IMG/VR virus record: IMGVR_UViG_3300006920_000095
Span: 1-39,086 of that record
Reading direction: 5' to 3' (one strand)
From: a virus
DNA length: 39,086 nucleotides
Part shown: in pieces, positions 1-39,086 of the stretch
Layout: each line of letters opens with the position of its first letter
Position numbering within the stretch: position 1 is the first letter of the stretch
Position numbers and translations under genes: made by a program
Notes under the pieces: model-generated
What the model was told of the DNA's origin: nothing
The model's database searches: none
The model's input: only the letters and a program-made list of their open reading frames with translations

Positions 1-37
1 ATCTCCCGCATTAAAATATTAGGGTTACTCATTATGG

Positions 38-382
38 TTAACATGGCCCAAGTGGGCATTTAAATCCTTCCTCTTCAAGAAGCATCAACCAGTCGTGAGC
101 GAAGTATGACCGACGATGACCGCAGCTATGGACCGCAGCAAGAACATCTCTGAAATCTTCAATGACCGCAGTCTCACCATACCGCATCTTCGCAATGATC
201 ACCCCATCTTCCACAACTAGATCACATGATGATTTTGCTCCGGTATTAAGACCGACCGAGAACATCCGACCCCCATCGTAAAAAGGCCCCAGTGTAATTT
301 CGATCCCGAATTCTATGGCGGGTCTCAAAATCGTGAATATTTCGTTTATCTTATCTTGTGGTGGCATCTCCAGTAATTCCAT
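38..382 (-). CDS. hypothetical protein, 114 aa
   Basis: I do not recognise this protein. It is a complete mixed alpha/beta-looking frame with no signal peptide or membrane segment; Cys residues lie in an SCGH motif and near the C-terminus (KCPLGPC). It is the only minus-strand gene at the left edge and is divergent from the gene at 478. Its start is set by a promoter on the minus strand whose -10 ends 6 nt before the ATG, so the transcript should be leaderless or nearly so. Function unknown. Confidence 0.7.
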   Translation of the reverse strand: MELLEMPPQDKINEIFTILRPAIEFGIEITLGPFYDGGRMFSVGLNTGAKSSCDLVVEDGVIIAKMRYGETAVIEDFRDVLAAVHSCGHRRSYFAHDWLMLLEEEGFKCPLGPC

Positions 383-388
383 AGCGGG

Positions 389-417
389 ACATTAACCCAA
401 ACCCAAACTCTTGTCAA
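389..417 (-). promoter_or_regulatory. sigma70-like promoter, leaderless type
   Basis: Reading the minus strand: TTGACA, 17-nt spacer, TAATGT, then 6 nt to the ATG at 382. The expected start of transcription falls at the start codon. Confidence 0.7.
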
Positions 418-477
418 CTTTTATTAAAAAGCGTTTTCAACCCTTGACAATACACGGCAATCGTCCATTATAGGACC

Positions 478-816
478 ATGAAGAAACCATTACCGGCAGA
501 CAAATATGACCCCGACACACTAATGTCGTATCAAGAATGGAAAGACTGCGAGCGATTCGTCCTGAAAGGTTCAAAGATGAGATGTAGGGATGCCGTGGGT
601 GTTCCACAGTTCAGCGTAGACCAAGTGACCGATCCCGTTATGGAGGATGAAGAGCCGTATGAAGATCGACCCCTCGTATCGAATAGATTGTATGGTGAGC
701 GTTTTGATCACTCTTTCGACAATTTCATGGAAAACACACAACACAAACACCATTCCGCTAGCGAAGTCATGGATGCAGTCACCAACGATGGGACTTGGGA
801 CGAACCAACATATTAA
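478..816 (+). CDS. hypothetical protein, 112 aa
   Basis: Unrecognised acidic, soluble-looking protein with no membrane segment. A TTGACA (444-449) lies upstream with an AT-rich TATAGG/CATTAT region ending 3-6 nt before the ATG, fitting the leaderless promoter style seen elsewhere in the window. The stop codon lies 5 nt before the ATG of the next gene (822), so the two are probably cotranscribed. Function unknown. Confidence 0.6.
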   Translation: MKKPLPADKYDPDTLMSYQEWKDCERFVLKGSKMRCRDAVGVPQFSVDQVTDPVMEDEEPYEDRPLVSNRLYGERFDHSFDNFMENTQHKHHSASEVMDAVTNDGTWDEPTY

Positions 817-821
817 ACATT

Positions 822-1082
822 ATGGGCAACTGGTCAACATTAGAGGGAACAATCGAAATCCCTAAAACCGCAAAGGTGTCTATCCACAAGGCTATTGCCG
901 AACATCTCACCGATGAGTATAGTTTGGATCTACAAACAACCACCACCAACGCTACATACATTCATAAAATTGAACTCACGGTATGTCTTTCAGCCGTTGA
1001 GGTGTTCGCACAATGGGATGAATTTAAAAAGGCACTAAAAACTAAAAAAATATTGCTTCACCTGAGCGGTATTATATACTGA
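822..1082 (+). CDS. hypothetical protein, 86 aa
   Basis: Unrecognised small protein starting MGNWSTLEG. A longer frame opens at 795 but overlaps the upstream gene by 22 bp; the ATG at 822 has the AAACATT-ATG context that recurs before other A-rich-leader genes here (for example 22227), so I prefer it. No domain, signal or membrane segment is visible. It is probably cotranscribed with the gene at 478. Confidence 0.55.
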   Translation: MGNWSTLEGTIEIPKTAKVSIHKAIAEHLTDEYSLDLQTTTTNATYIHKIELTVCLSAVEVFAQWDEFKKALKTKKILLHLSGIIY

Positions 1083-1101
1083 CCCCACAAACAAAAATAT
1101 T

Positions 1102-1194
1102 ATGAGCGAATGGAAAAGTAAACGAATTCTCATGTTAGAGATTGACAGTTGGTTAGAGTCTAAGTATAATGCGCCAGATGAAACAACTGAATAA
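1102..1194 (+). CDS. possible 30-aa peptide
   Basis: A short frame starting MSEWKSKRIL, preceded by ACAAAAATATT directly before the ATG. The same kind of A-rich ATATT-ATG context precedes the capsid gene at 9720 and the gene at 30289. The frame runs through the consensus promoter of the next gene and overlaps its first codons. It may be real or may be promoter DNA that happens to be open. Confidence 0.3.
   Translation: MSEWKSKRILMLEIDSWLESKYNAPDETTE
1142..1170 (+). promoter_or_regulatory. perfect sigma70 consensus promoter
   Basis: TTGACA (1142-1147), a 17-nt spacer and TATAAT (1165-1170), an exact consensus match. The ATG at 1178 lies 7 nt after the -10, so transcription should start at or one base before the start codon. 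This decides the start of the gene at 1178 against the in-frame ATG at 1169, which overlaps the -10. Confidence 0.8.
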
Positions 1195-1558
1195 AAAAGC
1201 ACTAGTAAGACTATCCGAAGCTATCGAAGTCCTCGAAGCTATCGGTCCAGCACTCTCGCCAATCGTAGACACACTTAAAGATATCCGATCACACTCCAGC
1301 CTCCAAGAGGAGGTGCGATTCATCGAACACATCAAGGACTGCACCTATATGGTGGCGAAAGACCACTTGGAGGATGCGAGGGTGTATCAGACAGCGGGGT
1401 ATGATACTGACCGTTCTTGGACATGGGAAGAGTGCCCCTTCTCATATGAAGAGCGGATCGAGTTGATCAAGGAAGTCCTCAACCAACTACCCCACTTCGA
1501 GAAGCATGACCGGAGGAAGGGTATTGTGATCAGAGAACTGCTCAAACAGGGTAAATAG
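1178..1558 (+). CDS. hypothetical protein, 126 aa
   Basis: Unrecognised, helix-rich and charged (begins MKQLNKKALVRLSEAIEVLE; C-terminus HDRRKGIVIRELLKQGK). An upstream in-frame ATG at 1169 overlaps the -10 of a perfect consensus promoter, so the start at 1178 is chosen, giving a leaderless message. The next gene begins 7 nt after the stop and is probably in the same transcript. No motif identifies a function. Confidence 0.6.
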   Translation: MKQLNKKALVRLSEAIEVLEAIGPALSPIVDTLKDIRSHSSLQEEVRFIEHIKDCTYMVAKDHLEDARVYQTAGYDTDRSWTWEECPFSYEERIELIKEVLNQLPHFEKHDRRKGIVIRELLKQGK

Positions 1559-1565
1559 TAGAAGT

Positions 1566-2033
1566 ATGAGTAAATTTGAAGACCTATGTAATCACATTCT
1601 TAAGGAGAGTGTTGAATTTGACATCGAAACCTTTATTAAAAGCATCTCAGGCGAATTGGTGAAGTCTGCCCAAGTGGTCTACGATGATTGGGAGCAGGAC
1701 TCGGAGGGTTACAGTGAAGAATATGGCGGGGGTGGCATCTGTGATCGGGTGGCTGATGAGATGTCTAGCAAGTTCGAAGAGTTAAATGACAACGAAGATT
1801 GGGAGTCATACACCCAATTCGATGAATATGAATGCCACACCGACTTCTACGTTGCTAATCACAAACTGAAGGAGATTGTGAAGGTTGGGTTATCGCCGTT
1901 CTATTACGAGCAAGGTGGTGGTTACAACTGGACCAAATTACCCGATGTTACACTGACCGGTGACATGATCCTCGTTGATGTGGGATACGATTATGAGAAT
2001 ACATTCAGTGACGATGGGGAGTATATGGAATAG
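1566..2033 (+). CDS. candidate prohead-targeted internal protein, 155 aa
   Basis: An acidic protein of unknown function. Its N-terminus (MSKFEDL followed by ILKES at residues 11-15) closely matches those of the proteins at 11334 (MTKFDKL, ILNES) and complement 8436-8669 (MNKFEDA, IEES). In T4, internal head proteins carry a short N-terminal capsid-targeting peptide removed by the gp21 protease after [LI]xE. LKE|S at residues 12-15 fits that rule. The rest is rich in Asp/Glu with a Gly-rich patch and no recognisable domain. It follows the gene at 1178 by 7 nt. The head role is inference from the N-terminal motif alone. Confidence 0.55.
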   Translation: MSKFEDLCNHILKESVEFDIETFIKSISGELVKSAQVVYDDWEQDSEGYSEEYGGGGICDRVADEMSSKFEELNDNEDWESYTQFDEYECHTDFYVANHKLKEIVKVGLSPFYYEQGGGYNWTKLPDVTLTGDMILVDVGYDYENTFSDDGEYME

Positions 2034-2044
2034 AACAAAATCTT

Positions 2045-2452
2045 ATGAAATATCTTATACTACTCCTGTTTATATCCACCACCTTGTTCACTAGTTGTAT
2101 GCCTAAGAGCAGCGACTACTATACAGTCAAGGCTCGAATCACCTACTATTACAATGGTCAGGATAAGTGGGGATCGCAGGTGGCTGACCCCCGAACCAAG
2201 CGAGCAAAACAAGGCGTGACCGTTGCCGCCCACCCTAAGTTCAAGTTCGGACAGAAGATCGAAATCCCCCAGCTAGCCAAACAGTTCGGTGATAGTGGTT
2301 TCATCGTCCAAGACAGGGGTTCTGCCGTAACCAAGAAGACTGCCGCAAAGGGTAGGGGTTATGTGTTTGATGTCTACTGTAAGGACCGTGGGACATACAG
2401 GCGCATGATTAAGAACTCGGAATGGATGACGGTGAGGATTTACAGAAACTAA
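2045..2452 (+). CDS. 3D-domain lipoprotein, probable peptidoglycan-acting protein
   Basis: The N-terminus is a lipoprotein signal peptide: MKYL, a hydrophobic run, then LFTSC with the lipid-modified Cys at residue 18. Residues ~28-130 look like a 3D (Asp-Asp-Asp) double-psi beta-barrel, as in MltA/RlpA-related proteins: ITYY, a GVTVAAHP stretch, KFGQKIEIP, VQDRGSAV and FDVY. Such domains occur in lytic transglycosylases and cell-wall hydrolases, so the protein may act on host peptidoglycan from a membrane anchor during lysis or entry. It starts 12 nt after the preceding gene, with no Shine-Dalgarno site. Confidence 0.7.
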   Translation: MKYLILLLFISTTLFTSCMPKSSDYYTVKARITYYYNGQDKWGSQVADPRTKRAKQGVTVAAHPKFKFGQKIEIPQLAKQFGDSGFIVQDRGSAVTKKTAAKGRGYVFDVYCKDRGTYRRMIKNSEWMTVRIYRN

Positions 2453-2463
2453 TAACCGAAACG

Positions 2464-2471
2464 TATAAATA
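2464..2471 (+). promoter_or_regulatory. T4-type late promoter (TATAAATA)
   Basis: Exact TATAAATA followed by 5 nt and the ATG at 2477. In T4 this octamer is the -10-like element recognised by RNA polymerase carrying the late sigma gp55. The spacing predicts an almost leaderless late message. Confidence 0.7.
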
Positions 2472-2476
2472 AATTT

Positions 2477-2722
2477 ATGATTACAAATGATTCAATTCTA
2501 GAGGAAGCATATTCGGTGTGTGGTGTATGTGATGGTGAAAAGGAAGTCATTGAGGAAAGCCTGTCAATGTTCGACCTCATGCGCGAATACCCACGGGTTC
2601 ATAGCACACTGGGTAATCTTGGATCAACATTAACCAATCTCAAGAATGACCGCCAATATACCGACGATGAGAAGGAGTTGGTGAAAGAGTTCCTCATGAG
2701 ATATATCGAAGAGGTCCTTTAA
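2477..2722 (+). CDS. hypothetical late protein, 81 aa
   Basis: Unrecognised acidic, helical-looking small protein with two Cys in CGVC. A perfect late promoter octamer lies 5 nt upstream, so it is probably made late, with virion or assembly proteins. ILEEA near the N-terminus and IEES around residue 26 resemble the [IL]xE cleavage motif of T4-type prohead proteases, but this is weak. Its 3' end overlaps the 3' end of the convergent gp15 gene by 4 bp. Confidence 0.55.
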   Translation: MITNDSILEEAYSVCGVCDGEKEVIEESLSMFDLMREYPRVHSTLGNLGSTLTNLKNDRQYTDDEKELVKEFLMRYIEEVL

Positions 2723-3807
2723 AAGGTCTCTAAGAACGACTGAATGCAGTCGCCAGACAAAGCCGCTTCACTGAGCTTGTAACAGCCCGAGTGCCTATTG
2801 GTCACCATAATGTCCATCTCACTACTACTTAATGTGGTCGGTATCAGGAAGGAAACGGCATTGTTGTCGAGAACAGTATATTCTGGTATTTGGTATCCCT
2901 GAAATTCAGGACAAGATGCACTCAATGACTGTGATAAACAGAATGGATTCCAGCTACTAGTGGGGAAGTTTGAGCCTGATAACGGTAGGGCGTATATCGC
3001 ATCGACATCAATAAGATTGTTACCATATAGCGTGACATACTTCCCCGCCTCTATACACTCAGGGACAATCTCTATAATATCAGGGGCACCATATTCCATG
3101 AGAGAATCGCCATATTCCCGCTCCCCGACAATATTGACATCTTCATTTAACCGGACCATATCAATATTGAACTCAATACAGTTAATAGAACCAACCGTGC
3201 TCACCTCATCCTTGAAGATCCAGCCATTTAAAGTTAGATTGAAGGAACCATCATAACGAGCCTTATCTTCCGCCGCCAATTTATTGGGGAAATTCTGTGT
3301 CTGGGTTCCGTCCCACTCCACCTTTGAGATCAATTCCTCATCAGAAAATGGATGTTTCCACGAAATCGAGATATAGGGATTCAGCGCACTTATATAATGG
3401 GAGGCGATTTGATCATAGTCGGAATGTTTGGTGGTTGCGAACTCAACTGCATATGTTAACTTCACTGGTGTAGGTGCTCGATATGAAGGGAAGTCGTCAG
3501 ACCCATCCCATTCATTCTGATTGATTCGATCACGGTTTTTGGAGGCATTTCTATCAGTATCTATACTGATAGATTTCATGGAAACCGCAATTATGGGGAA
3601 TTTTATCGTTCCATTCACCGAGATGGATTCCTCCAACTGCCGAAGTTTATACCCATATCTGATGGGGACTTCTATCTTTTTAATCAAAGTCGAGTCACCA
3701 TTGGCATCATAACTATATCGGTTTATAACCACACCATTAAGCGCAGCCAACAAATGCATTGTGAGATTCGTAATACCCCCTTCGGTAGCCTGATGATTCA
3801 TATTCAT
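2719..3807 (-). CDS. gp15-like tail sheath completion protein with IPT/TIG-like extension
   Basis: Resembles T4 gp15, the terminator that caps the tail tube/sheath and joins it to the neck. Residues ~20-220 keep the gp15 order: VPIRYGYK, a conserved IKFPIIAVSM strand, PTPVKLTY, a YDQIASHYISALNPYISI stretch, and FNLTLNGWIF near the end of the core. T4 gp15 is 272 aa; this protein is 362 aa because of an added ~120-residue C-terminus (from residue ~242) that reads like an IPT/TIG Ig-fold (PDIIEIVP, VTLYGNNL, a late strand ending VTNRHSG). The frame stays open to 3984, but the ATG at 3807 avoids overlapping gp14 and fits gp15 length. Confidence 0.75.
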   Translation of the reverse strand: MNMNHQATEGGITNLTMHLLAALNGVVINRYSYDANGDSTLIKKIEVPIRYGYKLRQLEESISVNGTIKFPIIAVSMKSISIDTDRNASKNRDRINQNEWDGSDDFPSYRAPTPVKLTYAVEFATTKHSDYDQIASHYISALNPYISISWKHPFSDEELISKVEWDGTQTQNFPNKLAAEDKARYDGSFNLTLNGWIFKDEVSTVGSINCIEFNIDMVRLNEDVNIVGEREYGDSLMEYGAPDIIEIVPECIEAGKYVTLYGNNLIDVDAIYALPLSGSNFPTSSWNPFCLSQSLSASCPEFQGYQIPEYTVLDNNAVSFLIPTTLSSSEMDIMVTNRHSGCYKLSEAALSGDCIQSFLETF

Positions 3808-3817
3808 AATTATATGA

Positions 3818-4600
3818 GTGAGTGCATTCAATCCTTCTTGCAATTCTTCCGCAGTCAACACGTTTACCCCCGATGGCAGCAATGATCTGTCTAGCGTTAT
3901 TGCTACTACGGGTCTTGTTGGTTGCGAACCCACCAACAAGACCAAGGACCTATTTGCCGACCTTGTGGATAATGCCGCAAACATGTATGGTTTACGACTA
4001 CTATACTACCGTCATAACATTGACCCTAAAAAGACCCACCCAATATATGGGGAGTCTTTTGAAGCTTTTGAAGATCCGGTTGAATTAACAGGGATGATCG
4101 ACATCGCATCCGATACATCCTTCTTGTCCCAATTCGGTATTGAGAACCTAAATGAAGTGGACCTACAGATTTCATATACCGAATTTGCCGCCGCATTTGG
4201 CGACACGGGCTCACCCAACAATGGTGACAAGTTTGAGATTAAAGACCTTCTTTGCGACCGACCTTCGGGGCATGTCAAAGCAGTTTTCCAAGTTACCTCA
4301 CAGGGTGACTCCGACTTGTTCCAGATCTACAAGAGGTGGTTCATCACTGGTAGAAGAGCAGACTTTACTTATATCGATAATGAGCCTCAGGAGATCATTA
4401 ACGATGATGTGTTCGATTCGGCATATGCTGGTCCGGTTGACATGATCGACCACACACCATTGACTGGTGACCCGCAAGGGCAGTTTAATAAGCAGGGAAG
4501 GGATATTGACACTCTAGCCGAGAAAGACTTCAAGAATGATAAGAGTGAGGTTTATGGTGGTTATGAGAGCAAAGGCGGAATCTTCTTCGACTTGGATTAA
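3818..4600 (+). CDS. gp14-like neck (head completion) protein
   Basis: Resembles T4 gp14, which with gp13 forms the neck collar connecting portal and tail. Matching features in order are an early segment with paired Tyr (LRLLYYRHN), SFLSQFGIENLNEVDLQIS (T4: FFSNFGMQVQDEVTLSI), a NNGDKFEIK turn like T4 EGDLIYFP, and a C-terminus rich in Asp/Gly with a final FFDLD. At 260 aa it is close to T4 gp14 (256 aa). The start is GTG at 3818; the nearby ATG at 3814 is out of frame and closes quickly. It is divergent from gp15, with only 10 bp between start codons. Its downstream neighbours are convergent. Confidence 0.72.
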   Translation: MSAFNPSCNSSAVNTFTPDGSNDLSSVIATTGLVGCEPTNKTKDLFADLVDNAANMYGLRLLYYRHNIDPKKTHPIYGESFEAFEDPVELTGMIDIASDTSFLSQFGIENLNEVDLQISYTEFAAAFGDTGSPNNGDKFEIKDLLCDRPSGHVKAVFQVTSQGDSDLFQIYKRWFITGRRADFTYIDNEPQEIINDDVFDSAYAGPVDMIDHTPLTGDPQGQFNKQGRDIDTLAEKDFKNDKSEVYGGYESKGGIFFDLD

Positions 4601-4610
4601 CATTTGAATC

Positions 4611-5249
4611 CTAAGTGAGACCAAGAGTCTCCCTAAACTCCCGTTCCATACTCTTAGATTTTCGGTCGGCGATTTTTAACCAACCCGACTCCAGCTTGGG
4701 TAATTCGTTACTATTGACATTTAAGTGGTTTAGAATACATTTAACGGTCTGGTCCTTATTAGAGATCAAATCTTGCTCATACGATACTTTCAAATGATTG
4801 TTCTTAGAGAAGAATTCCTGATAGAACTTATCCTCCTTTTTAATTTCGTCATAACACCATTTGATATCTTTAAAGGAATATTTTACATCCAGCGGCTTGT
4901 TGGTGTGCCATGTATTAGTTTTCCACGATTTGAATCTGGAGATTGCTTGGGCTACTTTGTTACCGCGATCCAGCCAGATGAAATCGGTAAATTGTAACGG
5001 ACTGTTTGCTGCCGCATTCCATTGGTCAAATCCGACAATCTTAGCACCGAATACTTCATTTTCGGTTTTGGTCCCATTTATAACACCGTCAACATAACCT
5101 TTACCTGTACCCATCTCCGCAAATCCATCTCTCAAATCTAGGTTGAAGAACTCTTGCGGATTACCCGCCCTGTTAGTTGATCTAAGTAGATCACATAAAA
5201 ATGTTGAACCACTCCGACTCCCACATACTATAGCATATTTTGATTTCAT
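4611..5249 (-). CDS. Stf0-like sulfotransferase, 212 aa
   Basis: Carries the PAPS-binding loop typical of Stf0/NodH-type sulfotransferases near the N-terminus (CGSRSGSTFLCDLL, residues 9-22), then the NPQEFF motif, and a central WLDRGNKVAQAISRFKSW helix matching the 3'-phosphate-binding region. Enzymes of this family move sulfate from PAPS to sugar hydroxyls. The gene begins 1 nt after the glycosyltransferase stop, so the pair is almost certainly cotranscribed; a sulfated glycan on the virion or host surface is the natural inference. The substrate cannot be read from sequence. Length is slightly short for Stf0 enzymes but all key segments are present. Confidence 0.75.
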   Translation of the reverse strand: MKSKYAIVCGSRSGSTFLCDLLRSTNRAGNPQEFFNLDLRDGFAEMGTGKGYVDGVINGTKTENEVFGAKIVGFDQWNAAANSPLQFTDFIWLDRGNKVAQAISRFKSWKTNTWHTNKPLDVKYSFKDIKWCYDEIKKEDKFYQEFFSKNNHLKVSYEQDLISNKDQTVKCILNHLNVNSNELPKLESGWLKIADRKSKSMEREFRETLGLT

Positions 5250-5250
5250 A

Positions 5251-6363
5251 TTATTTTTTAATTTGGTTGACTTCTTTGAGAATGTTTTTCATAAAACCCT
5301 CGATATTGATGTCTCTCTTGTCTAGGGCTTTAAGATACAAATTCGCTTCTTCTATTTTATTGTAAAGATCCGGAATTTCTTCGGGGCTGTCGAAAAATAG
5401 TGGGTAGTCCTCCCCCAAATATTGGACCGTGGATGGAAGCCTATTTACGATTATGGGGGTATTACCCGCGATACATTCTAGTATAACATTAGATGCTGAA
5501 CATTCAAAGTATTCTACCAACACAACACTCGTTCGGAGTATTTCGTCATATTTCGAAGGCAAAGCGAATTTGACGCTATGGTCCCCAGCTTCCCTGTATT
5601 TATATCTAGCGTTGAAATAGTTCTTATCCCGAAAATCAAAACTAGATTTAAAAAGGTTATCCCAATATTTCGACACCTTCCCATCATAAATTTGAAGCCA
5701 ATCCATATCACTCCATAGTCGGTTAAACTCGACACCTTCCACATTAGGAATTTGTTCAATTAATCGAGTGTTCCGCAAATAAAACCCTATTTGATATGAC
5801 GTTTTGTTTTTACACCATGCATCATAATCCCATTCATTGGGTTGATCGACATCAATTGGATGCTTGAGTGACACCACCTTACAATCCAACTGAGTCCTAA
5901 GCCAAACCGCCAACTCGTCTGATAGAGCAACTACCAGTTTCAATTCTTTACTGCTTTCTTTGAACGCATCCATCTCAAACACCGCAGACAAATTCTCTTT
6001 GTAGTTCCCAAATGATGGAATGCTTTTGGGATGGTGGATGATTGTAATCCAAGGTTCTTTATAGATTACCGGATTTGGTGTGTAGCAGAAGTTTTGTTCG
6101 AAGAAATCATCAAATATGATACCATTTTTGGATTCGATTGTCGAGAGGTAACCGAAAACCCAAGGCCAACCAGTCCGGTGACACCCCACCCCAATGACAT
6201 CCTTCTCAGCCCTTACCAATTTAAAATCCCCATAGTTAACCGCCGCATCCACACTACCCGCACCCGTTCCGTTATCGGGATTATAGCCAAATAATAAACG
6301 GATAATTTTAACCCACATATTCTTAACCCACAACAAAACGGAATTAATGAATTTACTTATCAT
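5251..6363 (-). CDS. glycosyltransferase, GT-B fold, GT4-like, 370 aa
   Basis: The C-terminal half has the GT-B nucleotide-sugar-binding layout: VVALSDELAVWL, then YFECSASNVILECIAGNTPIIVN (E of the ExxxxGxP-like motif) and a VQYLGEDYPLFFDSPEEI loop, as in GT4-type glycosyltransferases. The N-terminus (MISKFINSVLLWVKNMWVKIIRLLF) is a basic amphipathic or hydrophobic helix that may bind membrane. It heads a two-gene operon with the sulfotransferase. A late-like TCTAAATA lies ~22 nt upstream on the minus strand, but this is a weak match. Donor and acceptor are unknown; decoration of virion protein or host surface glycan are both possible. Confidence 0.65.
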   Translation of the reverse strand: MISKFINSVLLWVKNMWVKIIRLLFGYNPDNGTGAGSVDAAVNYGDFKLVRAEKDVIGVGCHRTGWPWVFGYLSTIESKNGIIFDDFFEQNFCYTPNPVIYKEPWITIIHHPKSIPSFGNYKENLSAVFEMDAFKESSKELKLVVALSDELAVWLRTQLDCKVVSLKHPIDVDQPNEWDYDAWCKNKTSYQIGFYLRNTRLIEQIPNVEGVEFNRLWSDMDWLQIYDGKVSKYWDNLFKSSFDFRDKNYFNARYKYREAGDHSVKFALPSKYDEILRTSVVLVEYFECSASNVILECIAGNTPIIVNRLPSTVQYLGEDYPLFFDSPEEIPDLYNKIEEANLYLKALDKRDINIEGFMKNILKEVNQIKK

Positions 6364-6420
6364 AAAATTAATTAGCCCGTTTATTTAGAATGACAACCAC
6401 TGTTTTGAATTACCCCAACC

Positions 6421-6819
6421 TTATGTGGTTCGGGTGGAAATGATCTTATATATTTCCTCTTTCAATTCACCGCTTACTGTAGTATCGGTATCGAGGTTCA
6501 CAATCGTATCGGGGAAATCCTCCAGAAACCGTTTGGATATATAGTTATCCTGCTTCCTCAGACGGTCAAGGAATATATTCAGTATAGAATCCCAAGGGAG
6601 CTTATCATCCATAAAATGATGCCACTTAACATCATTGACAATGATTCTGTTCTCGCATTTATCAATGATAAACTTGGCATTCTCCCTTGCGACTGCGTTT
6701 ATATCCCGAAGGGGGACACTAAAAGCACCGTCAACTAGAAACCCACACTCCAGTAAAAACTCATAGAGTTTCCTAGAGTGGATCTTATAGACATCAGATG
6801 CTTTCAGTAGCCGTATCAT
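6421..6819 (-). CDS. hypothetical protein, 132 aa
   Basis: Unrecognised. Mostly helical, starting MIRLLKASDVYKIHSRKLYEFLLECGFL; no membrane segment or metal motif. It is the last gene of a tightly packed minus-strand run from 8389 to 6421, with only 3 nt separating it from the gene before it. Function unknown. Confidence 0.6.
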   Translation of the reverse strand: MIRLLKASDVYKIHSRKLYEFLLECGFLVDGAFSVPLRDINAVARENAKFIIDKCENRIIVNDVKWHHFMDDKLPWDSILNIFLDRLRKQDNYISKRFLEDFPDTIVNLDTDTTVSGELKEEIYKIISTRTT

Positions 6820-6822
6820 AAC

Positions 6823-7299
6823 TTAGGAATGTAAACCGTATCCGAAATTAGGAATGGTGGAACCTTCGGGTTTCTCTTTAGACCAATCATCCAAAGTAGG
6901 AATGTCTTCATTAACAATAAGGAATGTGGCACCTTTTTCAGTGCAAACGAATAGATCTAGTATGAAGTTTGCAAACTTCTCAGTATCCCAACAGACCAAA
7001 TGGATGGCGGGGTCACCATATTCGTCCATAATAGGTTGGTGGTTGTGGTCCTTTGCAGCTTCTTGATCAAAGTATTTCTCTAGATCAATTCCTAGGTTAT
7101 AGAACACAACCGCTTGTTCAGAGTTTAGATAGTTCTCTTCGTAATCACCACAGAGACTCTGGATATTATACAGTTTATCAACCTTAAGACACAAATCGAC
7201 CAATTCTTTAAAGGTAGGAATGTTGGTGTCTACGGTATAGAAGTCGCATTGATTGTGTCCATCTTTAGACCAATCCCCAATAGGTAGTTTAAATATCAT
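6823..7299 (-). CDS. hypothetical protein, 158 aa
   Basis: Unrecognised, acidic, with a Trp-rich start (MIFKLPIGDWSKDGHNQCDF) and a repeated idea near the C-terminus (DIPTLDDWSKEKPEGS echoing NIPTFKEL). No catalytic signature. It sits in the minus-strand operon with 1-3 nt gaps to its neighbours. Function unknown. Confidence 0.6.
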   Translation of the reverse strand: MIFKLPIGDWSKDGHNQCDFYTVDTNIPTFKELVDLCLKVDKLYNIQSLCGDYEENYLNSEQAVVFYNLGIDLEKYFDQEAAKDHNHQPIMDEYGDPAIHLVCWDTEKFANFILDLFVCTEKGATFLIVNEDIPTLDDWSKEKPEGSTIPNFGYGLHS

Positions 7300-7300
7300 A

Positions 7301-7696
7301 TCAGTAGTTTAAATAATCTCCTTCGGTTTTGTCAAGGTCAAAAAACTTGGGTTTGTCATACTCATCCAATACCTCAAACTGCTTCAGGTAATTCCACAGA
7401 CGCTCGAAGGCACGTTGATTCGGGAAATAGGTAACAACATCGGACTTCCGAGCCGCTTGCGTAGTCATTGCCACCAAAACACTATCTAAGAAATAGTAGT
7501 GTGTTCCAACTTCCTCGTAAGTGCATTGCCAAGTATGACCGCCCCCTATGAATATCTTCCCGTCCTTATGGAGGGCGTCATCATCTAGGTCATATTCCCC
7601 GATTCCACAAGCCTCAACAATGCTACGATCTAGGTAATATGCCGCAACATGTGCTTCTCCAAGGGCTTTTGCAGCCTGTTCTTTAATGGTTTTCAT
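7301..7696 (-). CDS. hypothetical protein, 131 aa
   Basis: Unrecognised soluble protein beginning MKTIKEQAAKALGEAHVAAYYLDRS, with a central GGGHTWQCTYEEVG loop. Same minus-strand operon; the ATG lies 1 nt after the upstream gene's stop, suggesting coupled translation. No functional motif. Confidence 0.6.
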   Translation of the reverse strand: MKTIKEQAAKALGEAHVAAYYLDRSIVEACGIGEYDLDDDALHKDGKIFIGGGHTWQCTYEEVGTHYYFLDSVLVAMTTQAARKSDVVTYFPNQRAFERLWNYLKQFEVLDEYDKPKFFDLDKTEGDYLNY

Positions 7697-7697
7697 G

Positions 7698-7919
7698 TTA
7701 ATCTAAAAATTCGAGGACTCTATGTGCGTCTAGTATCTCTTTGGGTAGTTCGTGGGCATCATCAGGCTTCCCTCCTTCATCATCGGCCCATTTCATATCA
7801 CAATCCCTACAAATTTCCCATATAGCACCACCCCGATAAGTGTCCTCATGTAGACAGGGTTGTTGTTCAGCGTATCTTAGCAGCTTTTTGAATTCGCTAA
7901 TAATGTGTTTCTTTTTCAT
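7698..7919 (-). CDS. small zinc-ribbon-like protein, 73 aa
   Basis: Contains CLHEDTY, 12-14 residues, then CRDCDMKW: a CxH...CxxC arrangement that could bind one zinc ion. The N-terminus is basic (MKKKHIISEFKKLLRY). Its ATG overlaps the stop of the upstream gene (ATGA overlap at 7916-7919), typical of translational coupling. Similar short zinc-ribbon proteins are common in phages; the partner is unknown. Confidence 0.6.
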   Translation of the reverse strand: MKKKHIISEFKKLLRYAEQQPCLHEDTYRGGAIWEICRDCDMKWADDEGGKPDDAHELPKEILDAHRVLEFLD

Positions 7920-8389
7920 AACCCCTGCAACCTAGCAGGGATATCGAAATTAACCAAGCCTTTTTTTACTTTTTCTCGAAGAGCCTTTGGTGGTGCCCCT
8001 TGCCGGAACCCCGCAAACCCATTTAAGAAGTCGTCTCTAAAGGCAGTGTGGCAGTTCATAATAAACAAATTCTCCACATAATTGAGTTCCCACTGAGAAT
8101 ACACTAGACGCAAAATCTCCCGCCTAACCGGAACACCCTGTTTTATCCACTCATTAATGGACGTTGATGAGGAGGTGTAATCCCGCCACTTATGTTCCTT
8201 AACAACTTTCCTCTTCCGCTTCTTACCTTTTAGTGGTGGCCTTTTAGTGGTGGACCAAAACTGTTTGCAGCCAATATAATAATTCGGCTTTTTTGTTTCT
8301 GGGTTCTCAATGGTCATCAGGTAAATAAACCCGTGATCCTCATCAGTGGGTTTAAATCCATCCTCGATACCTTCCCATGGTTGTAACAT
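7916..8389 (-). CDS. GIY-YIG-like nuclease-fold protein, 157 aa
   Basis: N-terminal GFIY (residues 20-23) and YYIG (37-40) give a GIY-YIG signature, followed by a basic KGKKRKRKVVKEHKWRDYTSSS segment like the Y.gSs region of GIY-YIG proteins, an Arg pair (RREILR, ~89-94) and Glu-106 in YVENLFI, matching the catalytic Glu position. The family includes phage homing and free-standing endonucleases. The insertion between YYIG and WRDY is longer than in minimal domains. It is the first gene of the minus-strand run 8389-6421. Nuclease activity is inferred, not certain. Confidence 0.55.
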   Translation of the reverse strand: MLQPWEGIEDGFKPTDEDHGFIYLMTIENPETKKPNYYIGCKQFWSTTKRPPLKGKKRKRKVVKEHKWRDYTSSSTSINEWIKQGVPVRREILRLVYSQWELNYVENLFIMNCHTAFRDDFLNGFAGFRQGAPPKALREKVKKGLVNFDIPARLQGL

Positions 8390-8435
8390 GATAGTAGTTA
8401 AGTAACAAAGCCGATGTTACAATAGCAAATCGATG

Positions 8436-8669
8436 TTACTTCTTCTTAGGACTCCTGCGTTTCTTCTTCTTCTTTTTTTTACCAAATATACTTGTGGGTA
8501 TTCTGGCATCACCTTCAGCATACCAATCGGAATTGGTGGGGTCAACCGCATTCCCGTGCTCACCGTTAATAGGTTGCTTTGCGACACCACCACTAATAGG
8601 TGAGATGAACACTGAGCTTGTTGACATAGATTCTTCAATCTGTTTAAGGGCATCTTCAAATTTATTCAT
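8436..8669 (-). CDS. capsid N-arm mimic with polylysine tail, 77 aa
   Basis: Three parts. Residues 1-14 (MNKFEDALKQIEES) match the candidate head-targeting peptide, with IEE|S as a likely protease site after Glu-13. Residues 31-61 copy major capsid protein residues 98-128: about 20 of 31 are identical, including an unbroken GNAVDPTN. Residues 63-77 are a basic tail, a run of seven Lys then RRSPKKK. T4 internal head proteins are also targeted, cleaved and basic, so a packaged DNA-binding or scaffold-docking role is inferred. The gene is divergent from gp22, whose start is 98 bp away. The Lys run is encoded by an A8 tract, a possible slippage site. Confidence 0.65.
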   Translation of the reverse strand: MNKFEDALKQIEESMSTSSVFISPISGGVAKQPINGEHGNAVDPTNSDWYAEGDARIPTSIFGKKKKKKKRRSPKKK

Positions 8670-8754
8670 CCGTTATATAATTATGTGTGCTATGGGGACA
8701 TTACCCATATCGAAAATATTATGCCGCATTAATAATATTTTTAAACGCTTAAGC

Positions 8755-8762
8755 TATAAATA
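8755..8762 (+). promoter_or_regulatory. T4-type late promoter for gp22/gp23
   Basis: Exact TATAAATA followed by 5 nt (ACAAT) and the gp22 ATG at 8768; expected to drive the scaffold and capsid genes late in infection. Confidence 0.8.
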
Positions 8763-8767
8763 ACAAT

Positions 8768-9667
8768 ATGGAGAAACTTCTCAAAGAATTATTTGGAGAC
8801 CACGAAGGTGTCCTTTCAGAGTCGGCACAACAGTCCATTACTACATTGGTCCAGAATCAGGTTGAAACCCTGTCTGACGAAAAAGTAAAGCTATACGCTG
8901 AAAGTGTTGACAAGGAACATACCGGATACCTCCAGACGATTGTTGAGAGCTACGAAGGTAAGTTGAAAGACCTTAAAGAAACACTCACTGAGAGTATTGA
9001 TGAAGATCACTCCGGTAAGGTCAAAGCACTCTTTGAGAAATACGATTCAAATGCTGCCGATAAACTCTCACAAGTTAAAAGTCATTATGAGAATTTGCTC
9101 AACGAGGGTGTTAAAACTCAGACTGAAGTTATTGTCGAGAAGGTGAGTGCTTATTTTGATGACTGGTTGGAGGAGAAAGTCCCCACCGAATTTATCGAAG
9201 AAGCCGCCAAAAAGGACTATGCGACCGAACTACTCGGTAAAGTTTCCAAGCTTGTCGGTATCCATGAAGGTGTGGGTGATGATGAGACTAGAGCCGCAAT
9301 GCTCGATGCACACAATGCACTAAAGCAACAGAACGTTGTTATCGACGGTCTTAAAAAAGACCTCTTTCTTCAACAGGAAACTGCAAGTCTCCCTGTTTCC
9401 GAAAAGAAGGCAATCATGGAGAGTTTTTCTAGCGAAGAACATACATTCGATTTCGTAAAGCGTAATCTCGAATTCCAGAAAAAATCTCTGTTAAAAGAAA
9501 ATCTTAAAGCTGAAGAGGTTAGCAAAGTAGCTAGCCGGAAAACCTCCAGTATTAATGTTGATCGACCCCAAGTGATTGTTGAAAGCAATCAACCAAAGGC
9601 CGATAAAGAAGTGGTGATTCCACCTGTGATGGCGGGATGGATCAATCAGTTAGCGACAAGTTATTAA
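8768..9667 (+). CDS. gp22-like prohead core scaffold protein, 299 aa
   Basis: A Glu/Lys-rich, coiled-coil-forming protein directly upstream of the capsid gene, the position and composition of T4 gp22 (269 aa), which builds the prohead core and is then chopped to peptides by the gp21 protease. It holds five [IL]xES motifs: LSES (residues 16-19), IVES, LTES, IMES and IVES, all plausible cleavage sites. The C-terminus (VIPPVMAGWINQLATSY) is aromatic, where T4 gp22 contacts the shell. A perfect late promoter lies 5 nt upstream. Assignment rests on context and composition more than on residue identity. Confidence 0.8.
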   Translation: MEKLLKELFGDHEGVLSESAQQSITTLVQNQVETLSDEKVKLYAESVDKEHTGYLQTIVESYEGKLKDLKETLTESIDEDHSGKVKALFEKYDSNAADKLSQVKSHYENLLNEGVKTQTEVIVEKVSAYFDDWLEEKVPTEFIEEAAKKDYATELLGKVSKLVGIHEGVGDDETRAAMLDAHNALKQQNVVIDGLKKDLFLQQETASLPVSEKKAIMESFSSEEHTFDFVKRNLEFQKKSLLKENLKAEEVSKVASRKTSSINVDRPQVIVESNQPKADKEVVIPPVMAGWINQLATSY

Positions 9668-9681
9668 GTTTAATAGCTAAC

Positions 9682-9689
9682 TATAAACA
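9682..9689 (+). promoter_or_regulatory. late-promoter-like TATAAACA before the capsid gene
   Basis: One mismatch from TATAAATA, 30 nt before the gp23 ATG. If used, it would give a short, extremely A-rich leader with no Shine-Dalgarno site. It may instead simply be part of the A-rich translation leader. Confidence 0.35.
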
Positions 9690-9719
9690 AAAATAAAACT
9701 TAAAAAACAAAAAAATATT

Positions 9720-11249
9720 ATGAACCAATATGATTCACAAATGTCCAAGCGAGATCGGGAAAACCGACTTCTCGACGTGTGGCGTCCACTTCTTGAAGCA
9801 AAAGGAGCGACTGATGTCAAAACCCTGAAAGATCGCACATCTGCGGTTACTGCTGCTGTTCTCCTTGAGAACCAGTATAAGCACATGCAGGTCAATCCAG
9901 ATACTTACGGTGTAATGAAGCCTATCGAGAAGGTTATTCAAGAATCTATCGGCACACAAGGTGTATTCCATGGATACAGTGATGGTGATGCCGCTTTTAG
10001 CGCCAACCACCAACAGCCTGTTAGTGGCGAATACGGTAATGCCGTTGACCCCACCAACAATGACTTCTATGCTCGTGGGGATACCCGCCTGCCGAATGTC
10101 ATTATGCCAATGATTAGACGGACCTTCCCTGAGTTGCTTGCAACTGAGATCGTCGGTGTTCAGCCAATGAACGGACCTGTCGGAATGGCTTTCGCTCTGC
10201 GTTATACATACGATAGTGAGTCTCTCTCTCAGATTACCCCTGATGGCGGAACTACTAATAACGGAACCCCTCCCGGTTATCGTTCTAATGGTCAGGAAGC
10301 TGGTCACAACTACCTTAACACTGCACATACTGGAACCACTTCGGGTGCTCTCGGTGGACTCGGTGTTCAAGGAACCGGAACTTCTGGTTCTGACTTCGAC
10401 TTCACTCAAGAAGATCAAGGTGTTGCAAGACTCCTTGCTGATGTTGAGTGTTCTACGGATATTCCTCAGATGAGCTTCCAGCTTGAGAAGATTGCAGTCG
10501 AAGCGGGTAGCCGTAAGATCGCAGTTAAGTATTCTCTCGAACTTGAGCAAGATCTCTCCTCTATGCATAACCTTTCGGTTGATGACGAGATGACTGGCGC
10601 AATGGGCTATGAACTCCAAGCTGAAATTGACCGTGAGTTGCTCATGCGTATCATCCAGACCACGCTTAATGCTGGTCCTGATAAAGGCTTCACATACTGG
10701 TCCCCAGCTTCTGCTGATGGCCGTTGGAGTGCTGAACGTGCTGTTAACCTCTGGCAGGCTATTCGGGTCCAAGCTCGTCTCGTTGGTCTTCGTAACCGCC
10801 GTGGTGCTGCAAACTTCATGGTTGTCACTCCTTATGTTTCCGCTATCCTTGAAACTCTCCCCAACTTTAAGGCTTTCGAGATTAAAGGTGACGTTGAGCA
10901 AGTTTACGGCAACAGTCGTGCAGGAACTCTCGGTAGCATGAAAGTGTTTGTCGATACTCGTTCTGAGGCACAATACCAAGCTTCCATTCGGGACGTGCGG
11001 GTTGACTATATCCTCCTTGGTTTCAAGGGTGCTATGCCTACGGATTCGGGACTCTTGTTCCTTCCATACATCCCTCTGATTGTTCAGAGATCCCAAGGGT
11101 TCTCCGACTTCAGTCCTCGTATCGGAATGTCCACACGTTACGCTATCGCTGCTAACCTCTTCGGAAGTGAGAACTACTACCACATGATCATCATGAAAGG
11201 TCTCACTGACGGTTTCACCACAGATACTCCTAAGAAGTTCCTCTGGTAA
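9720..11249 (+). CDS. gp23-like major capsid protein, 509 aa
   Basis: Strong resemblance to T4 gp23 (521 aa). The N-terminal propeptide has LLDVWRPLLEAKGA (T4 LLNKWKPLLEGEG), then LLENQYK (T4 IFENQEK), and the core motif VGVQPMNGPVGMAFALRYTY matches T4 CGVQPMNSPTGQVFALRAVY. Later landmarks are KYSLELEQDLSSMH, AELQAEIDREL, a NFMVVTPYVSAIL strand and a C-terminal DFSPRIGMSTRYAIAANLF. IQE|S at residues 73-76 is the expected maturation cleavage site (T4 cuts after Glu-65). It forms hexamers of the shell. The leader is A-rich without a Shine-Dalgarno site; a strong terminator follows at 11272. Confidence 0.95.
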   Translation: MNQYDSQMSKRDRENRLLDVWRPLLEAKGATDVKTLKDRTSAVTAAVLLENQYKHMQVNPDTYGVMKPIEKVIQESIGTQGVFHGYSDGDAAFSANHQQPVSGEYGNAVDPTNNDFYARGDTRLPNVIMPMIRRTFPELLATEIVGVQPMNGPVGMAFALRYTYDSESLSQITPDGGTTNNGTPPGYRSNGQEAGHNYLNTAHTGTTSGALGGLGVQGTGTSGSDFDFTQEDQGVARLLADVECSTDIPQMSFQLEKIAVEAGSRKIAVKYSLELEQDLSSMHNLSVDDEMTGAMGYELQAEIDRELLMRIIQTTLNAGPDKGFTYWSPASADGRWSAERAVNLWQAIRVQARLVGLRNRRGAANFMVVTPYVSAILETLPNFKAFEIKGDVEQVYGNSRAGTLGSMKVFVDTRSEAQYQASIRDVRVDYILLGFKGAMPTDSGLLFLPYIPLIVQRSQGFSDFSPRIGMSTRYAIAANLFGSENYYHMIIMKGLTDGFTTDTPKKFLW

Positions 11250-11271
11250 GCTAACCGCTTAGAAAATTCAC

Positions 11272-11305
11272 AAAGAGCAAGGATTAATTTCCTTGCTCTT
11301 TTTTT
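11272..11305 (+). terminator. rho-independent terminator after gp23
   Basis: An 11-bp stem (AAAGAGCAAGG with CCTTGCTCTTT), an 8-nt loop and a T run to 11305, closing the gp22-gp23 transcript. Confidence 0.9.
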
Positions 11306-11333
11306 GTCTACAAATGGTTCGATAATTATCAGC

Positions 11334-12005
11334 ATGACTAAGTTCGATAAACTAATTCAGATACTAAATGAGTCGGTGGATTATGATGACGGTGAATACC
11401 CACTATCAGTTGTAACTCCTGATGAACACCATCAGTATGAACGAGTTGGTGGGGTGTTATATGAGTTAAATTCACAGGCGGATAACGAAATTCTTTATGT
11501 ATCAGAGATTGAGAACACACCCGAAAATGAGTTCTACGAAGATCACATCGAACGTTATGTTGAATATTTGGAAAATGATGGCGCATTGGAGTCGTTCCCT
11601 GTATCGAAATCCGAACACAAGCTAACGATGAGGGAGTTGTTTGACCGACTGGTGGATACCGATGAACACTGGGATTGGGCTGACGACATTAAGACCGAAT
11701 TCGGCATAGACTATGAACCCGAAGAAGTGTTAAACGAATATGATGATATGTTTGGGACCAACTGGATAAGGGAGTTTCGTGGTTACGGTGACCATAGCTG
11801 GGATGATCTTGACGAATTTGACAAGGATGAGAGACCAAGAGATGCAGTCAACCTCACCATTTCGCAAACAAAGGATCTGATGGAAAAGATGAAAGAAATC
11901 ATTGAACGGGAATCCGAAATAGAATATACTCTTGAAGACATGAACCATCGTTTTGAGGCATTGAAACGCATAGGTGTTGATCGAGTTTGGGCAGAAATAA
12001 ATTAA
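11334..12005 (+). CDS. candidate prohead-targeted acidic protein, 223 aa
   Basis: Very acidic and helix-rich. The N-terminus MTKFDKLIQILNES matches the proteins at 1566 and complement 8436-8669, with LNE|S at residues 11-14 as a probable prohead-protease site. Encoded just after the capsid gene. A TTG start further upstream (11304) would lie in the terminator, so the ATG at 11334 is used. A TTGTCT-N17-TATCAG promoter is possible, one base before the ATG. T4 has acidic core proteins (gp67, gp68) beside gp22/gp23, which this could parallel. No fold recognised. Confidence 0.55.
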   Translation: MTKFDKLIQILNESVDYDDGEYPLSVVTPDEHHQYERVGGVLYELNSQADNEILYVSEIENTPENEFYEDHIERYVEYLENDGALESFPVSKSEHKLTMRELFDRLVDTDEHWDWADDIKTEFGIDYEPEEVLNEYDDMFGTNWIREFRGYGDHSWDDLDEFDKDERPRDAVNLTISQTKDLMEKMKEIIERESEIEYTLEDMNHRFEALKRIGVDRVWAEIN

Positions 12006-12018
12006 TAATTACACATAT

Positions 12019-12570
12019 ATGAATCAAGCCATCAATGTCTATCACGCCCAAGAAGATGCATTCGGAGCTGAAGCGGTTTATGCAAACACCTTAACCCGAC
12101 AGGAAGCACAGAAGAAATCTATGGAAATCCTCCATAGTGATTTTGTTGGAGATCTGATTGACCAGTATGATTTCATCCACGATGCAGACATGGACTTCGA
12201 GGTCAAGACCAACGATAAACGATACAAGCGATCCCAAGCCAACGATGCAGGTGCGGTGTTTGTTGATGGGTCTAGGTCAATATATGTTGTTATACATGAA
12301 ATCGCCCATGCACTCACTATTAATAATGATGCCGACGATTCTGGTCATGGACCCGAGTTCGCATTCTGTTTCCTCCAGTTGGTTAAACACTTCCTTGGTA
12401 GAAACGCCGGAATTGACCTCTCAATGGCATTCATGAGCAATGACGTTAACGACAAGCCGAAAGGTTCAAACGCCAACAGCAAGCCACAGAGGACCAAGGA
12501 AGACGATGAATTGGATCAGATGATGGCGGATATTGACGATGGGTCTTATTTGAGTAACGATTACGAATAA
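12019..12570 (+). CDS. zinc metallopeptidase (HEIAH...H), 183 aa
   Basis: HEIAH at residues 93-97 supplies two zinc-binding His and the catalytic Glu; H110 in the following GHGPEF is the likely third ligand. This HExxH-(12)-H layout occurs in SprT-like and in phage/actinobacterial putative metallohydrolase families. The C-terminal third is acidic and low-complexity (RTKEDDELDQMMADIDDG). It starts 13 nt after the acidic gene at 11334. The substrate is unknown; maturation of virion proteins or host-protein cleavage are both possible. No signal peptide, so it acts in the cytoplasm or within particles. Confidence 0.65.
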   Translation: MNQAINVYHAQEDAFGAEAVYANTLTRQEAQKKSMEILHSDFVGDLIDQYDFIHDADMDFEVKTNDKRYKRSQANDAGAVFVDGSRSIYVVIHEIAHALTINNDADDSGHGPEFAFCFLQLVKHFLGRNAGIDLSMAFMSNDVNDKPKGSNANSKPQRTKEDDELDQMMADIDDGSYLSNDYE

Positions 12571-12573
12571 AGC

Positions 12574-12602
12574 TTGACTTGTAGCCATAGGGTGGTTAAT
12601 GT
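12574..12602 (+). promoter_or_regulatory. sigma70-like promoter, leaderless type
   Basis: TTGACT, 17-nt spacer, TAATGT, then 6 nt to the ATG at 12609. Confidence 0.7.
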
Positions 12603-12608
12603 CCCCAC

Positions 12609-12917
12609 ATGGACCTTATTACATTTAAACAGAAGTATTTCACCTATTCGTTTTATTGGGTTGATGGGAGTAATTTCGAAAAACTACAACAAATCGCCAT
12701 TACAATGGGGTTGACTTGGCATAATGGGTGTAAGAGTGTCAGTAAATGGTCGGGTCAGAAGAACCTAGTAATGTTCCCCTCTGAAACTTTTCAGAGCATA
12801 CCCTTTTGGTGTCCCGATCACGCATATGGCATACCTATCGATTTTGATGAGATGATGTCCGACCACCGCATTGTGATAGAAAACATGCTGGTAAATGATT
12901 TTGGTTGGGACCTATAA
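12609..12917 (+). CDS. hypothetical protein, 102 aa
   Basis: Unrecognised, aromatic-rich (12 Phe/Tyr/Trp-dense stretches, for example YFTYSFYWVDG and FWCPDHAYG). No membrane segment or catalytic motif. Its start is fixed by the promoter ending 6 nt upstream. Its last codons overlap the late promoter of the next gene. Function unknown. Confidence 0.6.
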   Translation: MDLITFKQKYFTYSFYWVDGSNFEKLQQIAITMGLTWHNGCKSVSKWSGQKNLVMFPSETFQSIPFWCPDHAYGIPIDFDEMMSDHRIVIENMLVNDFGWDL

Positions 12918-12920
12918 ATA
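12913..12920 (+). promoter_or_regulatory. T4-type late promoter (TATAAATA)
   Basis: Exact octamer overlapping the stop codon of the preceding gene; 6 nt separate it from the ATG at 12927. Confidence 0.7.
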
Positions 12921-12926
12921 CCTTAT

Positions 12927-13499
12927 ATGGGGTTGGGGCAAAGCGAATTCATAAGCCACACGATACAAAAGTGCGTCGATAACTCCATATCCTTCAAACT
13001 CCTCCCCCAGAAAACACACCAAAGACTTCTGGGGTTCTTCGACAATTACAATTTGGTGACTTGCACCAACAATGAAGAATGGTTGAGCACCTTGGTGCAT
13101 GAGAGTTGCCATCTGGATCAGTTCTTGGCGGGTTATAAACCATTCTTTGATCCGGTATTTGATAAAGTCTCAATATGGGAACCCGAACATAGAGTAAAAG
13201 ACCCTATACTTTTTAAAAAGGCGTTTCGAATATCGGCTCAGATTGAGATAAACTGTGATCGAAGGGCAGTTAAGAAAATAAAGAAATATAACCTTGATAT
13301 CGATCTGGACTACTACAGGCAGACATCAAACTTCCACCACGCCACATATTATTATTTTCATAAAACGGGTAAATCACTCCAAATGGACAGTGAGATATTG
13401 GATTTATTCCCAACAAAATCCATCAGTTCTTTAAAAACAGCATGGCGGGAAAGAAAAGATCTTGACAATTTCCTGAAATCGTGCAATACTCCTCTATAA
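12927..13499 (+). CDS. late zinc metallopeptidase (HESCH), 190 aa
   Basis: HESCH at residues 58-62 is an HExxH zinc-binding motif in a helix, and E107 in QIEINCDRRAV (105-113) is placed to be the third ligand, as in gluzincins. The last third is basic and aromatic. It is preceded by a perfect late promoter, so it should be made with virion proteins. It is unrelated by eye to the metallopeptidase at 12019 apart from the motif. Substrate unknown; possible roles include virion maturation or peptidoglycan-crosslink cleavage, neither shown. Confidence 0.6.
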   Translation: MGLGQSEFISHTIQKCVDNSISFKLLPQKTHQRLLGFFDNYNLVTCTNNEEWLSTLVHESCHLDQFLAGYKPFFDPVFDKVSIWEPEHRVKDPILFKKAFRISAQIEINCDRRAVKKIKKYNLDIDLDYYRQTSNFHHATYYYFHKTGKSLQMDSEILDLFPTKSISSLKTAWRERKDLDNFLKSCNTPL

Positions 13500-13503
13500 G
13501 CAA

Positions 13504-13818
13504 ATGAAAAAAGGAGATATAGTAAAATTAGTAAAGCTTTCGGCAGTCGAAAGTCCAAGGTATCCAACACCCGAAAGTTCGGATTATGTTGCAGGAACGG
13601 ATAACGGCGATGTGAGTTTACCGGTGGAATATACCATGGATGGTATATTGCAAGTAGACGTTGAAGTCGGCAAAGCGTTATACCTATTCAGGTCGAAGCG
13701 AAATGAGGTGCCTATGTTGGGTGTCGCAAGAACCTCCGTAATTACACACATTTTTGAGGAAAATGGAATCACATCCATCCACACACAAAATTCAATCTAC
13801 CAACTAAATTCAATCTAA
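13504..13818 (+). CDS. hypothetical protein, 104 aa
   Basis: Unrecognised, beta-rich, resembling small SH3-like or OB-like proteins by its alternation (MKKGDIVKLVKL opening). A TTGACA (13462-13467)-N17-AATACT promoter lies inside the end of the previous gene and would give a leader of about 9-10 nt. An AAAGGAG sequence lies just inside the coding region, after the ATG, so it is not its Shine-Dalgarno site. Confidence 0.55.
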   Translation: MKKGDIVKLVKLSAVESPRYPTPESSDYVAGTDNGDVSLPVEYTMDGILQVDVEVGKALYLFRSKRNEVPMLGVARTSVITHIFEENGITSIHTQNSIYQLNSI

Positions 13819-13825
13819 CGAAAAT

Positions 13826-14095
13826 ATGAAAATACCAACTAAACTAATCGCAGCCACCCTATCACTGGTTCTGGCTTCATGCGCTCCACAAACTTACACC
13901 ACAACTACCACAACAAGTGGCGGTTCGGCTAAATCGGGCATTGTCACCACTGTTGAAAAAGTGATTCCTGTTGTCGTCCGACCGGTATATGTAACACCCT
14001 ACTATAGGCGGGGTCTACATTACGACCCATGGCGTTATACGAGCTATTACCGCTACCCTAGTTACCGACAGTGGCACAGTCCATATTGTCGCTAG
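13826..14095 (+). CDS. small Tyr/Arg-rich lipoprotein, 89 aa
   Basis: Signal peptide with lipobox LASC (Cys near residue 19), then a Thr-rich stretch (TYTTTTTTSGG), a hydrophobic VVVRPVYV strand and a C-terminus rich in Tyr, Arg and Pro (YYRRG, YYRYPSYRQW). It would be exported and lipid-anchored in a diderm envelope, and may alter the surface or support lysis. Not recognised as a named family. It begins 7 nt after the preceding stop and overlaps the convergent gp16 gene by 4 bp. Confidence 0.6.
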   Translation: MKIPTKLIAATLSLVLASCAPQTYTTTTTTSGGSAKSGIVTTVEKVIPVVVRPVYVTPYYRRGLHYDPWRYTSYYRYPSYRQWHSPYCR

Positions 14096-14613
14096 TCATC
14101 GGTGACATCAATAACTTTGGTTGCTATTTTGGGGGTTTCCAATTCCTGAAACGCCTCCATAAACTCCGACCTACCACCTAAGAAATAGTTGTTTTGTGTG
14201 GCATTATCCACCTTAGCAACTTTTTTGCTTTCCCGATGTTCGATCTCTATTAACTTATCAGCGGACTTGATCTTTTGCATTTCCTTGTCATGCTGCATCT
14301 TATCTCTTCTAGCTGCCCGACCGTCCATCTTGGATACAATCCCATTAAGGTTGGTTATAGTCCCGTTAAATCCCATGAGGGTGCTTTCGTAGGTATCGCC
14401 AGATTTTATCTTCTGGGCAAGCTCACCAGAAACCATCGCACTGGTTTGGAGCATCTTCGCTAAACTCTTATATATAATATCGTCAACATTACCATCATTA
14501 ATCTCCTCAACAGGTTCGTCCGGCAGTGCCGCCGCAGTTGTCGTGGGTAGATCGGCGTAGGAATCATCCAATTCATCCAAAAGGTTGCTCAAATCTTCGT
14601 CATCACTGTTCAT
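14092..14613 (-). CDS. gp16-like small terminase subunit, 173 aa
   Basis: Layout matches T4 gp16 (164 aa): an acidic N-terminus, a central coiled-coil region (DDIIYKSLAKMLQTSAM through KSADKLIEIEHRE), then NATQNNYFLGGRSEFMEAFQ, which parallels T4 NIQNATVFMGSPTELMDEI near the C-terminus. Small terminase forms a ring that regulates the gp17 packaging motor and recognises DNA. gp17 is not in the window. The gene is isolated on the minus strand between plus-strand genes. Confidence 0.7.
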   Translation of the reverse strand: MNSDDEDLSNLLDELDDSYADLPTTTAAALPDEPVEEINDGNVDDIIYKSLAKMLQTSAMVSGELAQKIKSGDTYESTLMGFNGTITNLNGIVSKMDGRAARRDKMQHDKEMQKIKSADKLIEIEHRESKKVAKVDNATQNNYFLGGRSEFMEAFQELETPKIATKVIDVTDD

Positions 14614-14635
14614 AAAAATAATTAGACGATTTTTG

Positions 14636-14663
14636 TTGACTTAGTAGTTAAAAGTGTTAAATT
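14636..14663 (+). promoter_or_regulatory. sigma70-like promoter, leaderless type
   Basis: TTGACT (14636-14641), 16-nt spacer, TAAATT (14658-14663), then 7 nt to the ATG at 14671; starts the three- to four-gene run to 16309. Confidence 0.7.
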
Positions 14664-14670
14664 CACCTCA

Positions 14671-15102
14671 ATGAAAACAACCGCAACAGAACTTCGGGTC
14701 CATCACCAAGATGATAGAATAACTCTAGAATTTACCGACACCTTATCAGGAGTCCGATTCCATTCCATGGAGATCCCCGTGGGTAGTTATCATGAAGCGT
14801 TTTGCCGAAATATGACGGGTCGGGGGTCTTCCACCATTACAGTAACGGATAAAGTTGGACTGCAAAGGGAGTATATGAAATTCGAATTCCCAACCCCACC
14901 CGACATTGAAGATTATTATTCCCGAGGTTCAATTACAGAGGATTACGTTAAAGAACAGATGGATTTGGCCGGATATTCTGAGTGGGAACCCGATATGTAT
15001 TTCCAATCACAAGATTCATTCTTCACCAACATGGAGAAATGTAGAATGGCGCGAACAACTATTCGGCGATGGGTTGAACCCACATCGACGGACGAAAAAT
15101 AA
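14671..15102 (+). CDS. hypothetical protein, 143 aa
   Basis: Unrecognised; beta-rich N-terminal half (LRVHHQDDRITLEF) and a helical C-terminal half. No signal peptide or catalytic motif. It is first in a short plus-strand operon (14671, 15118, 15530, 16101) with a leaderless-type promoter. Function unknown. Confidence 0.6.
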   Translation: MKTTATELRVHHQDDRITLEFTDTLSGVRFHSMEIPVGSYHEAFCRNMTGRGSSTITVTDKVGLQREYMKFEFPTPPDIEDYYSRGSITEDYVKEQMDLAGYSEWEPDMYFQSQDSFFTNMEKCRMARTTIRRWVEPTSTDEK

Positions 15103-15117
15103 TCGAAAGAAGAAACA

Positions 15118-15546
15118 ATGAAAGAAGAAACAAGGAAACTACTAATCAACCGGTGGCAAACGCCAGATGGAACTATCTTGGAATCGCGGGACAGGCATGA
15201 TTTTGTGTCACATGTTGATGCCAATGGAACCAACTACTACGTGGACGGCGGAACCGACTATATCAGATTGGGTAATCATGAAGGATTAACATCCATGTGT
15301 GTATATGTGGGTGATAGCCATAGCGTTTTACGGGAGGCTTTAAGGTGGGGTAGCCGTGGGGTTGATGGCAATCAACCACTTAAACGAATCAAGATCTGTG
15401 ATATGGAGGAGTCGCATTTGGAGGCAGTTATTAAATTACCTTATGTTGATCTTGATTTCCGAGATGTGATGGAGGCTGAGTTGGAATTCCGGACGTTTTC
15501 TAAAAATTTCAATTCCCATAGAAACGACAATGAAAATCTACGTTGA
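15118..15546 (+). CDS. hypothetical protein, 142 aa
   Basis: Not recognised as a named family. Begins MKEETRKLLINRWQTPDGT and has a HVDANGTNYYVDGGTDYIR stretch typical of a small beta-sheet. Second gene of the operon, 15 nt after the first; its 3' end overlaps the HAD gene by 17 bp, suggesting coupled expression. No membrane segment. Confidence 0.6.
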   Translation: MKEETRKLLINRWQTPDGTILESRDRHDFVSHVDANGTNYYVDGGTDYIRLGNHEGLTSMCVYVGDSHSVLREALRWGSRGVDGNQPLKRIKICDMEESHLEAVIKLPYVDLDFRDVMEAELEFRTFSKNFNSHRNDNENLR

Positions 15547-16093
15547 TCTCGACGAAACCTTAATCAGTAGCCATTATTTGGATTCATTTCTACGAATCAA
15601 CAAACATTGCGATCATAAGCAGTGGTGGTTCGTGTCTGGTTGCGCATACTCCATCTCTAGGGAGGAGTATGTTACTTACTTGAGACCACACGCCAAATAT
15701 TTCTTGGAGGCTCTTAGAGAGGCTTACGGGGTTGATAACGTGCTCTGTTTAACCGCAGCAATGTACGACTATGCCGTGGGTGTGAATAATGAATTCGACT
15801 TGGGGTTCACCAATGATCAGATTATCGGTAGAGAGCATTATGTTGGGTCGGCACCAATCTATGAAAATTTAGAATGCGGTGGGGGGAAGCTCCTAATCGA
15901 CAATGCGAGATACGACAATATAAATACATCGAGAAAAATAACCTATTTGGGTGGGTTGGGTGAAGATGATTATATCAAAGCCGCAGAGTTCTACGTGACC
16001 GAACATACATTACCCGAACCGGAAATAGACAGGAATGAGTTCGACCGGATTCTTTCTCTCATAAAACTTGAACAACAAAAAACTAATCTATAA
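15530..16093 (+). CDS. HAD-family phosphatase, FCP/SCP-like, 187 aa
   Basis: HAD motif I is DLDET at residues 6-10 (nucleophile D6, acid/base D8), motif II is T75 in CLTAAMYD, and LLIDN (121-125) fits motif IV. The YLRPH segment (50-54) is characteristic of NLI/FCP1-like members. These enzymes remove phosphate from proteins or small molecules. T4-type phages have polynucleotide 3'-phosphatases with a HAD fold, but there is no kinase domain here, so the substrate is open. Third gene of the operon at 14671. Confidence 0.7.
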   Translation: MKIYVDLDETLISSHYLDSFLRINKHCDHKQWWFVSGCAYSISREEYVTYLRPHAKYFLEALREAYGVDNVLCLTAAMYDYAVGVNNEFDLGFTNDQIIGREHYVGSAPIYENLECGGGKLLIDNARYDNINTSRKITYLGGLGEDDYIKAAEFYVTEHTLPEPEIDRNEFDRILSLIKLEQQKTNL

Positions 16094-16100
16094 TAAATCT

Positions 16101-16309
16101 ATGGCAAACAATAACGTAACAGTAGTAAGTGGTGGTGGAGTCTCCTTTTTATCGTATTCCTCACCCTCAAACTAACCGGAGTCATCGCATGGAGTTGGTT
16201 GTGGGTAACCGCCCCTCTATGGGGTGGCTTGGCACTTGGACTCGGGATCATTGCAATCACGCTGATTGTGGGGGTGCTAGCCCTCATCTACACCAAAATT
16301 AAAGGTTAA
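16101..16309 (+). CDS. small membrane protein split across two reading frames
   Basis: Frame 0 from the ATG reads MANNNVTVVSGGGVSFL then closes at 16175. The -1 frame from about 16151 reads IVFLTLKLTGVIAW onward through two hydrophobic segments to a stop at 16309. Joined, the product matches the common phage small transmembrane family with VVSGGG, an IVF..LKLTGVI.WSW.WV core and APLW. The junction is CTTTTTA (16145-16151), a near-slippery run. Either a -1 ribosomal frameshift, a real indel, or a sequencing error explains it. Joined length is about 69 aa. Confidence 0.6.
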
Positions 16310-16310
16310 C

Positions 16311-16997
16311 CTAATCCGAATACTTGGATAGCGTATCATACCCCAATGGCTTTTTGCTCTTTGGGTATCCAGCCCTCTTTCGGAGGGCTTTTTTGGCGTT
16401 TGGATCTAAGTGTTGCCGCATCATGAGTTCCTTGACCTCCTCATCACTAAACTCTTCCATATCGACATCGGCGGAGTTCTTCAGGTGGTTACCGTCTTTC
16501 GTCCAAAACCCCTTGGATTCGATTGTCTCGAATTTGATATCATTGACATCAACGTTGGCATGCGAAAGGAACCTACCAAGGACATCCAAGCTACCCTCAA
16601 CCTCCGACTTCCTATTCCAGAATGAAATTATATTATGCTTGGGGAAATACCTACCAGCAACAATGGAGCCATTATAATGTCGGACGTTAAGCGCCTCCTT
16701 TTGGCGTTTACGCTCAATCTCTTTAATGAGTGTGGATCTCTCCTCAGGGGTGACTCGGGACGGCCAAGCATTAACCTTCGCTCTCATAACAGGACTGTCG
16801 CTCAATATCTCTCTATTCAGAATGGGATGGAGAATACCCTCTATAGATGGTCCGTAATAAATCTTGTCATTGTAAATCGAAAATGTCAAATTGCGCGGAT
16901 CACCATTATACTCCACATATGACCCATCCTCAGTCTTCAGGTTATCTGGACTCTCTAAGAGTGCCTGTTGTCTGAAATAATCGGAGAAGCTTTCCAT
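16311..16997 (-). CDS. candidate late prohead-targeted protein, 228 aa
   Basis: Starts MESFSDYFRQQALLESPDN: a short amphipathic N-terminus ending in LLE|S (residues 13-16), the same pattern as other proteins here with a probable prohead-protease site, and like T4-type head proteins. The remainder is basic, with Lys/Arg-rich C-terminus (KKALRKRAGYPKSKKP) that could contact DNA. The frame opens at 17027, but that upstream part overlaps a terminator; the late-promoter-like CATAAATA 5 nt before the ATG at 16997 sets the start. Role in the head is inferred. Confidence 0.55.
   Translation of the reverse strand: MESFSDYFRQQALLESPDNLKTEDGSYVEYNGDPRNLTFSIYNDKIYYGPSIEGILHPILNREILSDSPVMRAKVNAWPSRVTPEERSTLIKEIERKRQKEALNVRHYNGSIVAGRYFPKHNIISFWNRKSEVEGSLDVLGRFLSHANVDVNDIKFETIESKGFWTKDGNHLKNSADVDMEEFSDEEVKELMMRQHLDPNAKKALRKRAGYPKSKKPLGYDTLSKYSD
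16371..16394 (+). terminator. rho-independent terminator inside the antisense gene
   Basis: AGCCCTC pairs with GAGGGCT around a 5-nt loop, followed by a T run. It lies 60 nt downstream of the plus-strand operon ending at 16309 but within the 3' end of the minus-strand gene 16311-16997. Confidence 0.75.
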
Positions 16998-17002
16998 AGC
17001 TT

Positions 17003-17010
17003 TATTTATG
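17003..17010 (-). promoter_or_regulatory. late-promoter-like CATAAATA
   Basis: Minus-strand CATAAATA, one mismatch from TATAAATA, 5 nt before the ATG at 16997, the same spacing as the gp22 promoter. Confidence 0.55.
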
Positions 17011-17012
17011 GA

Positions 17013-17047
17013 AACAAAAACCCCCAATGGCTGATTCCATTGGGGGT
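17013..17047 (-). terminator. rho-independent terminator of the ppGpp-hydrolase operon
   Basis: Minus strand: ACCCCCAATGG, 6-nt loop, CCATTGGGGGT, then TTTTGTTT. It ends the operon 18332-17058 and lies between it and the next late gene. Confidence 0.85.
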
Positions 17048-17057
17048 TGTGTCGTGT

Positions 17058-17591
17058 CTAACCGCAAAGTTCTTTGACTTTCTTGAAAAGAGGGTTATTC
17101 AAAATATGAGGTGAATCCTTTGCCATGTAATGGAGAACATCCAACTTCTCCAACTTATACATTTTAGCCATTTTGGGTTTCGCTGCATCGATATCACTCA
17201 GGTTATCGATCATATCACATAGCTTAACAATCTTAGCCTCGAACGAAACCAAACCCAACTTCCTAGCTTCTGCAAGCTTCCTCTCCGCTCGATCCCATTC
17301 GGGGTAGGCGACCTTTGTGTATCGGTTGGTAACCTCCCGAACTATGTCAGCCGAACGATAACCAATAACCGGACATAAGCCTGCGTAAACATTACCGGTG
17401 TCCTCAAGGATATCGTGACAATACCCCGCCATAGCGACATCATCATGGTAAGATTCTCCGATATAATATCCTGACACCATATCACCTACACGGTGAGGGT
17501 GATGGTAATACGGAGACCCATCGGTTCTTTTTTGGTTGACGGCTTCATGTTGGACCTTGACCCATTCTTTAATTTCTTTCATATTATTCAT
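17058..17591 (-). CDS. MESH1/SpoT-like HD-domain (p)ppGpp hydrolase, 177 aa
   Basis: All HD motifs of the RelA/SpoT hydrolase domain are in order: QHEAVNQKRTDGSPYYHHPHRV (R22 and H31 region), HDILEDT (H59, D60) and KLCDMIDN (D126 region). Length fits single-domain small alarmone hydrolases (MESH1-like, ~180 aa), which remove the 3'-pyrophosphate of (p)ppGpp with Mn2+. There is no synthetase domain. In a phage this would plausibly blunt the host stringent response; it could act on another nucleotide. It is last in a three-gene minus operon, with an ATGA overlap with the upstream gene. Confidence 0.8.
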   Translation of the reverse strand: MNNMKEIKEWVKVQHEAVNQKRTDGSPYYHHPHRVGDMVSGYYIGESYHDDVAMAGYCHDILEDTGNVYAGLCPVIGYRSADIVREVTNRYTKVAYPEWDRAERKLAEARKLGLVSFEAKIVKLCDMIDNLSDIDAAKPKMAKMYKLEKLDVLHYMAKDSPHILNNPLFKKVKELCG

Positions 17592-17893
17592 TCGATTATA
17601 TTTTTTAGTTCTTGTTCAATCTGGTTAAGTCCACCTTTGCACCATTCTTCGAGAGCGTCAAGGGTAAAAACCTCCAAGGTTATTGGAAAAGAGGGACTGT
17701 AACCAAAATACTGCCCATTCATTGATTGTGGATGGTAACCCCCGATAGTTTTTGGTGTGAAGATGGCAAACAAAACTTCACCAGATTCCCTCAACGCATA
17801 CAGTGTGAAGATATCACAACTCTGGTCATTACCCCCCGCTATGTATTCAATCTGTCTTGATAGGAATTGGTAGTCTGGCTTTAGGTTAGGCAT
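17588..17893 (-). CDS. hypothetical protein, 101 aa
   Basis: Unrecognised small beta-rich protein with a hydrophobic centre (ESGEVLFAIFTPKTIGGYH). It overlaps the hydrolase start by 4 bp and the upstream gene's end by 8 bp, so all three are translated from one message. No domain identified. Confidence 0.6.
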   Translation of the reverse strand: MPNLKPDYQFLSRQIEYIAGGNDQSCDIFTLYALRESGEVLFAIFTPKTIGGYHPQSMNGQYFGYSPSFPITLEVFTLDALEEWCKGGLNQIEQELKNIIE

Positions 17894-18332
17894 TGGCTGT
17901 GATGATTAGGTCGGGATGTTTCCCTGCGATATATTGGAGTGCGTTAATACGACCAACCTCCTTCACGAAACGATCTTTCCGCGAACATAGAGACGTATTT
18001 TCACCGGTTACCTTGTTTGACATAATCGGCTTGCCATCAGGATAGAACCCCTCAATAGAGGTCCTACCACCATAGAGATACACGCTCGCACCGTCAATTC
18101 TGTCGAATGCCTTCAGGGATACCATGGAAGTGGATACCAGATCCATATCAACAACCTCACCGTTTACACCCAAGCCATGAAAGCCCATATGCGGAATACG
18201 GGAGAACCGGAGGTATTTGAAGTTGATCTGGTAGCCGATCTTCCTCAGTCCACTGAGAATAAGTTTCGAGCCAATAAGTTCATCTGTGAAGCCAAGGGCT
18301 TTCAGTTCACCAAGGGTTTTTGTCGAGTTCAT
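17886..18332 (-). CDS. hypothetical protein, 148 aa
   Basis: Unrecognised; a basic, beta-rich protein with KTLGELKALGFTDELIGSKLI at the N-terminus and FYPDGKPIMSNKVTG in the middle. First gene of the operon with the alarmone hydrolase. The region upstream is AT-rich (ATATTAAACCTATATTAAAAC before the ATG) but shows no convincing -35. Confidence 0.6.
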   Translation of the reverse strand: MNSTKTLGELKALGFTDELIGSKLILSGLRKIGYQINFKYLRFSRIPHMGFHGLGVNGEVVDMDLVSTSMVSLKAFDRIDGASVYLYGGRTSIEGFYPDGKPIMSNKVTGENTSLCSRKDRFVKEVGRINALQYIAGKHPDLIITANA

Positions 18333-18501
18333 GTTTTAATATAGGTTTAATATTGGCAAATCACGAAATCCCGTTGTGGTCTCTGTGGCTTGCTCTACAC
18401 GAAGATATAAACACCTACATGGTGAGGGTGCAAGTTTTTTCTCATAAAAATAATCCACCTTTACTATTGCCCTTTCCATTATTTCGGTGTTTACTTCGGC
18501 T

Positions 18502-18747
18502 ATGGCATACTTTGACGACAAAGAGATTAAATCAACCAAGAAGTTCTTCGATGGGACCGAAATCAATTTGAACTGGAAGAAAGAACCCATCGGGTATGTT
18601 AAAGTGGGTAGGTTCGGACCATCCGGTAATATTGGGTTTGTGCCGGAGGGTAAGAGGTTCCTGATTAAAGAGGTGTGGCAGAGTGAGGGTTGGGCGTATT
18701 ATGCCTGTCCCGAAACTAAAGAGTGGTATGAGCGATATACGGCATAA
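18502..18747 (+). CDS. hypothetical protein, 81 aa
   Basis: Unrecognised. Starts MAYFDDKEIKSTKKFFDG. A GTG at 18487 is in frame, but TTGCCC (18467-18472)-N17-TTTACT (18490-18495) ends 6 nt before the ATG at 18502, so that start is preferred and the message is leaderless. The C-terminus is Trp/Tyr-rich (GWAYYACPETKEWYERY). Confidence 0.55.
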   Translation: MAYFDDKEIKSTKKFFDGTEINLNWKKEPIGYVKVGRFGPSGNIGFVPEGKRFLIKEVWQSEGWAYYACPETKEWYERYTA

Positions 18748-18753
18748 AAGATA

Positions 18754-18782
18754 TTGACAAACACACGAAAATAGATTAATCT
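18754..18782 (+). promoter_or_regulatory. sigma70-like promoter, array type
   Basis: TTGACA (18754-18759), 17-nt spacer ending ATAGAT, TAATCT (18777-18782), then 9 nt to the ATG at 18792. The spacer and -10 match the array promoters of 24-39 kb. Confidence 0.7.
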
Positions 18783-18791
18783 AACCTCGTT

Positions 18792-18917
18792 ATGAAAAGT
18801 AAAAAATCCAATGTCGCATATAATTCCAAGTTCGCGAAGATCAGGAAGGCTATCCTAAGGGGTAAATCCCAAGAGGTTTCTTTAGCCCTTTTGGACGAAA
18901 TTCGTAATGAGCTTTAA
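18792..18917 (+). CDS. small basic protein, 41 aa
   Basis: A short gene revealed by its promoter. The product is basic and helical (KSKKSNVAYNSKFAKIRKA), ending LLDEIRNEL. It overlaps the next gene's start by 11 bp, suggesting reinitiation there. Function unknown. Confidence 0.55.
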   Translation: MKSKKSNVAYNSKFAKIRKAILRGKSQEVSLALLDEIRNEL

Positions 18918-19314
18918 GAATTTCCAGAAAGAGCCATCAAGTAGCCAAGACTACCCTAACATCTCACCCGAGATAGTAGTGGTAACCACTGCCACAAAAC
19001 CTATGATCCGCTTTTACGCTAAAAGCGGGAGACTACACCTACAACACAATTGGAGTTCGGTTAATGTGGGATTACATCATAGGATGTCTCAATGCGTTTT
19101 GGCATATTTGTTGGGTTTGGGGGTAGACCGACCACGCTCAAATTGGGTCGGCGAAATTAGAGATCACGGTGACCGCATCTCATGCAATATGCGAAACAAT
19201 AAACACGATGACGGGTTAATGGCGGAAAGTGCAAAAAACTCAGTATGTATGGAGTTAACAAGAGGTGCATATGACCAATACGGACACCGGAAAAATAGAA
19301 AAGGGCACATTTAG
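18907..19314 (+). CDS. hypothetical protein, 135 aa
   Basis: Unrecognised; a Thr/Val-rich strand (EIVVVTTATKPMIRFY) then a His/Arg-rich C-terminal half (GHRKNRKGHI). It begins inside the end of the 41-aa gene. No signal peptide or catalytic motif recognised. Confidence 0.55.
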   Translation: MSFKNFQKEPSSSQDYPNISPEIVVVTTATKPMIRFYAKSGRLHLQHNWSSVNVGLHHRMSQCVLAYLLGLGVDRPRSNWVGEIRDHGDRISCNMRNNKHDDGLMAESAKNSVCMELTRGAYDQYGHRKNRKGHI

Positions 19315-19340
19315 ATCATGAAACTTTCTATAGAAAACAC

Positions 19341-19369
19341 TAGACACACTCGATAAAAACTGATAAACT
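19341..19369 (+). promoter_or_regulatory. sigma70-like promoter, leaderless type
   Basis: TAGACA, 17-nt spacer, TAAACT, then 5 nt to the ATG at 19375. Confidence 0.6.
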
Positions 19370-19374
19370 CACCC

Positions 19375-19815
19375 ATGGCAAATAAACAACCAACTAAGAC
19401 ATACATCTGGAATGGCATCAAGTATAACGGAATGAAAGCTCTCCGAGAGGGGACGGGTAGTTCAGCCGCATACGGATGGACGCTCAAGGGCATCAACTCT
19501 CAAGAAGAGGCGGACAAATGCAAACACAACGCTGTAGTGCAAGTCCATTGGAATGAGACCAATTATAAAAACCGCGCCCAACTAGCCAAGACCAAAGGTC
19601 GGGGAATCCTTTATTGGTATAAACAGGGTTTCCGGAATGACGCCGATGTGAACGAGCAAAAGGCTGTGAATTATAGAAATGGGGGTATTAAGAATAAACA
19701 CCCAATCACCATCGATGGTGTAATCTACGATTCCAAGGCAGAAGCTGCCAAGTCTCTAGGCGTCACACCATCCGCAATCTCTAAGCGTATTTCGAGAGGA
19801 ACCATCCTCAAATAA
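19375..19815 (+). CDS. NUMOD1-like DNA-binding repeat protein, 146 aa
   Basis: Three modules of about 45 residues, each starting with a W/I-x-x-G/E-x-x-Y strand and followed by a helix-turn-helix: YIWNGIKYNGMKAL, VHWNETNYKNRAQLA and ITIDGVIYDSKAEAAKSLGV. The last, ending SAISKRISRGT, is a good NUMOD1/IENR1-type module as found beside phage homing nucleases. No nuclease domain is present. It may be a DNA-binding regulator or the remnant of a homing endonuclease. A similar longer protein is encoded at 23413. Confidence 0.65.
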   Translation: MANKQPTKTYIWNGIKYNGMKALREGTGSSAAYGWTLKGINSQEEADKCKHNAVVQVHWNETNYKNRAQLAKTKGRGILYWYKQGFRNDADVNEQKAVNYRNGGIKNKHPITIDGVIYDSKAEAAKSLGVTPSAISKRISRGTILK

Positions 19816-19816
19816 C

Positions 19817-20059
19817 ATGAAAAACCTATTAAAAAAATATATCCGATTGTGGTTAGCATTTGGTATTTGTCTTACGGCGCAAGCCCACTTGGCCATCATT
19901 GGTATCATTGCATATTTCTTAGGACTCCCCTTATGTGCTGTGATTTGCATTGCGATTTTGGTCACCATGCACCTCAAACACCCTATCATGAAACTGTCAA
20001 CATGGGTGGTTGTAAAGATTATTGGGTGGGCAGAGTATTCCGAAAAAACAAAACCATGA
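19817..20059 (+). CDS. small two-span membrane protein, 80 aa
   Basis: Starts 1 nt after the preceding stop. A basic start (MKNLLKKYIRLW) is followed by one long or two short hydrophobic segments (residues ~12-50: AIIGIIAYFLGLPL, CAVICIAILVTM) and a charged tail. Probably inner-membrane. A holin-like or host-envelope role is possible but there is nothing specific to support it. Confidence 0.55.
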   Translation: MKNLLKKYIRLWLAFGICLTAQAHLAIIGIIAYFLGLPLCAVICIAILVTMHLKHPIMKLSTWVVVKIIGWAEYSEKTKP

Positions 20060-20072
20060 TGGGTTTAGTTAA

Positions 20073-20100
20073 TTGACATTCAAGAGTCCTGTGGTATAAT
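20073..20100 (+). promoter_or_regulatory. consensus sigma70 promoter for tRNA-Met
   Basis: TTGACA, 16-nt spacer, perfect TATAAT, ending 20 nt before the tRNA. Confidence 0.8.
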
Positions 20101-20120
20101 GAGCAGGTAGTAGATTTTAA

Positions 20121-20196
20121 AGGCGTGTAGCTCAATGGTTAGAGCAGGGGTCTCATAAACCTTTGGTAGTGGGTTCAACTCCCACCATGCCTACCA
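20121..20196 (+). tRNA. tRNA-Met (CAT)
   Basis: Cloverleaf folds: acceptor AGGCGTG with CATGCCT, D stem GCTC/GAGC, anticodon loop CTCATAA (CAT), T stem GTGGG/CCCAC with loop TTCAACT, and encoded CCA. The paired A1-T72 argues against an initiator tRNA; a CAT anticodon could also be read as Ile after lysidine modification. Confidence 0.9.
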
Positions 20197-20207
20197 TTTC
20201 AACAAAA

Positions 20208-20238
20208 AACCCAACCCATCTAAGGGTTGGGTTTTTTT
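20208..20238 (+). terminator. bidirectional rho-independent terminator
   Basis: AACCCAACCC pairs with GGGTTGGGTT, flanked by an A run on one side and a T run on the other, so it can end both the tRNA transcript and the minus-strand gene ending at 20252. Confidence 0.85.
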
Positions 20239-20251
20239 AGATCACAACCAA

Positions 20252-21439
20252 CTAATATACCAACTTCGAGGAATACATGCCGCCACCTAATCCGAGATAT
20301 GCATTATTCCCTCTAACAATAGCGTGAGTGGTGATGCCAGTTCCGTTGGCTCTCCATTCAGTAAGTTTGAATTCTTCGGTGTAGTCCTTCCATTCCACCT
20401 CCAATGTAACTACGTTAATTCTGAAAATTATTGGAGCACCCCATGCCGTGCTGTAAACATAACCATCAGGACCGAGATAGCACGAAAATGATTTCTGTGC
20501 AGACCCGAATTTATCAATAAGGGCTTGGGGCAATGGAATTTCTTGCTGTGTGTCATCACTACAATTGATAACCAAAATTTTATTACCTGCTCTTGGAGTT
20601 GAGAACATCTGATGTGTGCCGATATCATAAACCATACCGTTGTATTTTTGACTCGCTGCACCAACCAACCCACTCATGAGAGGAGAACCCCCCAACTGTC
20701 TAGGGATACCGTTAGTATCAATTTTGGTGGTAGTGGTGCCCATCCAAGGTGGCATATATACATTATTATCTTTGTCCGAGGCGGCACCCCAGTGTCCATT
20801 GAACCAACTCGTTCTTTCGGGGTCTCGCTCAAACGGAACCGACCCCCAAACATCCGTATTGGGGTTGTAAGATCTAATCCCACCACTTTTGGTGTATCGT
20901 GACATGTATAAAATACCGTTTGCACCTTCCGCCCCACACCGAACTTGGGGAGTGTATGCAAACTCATGAATGAAATCTTGAACGCCGGTTGATCTGTCTA
21001 GCCGACCAAACATCTTAGCGTAAGCGGGGATATGGTAAGTGAATCCGTTGGATGCCTCAATGGACCCAACAAAGCCATGATGATCACTGTCCACAAATAC
21101 CGAGGTGTCCGTATTTGTGTCTGTAATAATAGTTTTGGCAACCTTATACCCTAATGCATGAATAATACCCTCGTCATCAATAGAGAGTGAACGAGTTTTG
21201 GTAAAATCACCACCCAATAGACCACCCAAAACCTCCAATTTCGGCCATGGTTTTGGTTGCGGCGATGGTTCTTCCGGTTGCGGCGATGGTTCTTCCGGTT
21301 CTTCCGGTTGCGGCGATGGTTCTTCCGATGTACCATCATCCATTGCTATTAATGCTTTTAGGAACTTTATAAAGATCGAGTATATCTTTCTCCAAAATCG
21401 ATCATCTAAAACCTCCACTTCTTTATCTGGGCTACCCAT
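20252..21439 (-). CDS. late virion protein, propeller-like with PQ-rich linker, 395 aa
   Basis: N-terminal ~35 residues are helical (FWRKIYSIFIKFLKALIAM), then a Pro/Gln/Glu-rich linker with a repeated EEPSPQP unit, then ~320 residues of repeated beta segments with Kelch/propeller-type turns (GFVGSIEASNGFTYHIPAY, GILYMSRYTKSGG, GYVYSTAWGAP). Anchor-linker-propeller order suggests a tail or head decoration or host-recognition protein. The frame opens at 21502, but a perfect minus-strand late promoter 8 nt before the ATG at 21439 fixes the start. Receptor binding is inference. Confidence 0.6.
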   Translation of the reverse strand: MGSPDKEVEVLDDRFWRKIYSIFIKFLKALIAMDDGTSEEPSPQPEEPEEPSPQPEEPSPQPKPWPKLEVLGGLLGGDFTKTRSLSIDDEGIIHALGYKVAKTIITDTNTDTSVFVDSDHHGFVGSIEASNGFTYHIPAYAKMFGRLDRSTGVQDFIHEFAYTPQVRCGAEGANGILYMSRYTKSGGIRSYNPNTDVWGSVPFERDPERTSWFNGHWGAASDKDNNVYMPPWMGTTTTKIDTNGIPRQLGGSPLMSGLVGAASQKYNGMVYDIGTHQMFSTPRAGNKILVINCSDDTQQEIPLPQALIDKFGSAQKSFSCYLGPDGYVYSTAWGAPIIFRINVVTLEVEWKDYTEEFKLTEWRANGTGITTHAIVRGNNAYLGLGGGMYSSKLVY

Positions 21440-21447
21440 ATCCCCTT

Positions 21448-21455
21448 TATTTATA
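21448..21455 (-). promoter_or_regulatory. T4-type late promoter (TATAAATA)
   Basis: Exact octamer on the minus strand, 8 nt before the ATG at 21439; decides that start over the one at 21502. Confidence 0.75.
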
Positions 21456-21483
21456 CCCCCATTCAAATTGATCCAGTTTTTTG

Positions 21484-21512
21484 TTGACAAAATCCAAACC
21501 ACACATTAACCT
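21484..21512 (+). promoter_or_regulatory. sigma70-like promoter, array type
   Basis: TTGACA, 17-nt spacer, TAACCT. An ATG at 21521 follows after 8 nt but opens only a 37-codon frame different from the one annotated at 21550. Confidence 0.65.
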
Positions 21513-21549
21513 TCGGCACCATGAAACCCAAGAGAAATTCGCGGCGAAA

Positions 21550-21690
21550 ATGGAATTGCTCGCAATCAAGAAAGAAGCTGCCCGTATCAAGAGGGAGAAC
21601 TCTTGGTGGTATCTGTTTAAATCTTGGATGAAAGCATTGAAAGAAAAGACATGCCCTATCATCAATTGGACCGAAGAAACTGAAAAATAA
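21550..21690 (+). CDS. small basic amphipathic protein, 46 aa
   Basis: MELLAIKKEAARIKRENSWW then an aromatic/basic helix (YLFKSWMKALKEK) and an acidic end. The frame is open upstream and reads plausibly from HETQEKFAAK, but its natural ATG (21521) is in another frame, giving an unlikely basic 37-aa peptide. Either the start is internal as given or an indel near 21525-21545 has separated start and body. It is 3 nt from the next gene. Confidence 0.45.
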   Translation: MELLAIKKEAARIKRENSWWYLFKSWMKALKEKTCPIINWTEETEK

Positions 21691-21693
21691 GCT

Positions 21694-22146
21694 ATGAAAC
21701 TGAAAATTAATAAAACAAAACAAACTGAGGCCGAAACCCCACATTATAAATTCGCCATCACCTTTATGTTTGGAGACGCTGATGGTTACGAAACTGAAAA
21801 AATGAGCATCCCCTTGGATCGGATCAATGACATTTCATATAAGAATTTTATCATTGCAACCGCAGGGCTCTGCCAAGCATATCCTAACGGTCGAGGTGGG
21901 TGTGATGATTATGGTGGTAGGGATTGTGGCTATTATGAGGCATTCTTTGGCGATAATGGAAACGATACACTAAATCCACAGGGCATACATATAGAGACGC
22001 CTTATGACATACATTGTGATTCTGAGGGTGGATTTGACTCATGGGCGTTGGTTTATGTTGACGAATACCGTCGAGAGTCGGACGTGTGTGTAGTGTTTAG
22101 CGAAAGCGAACAGGCAACCATCGAAGGTATCGCGGATCATTATTAA
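21694..22146 (+). CDS. hypothetical protein, 150 aa
   Basis: Unrecognised; acidic, with a Cys/Gly-rich loop (GGCDDYGGRDCGYYE) and alternating strands. No signal peptide despite several Cys. It follows the 46-aa gene by 3 nt and is probably coexpressed with it. Function unknown. Confidence 0.6.
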   Translation: MKLKINKTKQTEAETPHYKFAITFMFGDADGYETEKMSIPLDRINDISYKNFIIATAGLCQAYPNGRGGCDDYGGRDCGYYEAFFGDNGNDTLNPQGIHIETPYDIHCDSEGGFDSWALVYVDEYRRESDVCVVFSESEQATIEGIADHY

Positions 22147-22191
22147 CTAAATACTTTCATAAGTTGTTTTGGCTGGATTGGTCGGGACGAA

Positions 22192-22219
22192 AAACCCAAT
22201 ATCTGAAACCCAATATCTG
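22192..22219 (+). repeat. tandem 14-bp repeat upstream of the protease gene
   Basis: AAACCCAATATCTG twice in tandem, followed by AAACATT and the ATG at 22227. It forms most of the leader and could be regulatory or a recent slippage product. Confidence 0.7.
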
Positions 22220-22226
22220 AAACATT

Positions 22227-23261
22227 ATGAATTACAAAACGTTCAAAAACTTCTTCACCCGTGCCAGTAAAACCGGACCACAAGGCAAAACCGGACCACA
22301 AGGCAAAACCGGACCACAAGGCAAAACCGGACCACAAGGCAAAACCGGAACTGCTACCGCCACTCGCGGTAATGACGGTGAAGGTGTCTATAATGTCTGG
22401 CTCAGTTTGGGTAACGAGGGATCTAGACAGGACTTCATAGACAGTTTGAAATCCACCGAAAACGCACCCGCCTCTTTATCAGATACATTGATTTCTGAAT
22501 CCAAAATTAGACTCCATGATGGGGTCACACAAGAGGTTAATGGTTTGGTTTATATCGAGCAAAATCATCTCACAAAATCATATATCCGGAATCCGAATGT
22601 TTGGTGTGTGGATGTTGTTTCAAAACTAACATGCATTAGCCCGTGGAACAGTCGTTTGGCCCATCGGATGGCTGGGACCTTGATAACACCACAACACGTC
22701 ATGAGTGCTAGTCACTATAGGATGCAGGTCGGGGATAAGATTCGATTCGTTGAGGTCAATGGGCATGTCCACACTAGGACTCTTTCGGGGAGGAGTATTA
22801 CACCAAGAACCGGTGATATTGTGGTGTATACGTTAGACGAACCTCTCCCCGAATCCATAACGCCATGTAAACTATTACCGGAGAACTGGTATAATAAATT
22901 AATAATTGATCAAAAAAATCGTCCACCCGCATTACTCCTTGATCAGGAGGAGAAAGCCTTGGTGGGGGACATGATCAGGGACGGTGCATTTGCATATCCC
23001 ACTAATAAGACGCGAAAGCTTTTCTCAGAACCCATAATCGGCGGGGACTCGGGGAACCCCGCCTTCCTCATTGTTGATGGGGAGTTAGTATTAGTTACCG
23101 TTTGGCATTACGGTGGTGGTGGCTCAGGAACACCAGTTTCCAGTAATTTAAAAAACATAGATCTCATGTTGAAGGCTTCTGATGAGGACGCCAAAATAAC
23201 CACCGGATTTACCATAACACCTGCGGACTTCTCCAAATATATCTATACTAACGCTAGTTAG
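22227..23261 (+). CDS. collagen-repeat serine protease fusion, 344 aa
   Basis: Residues ~17-42 are a collagen-like Gly-X-Y run built from GPQGKT. Residues ~48-75 (GEGVYNVWLSLGNEGSRQDFIDSL) match a segment often found in phage and bacterial collagen-like fibres. Residues ~125-330 are a trypsin-fold protease: TLITPQHVMSASHY with catalytic H163, an Asp in GDIVVYTLDEP (D197 or D204), and GGDSGNP with S275. There is no signal peptide, so it is likely a virion fibre or appendage that cleaves surface protein at entry. A terminator follows at 23280. The collagen part may trimerise. Confidence 0.75.
   Translation: MNYKTFKNFFTRASKTGPQGKTGPQGKTGPQGKTGPQGKTGTATATRGNDGEGVYNVWLSLGNEGSRQDFIDSLKSTENAPASLSDTLISESKIRLHDGVTQEVNGLVYIEQNHLTKSYIRNPNVWCVDVVSKLTCISPWNSRLAHRMAGTLITPQHVMSASHYRMQVGDKIRFVEVNGHVHTRTLSGRSITPRTGDIVVYTLDEPLPESITPCKLLPENWYNKLIIDQKNRPPALLLDQEEKALVGDMIRDGAFAYPTNKTRKLFSEPIIGGDSGNPAFLIVDGELVLVTVWHYGGGGSGTPVSSNLKNIDLMLKASDEDAKITTGFTITPADFSKYIYTNAS
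22269..22349 (+). repeat. 18-bp direct repeats encoding Gly-X-Y
   Basis: Four perfect copies of AAAACCGGACCACAAGGC and half a fifth. The identity at wobble positions indicates recent expansion or gene conversion; copy number is likely to vary between relatives. Confidence 0.9.
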
Positions 23262-23279
23262 TGGGTACCAACCATTCAG

Positions 23280-23317
23280 AACCCCATTATCTATTTTTTA
23301 GGTAATGGGGTTTTTTT
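23280..23317 (+). terminator. rho-independent terminator
   Basis: AACCCCATTA pairs with TAATGGGGTT followed by T residues; ends transcription after the protease fusion gene. Confidence 0.85.
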
Positions 23318-23355
23318 GTTGACGAATCTCGTGGGTATGGTAACTTATCCACGAG

Positions 23356-23394
23356 ATGAAATACAATAACTTCTCAGGACAGGACGAACGATAA
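23356..23394 (+). CDS. possible 12-codon leader peptide
   Basis: ATG at 23356 encodes MKYNNFSGQDER. A TTGACG-N16-TAACTT promoter ends 9 nt upstream, giving the same promoter-to-ATG spacing as true genes. The NUMOD protein gene starts 18 nt after its stop. It may be a leader peptide, or the real transcript simply begins here. Confidence 0.25.
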   Translation: MKYNNFSGQDER

Positions 23395-23412
23395 GAATTT
23401 AACCAAAATAAT

Positions 23413-24261
23413 ATGAAAACAGTAAAATGGAACAAAACTCGATATTCGAGTATTAGTAAATGTGCGAAATCCAACAAGGGTTTCACGGTCTATAAACTAG
23501 AAGCCGGTCAAACCGGCGATAGGGTGGTGTTCAATAACGTTGGATTTGCGGGTATCGTGGAATGCTCTCGACATTTCGGCATCCCACGACAAACATTATC
23601 GGGGAGGATCAAACGGGGGTGGACAGGAACCAATTATACATTTGATGGAATGGGGTTTTTTAAAATCGCTGATGTGGTAGCTTACATGGTGGAGGGGCTG
23701 CGCAAACAGGGCATCTACAAAACCCCAAGTCAATGCACAACCTACTATTACCACAAACTAGGTCTTCGGACCATGGAGGGTGTGTTGGATCACATTCAGG
23801 TGTCTTGGAGTTATATGAAGTTCAGCAGTAGTGATGATATCATCACTCACATTCACGGAGAATTGAAGACCCGAGGGGTTATTGTGGATAAAAGGTGGGT
23901 CCGTAGCAATTACAGGAAGTTTACCACCATCCACCAACTGAGAGAGCGACTTTCCGTTCTCGCCAAAAGACGGGAATTCGAATGGGGTGGTAAGGTGTTC
24001 GAAAACCGAACTCTTGCCAGTAAGAATATGAGACTTTCGGCGGCAACGTTGAATTACTATAAATCCAAGGGTTACACGAATATTAATGACATCAACACCA
24101 CTCGTATCAAGCCAATCACATTCGATGGTGTGGAATACCGGAGTGTGTCGAATGCTTCACAGCAGACCGGACTATCCAAATATATTATTAAAAAAGGCGG
24201 AACCTACATTAAACAGAGTCAGCGACAATTGGTCAACGCTCGACGAAACATTTTCAAATAA
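23413..24261 (+). CDS. NUMOD-like multi-module DNA-binding protein, 282 aa
   Basis: At least four modules each begin with a short W/F-x-G-x-x-Y/F strand followed by a helix-turn-helix: VKWNKTRYSSISKCA, VVFNNVGFAGIVECSRHFGIP, FEWGGKVFENRTLASKNM and ITFDGVEYRSVSNASQQTGLS. This is the style of nuclease-associated modular domains, but no GIY-YIG or HNH catalytic core is visible. Basic overall. It may be a regulator or what remains of a homing endonuclease. Shares design with the protein at 19375. Confidence 0.6.
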   Translation: MKTVKWNKTRYSSISKCAKSNKGFTVYKLEAGQTGDRVVFNNVGFAGIVECSRHFGIPRQTLSGRIKRGWTGTNYTFDGMGFFKIADVVAYMVEGLRKQGIYKTPSQCTTYYYHKLGLRTMEGVLDHIQVSWSYMKFSSSDDIITHIHGELKTRGVIVDKRWVRSNYRKFTTIHQLRERLSVLAKRREFEWGGKVFENRTLASKNMRLSAATLNYYKSKGYTNINDINTTRIKPITFDGVEYRSVSNASQQTGLSKYIIKKGGTYIKQSQRQLVNARRNIFK

Positions 24262-24264
24262 ACA

Positions 24265-24330
24265 TTGACTCCACTCAAATATAACTTATAACTACTCCAG
24301 ACAAAATGAAGATTGAGAAGAAAGGTTCTT
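24265..24330 (+). pseudogene. collapsed 21-residue-repeat gene: promoter plus last eight codons
   Basis: The family promoter (TTGACT at 24265, then TATAACTACTCCAGAC) runs directly into the family's last codons (AAAATGAAGATTGAGAAG onward, MKIEKKGS and stop). In intact members at 29713, 31295, 32539 and 34649 the start region has TCCAGACATG, and in members at 29713 and 34649 the end region has TCCAGACAAAATG. The whole body is missing here between the two TCCAGACA copies, as expected of deletion across that short repeat. The residual eight-codon frame keeps an ATG and could still be translated. Confidence 0.75.
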
Positions 24331-24366
24331 GACCTTAACCGAAAAATACAGTAACCTCCAGTTGTT

Positions 24367-24633
24367 ATGAAAATCCCATTTACCCTACCAGACCTAACCG
24401 AACCAGACGAAACCGTAAGAGTTTATTTCCAAGGAAAACTTGTCAACCGATTCAATGAGCATAAATTCAACGAATTGCGACTACTCATTAAGCAGAATTC
24501 CACCGAAGGATTTTATATTAGATACACACCTGATCATGGTGTCATCCCGATTGAGTCCAATGGTAAACTGGATTACCCGCAAGGTCTTTTTCGCAAAAAC
24601 ACCGACACCCTCAGGAACCTCCTCCTTGGATAA
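24367..24633 (+). CDS. hypothetical protein, 88 aa
   Basis: Unrecognised small protein (MKIPFTLPDLTEPDETVRVYF). Promoter -35 at 24329, -10 TAACCT (24352-24357), 9 nt before the ATG. Its -35 overlaps the stop of the collapsed repeat gene. No domain visible. Confidence 0.6.
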   Translation: MKIPFTLPDLTEPDETVRVYFQGKLVNRFNEHKFNELRLLIKQNSTEGFYIRYTPDHGVIPIESNGKLDYPQGLFRKNTDTLRNLLLG

Positions 24634-24680
24634 TTCTCATCAAAACTTGACATTACTGAAAAATAAATTAAAATGGAAAC

Positions 24681-24860
24681 ATGGACTACAACATTATTGA
24701 ACAACACGGTGAGCTTACTCTCCGAAATCATCCCGACAATGACGCACAATCTCAATTTAGCGTTTATGCGGGTGAGTTTCATCTTGAGAGCTTTCGGAAT
24801 GTGAGCCACGCGATATATTTATATAACGCAATCTCAAGCATCCTGCCCAAAGAAAAATGA
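24681..24860 (+). CDS. hypothetical protein, 59 aa
   Basis: A short gene found from its promoter: TTGACA (24647-24652), 16-nt spacer, TAAAAT (24669-24674), 6 nt to the ATG. Product MDYNIIEQHGELTLRNHPDN..., ending SSILPKEK; it reads like a real small protein with a hydrophobic C-terminal helix. A competing frame at 24673 (43 aa) overlaps the -10 and is rejected. Confidence 0.6.
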   Translation: MDYNIIEQHGELTLRNHPDNDAQSQFSVYAGEFHLESFRNVSHAIYLYNAISSILPKEK

Positions 24861-24922
24861 TTTCAAAATAAAGTCGAATAAACATTGACCTAAACCCAAA
24901 AATATATTACCTTCCAGTCGTT

Positions 24923-26002
24923 ATGAGAAACCTAATCAACCAAACAACCGCAGAACAAATCGTCGATAAAGCCCAACGCACGTTCGGTAACTTCTACGGA
25001 ACCCCACTTGCGGAATCAATCGGAATCCCTCAACCCTATGTCTCCAAGCTTAAGAAGTTCATCAAGACTGGTGACAGGGAAGATCTCCCCCCACACGATA
25101 GCATCGAAAAGATGCTCAACTTCCTGAACGCCAACAATAAATCGGCACCGACACCGACAGGGGGTGATGACGATGGGGAATTTGGTGATGGTTCCTCGTA
25201 TAAAACCGACAGGGAGCTTCTCCATGACATCCAACTTCGCTTCCGCATGGCTGGAAAATCTTTGGAGGCAATCTTTGGAGGTGATCTTTCCGGTGTGATC
25301 CTCTCTGGACCAGCGGGTTGTGGGAAAAGCTTCAACGTTGAAAAGTATATCAATGAAGAGGTTTCACGCAATCCTGACACCAAATTCATGCATCTCAAGG
25401 GGGCTTCCATGTCATATACCGGACTCTATGAATTGCTTTATGATCACCGTGACGGTGGTGTGATCGTGTTTGACGATAGCGATTCACTTTGGGACGATGA
25501 GAACATGATGAATCTCATGAAAGCTGCCATGGACACAAGCAAGACCCGTTCACTTTCAACGGCTTCCGGTGGAAAGTGGGTTGCTGCACTCGCTGAAAAG
25601 CATGGGGTGGAGACCGACGAAATTCGCCAATTCCAATTCAAAGGAAAGATTGTCTTTATTACCAATAAAGATATCAATGGGTTGATCGAATCTAAGAAGC
25701 GGGGTTGGGAACATTTCAATGCTCTTGTGGATCGTAGCTTCTATATTGATTTGGAGATGTTCTCTCTCCGTGCCAAGCTCCTTTGGTGCGAACATATCTT
25801 CATGGACTTCATTGCCCCAGAAATGGAACTCTCGGATGATCTCACTTTGGAAATCATGGAATTTGTATCGGAAAATCGCCACAAGCTTCGTGATATTAGT
25901 ATTCGTGGTATTGAGACAATCGCACGGACTGCGAGTGAGAGTGCATTTAATGATGACTGGCGGGAGTTCATCTCCGTAACACGTTTCAAGCGCAATCAAT
26001 AA
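24923..26002 (+). CDS. AAA+ ATPase with N-terminal helix-turn-helix, 359 aa
   Basis: Walker A GPAGCGKSF (residues 129-137), Walker B VIVFDDSD (180-187) and sensor-1-like KIVFITN (242-248) define an AAA+ P-loop ATPase. Residues ~29-47 (LAESIGIPQPYVSKLKKFI) look like a helix-turn-helix, followed by an acidic Gly-rich linker (~75-92). The combination suggests a DNA-associated ATPase, such as a remodeller, but I cannot assign a specific role. Promoter -35 at 24885 with TACCTT 9 nt before the ATG; a terminator follows at 26021. By far the largest gene of the right arm. Confidence 0.75.
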   Translation: MRNLINQTTAEQIVDKAQRTFGNFYGTPLAESIGIPQPYVSKLKKFIKTGDREDLPPHDSIEKMLNFLNANNKSAPTPTGGDDDGEFGDGSSYKTDRELLHDIQLRFRMAGKSLEAIFGGDLSGVILSGPAGCGKSFNVEKYINEEVSRNPDTKFMHLKGASMSYTGLYELLYDHRDGGVIVFDDSDSLWDDENMMNLMKAAMDTSKTRSLSTASGGKWVAALAEKHGVETDEIRQFQFKGKIVFITNKDINGLIESKKRGWEHFNALVDRSFYIDLEMFSLRAKLLWCEHIFMDFIAPEMELSDDLTLEIMEFVSENRHKLRDISIRGIETIARTASESAFNDDWREFISVTRFKRNQ

Positions 26003-26020
26003 TAATATTTCATAACACCG

Positions 26021-26059
26021 AAAAACCTCCTCCTGATGAGTGTCAGGTTGGGGGTTTTT
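26021..26059 (+). terminator. rho-independent terminator
   Basis: AAAAACC...CCTGA pairs with TCAGG...GGTTTTT around a short loop, with a T run on the 3' arm; ends the ATPase gene. Confidence 0.75.
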
Positions 26060-26118
26060 CACTTTAATAGCAGAAAATTATTGACCTTATCCACAAAATA
26101 GATTAATCTGACCTTGTT

Positions 26119-26514
26119 ATGAAAAAGCAACCAATCGGAGAATTCAGGAAAAACACTGACCTAATGAAATTGAAATTCACTTCTCTTATGGAGGAGTTGG
26201 GTGGTGAGCGCATTTCACATTTCGCATATGGTGACGATACGTATCAATTTGAAACCAACCATTTGGGTAAATTGTTGGTTTCTTTAGACGTATCGGATGA
26301 TGTGAATTTTAGATCAATCTGGACCAATAGCCGATTCGATCAAAAACATATCTGGTCAGAATCGAGCAGATCTCTACCCCGCACTGCAAATGAGTATTCT
26401 GGGAAGTGGAACAAGTGCCACTTCCAGACCACTGGACATGATACTCTAAGCATCGATGATATAGAAGCCATTAAGACCGACATTCGTAATAATGTATTGG
26501 TGGCAATCGGGTAG
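26119..26514 (+). CDS. hypothetical protein, 131 aa
   Basis: Unrecognised; helical N-terminus (MKKQPIGEFRKNTDLMKLKFTSLMEEL) and an aromatic beta-rich middle (FAYGDDTYQFETNHLG). Promoter -35 at 26081, -10 TAATCT, 9 nt to the ATG; upstream TAATAGCAGAAA at 26065. No known domain. Confidence 0.6.
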   Translation: MKKQPIGEFRKNTDLMKLKFTSLMEELGGERISHFAYGDDTYQFETNHLGKLLVSLDVSDDVNFRSIWTNSRFDQKHIWSESSRSLPRTANEYSGKWNKCHFQTTGHDTLSIDDIEAIKTDIRNNVLVAIG

Positions 26515-26560
26515 AAAGGATATTGACTCAAACCCAAAAATAGATTAATCTGACCTTGTT

Positions 26561-26977
26561 ATGAAATTACACCTACCAGCAGTAAACGGCGGACCATTCA
26601 ACTGCCGTCCATTCGAAGTTATCGAAGTTGATGATTCCGACATCCTCTGTAATGACGTTACACTCCCTGAAGAGTTTAATCCACACAACGTTCGCCTATG
26701 GGTTATTAGGAACGGAACCTGTGTAATTTGCGTAGTGTGGGCATCTCATGAACAAAACGCCTTTGATATCATGGTTGACGAGTGGAAGGGTTGTTGTTTT
26801 TTGGTTGACGAAGAGGAGGAGGGTGTAGAATATGCCTATTTGGGTAATGCGGGTGAGTGTGCAAATTTAGAGTGTGCCGATATTCGGGAAGTGGAATTCA
26901 AACCATCCCGTGACTGGAAAGAGCTTTGTGCATTTGCGGAAGCAAGGGGTGGTCGCCAAGATACTTTATTTTCTTAG
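26561..26977 (+). CDS. hypothetical Cys-rich acidic protein, 138 aa
   Basis: Unrecognised; Cys in FNCRPF, ILCND, GTCVICVVW, GCCF and ANLECAD. Very acidic central run (DEEEEGVEYAY). No zinc motif is obvious. Promoter at 26523 is the model form TTGACT-N17-TAATCT, 9 nt before the ATG. Confidence 0.6.
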   Translation: MKLHLPAVNGGPFNCRPFEVIEVDDSDILCNDVTLPEEFNPHNVRLWVIRNGTCVICVVWASHEQNAFDIMVDEWKGCCFLVDEEEEGVEYAYLGNAGECANLECADIREVEFKPSRDWKELCAFAEARGGRQDTLFS

Positions 26978-27023
26978 CAGAAAAGAACTTGACTCAAACC
27001 CAAAAATAGATTAACTTATATCC

Positions 27024-27290
27024 ATGAGCAACAAATACCAGATCACGTCAAACACCTACTCTAAATTCTTCTCACACTCTGATGTGATCGGGGAAGTTGA
27101 GAAGCTGGAAGACGTTCCCGATTTCCTCCGCAACCTACAGACACCACGCTTCAAGGATTGTAAAGTGATTTCTTTCGAAATCGATACACCATATGACGCC
27201 GCCGATATCGCAATTTCCAAAGGAGGTGGCTTGGAAGTTTTTACTGTTCAACGCCCGAAAGACCTTGACTCAAACCCGAAAATAGATTAA
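27024..27290 (+). CDS. hypothetical protein, 88 aa, 3' end is the next gene's promoter
   Basis: Unrecognised small protein (MSNKYQITSNTYSKFFSHSDV...). Promoter -35 at 26989, -10 TAACTT, 6 nt to the ATG. Its last codons (KDLDSNPKID, stop TAA) are the DNA of the lysozyme promoter: the -35 and spacer are coding and the stop codon is the first half of the -10 TAATCT. Such total overlap suggests the C-terminus is unconstrained or the reading frame has drifted into the promoter. Confidence 0.55.
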   Translation: MSNKYQITSNTYSKFFSHSDVIGEVEKLEDVPDFLRNLQTPRFKDCKVISFEIDTPYDAADIAISKGGGLEVFTVQRPKDLDSNPKID

Positions 27291-27302
27291 TCTGACCTTG
27301 TT

Positions 27303-27929
27303 ATGAAACTGAAAACAAAAGCAATCACCGCTATTACCACATCAACCAGTCTGATTATGGGGCTTGTCATTTATGCGGAAAATGTGGAGGTGCAATCCCG
27401 CCAAACTCCGATTTTAGTAAAACCAAATATTACTCAATATACCACATTACCACTGTCGGTCAAACCAAAACCGAAGGTTGATTTCTATGAGGAGATGATC
27501 AAAGGGGTGAAATTCTACGAAGGATTTAGATCAAAGCCTTATTACTGCTGCGGAAAAGTAAAAACCATCGGGTATGGCTTCACAGATCCTAAAATTGTCG
27601 GGAGAGGTTATATCTCGGAAAAGGCGGCAGACAAACTCCTCCGAGAAAAACTCCAAAAACTCAGGATTGAGGTTTTGAAGAGAGTTGATGTTGAGGTGTC
27701 GGATTGCCAGATTGCCGCACTCGTAAGTTTCACTTTTAATACGGGGATTGGCAACCTCGAACAATTAATTGACCAAAAAGATCGACTCAATGACGGAAAT
27801 TATGATAGCGTAGTTGATGTCATGCCCCTATACCGAAAGGCGGGTGGAAAAATCCGAGAAGGATTGGTTCTTCGTAGGGCTTGGGAAGTTGAACTTTATA
27901 AGGGTGAAATTAATACCGAAAGATCTTGA
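27303..27929 (+). CDS. GH24 lysozyme, signal-anchor-release endolysin candidate, 208 aa
   Basis: Residues ~65-160 are a T4/P21-type lysozyme (YEGFRSKPYYCCGKVKTIGYGF, then a FTFNTGIGNL stretch). Catalytic spacing is E73, eight residues, C82, five residues, T88: the E-8-C-5-T triad of P1 Lyz-like endolysins, with Cys replacing Asp. Residues ~5-25 form a weakly hydrophobic, Ala/Thr/Ser/Gly-rich segment like a SAR domain that tethers the enzyme in the inner membrane until depolarisation. C83 and a later Cys (SDCQ) could form the inactivating disulfide. Promoter -35 at 27265. Degrades peptidoglycan for lysis. Confidence 0.75.
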   Translation: MKLKTKAITAITTSTSLIMGLVIYAENVEVQSRQTPILVKPNITQYTTLPLSVKPKPKVDFYEEMIKGVKFYEGFRSKPYYCCGKVKTIGYGFTDPKIVGRGYISEKAADKLLREKLQKLRIEVLKRVDVEVSDCQIAALVSFTFNTGIGNLEQLIDQKDRLNDGNYDSVVDVMPLYRKAGGKIREGLVLRRAWEVELYKGEINTERS

Positions 27930-27963
27930 CTCAACCCCAAATATAAACCACACTACTGCTGTC

Positions 27964-28044
27964 ATGCAAACCAGAATTTATTGGAGGAGCTTATGGTTGA
28001 AGAAAATGGAGATTAACCTTGCAATTTTGCATAAAACAGATTAA
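27964..28044 (+). CDS. possible 26-aa peptide or gene remnant
   Basis: ATG after a weak promoter (TTGACT 27926, CACACT). It encodes MQTRIYWRSLWLKKMEINLA and ends inside the next promoter. A rare Shine-Dalgarno-like GGAGGAGC-TT-ATG at 27982 begins a 7-codon frame. The stretch may be the remnant of a deleted gene. Confidence 0.3.
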   Translation: MQTRIYWRSLWLKKMEINLAILHKTD

Positions 28045-28056
28045 CTTACATTCGTT

Positions 28057-28380
28057 ATGAAAGACCTCACACCACAAACTGAGCAGGATATTTTGACCCT
28101 AGTTGAAACTCACATGGATGGCACCGTAGGGATGGAACATCTTAGCGTGTTCATGACTCATAGACAATCCATCGAGGTTCGCTCTATTCATAAAATGCAA
28201 CCCGAGAATATAGTGAGTAAGTTCGGGTTCTCTTCGGTCGAACAATGGAAAAAGGAAGCTATCCATGAGTGGAGCTATGACATTGCGGATTTGATCGACA
28301 AATTGGATCAAGAACTGGCTATTTATTTTGAACTCAATAGTGTCAACCCTTCAGGATTCACATTGATTATTGTAGAATAG
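28057..28380 (+). CDS. hypothetical protein, 107 aa
   Basis: Unrecognised; begins MKDLTPQTEQDILTLVETHMDG, helical, with a Trp/Ile-rich DIADLIDKLDQEL segment in the C-terminal half. Promoter TTGCAA (28019)-N17-TAACTT, 9 nt to the ATG. No catalytic motif. Confidence 0.6.
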   Translation: MKDLTPQTEQDILTLVETHMDGTVGMEHLSVFMTHRQSIEVRSIHKMQPENIVSKFGFSSVEQWKKEAIHEWSYDIADLIDKLDQELAIYFELNSVNPSGFTLIIVE

Positions 28381-28421
28381 CCCTTGACTTCTATTCAAAA
28401 ACAGATTAACTTACAGTCGTT

Positions 28422-28667
28422 ATGAAAGAAACCCACATTTGGCTAAACAACCTCCCGCTCTTCGTTACATGTCTCCCGAAAGGCAACAATTACAATATCC
28501 GTTACTTCCATCAGGATGGAGCAGGAGATGTTTTGGTGCATCTGGAGTATGACGATGAGGGTTTCAACCAAAGTCACTACGATAGCCATAGGGTGCGTTA
28601 TAGCGATACTCCAGATTTTCACCATTGTGTGAGTGTTGCCGTGTTCCAAGGGTCAAACGTAAAATAG
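28422..28667 (+). CDS. hypothetical His/Asp-rich protein, 81 aa
   Basis: Unrecognised; MKETHIWLNNLPLFV then several His (YFHQDGAGD, HYDSHRVRY, DFHHCVS), which may bind metal but form no known motif. Promoter -35 at 28384, TAACTT, 9 nt to the ATG. Confidence 0.55.
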   Translation: MKETHIWLNNLPLFVTCLPKGNNYNIRYFHQDGAGDVLVHLEYDDEGFNQSHYDSHRVRYSDTPDFHHCVSVAVFQGSNVK

Positions 28668-28708
28668 TCCTTGACTCAAACCCAAAAATATATTATCTTC
28701 CAGTCGTC

Positions 28709-29365
28709 ATGAAAACACTTAGTTACATTATCGAAAACGGAAAACGAATCAAAACCCCTACTCCTCTGTATGATAGTTATCACCAAACCGTATGGATTGC
28801 TGGTAAAATCCCAAAATATCATTATGACAATGCGGTTTGGTCATATGATGGGCGCAAACGGAAGTTGATATCTAAGGCATCGGGAGTGTTGTATGTCCCC
28901 CGTGATTCGAGATTGGTTATAATCGGAGGTGTTGATACCATCGTCCCTAAAGATTATTTGAGCAAAGTTTGCGTCGAATGCTACTGGACAGACCCTTCCC
29001 GTGGCTACTCTATAAAACTCGTTAAAGGGTTCTTGCACGTCAAAACGTCAACTCACGGGAAAACTAGGAAAAAGGTCTTGACAGGTGCGCTTTTAAAGAA
29101 ACGAGCAGATCGTGCTGCTAGGATTGCATCATCGGAATTTGATGAACTGGCGAGTAAATGCACACGAATTGTGTCACCCTATCAGATTTCCCGAAGCGTT
29201 GGAAATTGTAGCGTTGGAACGAATCGATTCCTAGATAAGCTTTTTGAGAATTGCAAAAATAGACCCAAGGAATTGGCAGTCAACGTTATTTGGCGTTTGG
29301 CTAGAATTAAAAGGATGAGTTGCAATATGGATTTTAAACGCGCAACTAAAATGGCATTAGTGTAA
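28709..29365 (+). CDS. hypothetical basic protein, 218 aa
   Basis: Unrecognised, strongly basic, one of the larger array genes. N-terminal half beta-rich (MKTLSYIIENGKRIKTPTP), C-terminal half Lys/Arg helices (VLTGALLKKRADRAARIAS, NVIWRLARIKRM). A nucleic-acid-binding role is possible from charge only. The frame opens upstream at 28625 but that part is promoter; TATCTT ends 9 nt before the ATG at 28709. Confidence 0.6.
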   Translation: MKTLSYIIENGKRIKTPTPLYDSYHQTVWIAGKIPKYHYDNAVWSYDGRKRKLISKASGVLYVPRDSRLVIIGGVDTIVPKDYLSKVCVECYWTDPSRGYSIKLVKGFLHVKTSTHGKTRKKVLTGALLKKRADRAARIASSEFDELASKCTRIVSPYQISRSVGNCSVGTNRFLDKLFENCKNRPKELAVNVIWRLARIKRMSCNMDFKRATKMALV

Positions 29366-29410
29366 ATAGTCCTTGACTCAAACCCAAAAATATATTATCT
29401 TCCAGTCGTC

Positions 29411-29668
29411 ATGAGCATCTCCAACAGAAGAAACCCCGTCCGCTATATCCTCGAAGAATCCGTTACCGAATCCACCACTTTTCAGGTGGTGAAGGGGGGT
29501 GTCACATTTGCGCTAGTCTTCCACCTGAATTGGTTGCCGGAAGATCACGTTCACTTTAACCGATGGTGTATCGTTGATCTTAGGAGCGACCCTAATGGTG
29601 TTCAACATTCAATCCAAGAGACATTCCTTGATGCTAAAGATGTCATTAAAGAGGAGTTCGTCAACTAA
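29411..29668 (+). CDS. hypothetical protein, 85 aa, ILEES near N-terminus
   Basis: Unrecognised. MSISNRRNPVRYILEESVTES: residues 14-17 (LEE|S) resemble the candidate prohead-protease motif of other proteins here, but its promoter is the early type (-35 at 29373, TATCTT 9 nt before ATG), so the match may be chance. The rest is a small beta-rich domain (VTFALVFHLNWLPEDHVHF). Confidence 0.55.
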   Translation: MSISNRRNPVRYILEESVTESTTFQVVKGGVTFALVFHLNWLPEDHVHFNRWCIVDLRSDPNGVQHSIQETFLDAKDVIKEEFVN

Positions 29669-29712
29669 TAACCTCGACCCCAAACCAAATATAACTTATA
29701 ACTACTCCAGAC

Positions 29713-30237
29713 ATGAAAAACAACGAAACAATTGCACAATTCCTGAAAATCACTAAATTTCCTTTCATCATCCTTGATGATAACGGCAACGAAACCTATC
29801 ATGAAAATTCCTCTGGTTATTGGTCCAAACGAGGATATGATTCATCAGGCAACGAAACCTATTATGAAGATTCCTCTGGTATTTGGGTCAAACAGGAATA
29901 TGATTCATCAGGCAACAAAACCTATCATGAAGATTCCTCTGGTTTTTGGATCAAAAAGGAATATGATTCAGCAGGCAACAGAACCTATTATGAAAAATCC
30001 GATGGTCTTTGGGTCAAACGAGGATATGATTCAGCAGGCAACATAACCTATCATGAAGATTCCGATGGTCTTTGGGTCAAACAGGAATATGATTCATCAG
30101 GCAACGAAATCTATTATGAAGATTCCTCTGGTATTATCACCGACAACCGCCCAAAAACAACCATTTATTGGGAGGAGATTTCCGAGAAATTCGGAATCGA
30201 TCCAGACAAAATGAAGATTGAGAAGAAAGGTTCTTGA
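29713..30237 (+). CDS. 21-residue-repeat protein 1, 174 aa, six units
   Basis: N-terminal cap (IAQFLKITKFPFII), six units of about 21 residues (model YDSSGNETYYEDSSGIWVKQE, split by variants), then a cap with NRPKTTIYWEEISEKFGIDPDKMKIEKKGS in shorter pieces. Each unit has GN, TY/IY, an acidic pair and a Gly-x-Trp-x-Lys. The pattern suggests a beta-repeat structure, reminiscent of YD or MORN-like repeats, but I do not recognise the family. Units are 63 bp. Promoter -35 (TCGACC) at 29674, TATAAC 10 nt before the ATG. Its stop TGA lies inside the next -35. Confidence 0.75.
   Translation: MKNNETIAQFLKITKFPFIILDDNGNETYHENSSGYWSKRGYDSSGNETYYEDSSGIWVKQEYDSSGNKTYHEDSSGFWIKKEYDSAGNRTYYEKSDGLWVKRGYDSAGNITYHEDSDGLWVKQEYDSSGNEIYYEDSSGIITDNRPKTTIYWEEISEKFGIDPDKMKIEKKGS
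29776..30141 (+). repeat. 63-bp coding repeats
   Basis: Six tandem units of about 63 bp with near-identical nucleotide sequence, the basis of the 21-residue repeats of the protein at 29713. Boundaries approximate. Confidence 0.8.
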
Positions 30238-30288
30238 CTCAAACTCGAAAATACAGTAACTTAAACACCTAGCCGAAAAACAAATATT

Positions 30289-30687
30289 ATGTCAACACGA
30301 TCCAGCATTTCACTGAAAAACTCCGAAGGTCAATTCGAAACAATTTACTGTCACAGTGACGGTTACCTTGAACATAATGGGAGAATTCTTCTCGAATATT
30401 ACACCACCTATGAGGATGTTAAGAGACTCATGGAACTAGGAGACTTGAGTCTCTTGGCTAAGAACCTCTACCCCGATCCAGCAGTAATGCATCGTTTCGG
30501 GAACGAGCAAGATGGTGTTTGTGTGGCATATGGTCGGGATAGGCGTGAGGTGGGAACTGAGGCACAAATCACCACCACTATCGGGTGTGAACAGGAGTAT
30601 AATTACGTATTCCAAGATGGCGTGTGGTCTTATTTTACAGATAGTGTTAATAATAAGACCACACTCACGCCCGAAAATGTTATGTAA
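30289..30687 (+). CDS. conserved phage protein of MSTRSSI type, 132 aa
   Basis: Opens MSTRSSISLKNSEGQFETIYCHSDGY (in two parts: MSTRSSISL, IYCHSDGYLEHNG), followed by a YTTYEDVKRLMELGDLSLL stretch. I recall this as a common, uncharacterised phage and bacterial family without a known function. The promoter at 30234 (TTGACT-N17-TAACTT) is unusual because 26 nt separate it from the ATG, forming an A-rich leader ending ACAAATATT. Confidence 0.65.
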   Translation: MSTRSSISLKNSEGQFETIYCHSDGYLEHNGRILLEYYTTYEDVKRLMELGDLSLLAKNLYPDPAVMHRFGNEQDGVCVAYGRDRREVGTEAQITTTIGCEQEYNYVFQDGVWSYFTDSVNNKTTLTPENVM

Positions 30688-30694
30688 AAATTCA

Positions 30695-30732
30695 GAATTC
30701 CCGCCATCAGTTAGGGGTGGCGGGAATTCTTT
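30695..30732 (+). terminator. terminator-like hairpin
   Basis: Perfect 11-bp stem GAATTCCCGCC with GGCGGGAATTC and a short T tract; ends the gene at 30289. Confidence 0.7.
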
Positions 30733-30734
30733 CA

Positions 30735-30964
30735 AAAAATAACCATAAGAAACAAAATAGGGTGTTTCATTTACCCGAAATGCTAGGGTAAATCATACCA
30801 CTTTTTAGTGTTTTTGTCAATAAAAAACCAAAAAGTGCAAATATATCAATACGGAAATACGGGGGGTCTACCTCAGACAGGGAAAACTTTATTTTCTTTG
30901 TCAAATTGGAACTTAAAGCTTTACAAAAAAACCAAAACCAAAAACAAATTAACATAAATTCGAT
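30735..30964 (+). other. AT-rich gap with inverted repeats
   Basis: No convincing gene. Contains a perfect inverted repeat ATTTACCC...GGGTAAAT (30769-30776 and 30786-30793) and another CACTTTTT...AAAAAGTG pair just downstream (~30799-30838). Could hold a small RNA or regulatory hairpins. Confidence 0.5.
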
Positions 30965-31021
30965 ATGACAATAATTACTCGACTGCTGTCCCGCCACATT
31001 GCAGATAAGAAGCTAAAATAA
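30965..31021 (+). CDS. possible 18-aa peptide
   Basis: MTIITRLLSRHIADKKLK, with TAACAT 9 nt before the ATG, the spacing of real array genes, but no clear -35. Very short; may be an artefact of a promoter. Confidence 0.25.
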   Translation: MTIITRLLSRHIADKKLK

Positions 31022-31029
31022 AAAGAATA

Positions 31030-31248
31030 ATGATTGACCGAATCAAAACCGCCATCTACAATTACAGAGTCAAGAGGCTTGCACAACTCCTACGGATTAG
31101 GAGAGCTTATAACACCATGGATTATATTAACGAGGTGACCAAAGGCGGAATTGCATTGACTTATAACTCCAAAGGTGAGCAGATTCGCGAGTTGAGTCAC
31201 CGCAAGATGAAACACACTCCGAAAGATTGGACCGAAAAATATATTTAA
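31030..31248 (+). CDS. hypothetical basic protein, 72 aa
   Basis: MIDRIKTAIYNYRVKRLAQLLRIRR..., a basic helix followed by GGIALTYNSKGEQ and a Lys/Trp end. Starts 8 nt after the possible 18-aa frame and has no own promoter visible, so it probably shares a transcript with it. Function unknown. Confidence 0.5.
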   Translation: MIDRIKTAIYNYRVKRLAQLLRIRRAYNTMDYINEVTKGGIALTYNSKGEQIRELSHRKMKHTPKDWTEKYI

Positions 31249-31294
31249 ACAATCGTTGACTCAAACTCGAAAATAACTTATAACTACTCCAGAC

Positions 31295-31690
31295 ATGAAA
31301 GACCAAACAATTGCACAATTCCTAAAAATCACCAAATTTCCTTTCATCATCCGTGATGATAACGGCAACGAAACCTATCATGAAAATTCCTCTGGTTATT
31401 GGATCAAAAGGGAATATGATTCATCAGGCAATGAAATCTATCTTGAAAATTTCTCTGGTTATTGGGTTAAAAAGGAATATGATTCAGCAGGCAACATAAC
31501 CTATTTTGAAGATTCCTATGGTTTTTGGATCAAAAAGAAATTTGATTCATCAGGCAATGAAATCTATCATGAAAATTCCTATGTTTATATGATTGACAAA
31601 CGCCCAAAAACCACAATCACTTGGGAGGAGATTTCCGAGAAATTTGGAATCGATCCAGATAAAATGAAGATTGAGAAGAAAGGTTCTTGA
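31295..31690 (+). CDS. 21-residue-repeat protein 2, 131 aa, four units
   Basis: Same architecture as the protein at 29713 with four units. The last repeat is degraded (HENSYVYMIDK in place of an EDSSGIITDN ending). N-terminus starts MKDQTIAQF. Promoter -35 at 31256, TATAAC 10 nt before the ATG; its stop TGA overlaps a TTGACT at 31687 that lies before the tRNAs. Confidence 0.75.
   Translation: MKDQTIAQFLKITKFPFIIRDDNGNETYHENSSGYWIKREYDSSGNEIYLENFSGYWVKKEYDSAGNITYFEDSYGFWIKKKFDSSGNEIYHENSYVYMIDKRPKTTITWEEISEKFGIDPDKMKIEKKGS
31355..31600 (+). repeat. 63-bp coding repeats
   Basis: Four tandem 63-bp units within the gene at 31295. Boundaries approximate. Confidence 0.75.
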
Positions 31691-31711
31691 CTCAAACCGA
31701 CATAAATTCAT

Positions 31712-31794
31712 GGCAGTGTGGCGTAATTGGTAGCCGCTACGGATTTAAAATCCGTTGGTCTTAGACCGTGCAGGTTCGACTCCTGTCACTGCTA
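31712..31794 (+). tRNA. tRNA-Leu (TAA)
   Basis: Acceptor GGCAGTG/CACTGCT, anticodon stem ACGGA/TCCGT with loop TTTAAAA (TAA), long variable arm (TTGGTCTTAGACCG) as in type II tRNAs, and T stem GCAGG/CCTGT. CCA is not encoded. Confidence 0.9.
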
Positions 31795-31801
31795 CTTTAA
31801 A

Positions 31802-31877
31802 GCACTCATAGCTCAATTGGAAGAGCAACGCCCTTCTAAGGCGTAGGTTTCAAGTTCAAGTCTTGATGGGTGTGCCA
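31802..31877 (+). tRNA. tRNA-Arg (TCT)
   Basis: Acceptor GCACTCA/TGGGTGT, D stem GCTC/GAGC, anticodon loop CTTCTAA (TCT), T stem TCAAG/CTTGA, encoded CCA. Seven nt after tRNA-Leu, probably cotranscribed; reads AGA, a codon useful for AT-rich genes. Confidence 0.9.
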
Positions 31878-31889
31878 AACTTTACCAAT

Positions 31890-31940
31890 AATAAACCTCG
31901 ACAATTCAACGAAAACCAGCTAACTTAACTTTGTTATGAA
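31890..31940 (+). repeat. 51-bp exact direct repeat, copy 1
   Basis: The promoter and first codons of the gene at 31936. An identical 51-bp copy lies at 32270-32320. Confidence 0.9.
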
Positions 31941-32274
31941 AAATCAAGAGCAACACGTCATTCTAGTCCCCCTCGGTTTAGGTTCAAAATTTGAAGAGAG
32001 TTGGCATTATAAGCCATTCATGGCGAGTTTAGATGGGGAGTGTGTCAACCTCCACAAAACACACACAACCTCCACAAAGAAGAGATCTTATAGTGTAAGG
32101 GCAAATTATATGGCTTTCCGCAAGAGTCATTTTTACAGAGATATCACAATGGTGGAAATTGACGAAAGGGGGTATGCTAAAACCCTGAAGCTTCTACGTG
32201 GCGCATCCAATCTCAAAGATGGGTTTGTGATACATTGTGAGAAGAATAATTTAAATTTGATCGAAGTAGAATAA
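31936..32274 (+). CDS. hypothetical protein, 112 aa
   Basis: Unrecognised; basic in the middle (HTTSTKKRSYSVRANYMAF), mixed at the end (IHCEKNNLNLIEVE). Promoter -35 TCGACA at 31898, TAACTT 9 nt before the ATG. Flanked by two copies of an exact 51-bp direct repeat, so it could be lost by recombination. Confidence 0.6.
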   Translation: MKNQEQHVILVPLGLGSKFEESWHYKPFMASLDGECVNLHKTHTTSTKKRSYSVRANYMAFRKSHFYRDITMVEIDERGYAKTLKLLRGASNLKDGFVIHCEKNNLNLIEVE

Positions 32275-32320
32275 ACCTCGACAATTCAACGAAAACCAGC
32301 TAACTTAACTTTGTTATGAA
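32270..32320 (+). repeat. 51-bp exact direct repeat, copy 2
   Basis: Identical to 31890-31940; serves as the promoter and start of the gene at 32316. Confidence 0.9.
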
Positions 32321-32492
32321 CCTTAAAGAAATTTTGATGGAACGGGATGGTATAGATGCGCATGAAGCCGACGAACTGATTGCGGATGCCAAGGCGGATT
32401 TGAATAAGCGACTGGAGGAAGGGGAAATGCCTCATGATATTTGTCAAGAGTGGTTAAATCTTGAACCGGACTTTATTGACGAACTAATGTAA
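32316..32492 (+). CDS. small acidic protein, 58 aa
   Basis: A short gene found from the duplicated promoter. MNLKEILMERDGIDAHEADELIADAKADL..., ending QEWLNLEPDFIDELM, is a helical acidic protein of a type I have seen widely in phages (RDG...A..LI..A...L.....G, LEPDY), function unknown. Promoter -35 at 32278, 9 nt from -10 to ATG. Confidence 0.65.
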   Translation: MNLKEILMERDGIDAHEADELIADAKADLNKRLEEGEMPHDICQEWLNLEPDFIDELM

Positions 32493-32538
32493 AAGATTCT
32501 TGACTCAAACTCGAAAATAACTTATAACTACTCCAGAC

Positions 32539-32934
32539 ATGAAAGACCAAACAATTGCACAATTCCTAAAAATCACCAAATTTCCTTTTAAAATCAAGGA
32601 TGATAACGGCAACGAAACCTATCATGAAAATTCCTCTGGTTATTGGATCAAAAGGGAATATGATTCATCAGGCAACGAAATCTATTTTGAAGATTCCAAT
32701 GGTTATTGGTCCAAACGAGGATATGATTCATCAGGCGACCAAACCTATTTTGAAGATTCCGATGGTTATTGGTCCAAACGAGGATATGATTCAGCAGGCA
32801 ACGAAACCTATTTTGAAACCTCCAATGGTATTATCACCGACAACCGCCCAAAAACCACGATTTCTTGGGAGGAGATTTCCGAGAAATTTGGAATCGATCC
32901 AGATAAAATGAAGATTGAGAAGAAAGGTTCTTGA
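32539..32934 (+). CDS. 21-residue-repeat protein 3, 131 aa, four units
   Basis: Fourth-unit family member with repeats ending ...GYWSKRG and last unit ...ETSNGIITDNRP. Conserved caps as in the others. Promoter -35 at 32500, TATAAC 10 nt before ATG. The C-terminal EISEKFGIDPDKMKIEKKGS is nearly identical to paralogues. Confidence 0.75.
   Translation: MKDQTIAQFLKITKFPFKIKDDNGNETYHENSSGYWIKREYDSSGNEIYFEDSNGYWSKRGYDSSGDQTYFEDSDGYWSKRGYDSAGNETYFETSNGIITDNRPKTTISWEEISEKFGIDPDKMKIEKKGS
32599..32845 (+). repeat. 63-bp coding repeats
   Basis: Four tandem 63-bp units in the gene at 32539. Boundaries approximate. Confidence 0.75.
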
Positions 32935-32968
32935 CCTAAACTCAAATATATGCTACCTTGTCTTTGAC

Positions 32969-33421
32969 ATGAACGAACTATCTGAAGCGACAAAGGAAGT
33001 GGTCCAAAGAGAGTTTGCAGTTTATTTTAACTGTAATCACTCAGTTTCGGTTGACGTAGTGGATGGCGCAATTAAGTTGGTATTATGGGGCGACGATGTT
33101 TTCGAAACCTATTCTTTCAAGATTCTCAAAAAAACTCCACCATCTATCACTTGGCTGAAAGGTAAAATCTCCCAAGCCGAAGAGCGGAAGAATAAAGCTA
33201 ATGTCAAGCGGAAAGAAGCTACCGACAAGATTAGAAATCATTTTGCAGATAAGCTTGACAGTCGAAATAATGTTTACATAACCTCTTTCGGATTCAGTGT
33301 GGAGAATCTCTTTCGGGATGGACTAAAGGACGCTAAACAAATTTGCGATGAATTGTCAATAGAATATTCTAGAATGGAATACTCGCAAGCTCATTGGGTT
33401 GTCAGGGTTTTTGTGAAATAG
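32969..33421 (+). CDS. hypothetical protein, 150 aa
   Basis: Unrecognised; a helical centre with Lys/Arg-rich QAEERKNKANVKRKEA coiled-coil-like stretch. The frame is open from 32915 but that part is promoter; TACCTT (32954-32959) lies 9 nt before the ATG at 32969. Followed by a perfect inverted repeat without a T tract. Confidence 0.6.
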   Translation: MNELSEATKEVVQREFAVYFNCNHSVSVDVVDGAIKLVLWGDDVFETYSFKILKKTPPSITWLKGKISQAEERKNKANVKRKEATDKIRNHFADKLDSRNNVYITSFGFSVENLFRDGLKDAKQICDELSIEYSRMEYSQAHWVVRVFVK

Positions 33422-33433
33422 TAAATATTGTGC

Positions 33434-33468
33434 ATTAACTCGGAAAAACAAAGAAATTCCGAGTTAAT
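33434..33468 (+). other. perfect 12-bp inverted repeat without T tail
   Basis: ATTAACTCGGAA pairs perfectly with TTCCGAGTTAAT around an 11-nt A-rich loop; downstream is CCCCAAAA, not T residues, so it is not a classical terminator. It could be an RNA-processing or protein-binding site. Confidence 0.7.
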
Positions 33469-33519
33469 CCCCAAAATCGCATTGACACCACCGCAAAAAT
33501 AAACTATATTGATCTCGTT

Positions 33520-33780
33520 ATGAAAAACCCAACCACCGAAGAATACATTGAAGAATACACTCAACTAGCCGTTGAATTGGTGACAGGAACACTCCAAATC
33601 CGTTTTAATATGGGCGAGGAGGATTCCATAAATGAACTGGAAATTGAACGCATTGTCGATACATGCTGTAAATTTATAAGATTAAATCTCATAACGGGGG
33701 GTGGTATTGATGTAGATGAGATTTTCGAGGCATCCGTTGAATACTGGTCAAATTTGACAATCACCCAAAATAATACATAA
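33520..33780 (+). CDS. hypothetical protein, 86 aa
   Basis: Unrecognised acidic helical protein (MKNPTTEEYIEEYTQLAVELV). Promoter TTGACA (33482)-N17-TATATT, 9 nt to the ATG. Followed after 7 nt by a tiny membrane peptide. Confidence 0.6.
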   Translation: MKNPTTEEYIEEYTQLAVELVTGTLQIRFNMGEEDSINELEIERIVDTCCKFIRLNLITGGGIDVDEIFEASVEYWSNLTITQNNT

Positions 33781-33787
33781 TCAAATC

Positions 33788-33868
33788 ATGATAATCCTAG
33801 CAATACTAGCAATCCCCATCGCAATCATGGTGTGGTATGCCTTCATCATCCTTTCCAGTTGGTTCTAA
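33788..33868 (+). CDS. 26-aa single-span membrane peptide
   Basis: MIILAILAIPIAIMVWYAFIILSSWF is split here: MIILAILAIPIAIMVWY then AFIILSSWF. It is almost wholly hydrophobic, with Pro in the middle, and would insert in the inner membrane. It begins 7 nt after the stop of the gene at 33520 and 11 nt before the next ATG, so it is probably coexpressed. Could modulate the lysis system or host membrane; unproven. Confidence 0.6.
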   Translation: MIILAILAIPIAIMVWYAFIILSSWF

Positions 33869-33879
33869 AAATAACTACT

Positions 33880-34299
33880 ATGACAACAGAAAAATTAATC
33901 CGAGATGCCTTTCTTGCCGGTCAACTCTTCGCAGAGGATCAACGCAAAGAATTCAATTTCCGACCCAACCCCCACGAATATACCATAGAAAAGCTAAAAG
34001 AGCTTGACTCAACGGGGGTGGCTCATCAGGCAACCGAAATTAAATTATTGACTTGTAAGTATGAGGGTGGCGATAATGAGATAAATATTTTGGACGGTGA
34101 TAAAGTGGTCCATACGCTAGTCTATACTAAAGCGGGTTGGTCGGATGGTTGTAATGTTTTCGCCTATAAGACGTGGGCGGTCGAGGCGTTTAGGTGTAAC
34201 TGGGAAGCGTTCCTCAATAGTTTACCGGAATATAAACGAGGTGTTATAGTCAAAGTTGAGGATATGATTGAAGGCTCTATACTGGTTGATACAGAATAA
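33880..34299 (+). CDS. hypothetical protein, 139 aa
   Basis: Unrecognised; MTTEKLIRDAFLAGQLFAEDQ..., then a beta-rich Trp/Tyr-containing region (WSDGCNVFAYKTWAVEAF). The open frame from 33832 overlaps the membrane peptide, so the ATG at 33880 is chosen. Followed by a perfect inverted repeat at 34299. Confidence 0.6.
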   Translation: MTTEKLIRDAFLAGQLFAEDQRKEFNFRPNPHEYTIEKLKELDSTGVAHQATEIKLLTCKYEGGDNEINILDGDKVVHTLVYTKAGWSDGCNVFAYKTWAVEAFRCNWEAFLNSLPEYKRGVIVKVEDMIEGSILVDTE

Positions 34300-34335
34300 T
34301 TTTGTCACGAATCACCCCTCAACTTGTGACAAAAT
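34299..34335 (+). other. perfect 10-bp inverted repeat
   Basis: ATTTTGTCAC and GTGACAAAAT around a 17-nt loop, starting at the stop codon of the preceding gene. A possible terminator-like or protein-binding element; no strong T tract. Confidence 0.65.
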
Positions 34336-34387
34336 AACCAAGATAAAACTCGACAAACAACCAAAAATTTAATACCTTACAGGAGTT

Positions 34388-34606
34388 ATGAAAGCACTCA
34401 CTTACGAAGAGAAGGACGCAAAGAGAACATTCATCGAATGGGACGGTTTTAACTGTATCATGATTGGAACCATTTCTGAGGCGGGAATCCTCAGACGTTG
34501 CGATGGATGCATTGTTTCCCGTTTCAACGGGATGGAGATAAGGGAACCTTCCGAGGAGAGAGCTTTGGAACATGCCATGACCGGAAAATGGCTTTTTGAC
34601 ATTTAG
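34388..34606 (+). CDS. hypothetical protein, 72 aa
   Basis: Unrecognised; MKALTYEEKDAKRTFIEWDGF, with a Cys-containing CDGC segment. Promoter -35 TCGACA at 34350, TACCTT 9 nt before ATG. The AGGAG just before the ATG is too close (2 nt) to be a normal Shine-Dalgarno site. Confidence 0.6.
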   Translation: MKALTYEEKDAKRTFIEWDGFNCIMIGTISEAGILRRCDGCIVSRFNGMEIREPSEERALEHAMTGKWLFDI

Positions 34607-34648
34607 ACATTGACCTTAACTCGAAAATAGAATATAACTACTCCAGAC

Positions 34649-35299
34649 ATGAAAAACAACGAAACAATCGCTAAATTCCTGAAAATCACTAAATTTCCTT
34701 TCATTATCCTTGATGATAACGGCAACAAAACCTATCATGAAAAATCCGATGGTTTTTGGTCCAAAAAGGAATATGATTCAGCAGGCAACAAAACCTATTA
34801 TGAAAATTCCTCTGGTTATTGGATCAAAAAGGAATATGATTCATCAGGCAATGAAATCTATCTTGAAAAATCCGATGGTTTTTGGATCAAAAAGGAATAT
34901 GATTCATCAGGCAATGAAATCTATCTTGAAAATTCCTCTGGTTTTTGGATCAAAAAGGAATATGATTCATCAGGCAATGAAATCTATCTTGAAAATTTCT
35001 CTGGTTTTTGGTCCAAACAGGAATATGATTCATCAGGCAACATAACCTATTTTGAAGATTCCTATGGTTTTTGGATCAAAAAGGAATTTGATTCATCAGG
35101 CAACGAAACCTATTTTGAAAATTCCTCTGGTTATTGGTCCAAACGAGGATATGATTCATCAGGCAACGAAACCTATTATGAAGATTCCAATGGTATTATC
35201 ACCGACAACCGCCCAAAAACAACAATCACTTGGGAGGAGATTTCCGAAAAATTTGGAATCGATCCAGACAAAATGAAGATTGAGAAGAAAGGTTCTTGA
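34649..35299 (+). CDS. 21-residue-repeat protein 4, 216 aa, eight units
   Basis: The longest family member, eight 21-residue units. Adjacent units are almost identical (three successive YDSSGNEIYLE units), consistent with recent duplication. Caps: MKNNETIAKFLKITKFPFII and PKTTITWEEISEKFGI through MKIEKKGS. Promoter TTGACC at 34610, TATAAC 10 nt before ATG. Length differs from paralogue 1 by exactly two units (42 residues). Stop TGA lies in the next gene's -35. Confidence 0.75.
   Translation: MKNNETIAKFLKITKFPFIILDDNGNKTYHEKSDGFWSKKEYDSAGNKTYYENSSGYWIKKEYDSSGNEIYLEKSDGFWIKKEYDSSGNEIYLENSSGFWIKKEYDSSGNEIYLENFSGFWSKQEYDSSGNITYFEDSYGFWIKKEFDSSGNETYFENSSGYWSKRGYDSSGNETYYEDSNGIITDNRPKTTITWEEISEKFGIDPDKMKIEKKGS
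34712..35210 (+). repeat. 63-bp coding repeats
   Basis: Eight tandem 63-bp units in the gene at 34649; copies near the middle are nearly identical. Boundaries approximate. Confidence 0.8.
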
Positions 35300-35329
35300 C
35301 TCAAACTCGAAAATACAGTAACCTCCGGC

Positions 35330-35608
35330 ATGACAGATGAAAAAGAGCAAGAGGCGGCACTCGAATTGGCTTGCGAGGGTGTGATGATGTCGAAACGCAA
35401 AAAAAATTTGGTTCATGCTTTAGCTCATCATTGGTATTGTGATAGAGCATGCCAATCCGAAATCCTCAAGCGAGAAAAGACCAGTGCAAACACTCTTGAC
35501 TTTCTGCTGAATAGCGGAGTTCTTAAGAAATACGCTGATTTATATTTTGGAGAAACATCAACTCTTGAATTCCGAACGGGAAAGCGTTCAACCCGTGGAC
35601 GATATTAA
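35330..35608 (+). CDS. hypothetical basic protein, possibly winged-helix, 92 aa
   Basis: Unrecognised; contains SEILKREKTSANTLDFLLNSGVLKKYADLYFG, which reads like a helix-turn-helix/winged-helix (two helices then a strand), and a basic tail (TGKRSTRGRY). A DNA-binding regulator is possible. Promoter -35 at 35296, TAACCT only 5 nt before ATG, so leaderless. Confidence 0.6.
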   Translation: MTDEKEQEAALELACEGVMMSKRKKNLVHALAHHWYCDRACQSEILKREKTSANTLDFLLNSGVLKKYADLYFGETSTLEFRTGKRSTRGRY

Positions 35609-35659
35609 TACCCAAAACCTCTTGACTCTACCCAAAAAATAAACCATACTACCGCTGTT

Positions 35660-35833
35660 ATGAATATCAAAAAGATCGAAACCGCCACAATCACCGATGC
35701 AAGAGAGTGGGCAAATGATACAGAAAAAACCCTCTTTTGTCTTGACTTCCTTGAAGAAGGCTCCATTGACACCGAAGGGTTTGATGACGCCCAAGATGAA
35801 CTGGAAAACAAATTTGAGATGCTTTTAGCTTAA
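35660..35833 (+). CDS. small acidic protein, 57 aa
   Basis: Short gene found from its promoter (TTGACT 35622, CATACT, 9 nt to ATG). MNIKKIETATITDAREWANDTEKTL... acidic and helical. Function unknown. Confidence 0.6.
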   Translation: MNIKKIETATITDAREWANDTEKTLFCLDFLEEGSIDTEGFDDAQDELENKFEMLLA

Positions 35834-35873
35834 AACATCTTGACTCAACCCAAAAAATAAACTAGACTCCGGC

Positions 35874-36323
35874 ATGGCTAACAAAAAGCAACTCACCTCC
35901 AACTCAATTTTCCAAATCTCAAGAGAACGTGGATGGAATTATATCGGGGATTGTAATATTGAACACGGGGGATATTTCTGGAAATGGACTGGCGAGGAGA
36001 AAGAAACCGCCAAAATTATCAGAGTTTCTTTCATTGACGACTGCGAACTTTTGGAGATTGAACAGGGGCAAGTCGATATCCCTGAAGGTAAGCAAGAGCA
36101 AGACAATTGTCTTTCAACTTGTGGTTGGGAAGGTGAATGGAGTGAAGATGGTGAAGAAACCCTTCTCAGCATCTCACAAAGCGGGGATGAGATTAGCGGG
36201 GATTCCCTCAAAGATTACCTTCTCGACTCTAAAATCGCAACGTGGGGAGTTTGTGGCGATTGTGAGACAACTCACGACGAAGAAAAACTCCTCGAAAGGT
36301 TGGAAGAAATTCTGAATTATTAG
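35874..36323 (+). CDS. hypothetical acidic protein, 149 aa
   Basis: Unrecognised; very acidic with Trp in GGYFWKWTGEE and a Cys pair in GVCGDCETTH. Promoter -35 at 35840, TAGACT 5 nt before the ATG. No catalytic motif; high acidity could suggest a DNA mimic, but nothing supports that specifically. Confidence 0.6.
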   Translation: MANKKQLTSNSIFQISRERGWNYIGDCNIEHGGYFWKWTGEEKETAKIIRVSFIDDCELLEIEQGQVDIPEGKQEQDNCLSTCGWEGEWSEDGEETLLSISQSGDEISGDSLKDYLLDSKIATWGVCGDCETTHDEEKLLERLEEILNY

Positions 36324-36371
36324 CAAACAGAGCTTGACTCCCTCTCGAAAATATATTAACATACAAAAGTA

Positions 36372-36590
36372 ATGACAGCAAAACAACAGCAAGAAGTCTC
36401 ACAACTCACTGTGGCGGGTGATACTCATGCCAAAATGGCATTAATGCAAGAGGAACATGGAAACACGAAGCTTGCCGAGGATTCACGGAGGCTTTCTGCA
36501 AACCGCTATCTTGCCGCAAGATATCTGAAAGACTTCCCCGAAGTTGGGATCGTTGCCGCCATTGATTATGCGGACACTCAAGAGGTTTAA
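36372..36590 (+). CDS. hypothetical helical protein, 72 aa
   Basis: Unrecognised; heptad-like helix (MTAKQQQEVSQLTVAGDTHAKMALMQ). Promoter -35 at 36334, TAACAT 9 nt to the ATG. Function unknown. Confidence 0.6.
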   Translation: MTAKQQQEVSQLTVAGDTHAKMALMQEEHGNTKLAEDSRRLSANRYLAARYLKDFPEVGIVAAIDYADTQEV

Positions 36591-36647
36591 AATAATAACC
36601 GAAAGACATTGACAGTAACTCGTAAAAAGGTTACTATCTTTTCAGTT

Positions 36648-36863
36648 ATGAGAATCCCAACGATCCAATGCTCCACACCCTCCGGTTTCATGAATATTAG
36701 GAAATATAAGCGGGAGGGTAATATTGTAAGGATCAAGGACTGGATCAATGCGGGGAGCTATCAGGCTTTGCCTAGTGGAACGACTCATGAAGAGATGAGC
36801 TTGGCAGACGCTAGGGAAGACTGGAAAAAGCGCGTTTCCGGCGGTTATACTAGAACCGCATAA
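36648..36863 (+). CDS. hypothetical basic protein, 71 aa
   Basis: Unrecognised; begins MRIPTIQCSTPSGFMNIRKYKREG. The frame is open from 36609 but that part is promoter; TACTAT (36632-36637) lies 10 nt before the ATG. Arg/Lys-rich throughout. Confidence 0.55.
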   Translation: MRIPTIQCSTPSGFMNIRKYKREGNIVRIKDWINAGSYQALPSGTTHEEMSLADAREDWKKRVSGGYTRTA

Positions 36864-36916
36864 TAAGTTAAAAAGACATTGACTCAAACTCAAAAATATA
36901 TTACCTTACAGAAGTA

Positions 36917-37246
36917 ATGAGACAGGAACACAAATGGGTAGGTTACGGTAAGGATAATATTAAGATTTTCCGAACGATTAAGGAAATTCCGAGCCAAGCT
37001 GGAATTGGTATTGTCCCCCTGCGGATAAATTTCGGAATATATGGTATTCAATACGCCCTCGCTCATGGGGATAGAATTCAATTGAAGGATGAATCTTGGG
37101 CTGAAGTTTTCAAAGCAAGGTTAGTAACTCACGGTCTTGTCATTGGACCTTGGGATGCAGAAGCGGCAAAGAATAGCGATTGTTACTTGGAATGGCGAGG
37201 GGCTTTTCACGATAGGTGTCTGGAAAAGCTTGGTCTTAATAAATAA
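36917..37246 (+). CDS. hypothetical protein, 109 aa
   Basis: Unrecognised; a Gly-rich beta core (IPSQAGIGIVPLRINFGIYGIQYALAH) and a helical end. Promoter -35 at 36879, TACCTT 9 nt before ATG. The TAATAAGTTAAAAAGAC sequence before this and the next -35 is conserved. Confidence 0.6.
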   Translation: MRQEHKWVGYGKDNIKIFRTIKEIPSQAGIGIVPLRINFGIYGIQYALAHGDRIQLKDESWAEVFKARLVTHGLVIGPWDAEAAKNSDCYLEWRGAFHDRCLEKLGLNK

Positions 37247-37299
37247 TAAGTTAAAAAGACATTGACTCAAACCAAAAAATACAGTAAATTGTCCCTGTT

Positions 37300-37866
37300 A
37301 TGAAAACCATCTCAACCGAAAACCACTCTTACTCTGAACTCTCCGACTCTGCAAAAGAAGTGGCAATCCAGAATCTTATCACCCAAAAAAGCGAAGATCC
37401 CTATGAAGTTGATGGGACATCCGAAGAGTGTCTCGACTCACTTAAGGCTATTGCGGAAGCTTTTAACGTCAATATCATTGATTACTCATTTGGCCCTTAT
37501 AGCCAAGGTAACAAGGTGAAAATCGATGATTGGAATGATCATGAGGATTCCTTGAATACACTTTTGCGGGTTTTGATTCAAGGTGGATATGAAACACACA
37601 AGGATTTAAGTAAAATGGCAGAAAAAGAAAACTTCCCCGGTCACTGCCCTTTTACTGGAGTTTGTTATGACGAAGATATTATTGAGTCAATCACAAAATC
37701 AATCATTATTGACGGGAATGATCTCAGAACGGCATTTGATCAAGTCGGCGATTTGATTAGAAAGATCTTGGAAAAAGAAATTGAGTATGCCCAATGTGAG
37801 GAATATATCAAGGAAGAACTCGACGAAGATGAAGAAATGTTCCTCAGTGATGGTGAGATTTATTAA
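37300..37866 (+). CDS. phage family protein with YSELS...AKE opening, 188 aa
   Basis: Opens SYSELSDSAKEVAIQN and later has GHCPFTGVCYDEDIIESI, both features of a widespread, uncharacterised phage family. The C-terminal half is helical and very acidic (EYIKEELDEDEEMFLSDGE). Promoter -35 at 37262, TAAATT 9 nt before ATG. Confidence 0.6.
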   Translation: MKTISTENHSYSELSDSAKEVAIQNLITQKSEDPYEVDGTSEECLDSLKAIAEAFNVNIIDYSFGPYSQGNKVKIDDWNDHEDSLNTLLRVLIQGGYETHKDLSKMAEKENFPGHCPFTGVCYDEDIIESITKSIIIDGNDLRTAFDQVGDLIRKILEKEIEYAQCEEYIKEELDEDEEMFLSDGEIY

Positions 37867-37914
37867 TAGCAGAAACCTCTTGACCTTAACAACAATCTAA
37901 ACTAGACTCCCGAC

Positions 37915-38217
37915 ATGCCCAACCGCCAAAAAACTTCTCTCCGTCATTCAATCCAATCTCTCCGCAATCGTTGGGGTAAACTCATAGACGCTTCTAATCG
38001 GGAAGTCAATCTTGTCCTTCGAATGATCGAAGACGACCGAAAAGTCTCTATGGAGACATCTTGGCGGGATACCAGCTGGCAGGATGCCAAAGATGGACAT
38101 ATGAGGATTTCCAAGAGAATGTTGAAACTTGCTGAAAAATTAGCTCGACAACACAACGAATTTGTGAAAGACTACAATATTTGGGTAATGCCTAGCATGA
38201 AACTTTCTGAAATTTAA
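37915..38217 (+). CDS. hypothetical basic helical protein, 100 aa
   Basis: Unrecognised; Arg/Lys-rich helices (HSIQSLRNRWGKLIDASNREV, RISKRMLKLAEKLARQHNEF). May bind nucleic acid. Promoter -35 at 37880, TAGACT 6 nt before the ATG; TAATAGCAGAAA 16 nt upstream of the -35. Confidence 0.6.
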   Translation: MPNRQKTSLRHSIQSLRNRWGKLIDASNREVNLVLRMIEDDRKVSMETSWRDTSWQDAKDGHMRISKRMLKLAEKLARQHNEFVKDYNIWVMPSMKLSEI

Positions 38218-38264
38218 TAGCAGAAAGACATTGACTCAAATCAAAATCTATACTAATATCTGGC

Positions 38265-38417
38265 ATGACAACTAAAGAAGCGGTTCAGGCAGTTCTATTC
38301 GAAATGGCAAGTGAGCGGAGATGCATGCCTTCTAGAATCTTAGATGAAGCAAAAGTCAATCACCTTGTCAAAAAAGACATTTCCGACCGCGTTCAAGCTT
38401 TGTTAAAAAAGGGCTAA
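38265..38417 (+). CDS. small protein, 50 aa
   Basis: Found from its promoter (TTGACT 38231, TAATAT, 5 nt to ATG). MTTKEAVQAVLFEMASERRC...; two helices joined by a short turn, resembling a small helix-turn-helix. Function unknown. Confidence 0.6.
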   Translation: MTTKEAVQAVLFEMASERRCMPSRILDEAKVNHLVKKDISDRVQALLKKG

Positions 38418-38458
38418 AAAGACATTGACTCAACCTCAAAAATATAGTAACCTCCGGC

Positions 38459-38695
38459 ATGCCTAAAACAAATCAGTGCAAAACGCTCTCCGACTACAAC
38501 GCTTATTTCAAGATGCTTGACGGGAAGATTGAAAAGATTGACTCCGACTGCTCCGCAATCTCATTCCCACCTACGGATAAGAATCAGGATCGATTCTACC
38601 TTAAGAGAGAGCAAGGGGGATTCTTTCACAATATCCAATGTAATAAAGAAGGGGAGCTTGTGATTTTCTGGAAACAAGAATCGGGAGTAGAATAA
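38459..38695 (+). CDS. hypothetical protein, 78 aa
   Basis: Unrecognised; MPKTNQCKTLSDYNAYFKML..., beta-rich C-terminal part (GELVIFWKQESG). Promoter -35 at 38425, TAACCT 5 nt before ATG. Confidence 0.6.
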   Translation: MPKTNQCKTLSDYNAYFKMLDGKIEKIDSDCSAISFPPTDKNQDRFYLKREQGGFFHNIQCNKEGELVIFWKQESGVE

Positions 38696-38743
38696 TAGCA
38701 GAAAGACATTGACTCAAACCACAATTTAACCTAGTATATCCAC

Positions 38744-38941
38744 ATGAGCAACCCAAACGAAAAACTAAGCACGGAAGAGATGAACAAAAGGGGGGAGGAA
38801 ATGGCGCGGGTTTTTCGACTCAAAAAGGTGAAAGGCTACGATCCACCACGTTTCGAGACCACTCACGGAAATAAGACCGGACAAGGAATTTTCTTGACTG
38901 CCAAAGGAGCTATTGACGGTGAGAATGATTTCCTCATTTAA
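38744..38941 (+). CDS. hypothetical protein, 65 aa
   Basis: Unrecognised; basic middle (MARVFRLKKVKGYDPPRFE). Promoter -35 at 38709, TAGTAT 6 nt before the ATG. TAATAGCAGAAA starts 16 nt upstream of the -35. Confidence 0.6.
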   Translation: MSNPNEKLSTEEMNKRGEEMARVFRLKKVKGYDPPRFETTHGNKTGQGIFLTAKGAIDGENDFLI

Positions 38942-38992
38942 TAGCAGAAACCTCTTGACCTCAACTCAATAATATATTAACTTATAGCAGTA

Positions 38993-39086
38993 ATGAGCAA
39001 ACCGACAACCAACCTTGAAATTCTCATGGAAGCATTCCGAAAGAATTGGGATCTCTTCTCAAATCTTAATTTGGATGATCCTTTCG
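38993..39086 (+). CDS. partial hypothetical protein, runs off the window
   Basis: MSKPTTNLEILMEAFRKNWDLFSNL... continues past the end. Promoter TTGACC (38955)-N17-TAACTT, 9 nt before the ATG. Too short to identify. Confidence 0.55.
   Translation, partial: MSKPTTNLEILMEAFRKNWDLFSNLNLDDPF

Follow-up and report, generated by a model that had tools for sequence, protein, structure and literature searches.

Bacterial ribosomes are known to initiate on leaderless mRNA, so a phage that used such messages would not need a special translation system. In Actinobacteria and Deinococcus-Thermus, leaderless genes carry TANNNT some 12 nt ahead of the start codon (PMC3160421, PMC12340547). Cluster O mycobacteriophages such as Corndog have three sigma-70-type promoters (PL1, PR2 and PL2) predicted to start on the first codon, and a late-promoter counterpart is not described there (PMC4351075). 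Halovirus HF2 has promoter-carrying intergenic repeats ahead of many of its genes, together with long read-through transcripts (PMC8707807). Cluster K mycobacteriophages carry short start-associated repeats, the 13-bp GGGATAGGAGCCC with rRNA pairing potential, just 5' of many start codons (PMC3203893). The late promoters of T4 use an 8 bp TATAAATA box starting at -13 (PMC2988020). Exact T4 boxes lie 14-28 nt from the ATG, usually with a Shine-Dalgarno (SD) site. The T4-type late promoter is recognised by the gp55 sigma together with the sliding clamp.

The window examined here is the whole 39,086 nt stretch of IMGVR_UViG_3300006920_000095, and a promoter array occupies positions 24,265 to 38,998. 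As in the TANNNT-type leaderless genes, the -10 adjoins the start codon, there is no SD and the +1 is predicted at or close to the start codon. The phage differs from them in its strong -35 at 17 nt spacing, in a bimodal gap that predicts a 0- or 3-nt leader, the latter beginning with G, and in a layout that spans most genes of the array. About 30 such promoters were found, compared with three in Corndog, which is a different type of phage. HF2 is an archaeal virus with archaeal promoters, and differs in sequence and machinery. Where cluster K has its repeats, the phage has promoter hexamers; GGGATAGGAGCCC with an SD complement before the start was not found, and no window start has an SD core.

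Promoters of the array

The pattern TTGAC-N18-21-TAnnnT matched 39 times in the whole window, compared with a mean of 7.3 and a maximum of 14 in shuffled sequences. Once a following ORF was also demanded, the reversed-sequence control gave 0 matches. A weight matrix was then trained on a separate relative, G001, only and applied to the window. It identified a significant promoter upstream of 30/37 array starts, with a gap of 5-10 nt between the -10 and the ATG in 28/37. The initial annotation had described promoters 5-10 nt before the ATG of nearly every gene, which is borne out. Among the 30 significant starts the gaps were 4 nt (1), 5 nt (4), 6 nt (4), 9 nt (19), 10 nt (1) and 26 nt (1). These peaks at 9 and 5-6 nt agree with the earlier expectation of a +1 at or within ~4 nt of the start codon.

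Every array site is oriented toward its own gene, on the forward strand. Gap-9 sites with a predicted GTT leader precede genes 24367 (24329-24366), 26119 (26081-26118), 26561 (26523-26560), 28422 (28384-28421), 33520 (33482-33519) and 37300 (37262-37299), an AAA-type ATPase gene at 24923-26002 (24885-24922) and a lysozyme gene at 27303-27929 (27265-27302). The same gap and leader are found with the hexamers TCGACA/TAACTT before genes 31936 (31898-31935) and 32316 (32278-32315), with TCGACA/TACCTT before gene 34388 (34350-34387) and with a CATACT -10 before gene 35660 (35622-35659). Other gap-9 sites predict GTC before ATG 27964 (27926-27963, with a CACACT -10), ATG 28709 (28671-28708) and gene 29411 (29373-29410), GTA before genes 36372 (36334-36371) and 36917 (36879-36916) and ATG 38993 (38955-38992), and GAC before ATG 32969 (32931-32968). 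ATG 36648 has a gap of 10 and a GTT leader (36609-36647).

Predicted leaderless sites have a gap of 6 before genes 24681 (24647-24680, with a 16-nt spacer), 27024 (26989-27023), 37915 (37880-37914) and 38744 (38709-38743), and a gap of 5 before genes 35330 (35296-35329), 35874 (35840-35873), 38265 (38231-38264) and 38459 (38425-38458). Similar promoters occur outside the array. An array-type site at 18754-18791 on the forward strand has a gap of 9 and a GTT leader, while sigma-70-type promoters with a gap of 6, also predicted to be leaderless, precede gene 12609 (12574-12608, forward strand) and the minus-strand gene 38-382 (383-417, minus strand).

Weaker variants lie 9-10 nt before five more starts. 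Gene 28057 has TTGCAA/TAACTT with a gap of 9 and a GTT leader (28019-28056, p=0.04). The remaining four are repeat genes with a TATAAC -10, a gap of 10 and a GAC leader: 31295 (31256-31294, p=0.05), 32539 (32500-32538, p=0.04), 34649 (34610-34648, p=0.05) and 29713 (TCGACC/TATAAC at 29674-29712), the last being read directly and not significant with the weight matrix. The first site of the original list, 24265, looks like a decayed copy, and the ATG 3' of it seems to be what is left of the end of a repeat gene. For the starts 31030 and 33880 the window scan found no upstream promoter of the array type. Gene 30289 is an exception, with 26 nt between its -10 and ATG (30234-30288).

Predicted leader lengths and late boxes

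Start points were predicted from E. coli/T4 geometry, which may not be the geometry of the host. Under this geometry a gap of 5-6 nt places the first base at the A of AUG, and a gap of 9 nt (sometimes 10) gives the leader GNN-AUG at 20/20 window sites. The initial annotation had expected leaderless messages. Strictly leaderless messages are predicted for the gap 5-6 sites, and a 3-nt leader is predicted at most window sites.

Of the window sites whose gap is 8-10 nt, 20/20 have a G at ATG-3, compared with 9/46 other genes (p=2.5e-10). Elsewhere this G was found in 13/14 sites of G001, 11/14 of G002 and 11/15 of G003; the predicted first base of the leader is G, with A in one lineage. At gap-10 sites the G stays at ATG-3 and its distance from the -10 is not fixed, which points to leader length as the conserved property. 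Gaps of 7-8 nt are scarcer than 5-6 or 9. Promoter-ATG distances were also counted across phages, as had been proposed initially, and the six pooled contigs gave the same two peaks (gap 6, 46 sites; gap 7, 19; gap 8, 11; gap 9, 72). While leaderless mRNA as such is already known, this 0- or 3-nt variety appears to be new.

Outside the array coordinates, T4-type late boxes (TATAAATA) stand exactly 5 nt before an ATG at 4 window sites, and G001 has 12 such sites. Since the T4 box starts at -13 and, being 8 bp long, ends at -6, a distance of 5 nt predicts a +1 at the A of AUG. The phage boxes differ from those of T4 in their distance to the ATG and in the absence of an SD. Forward-strand TATAAATA boxes lie 5 nt before ATG 2477 (2464-2476) and ATG 8768 (8755-8767) and 6 nt before ATG 12927 (12913-12926). 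The fixed distance is kept on both strands, as minus-strand boxes lie 5 nt before ATG 16997 (CATAAATA, 16998-17010) and ATG 3801 (TATAATTA, with 1 mismatch, 3802-3814). A further minus-strand TATAAATA box is 8 nt from ATG 21439, with a predicted leader of GAT (21440-21455). The capsid gene has no late box at 5 nt, and its upstream region is A-rich.

With starts picked mechanically as the first ATG, SD cores (AGGA, GGAG or GAGG) were found upstream of 0/73 window genes compared with 32/54 in T4, in line with the near absence of SD sites reported initially. Because the array promoters and several late promoters abut start codons, the phage appears to have given up ordinary ribosome-binding sites.

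Phage relatives and candidate hosts

Judged by protein matches, the phage is a T4-like myovirus. The window encodes a gp23-type capsid (E 9e-76) and a gp15 tail sheath stabiliser (E 7e-13), and relative G001 encodes a gp20 portal (E 3e-61). No near-DNA matches to known phages were found. The nearest named relatives are cyanophages for the capsid (about 30%) and jumbo phages for the ATPase (29%), and those of the lysozyme, DNA ligase and rIIA are under 45%; relatives this remote do not name the host. A search of viral contigs found no relatives of the ATPase.

The exact window-type promoter patterns were absent from every other contig searched, and twelve other genomes with single matches contained no array. 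Similar promoter-start layouts were found in three further groups of contigs from large phages. Among phages for which no protein similarity was detected, the hexamers and spacing are shared and the remaining element sequence is not.

Verrucomicrobiota genomes have an excess of promoters 6-12 nt before the ATG, with 44 sites within 12 nt compared with 41 in 13-60. One of these genomes seemed to follow a gap-9 GTY rule, which came from contigs that were partly hit-selected and vanished in unselected ones. In the unselected contigs the frequencies of the 6-9 nt gaps are roughly equal and no GNN rule is seen, so that the rule is not shown as a general host property. Because only the general 6-12 nt excess remained, Verrucomicrobiota as host were reduced to a lead. 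A capsid search of 388 Verrucomicrobiota genomes gave 0 matches, an empty result that carries little weight.

Proposed expression mode and its alternatives

The best reading is that early genes and some late ones are expressed from near-leaderless messages, and we consider it very probable. The elements would be sigma-70-type promoters, in which TTGACt and TAnnnT flank a spacer of about 17 nt that contains the conserved AAAATA; the RNA polymerase of the host most likely uses them at an early stage of infection. Transcription would start on a purine 6-8 nt past the -10, giving an mRNA that either opens with the A of its AUG or carries a single GNN codon (mostly GUU, GUC, GUA or GAC) ahead of it. 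Some late genes would use the T4-type box at a distance that makes the A of AUG the +1. A 70S ribosome, or a 30S subunit with initiator tRNA, could then enter without SD pairing and recognise an AUG that is terminal or preceded by a single codon. Transcripts may extend over several genes, with each promoter giving the gene after it a 5' end of its own.

The promoters could be real and the protein nevertheless come mostly from long read-through or upstream-initiated transcripts, their closeness to the ATG reflecting the packing of small genes. Forward terminators are indeed few. The array is interrupted by only two strong terminator-like hairpins on the forward strand, at 26020-26060 (-24.5 kcal/mol) and 30694-30730 (15 bp, -26 kcal/mol), and a terminator scan found no forward-strand terminator between genes, its 5 matches all being on the minus strand and fewer than in shuffles. 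Overlapping read-through transcripts are therefore expected, and the earlier view of each gene as its own transcription unit is not supported. Packing alone, however, would not make gaps of 6 and 9 nt common and those of 7-8 nt scarce, fix a G three bases before the ATG or explain late boxes that obey the same rule on both strands, and the internal genes of a long mRNA have no SD for their translation. We regard this explanation as unlikely. Even less probable, in our judgement, is that the repeats are regulatory or recombination elements associated with starts, such as operators or gene-cassette joints. Similarity among the copies is not confined to the hexamers and includes bases 5' of the -35, and paralogous repeat genes have near-identical upstream regions. 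Yet conservation peaks at the -35 and -10 hexamers 17 nt apart and at AAAATA (spacer positions 9-14, 1.3-1.8 bits in window sites), an informative spacer as initially suspected. Distinct sequences make up 28/33 spacers and 30/33 promoter cores, the latter too many for clonal copying to be the sole source of conservation. The orientation of all array sites, and the limits of what phages without detected protein similarity share, also argue for promoters.

The layout may instead be the ordinary gene layout of the host, copied by the phage and in no way phage-specific. This concerns origin and overlaps near-leaderless expression; we give it a real but less than even chance. It is favoured by the Verrucomicrobiota excess and by Akkermansia muciniphila, in which Cappable-seq shows 10% of starts to be leaderless (PMC4782308) and SD sites are scarce (PMC10783764). 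The empty capsid search counts against the host link, and the strict gap-9 GNN pattern is not present in Verrucomicrobiota chromosomes.

As a tentative extension of near-leaderless expression, which we hold possible rather than probable, a T4-like lineage may have shifted early and much late expression to mRNAs whose leader is exactly 0 or 3 nt long. GNN would act as an initiation context in its own right, a codon for the E site ahead of the AUG by which end-loading ribosomes hold their frame, and the arrangement would have arisen in several unrelated large phages with SD-independent hosts. A phage in which nearly all genes of an array of early type, and some of the late ones, seem made for translation with no leader or a one-codon leader offers a dense natural set on what ribosomes need at the mRNA 5' end, and the 0- or 3-nt rule is a sharp, testable prediction. 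In such phages SD-dependent gene finders can assign wrong starts, and the layout may help tie environmental phages to SD-poor hosts.

The phage and the genes of its array

The virus record of 39,086 bases is a T4-like myovirus encoding a Gp23 capsid protein (9720-11249), a gp15-type sheath stabiliser (2719-3984, minus strand) and a phage lysozyme (27303-27929). One relative was found in IMG/VR, the 71.8-kb contig G001, whose capsid protein is 69% identical and which encodes a T4-type portal, an ATP-dependent DNA ligase and a Dda-like helicase. The array of small genes (24265-38998) had no match among known phages at the DNA level. Two of the three tRNA genes, Leu-TAA and Arg-TCT (31712-31877), lie inside the array, downstream of a truncated promoter-like sequence (TTGACTCAAACCGACATAAATTC). 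Towards its C-terminus, the protein encoded at 23413-24261 has a DNA-binding module of the I-TevI type; it is perhaps a homing endonuclease relative. The gene at 22227-23261 encodes collagen-like repeats followed by ~260 residues of unknown type.

Four paralogous genes (29713-30237, 31295-31690, 32539-32934 and 34649-35299) encode ~20-residue tandem repeats (like GNETYHEDSSGYWSKRGYDSS) in differing copy numbers; the two tested had no Pfam match. Each of these genes ends in a TGA that is part of the TTGAC in the -35-like element that follows (30230-30240, 31684-31694, 32927-32937 and 35292-35302). At 24265-24335 an apparent decayed copy of the repeat-gene promoter runs straight into the final codons of the gene (ATGAAGATTGAGAAGAAAGGTTCTTGA).

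Promoters close to start codons

Matches to TTGAC-N18-21-TAnnnT are five times commoner in the window than in shuffled sequence. So that the test would not be circular, the weight matrix applied to the 37 starts of the array was trained on 20 G001 sites and not on the window. A significant promoter was identified for 30/37 starts, at distances to the ATG of 4 nt (1 promoter), 5 nt (4), 6 nt (4), 9 nt (19), 10 nt (1) and 26 nt (1). Weaker variants of the element lie 9 or 10 nt before the ATG at several of the other starts. Of the TTGAC..TAnnnT sites followed by an ORF within 80 nt, 27/33 in the window, 18/21 in G001 and 53/191 in other IMG/VR contigs, the latter counted after removal of the selecting site, lie 5-10 nt from the ATG. 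Judged from sequence, the elements are well supported as promoters with a predicted +1 within a few nucleotides of the ATG, and the matrix result upholds the initial annotation, which had placed promoters close to the ATG of nearly every array gene.

Its suggestion that the conserved spacer carries information also stands: positions 9-14 (AAAATA) hold 1.3-1.8 bits in the window, and the AATA portion is conserved in the phage contig G004 and more weakly in G001. This block may be a polymerase contact. Shine-Dalgarno sites, described earlier as almost absent, were counted as AGGA, GGAG or GAGG within the -18 to -4 region. They precede 0/73 window genes, 4/110 G001 genes (4.5 expected by chance) and 32/54 T4 genes (7.5 by chance).

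A pattern scan found no forward-strand terminators in the array; it overlooked two strong hairpins, at 26020-26060 and 30694-30730, whose folding is far better than that of shuffled sequences. Since most genes reach the next promoter without a terminator, overlapping transcripts are expected, and the proposal that each gene is its own transcription unit is not supported.

Predicted leaders of no codon or one codon

The two distance classes form a rule that the initial annotation missed. In the window, a G stands three bases ahead of the ATG in 20/20 genes of the 9- and 10-nt classes vs 9/46 other genes (p = 2.5e-10). At gaps of 8-10 nt the same G occurs at 13/14 sites in G001, 11/14 in G002 and 11/15 in G003, the last two being other large-phage contigs. 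The six bases separating the -10 from this G in the 9-nt class are variable. RNA synthesis starting 7 (or 8) nt past the -10 would give a leader of GUU, GUC, GUA, GAC, GAU or GCC, exactly one codon. Under the same rule the 5-6 nt class would start on the A of AUG. Translation would presumably proceed by known leaderless initiation.

Gap counts pooled over six contigs were 46 at 6 nt, 19 at 7 nt, 11 at 8 nt and 72 at 9 nt. Because a 7-nt gap is still leaderless if +1 is the eighth base, it is predicted leaders of 1-2 nt that are truly scarce. Each pattern-found contig owed its selection to a single 9-nt site or a few of them, a number too small to create this distribution.

Comparable arrays with leaders of one G-initial codon (GNN) occur in the IMG/VR contigs G002, G003, G005 and G006, which form one group. 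The G004 array has 27 sites at 6 nt and 12 at 9 nt, the 9-nt leaders being mostly ACT, and that of G486, another large-phage contig, has 8 sites at 6 nt. With >50 promoters lying 4-10 nt ahead of an ORF, the 51.7-kb G004 (regions L148-L150) carries the densest leaderless-type array seen. rIIA genes are present in both G003 and G004. A comparison of the window with the L131 (G002 group) and L090 (G004) regions detected no similar proteins, so the layout is probably recurrent and does not descend from a single recent ancestor. A shared but far older origin of these large phages is a possible alternative.

A promoter-pattern scan of genomes led to an Akkermansiaceae assembly in which some chromosomal genes have promoters 6-10 nt before the ATG. 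Unselected contigs from four Verrucomicrobiota genomes have a real promoter excess 6-12 nt before the ATG, and the GNN rule is absent from those sampled. In Cappable-seq data, 10% of the starts of Akkermansia muciniphila are leaderless (PMC4782308), and the species is listed as Shine-Dalgarno-scarce (PMC10783764). On the strength of this excess and these two traits, Verrucomicrobiota are taken as a candidate host group only.

Late boxes under the same rule

The T4 late box TATAAATA was searched for with up to one mismatch. In G001 12 such boxes, and in the window 4, are placed 5 nt ahead of an ATG; they occur on both strands and outside the array coordinates. The window also has exact boxes with gaps of 6 and 8 nt, of which the 8-nt box would give a GAT leader. 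One-mismatch matches 8 nt before 29713, 31295, 32539 and 34649 are part of early-type elements and were not assigned to the late class. The T4 box spans 8 bp from -13 (PMC2988020), and therefore a 5-nt gap predicts that the A of AUG is +1. In T4 itself, over a stretch of 49 kb, exact boxes lie 14-28 nt before the ATG, mostly with visible Shine-Dalgarno-like sites.

Leaderless late messages occur in Thermus phages. Bacterial leaderless genes are already known, as are a few phage promoters of the leaderless kind (PMC3160421, PMC12340547, PMC4351075). Among the open-access papers searched, none was found to describe a phage in which early-type and late promoters alike follow the 0-or-3-nt rule. 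The strongest argument for position relative to the start codon as the selected property is that a second, differently recognised promoter class follows this rule too.
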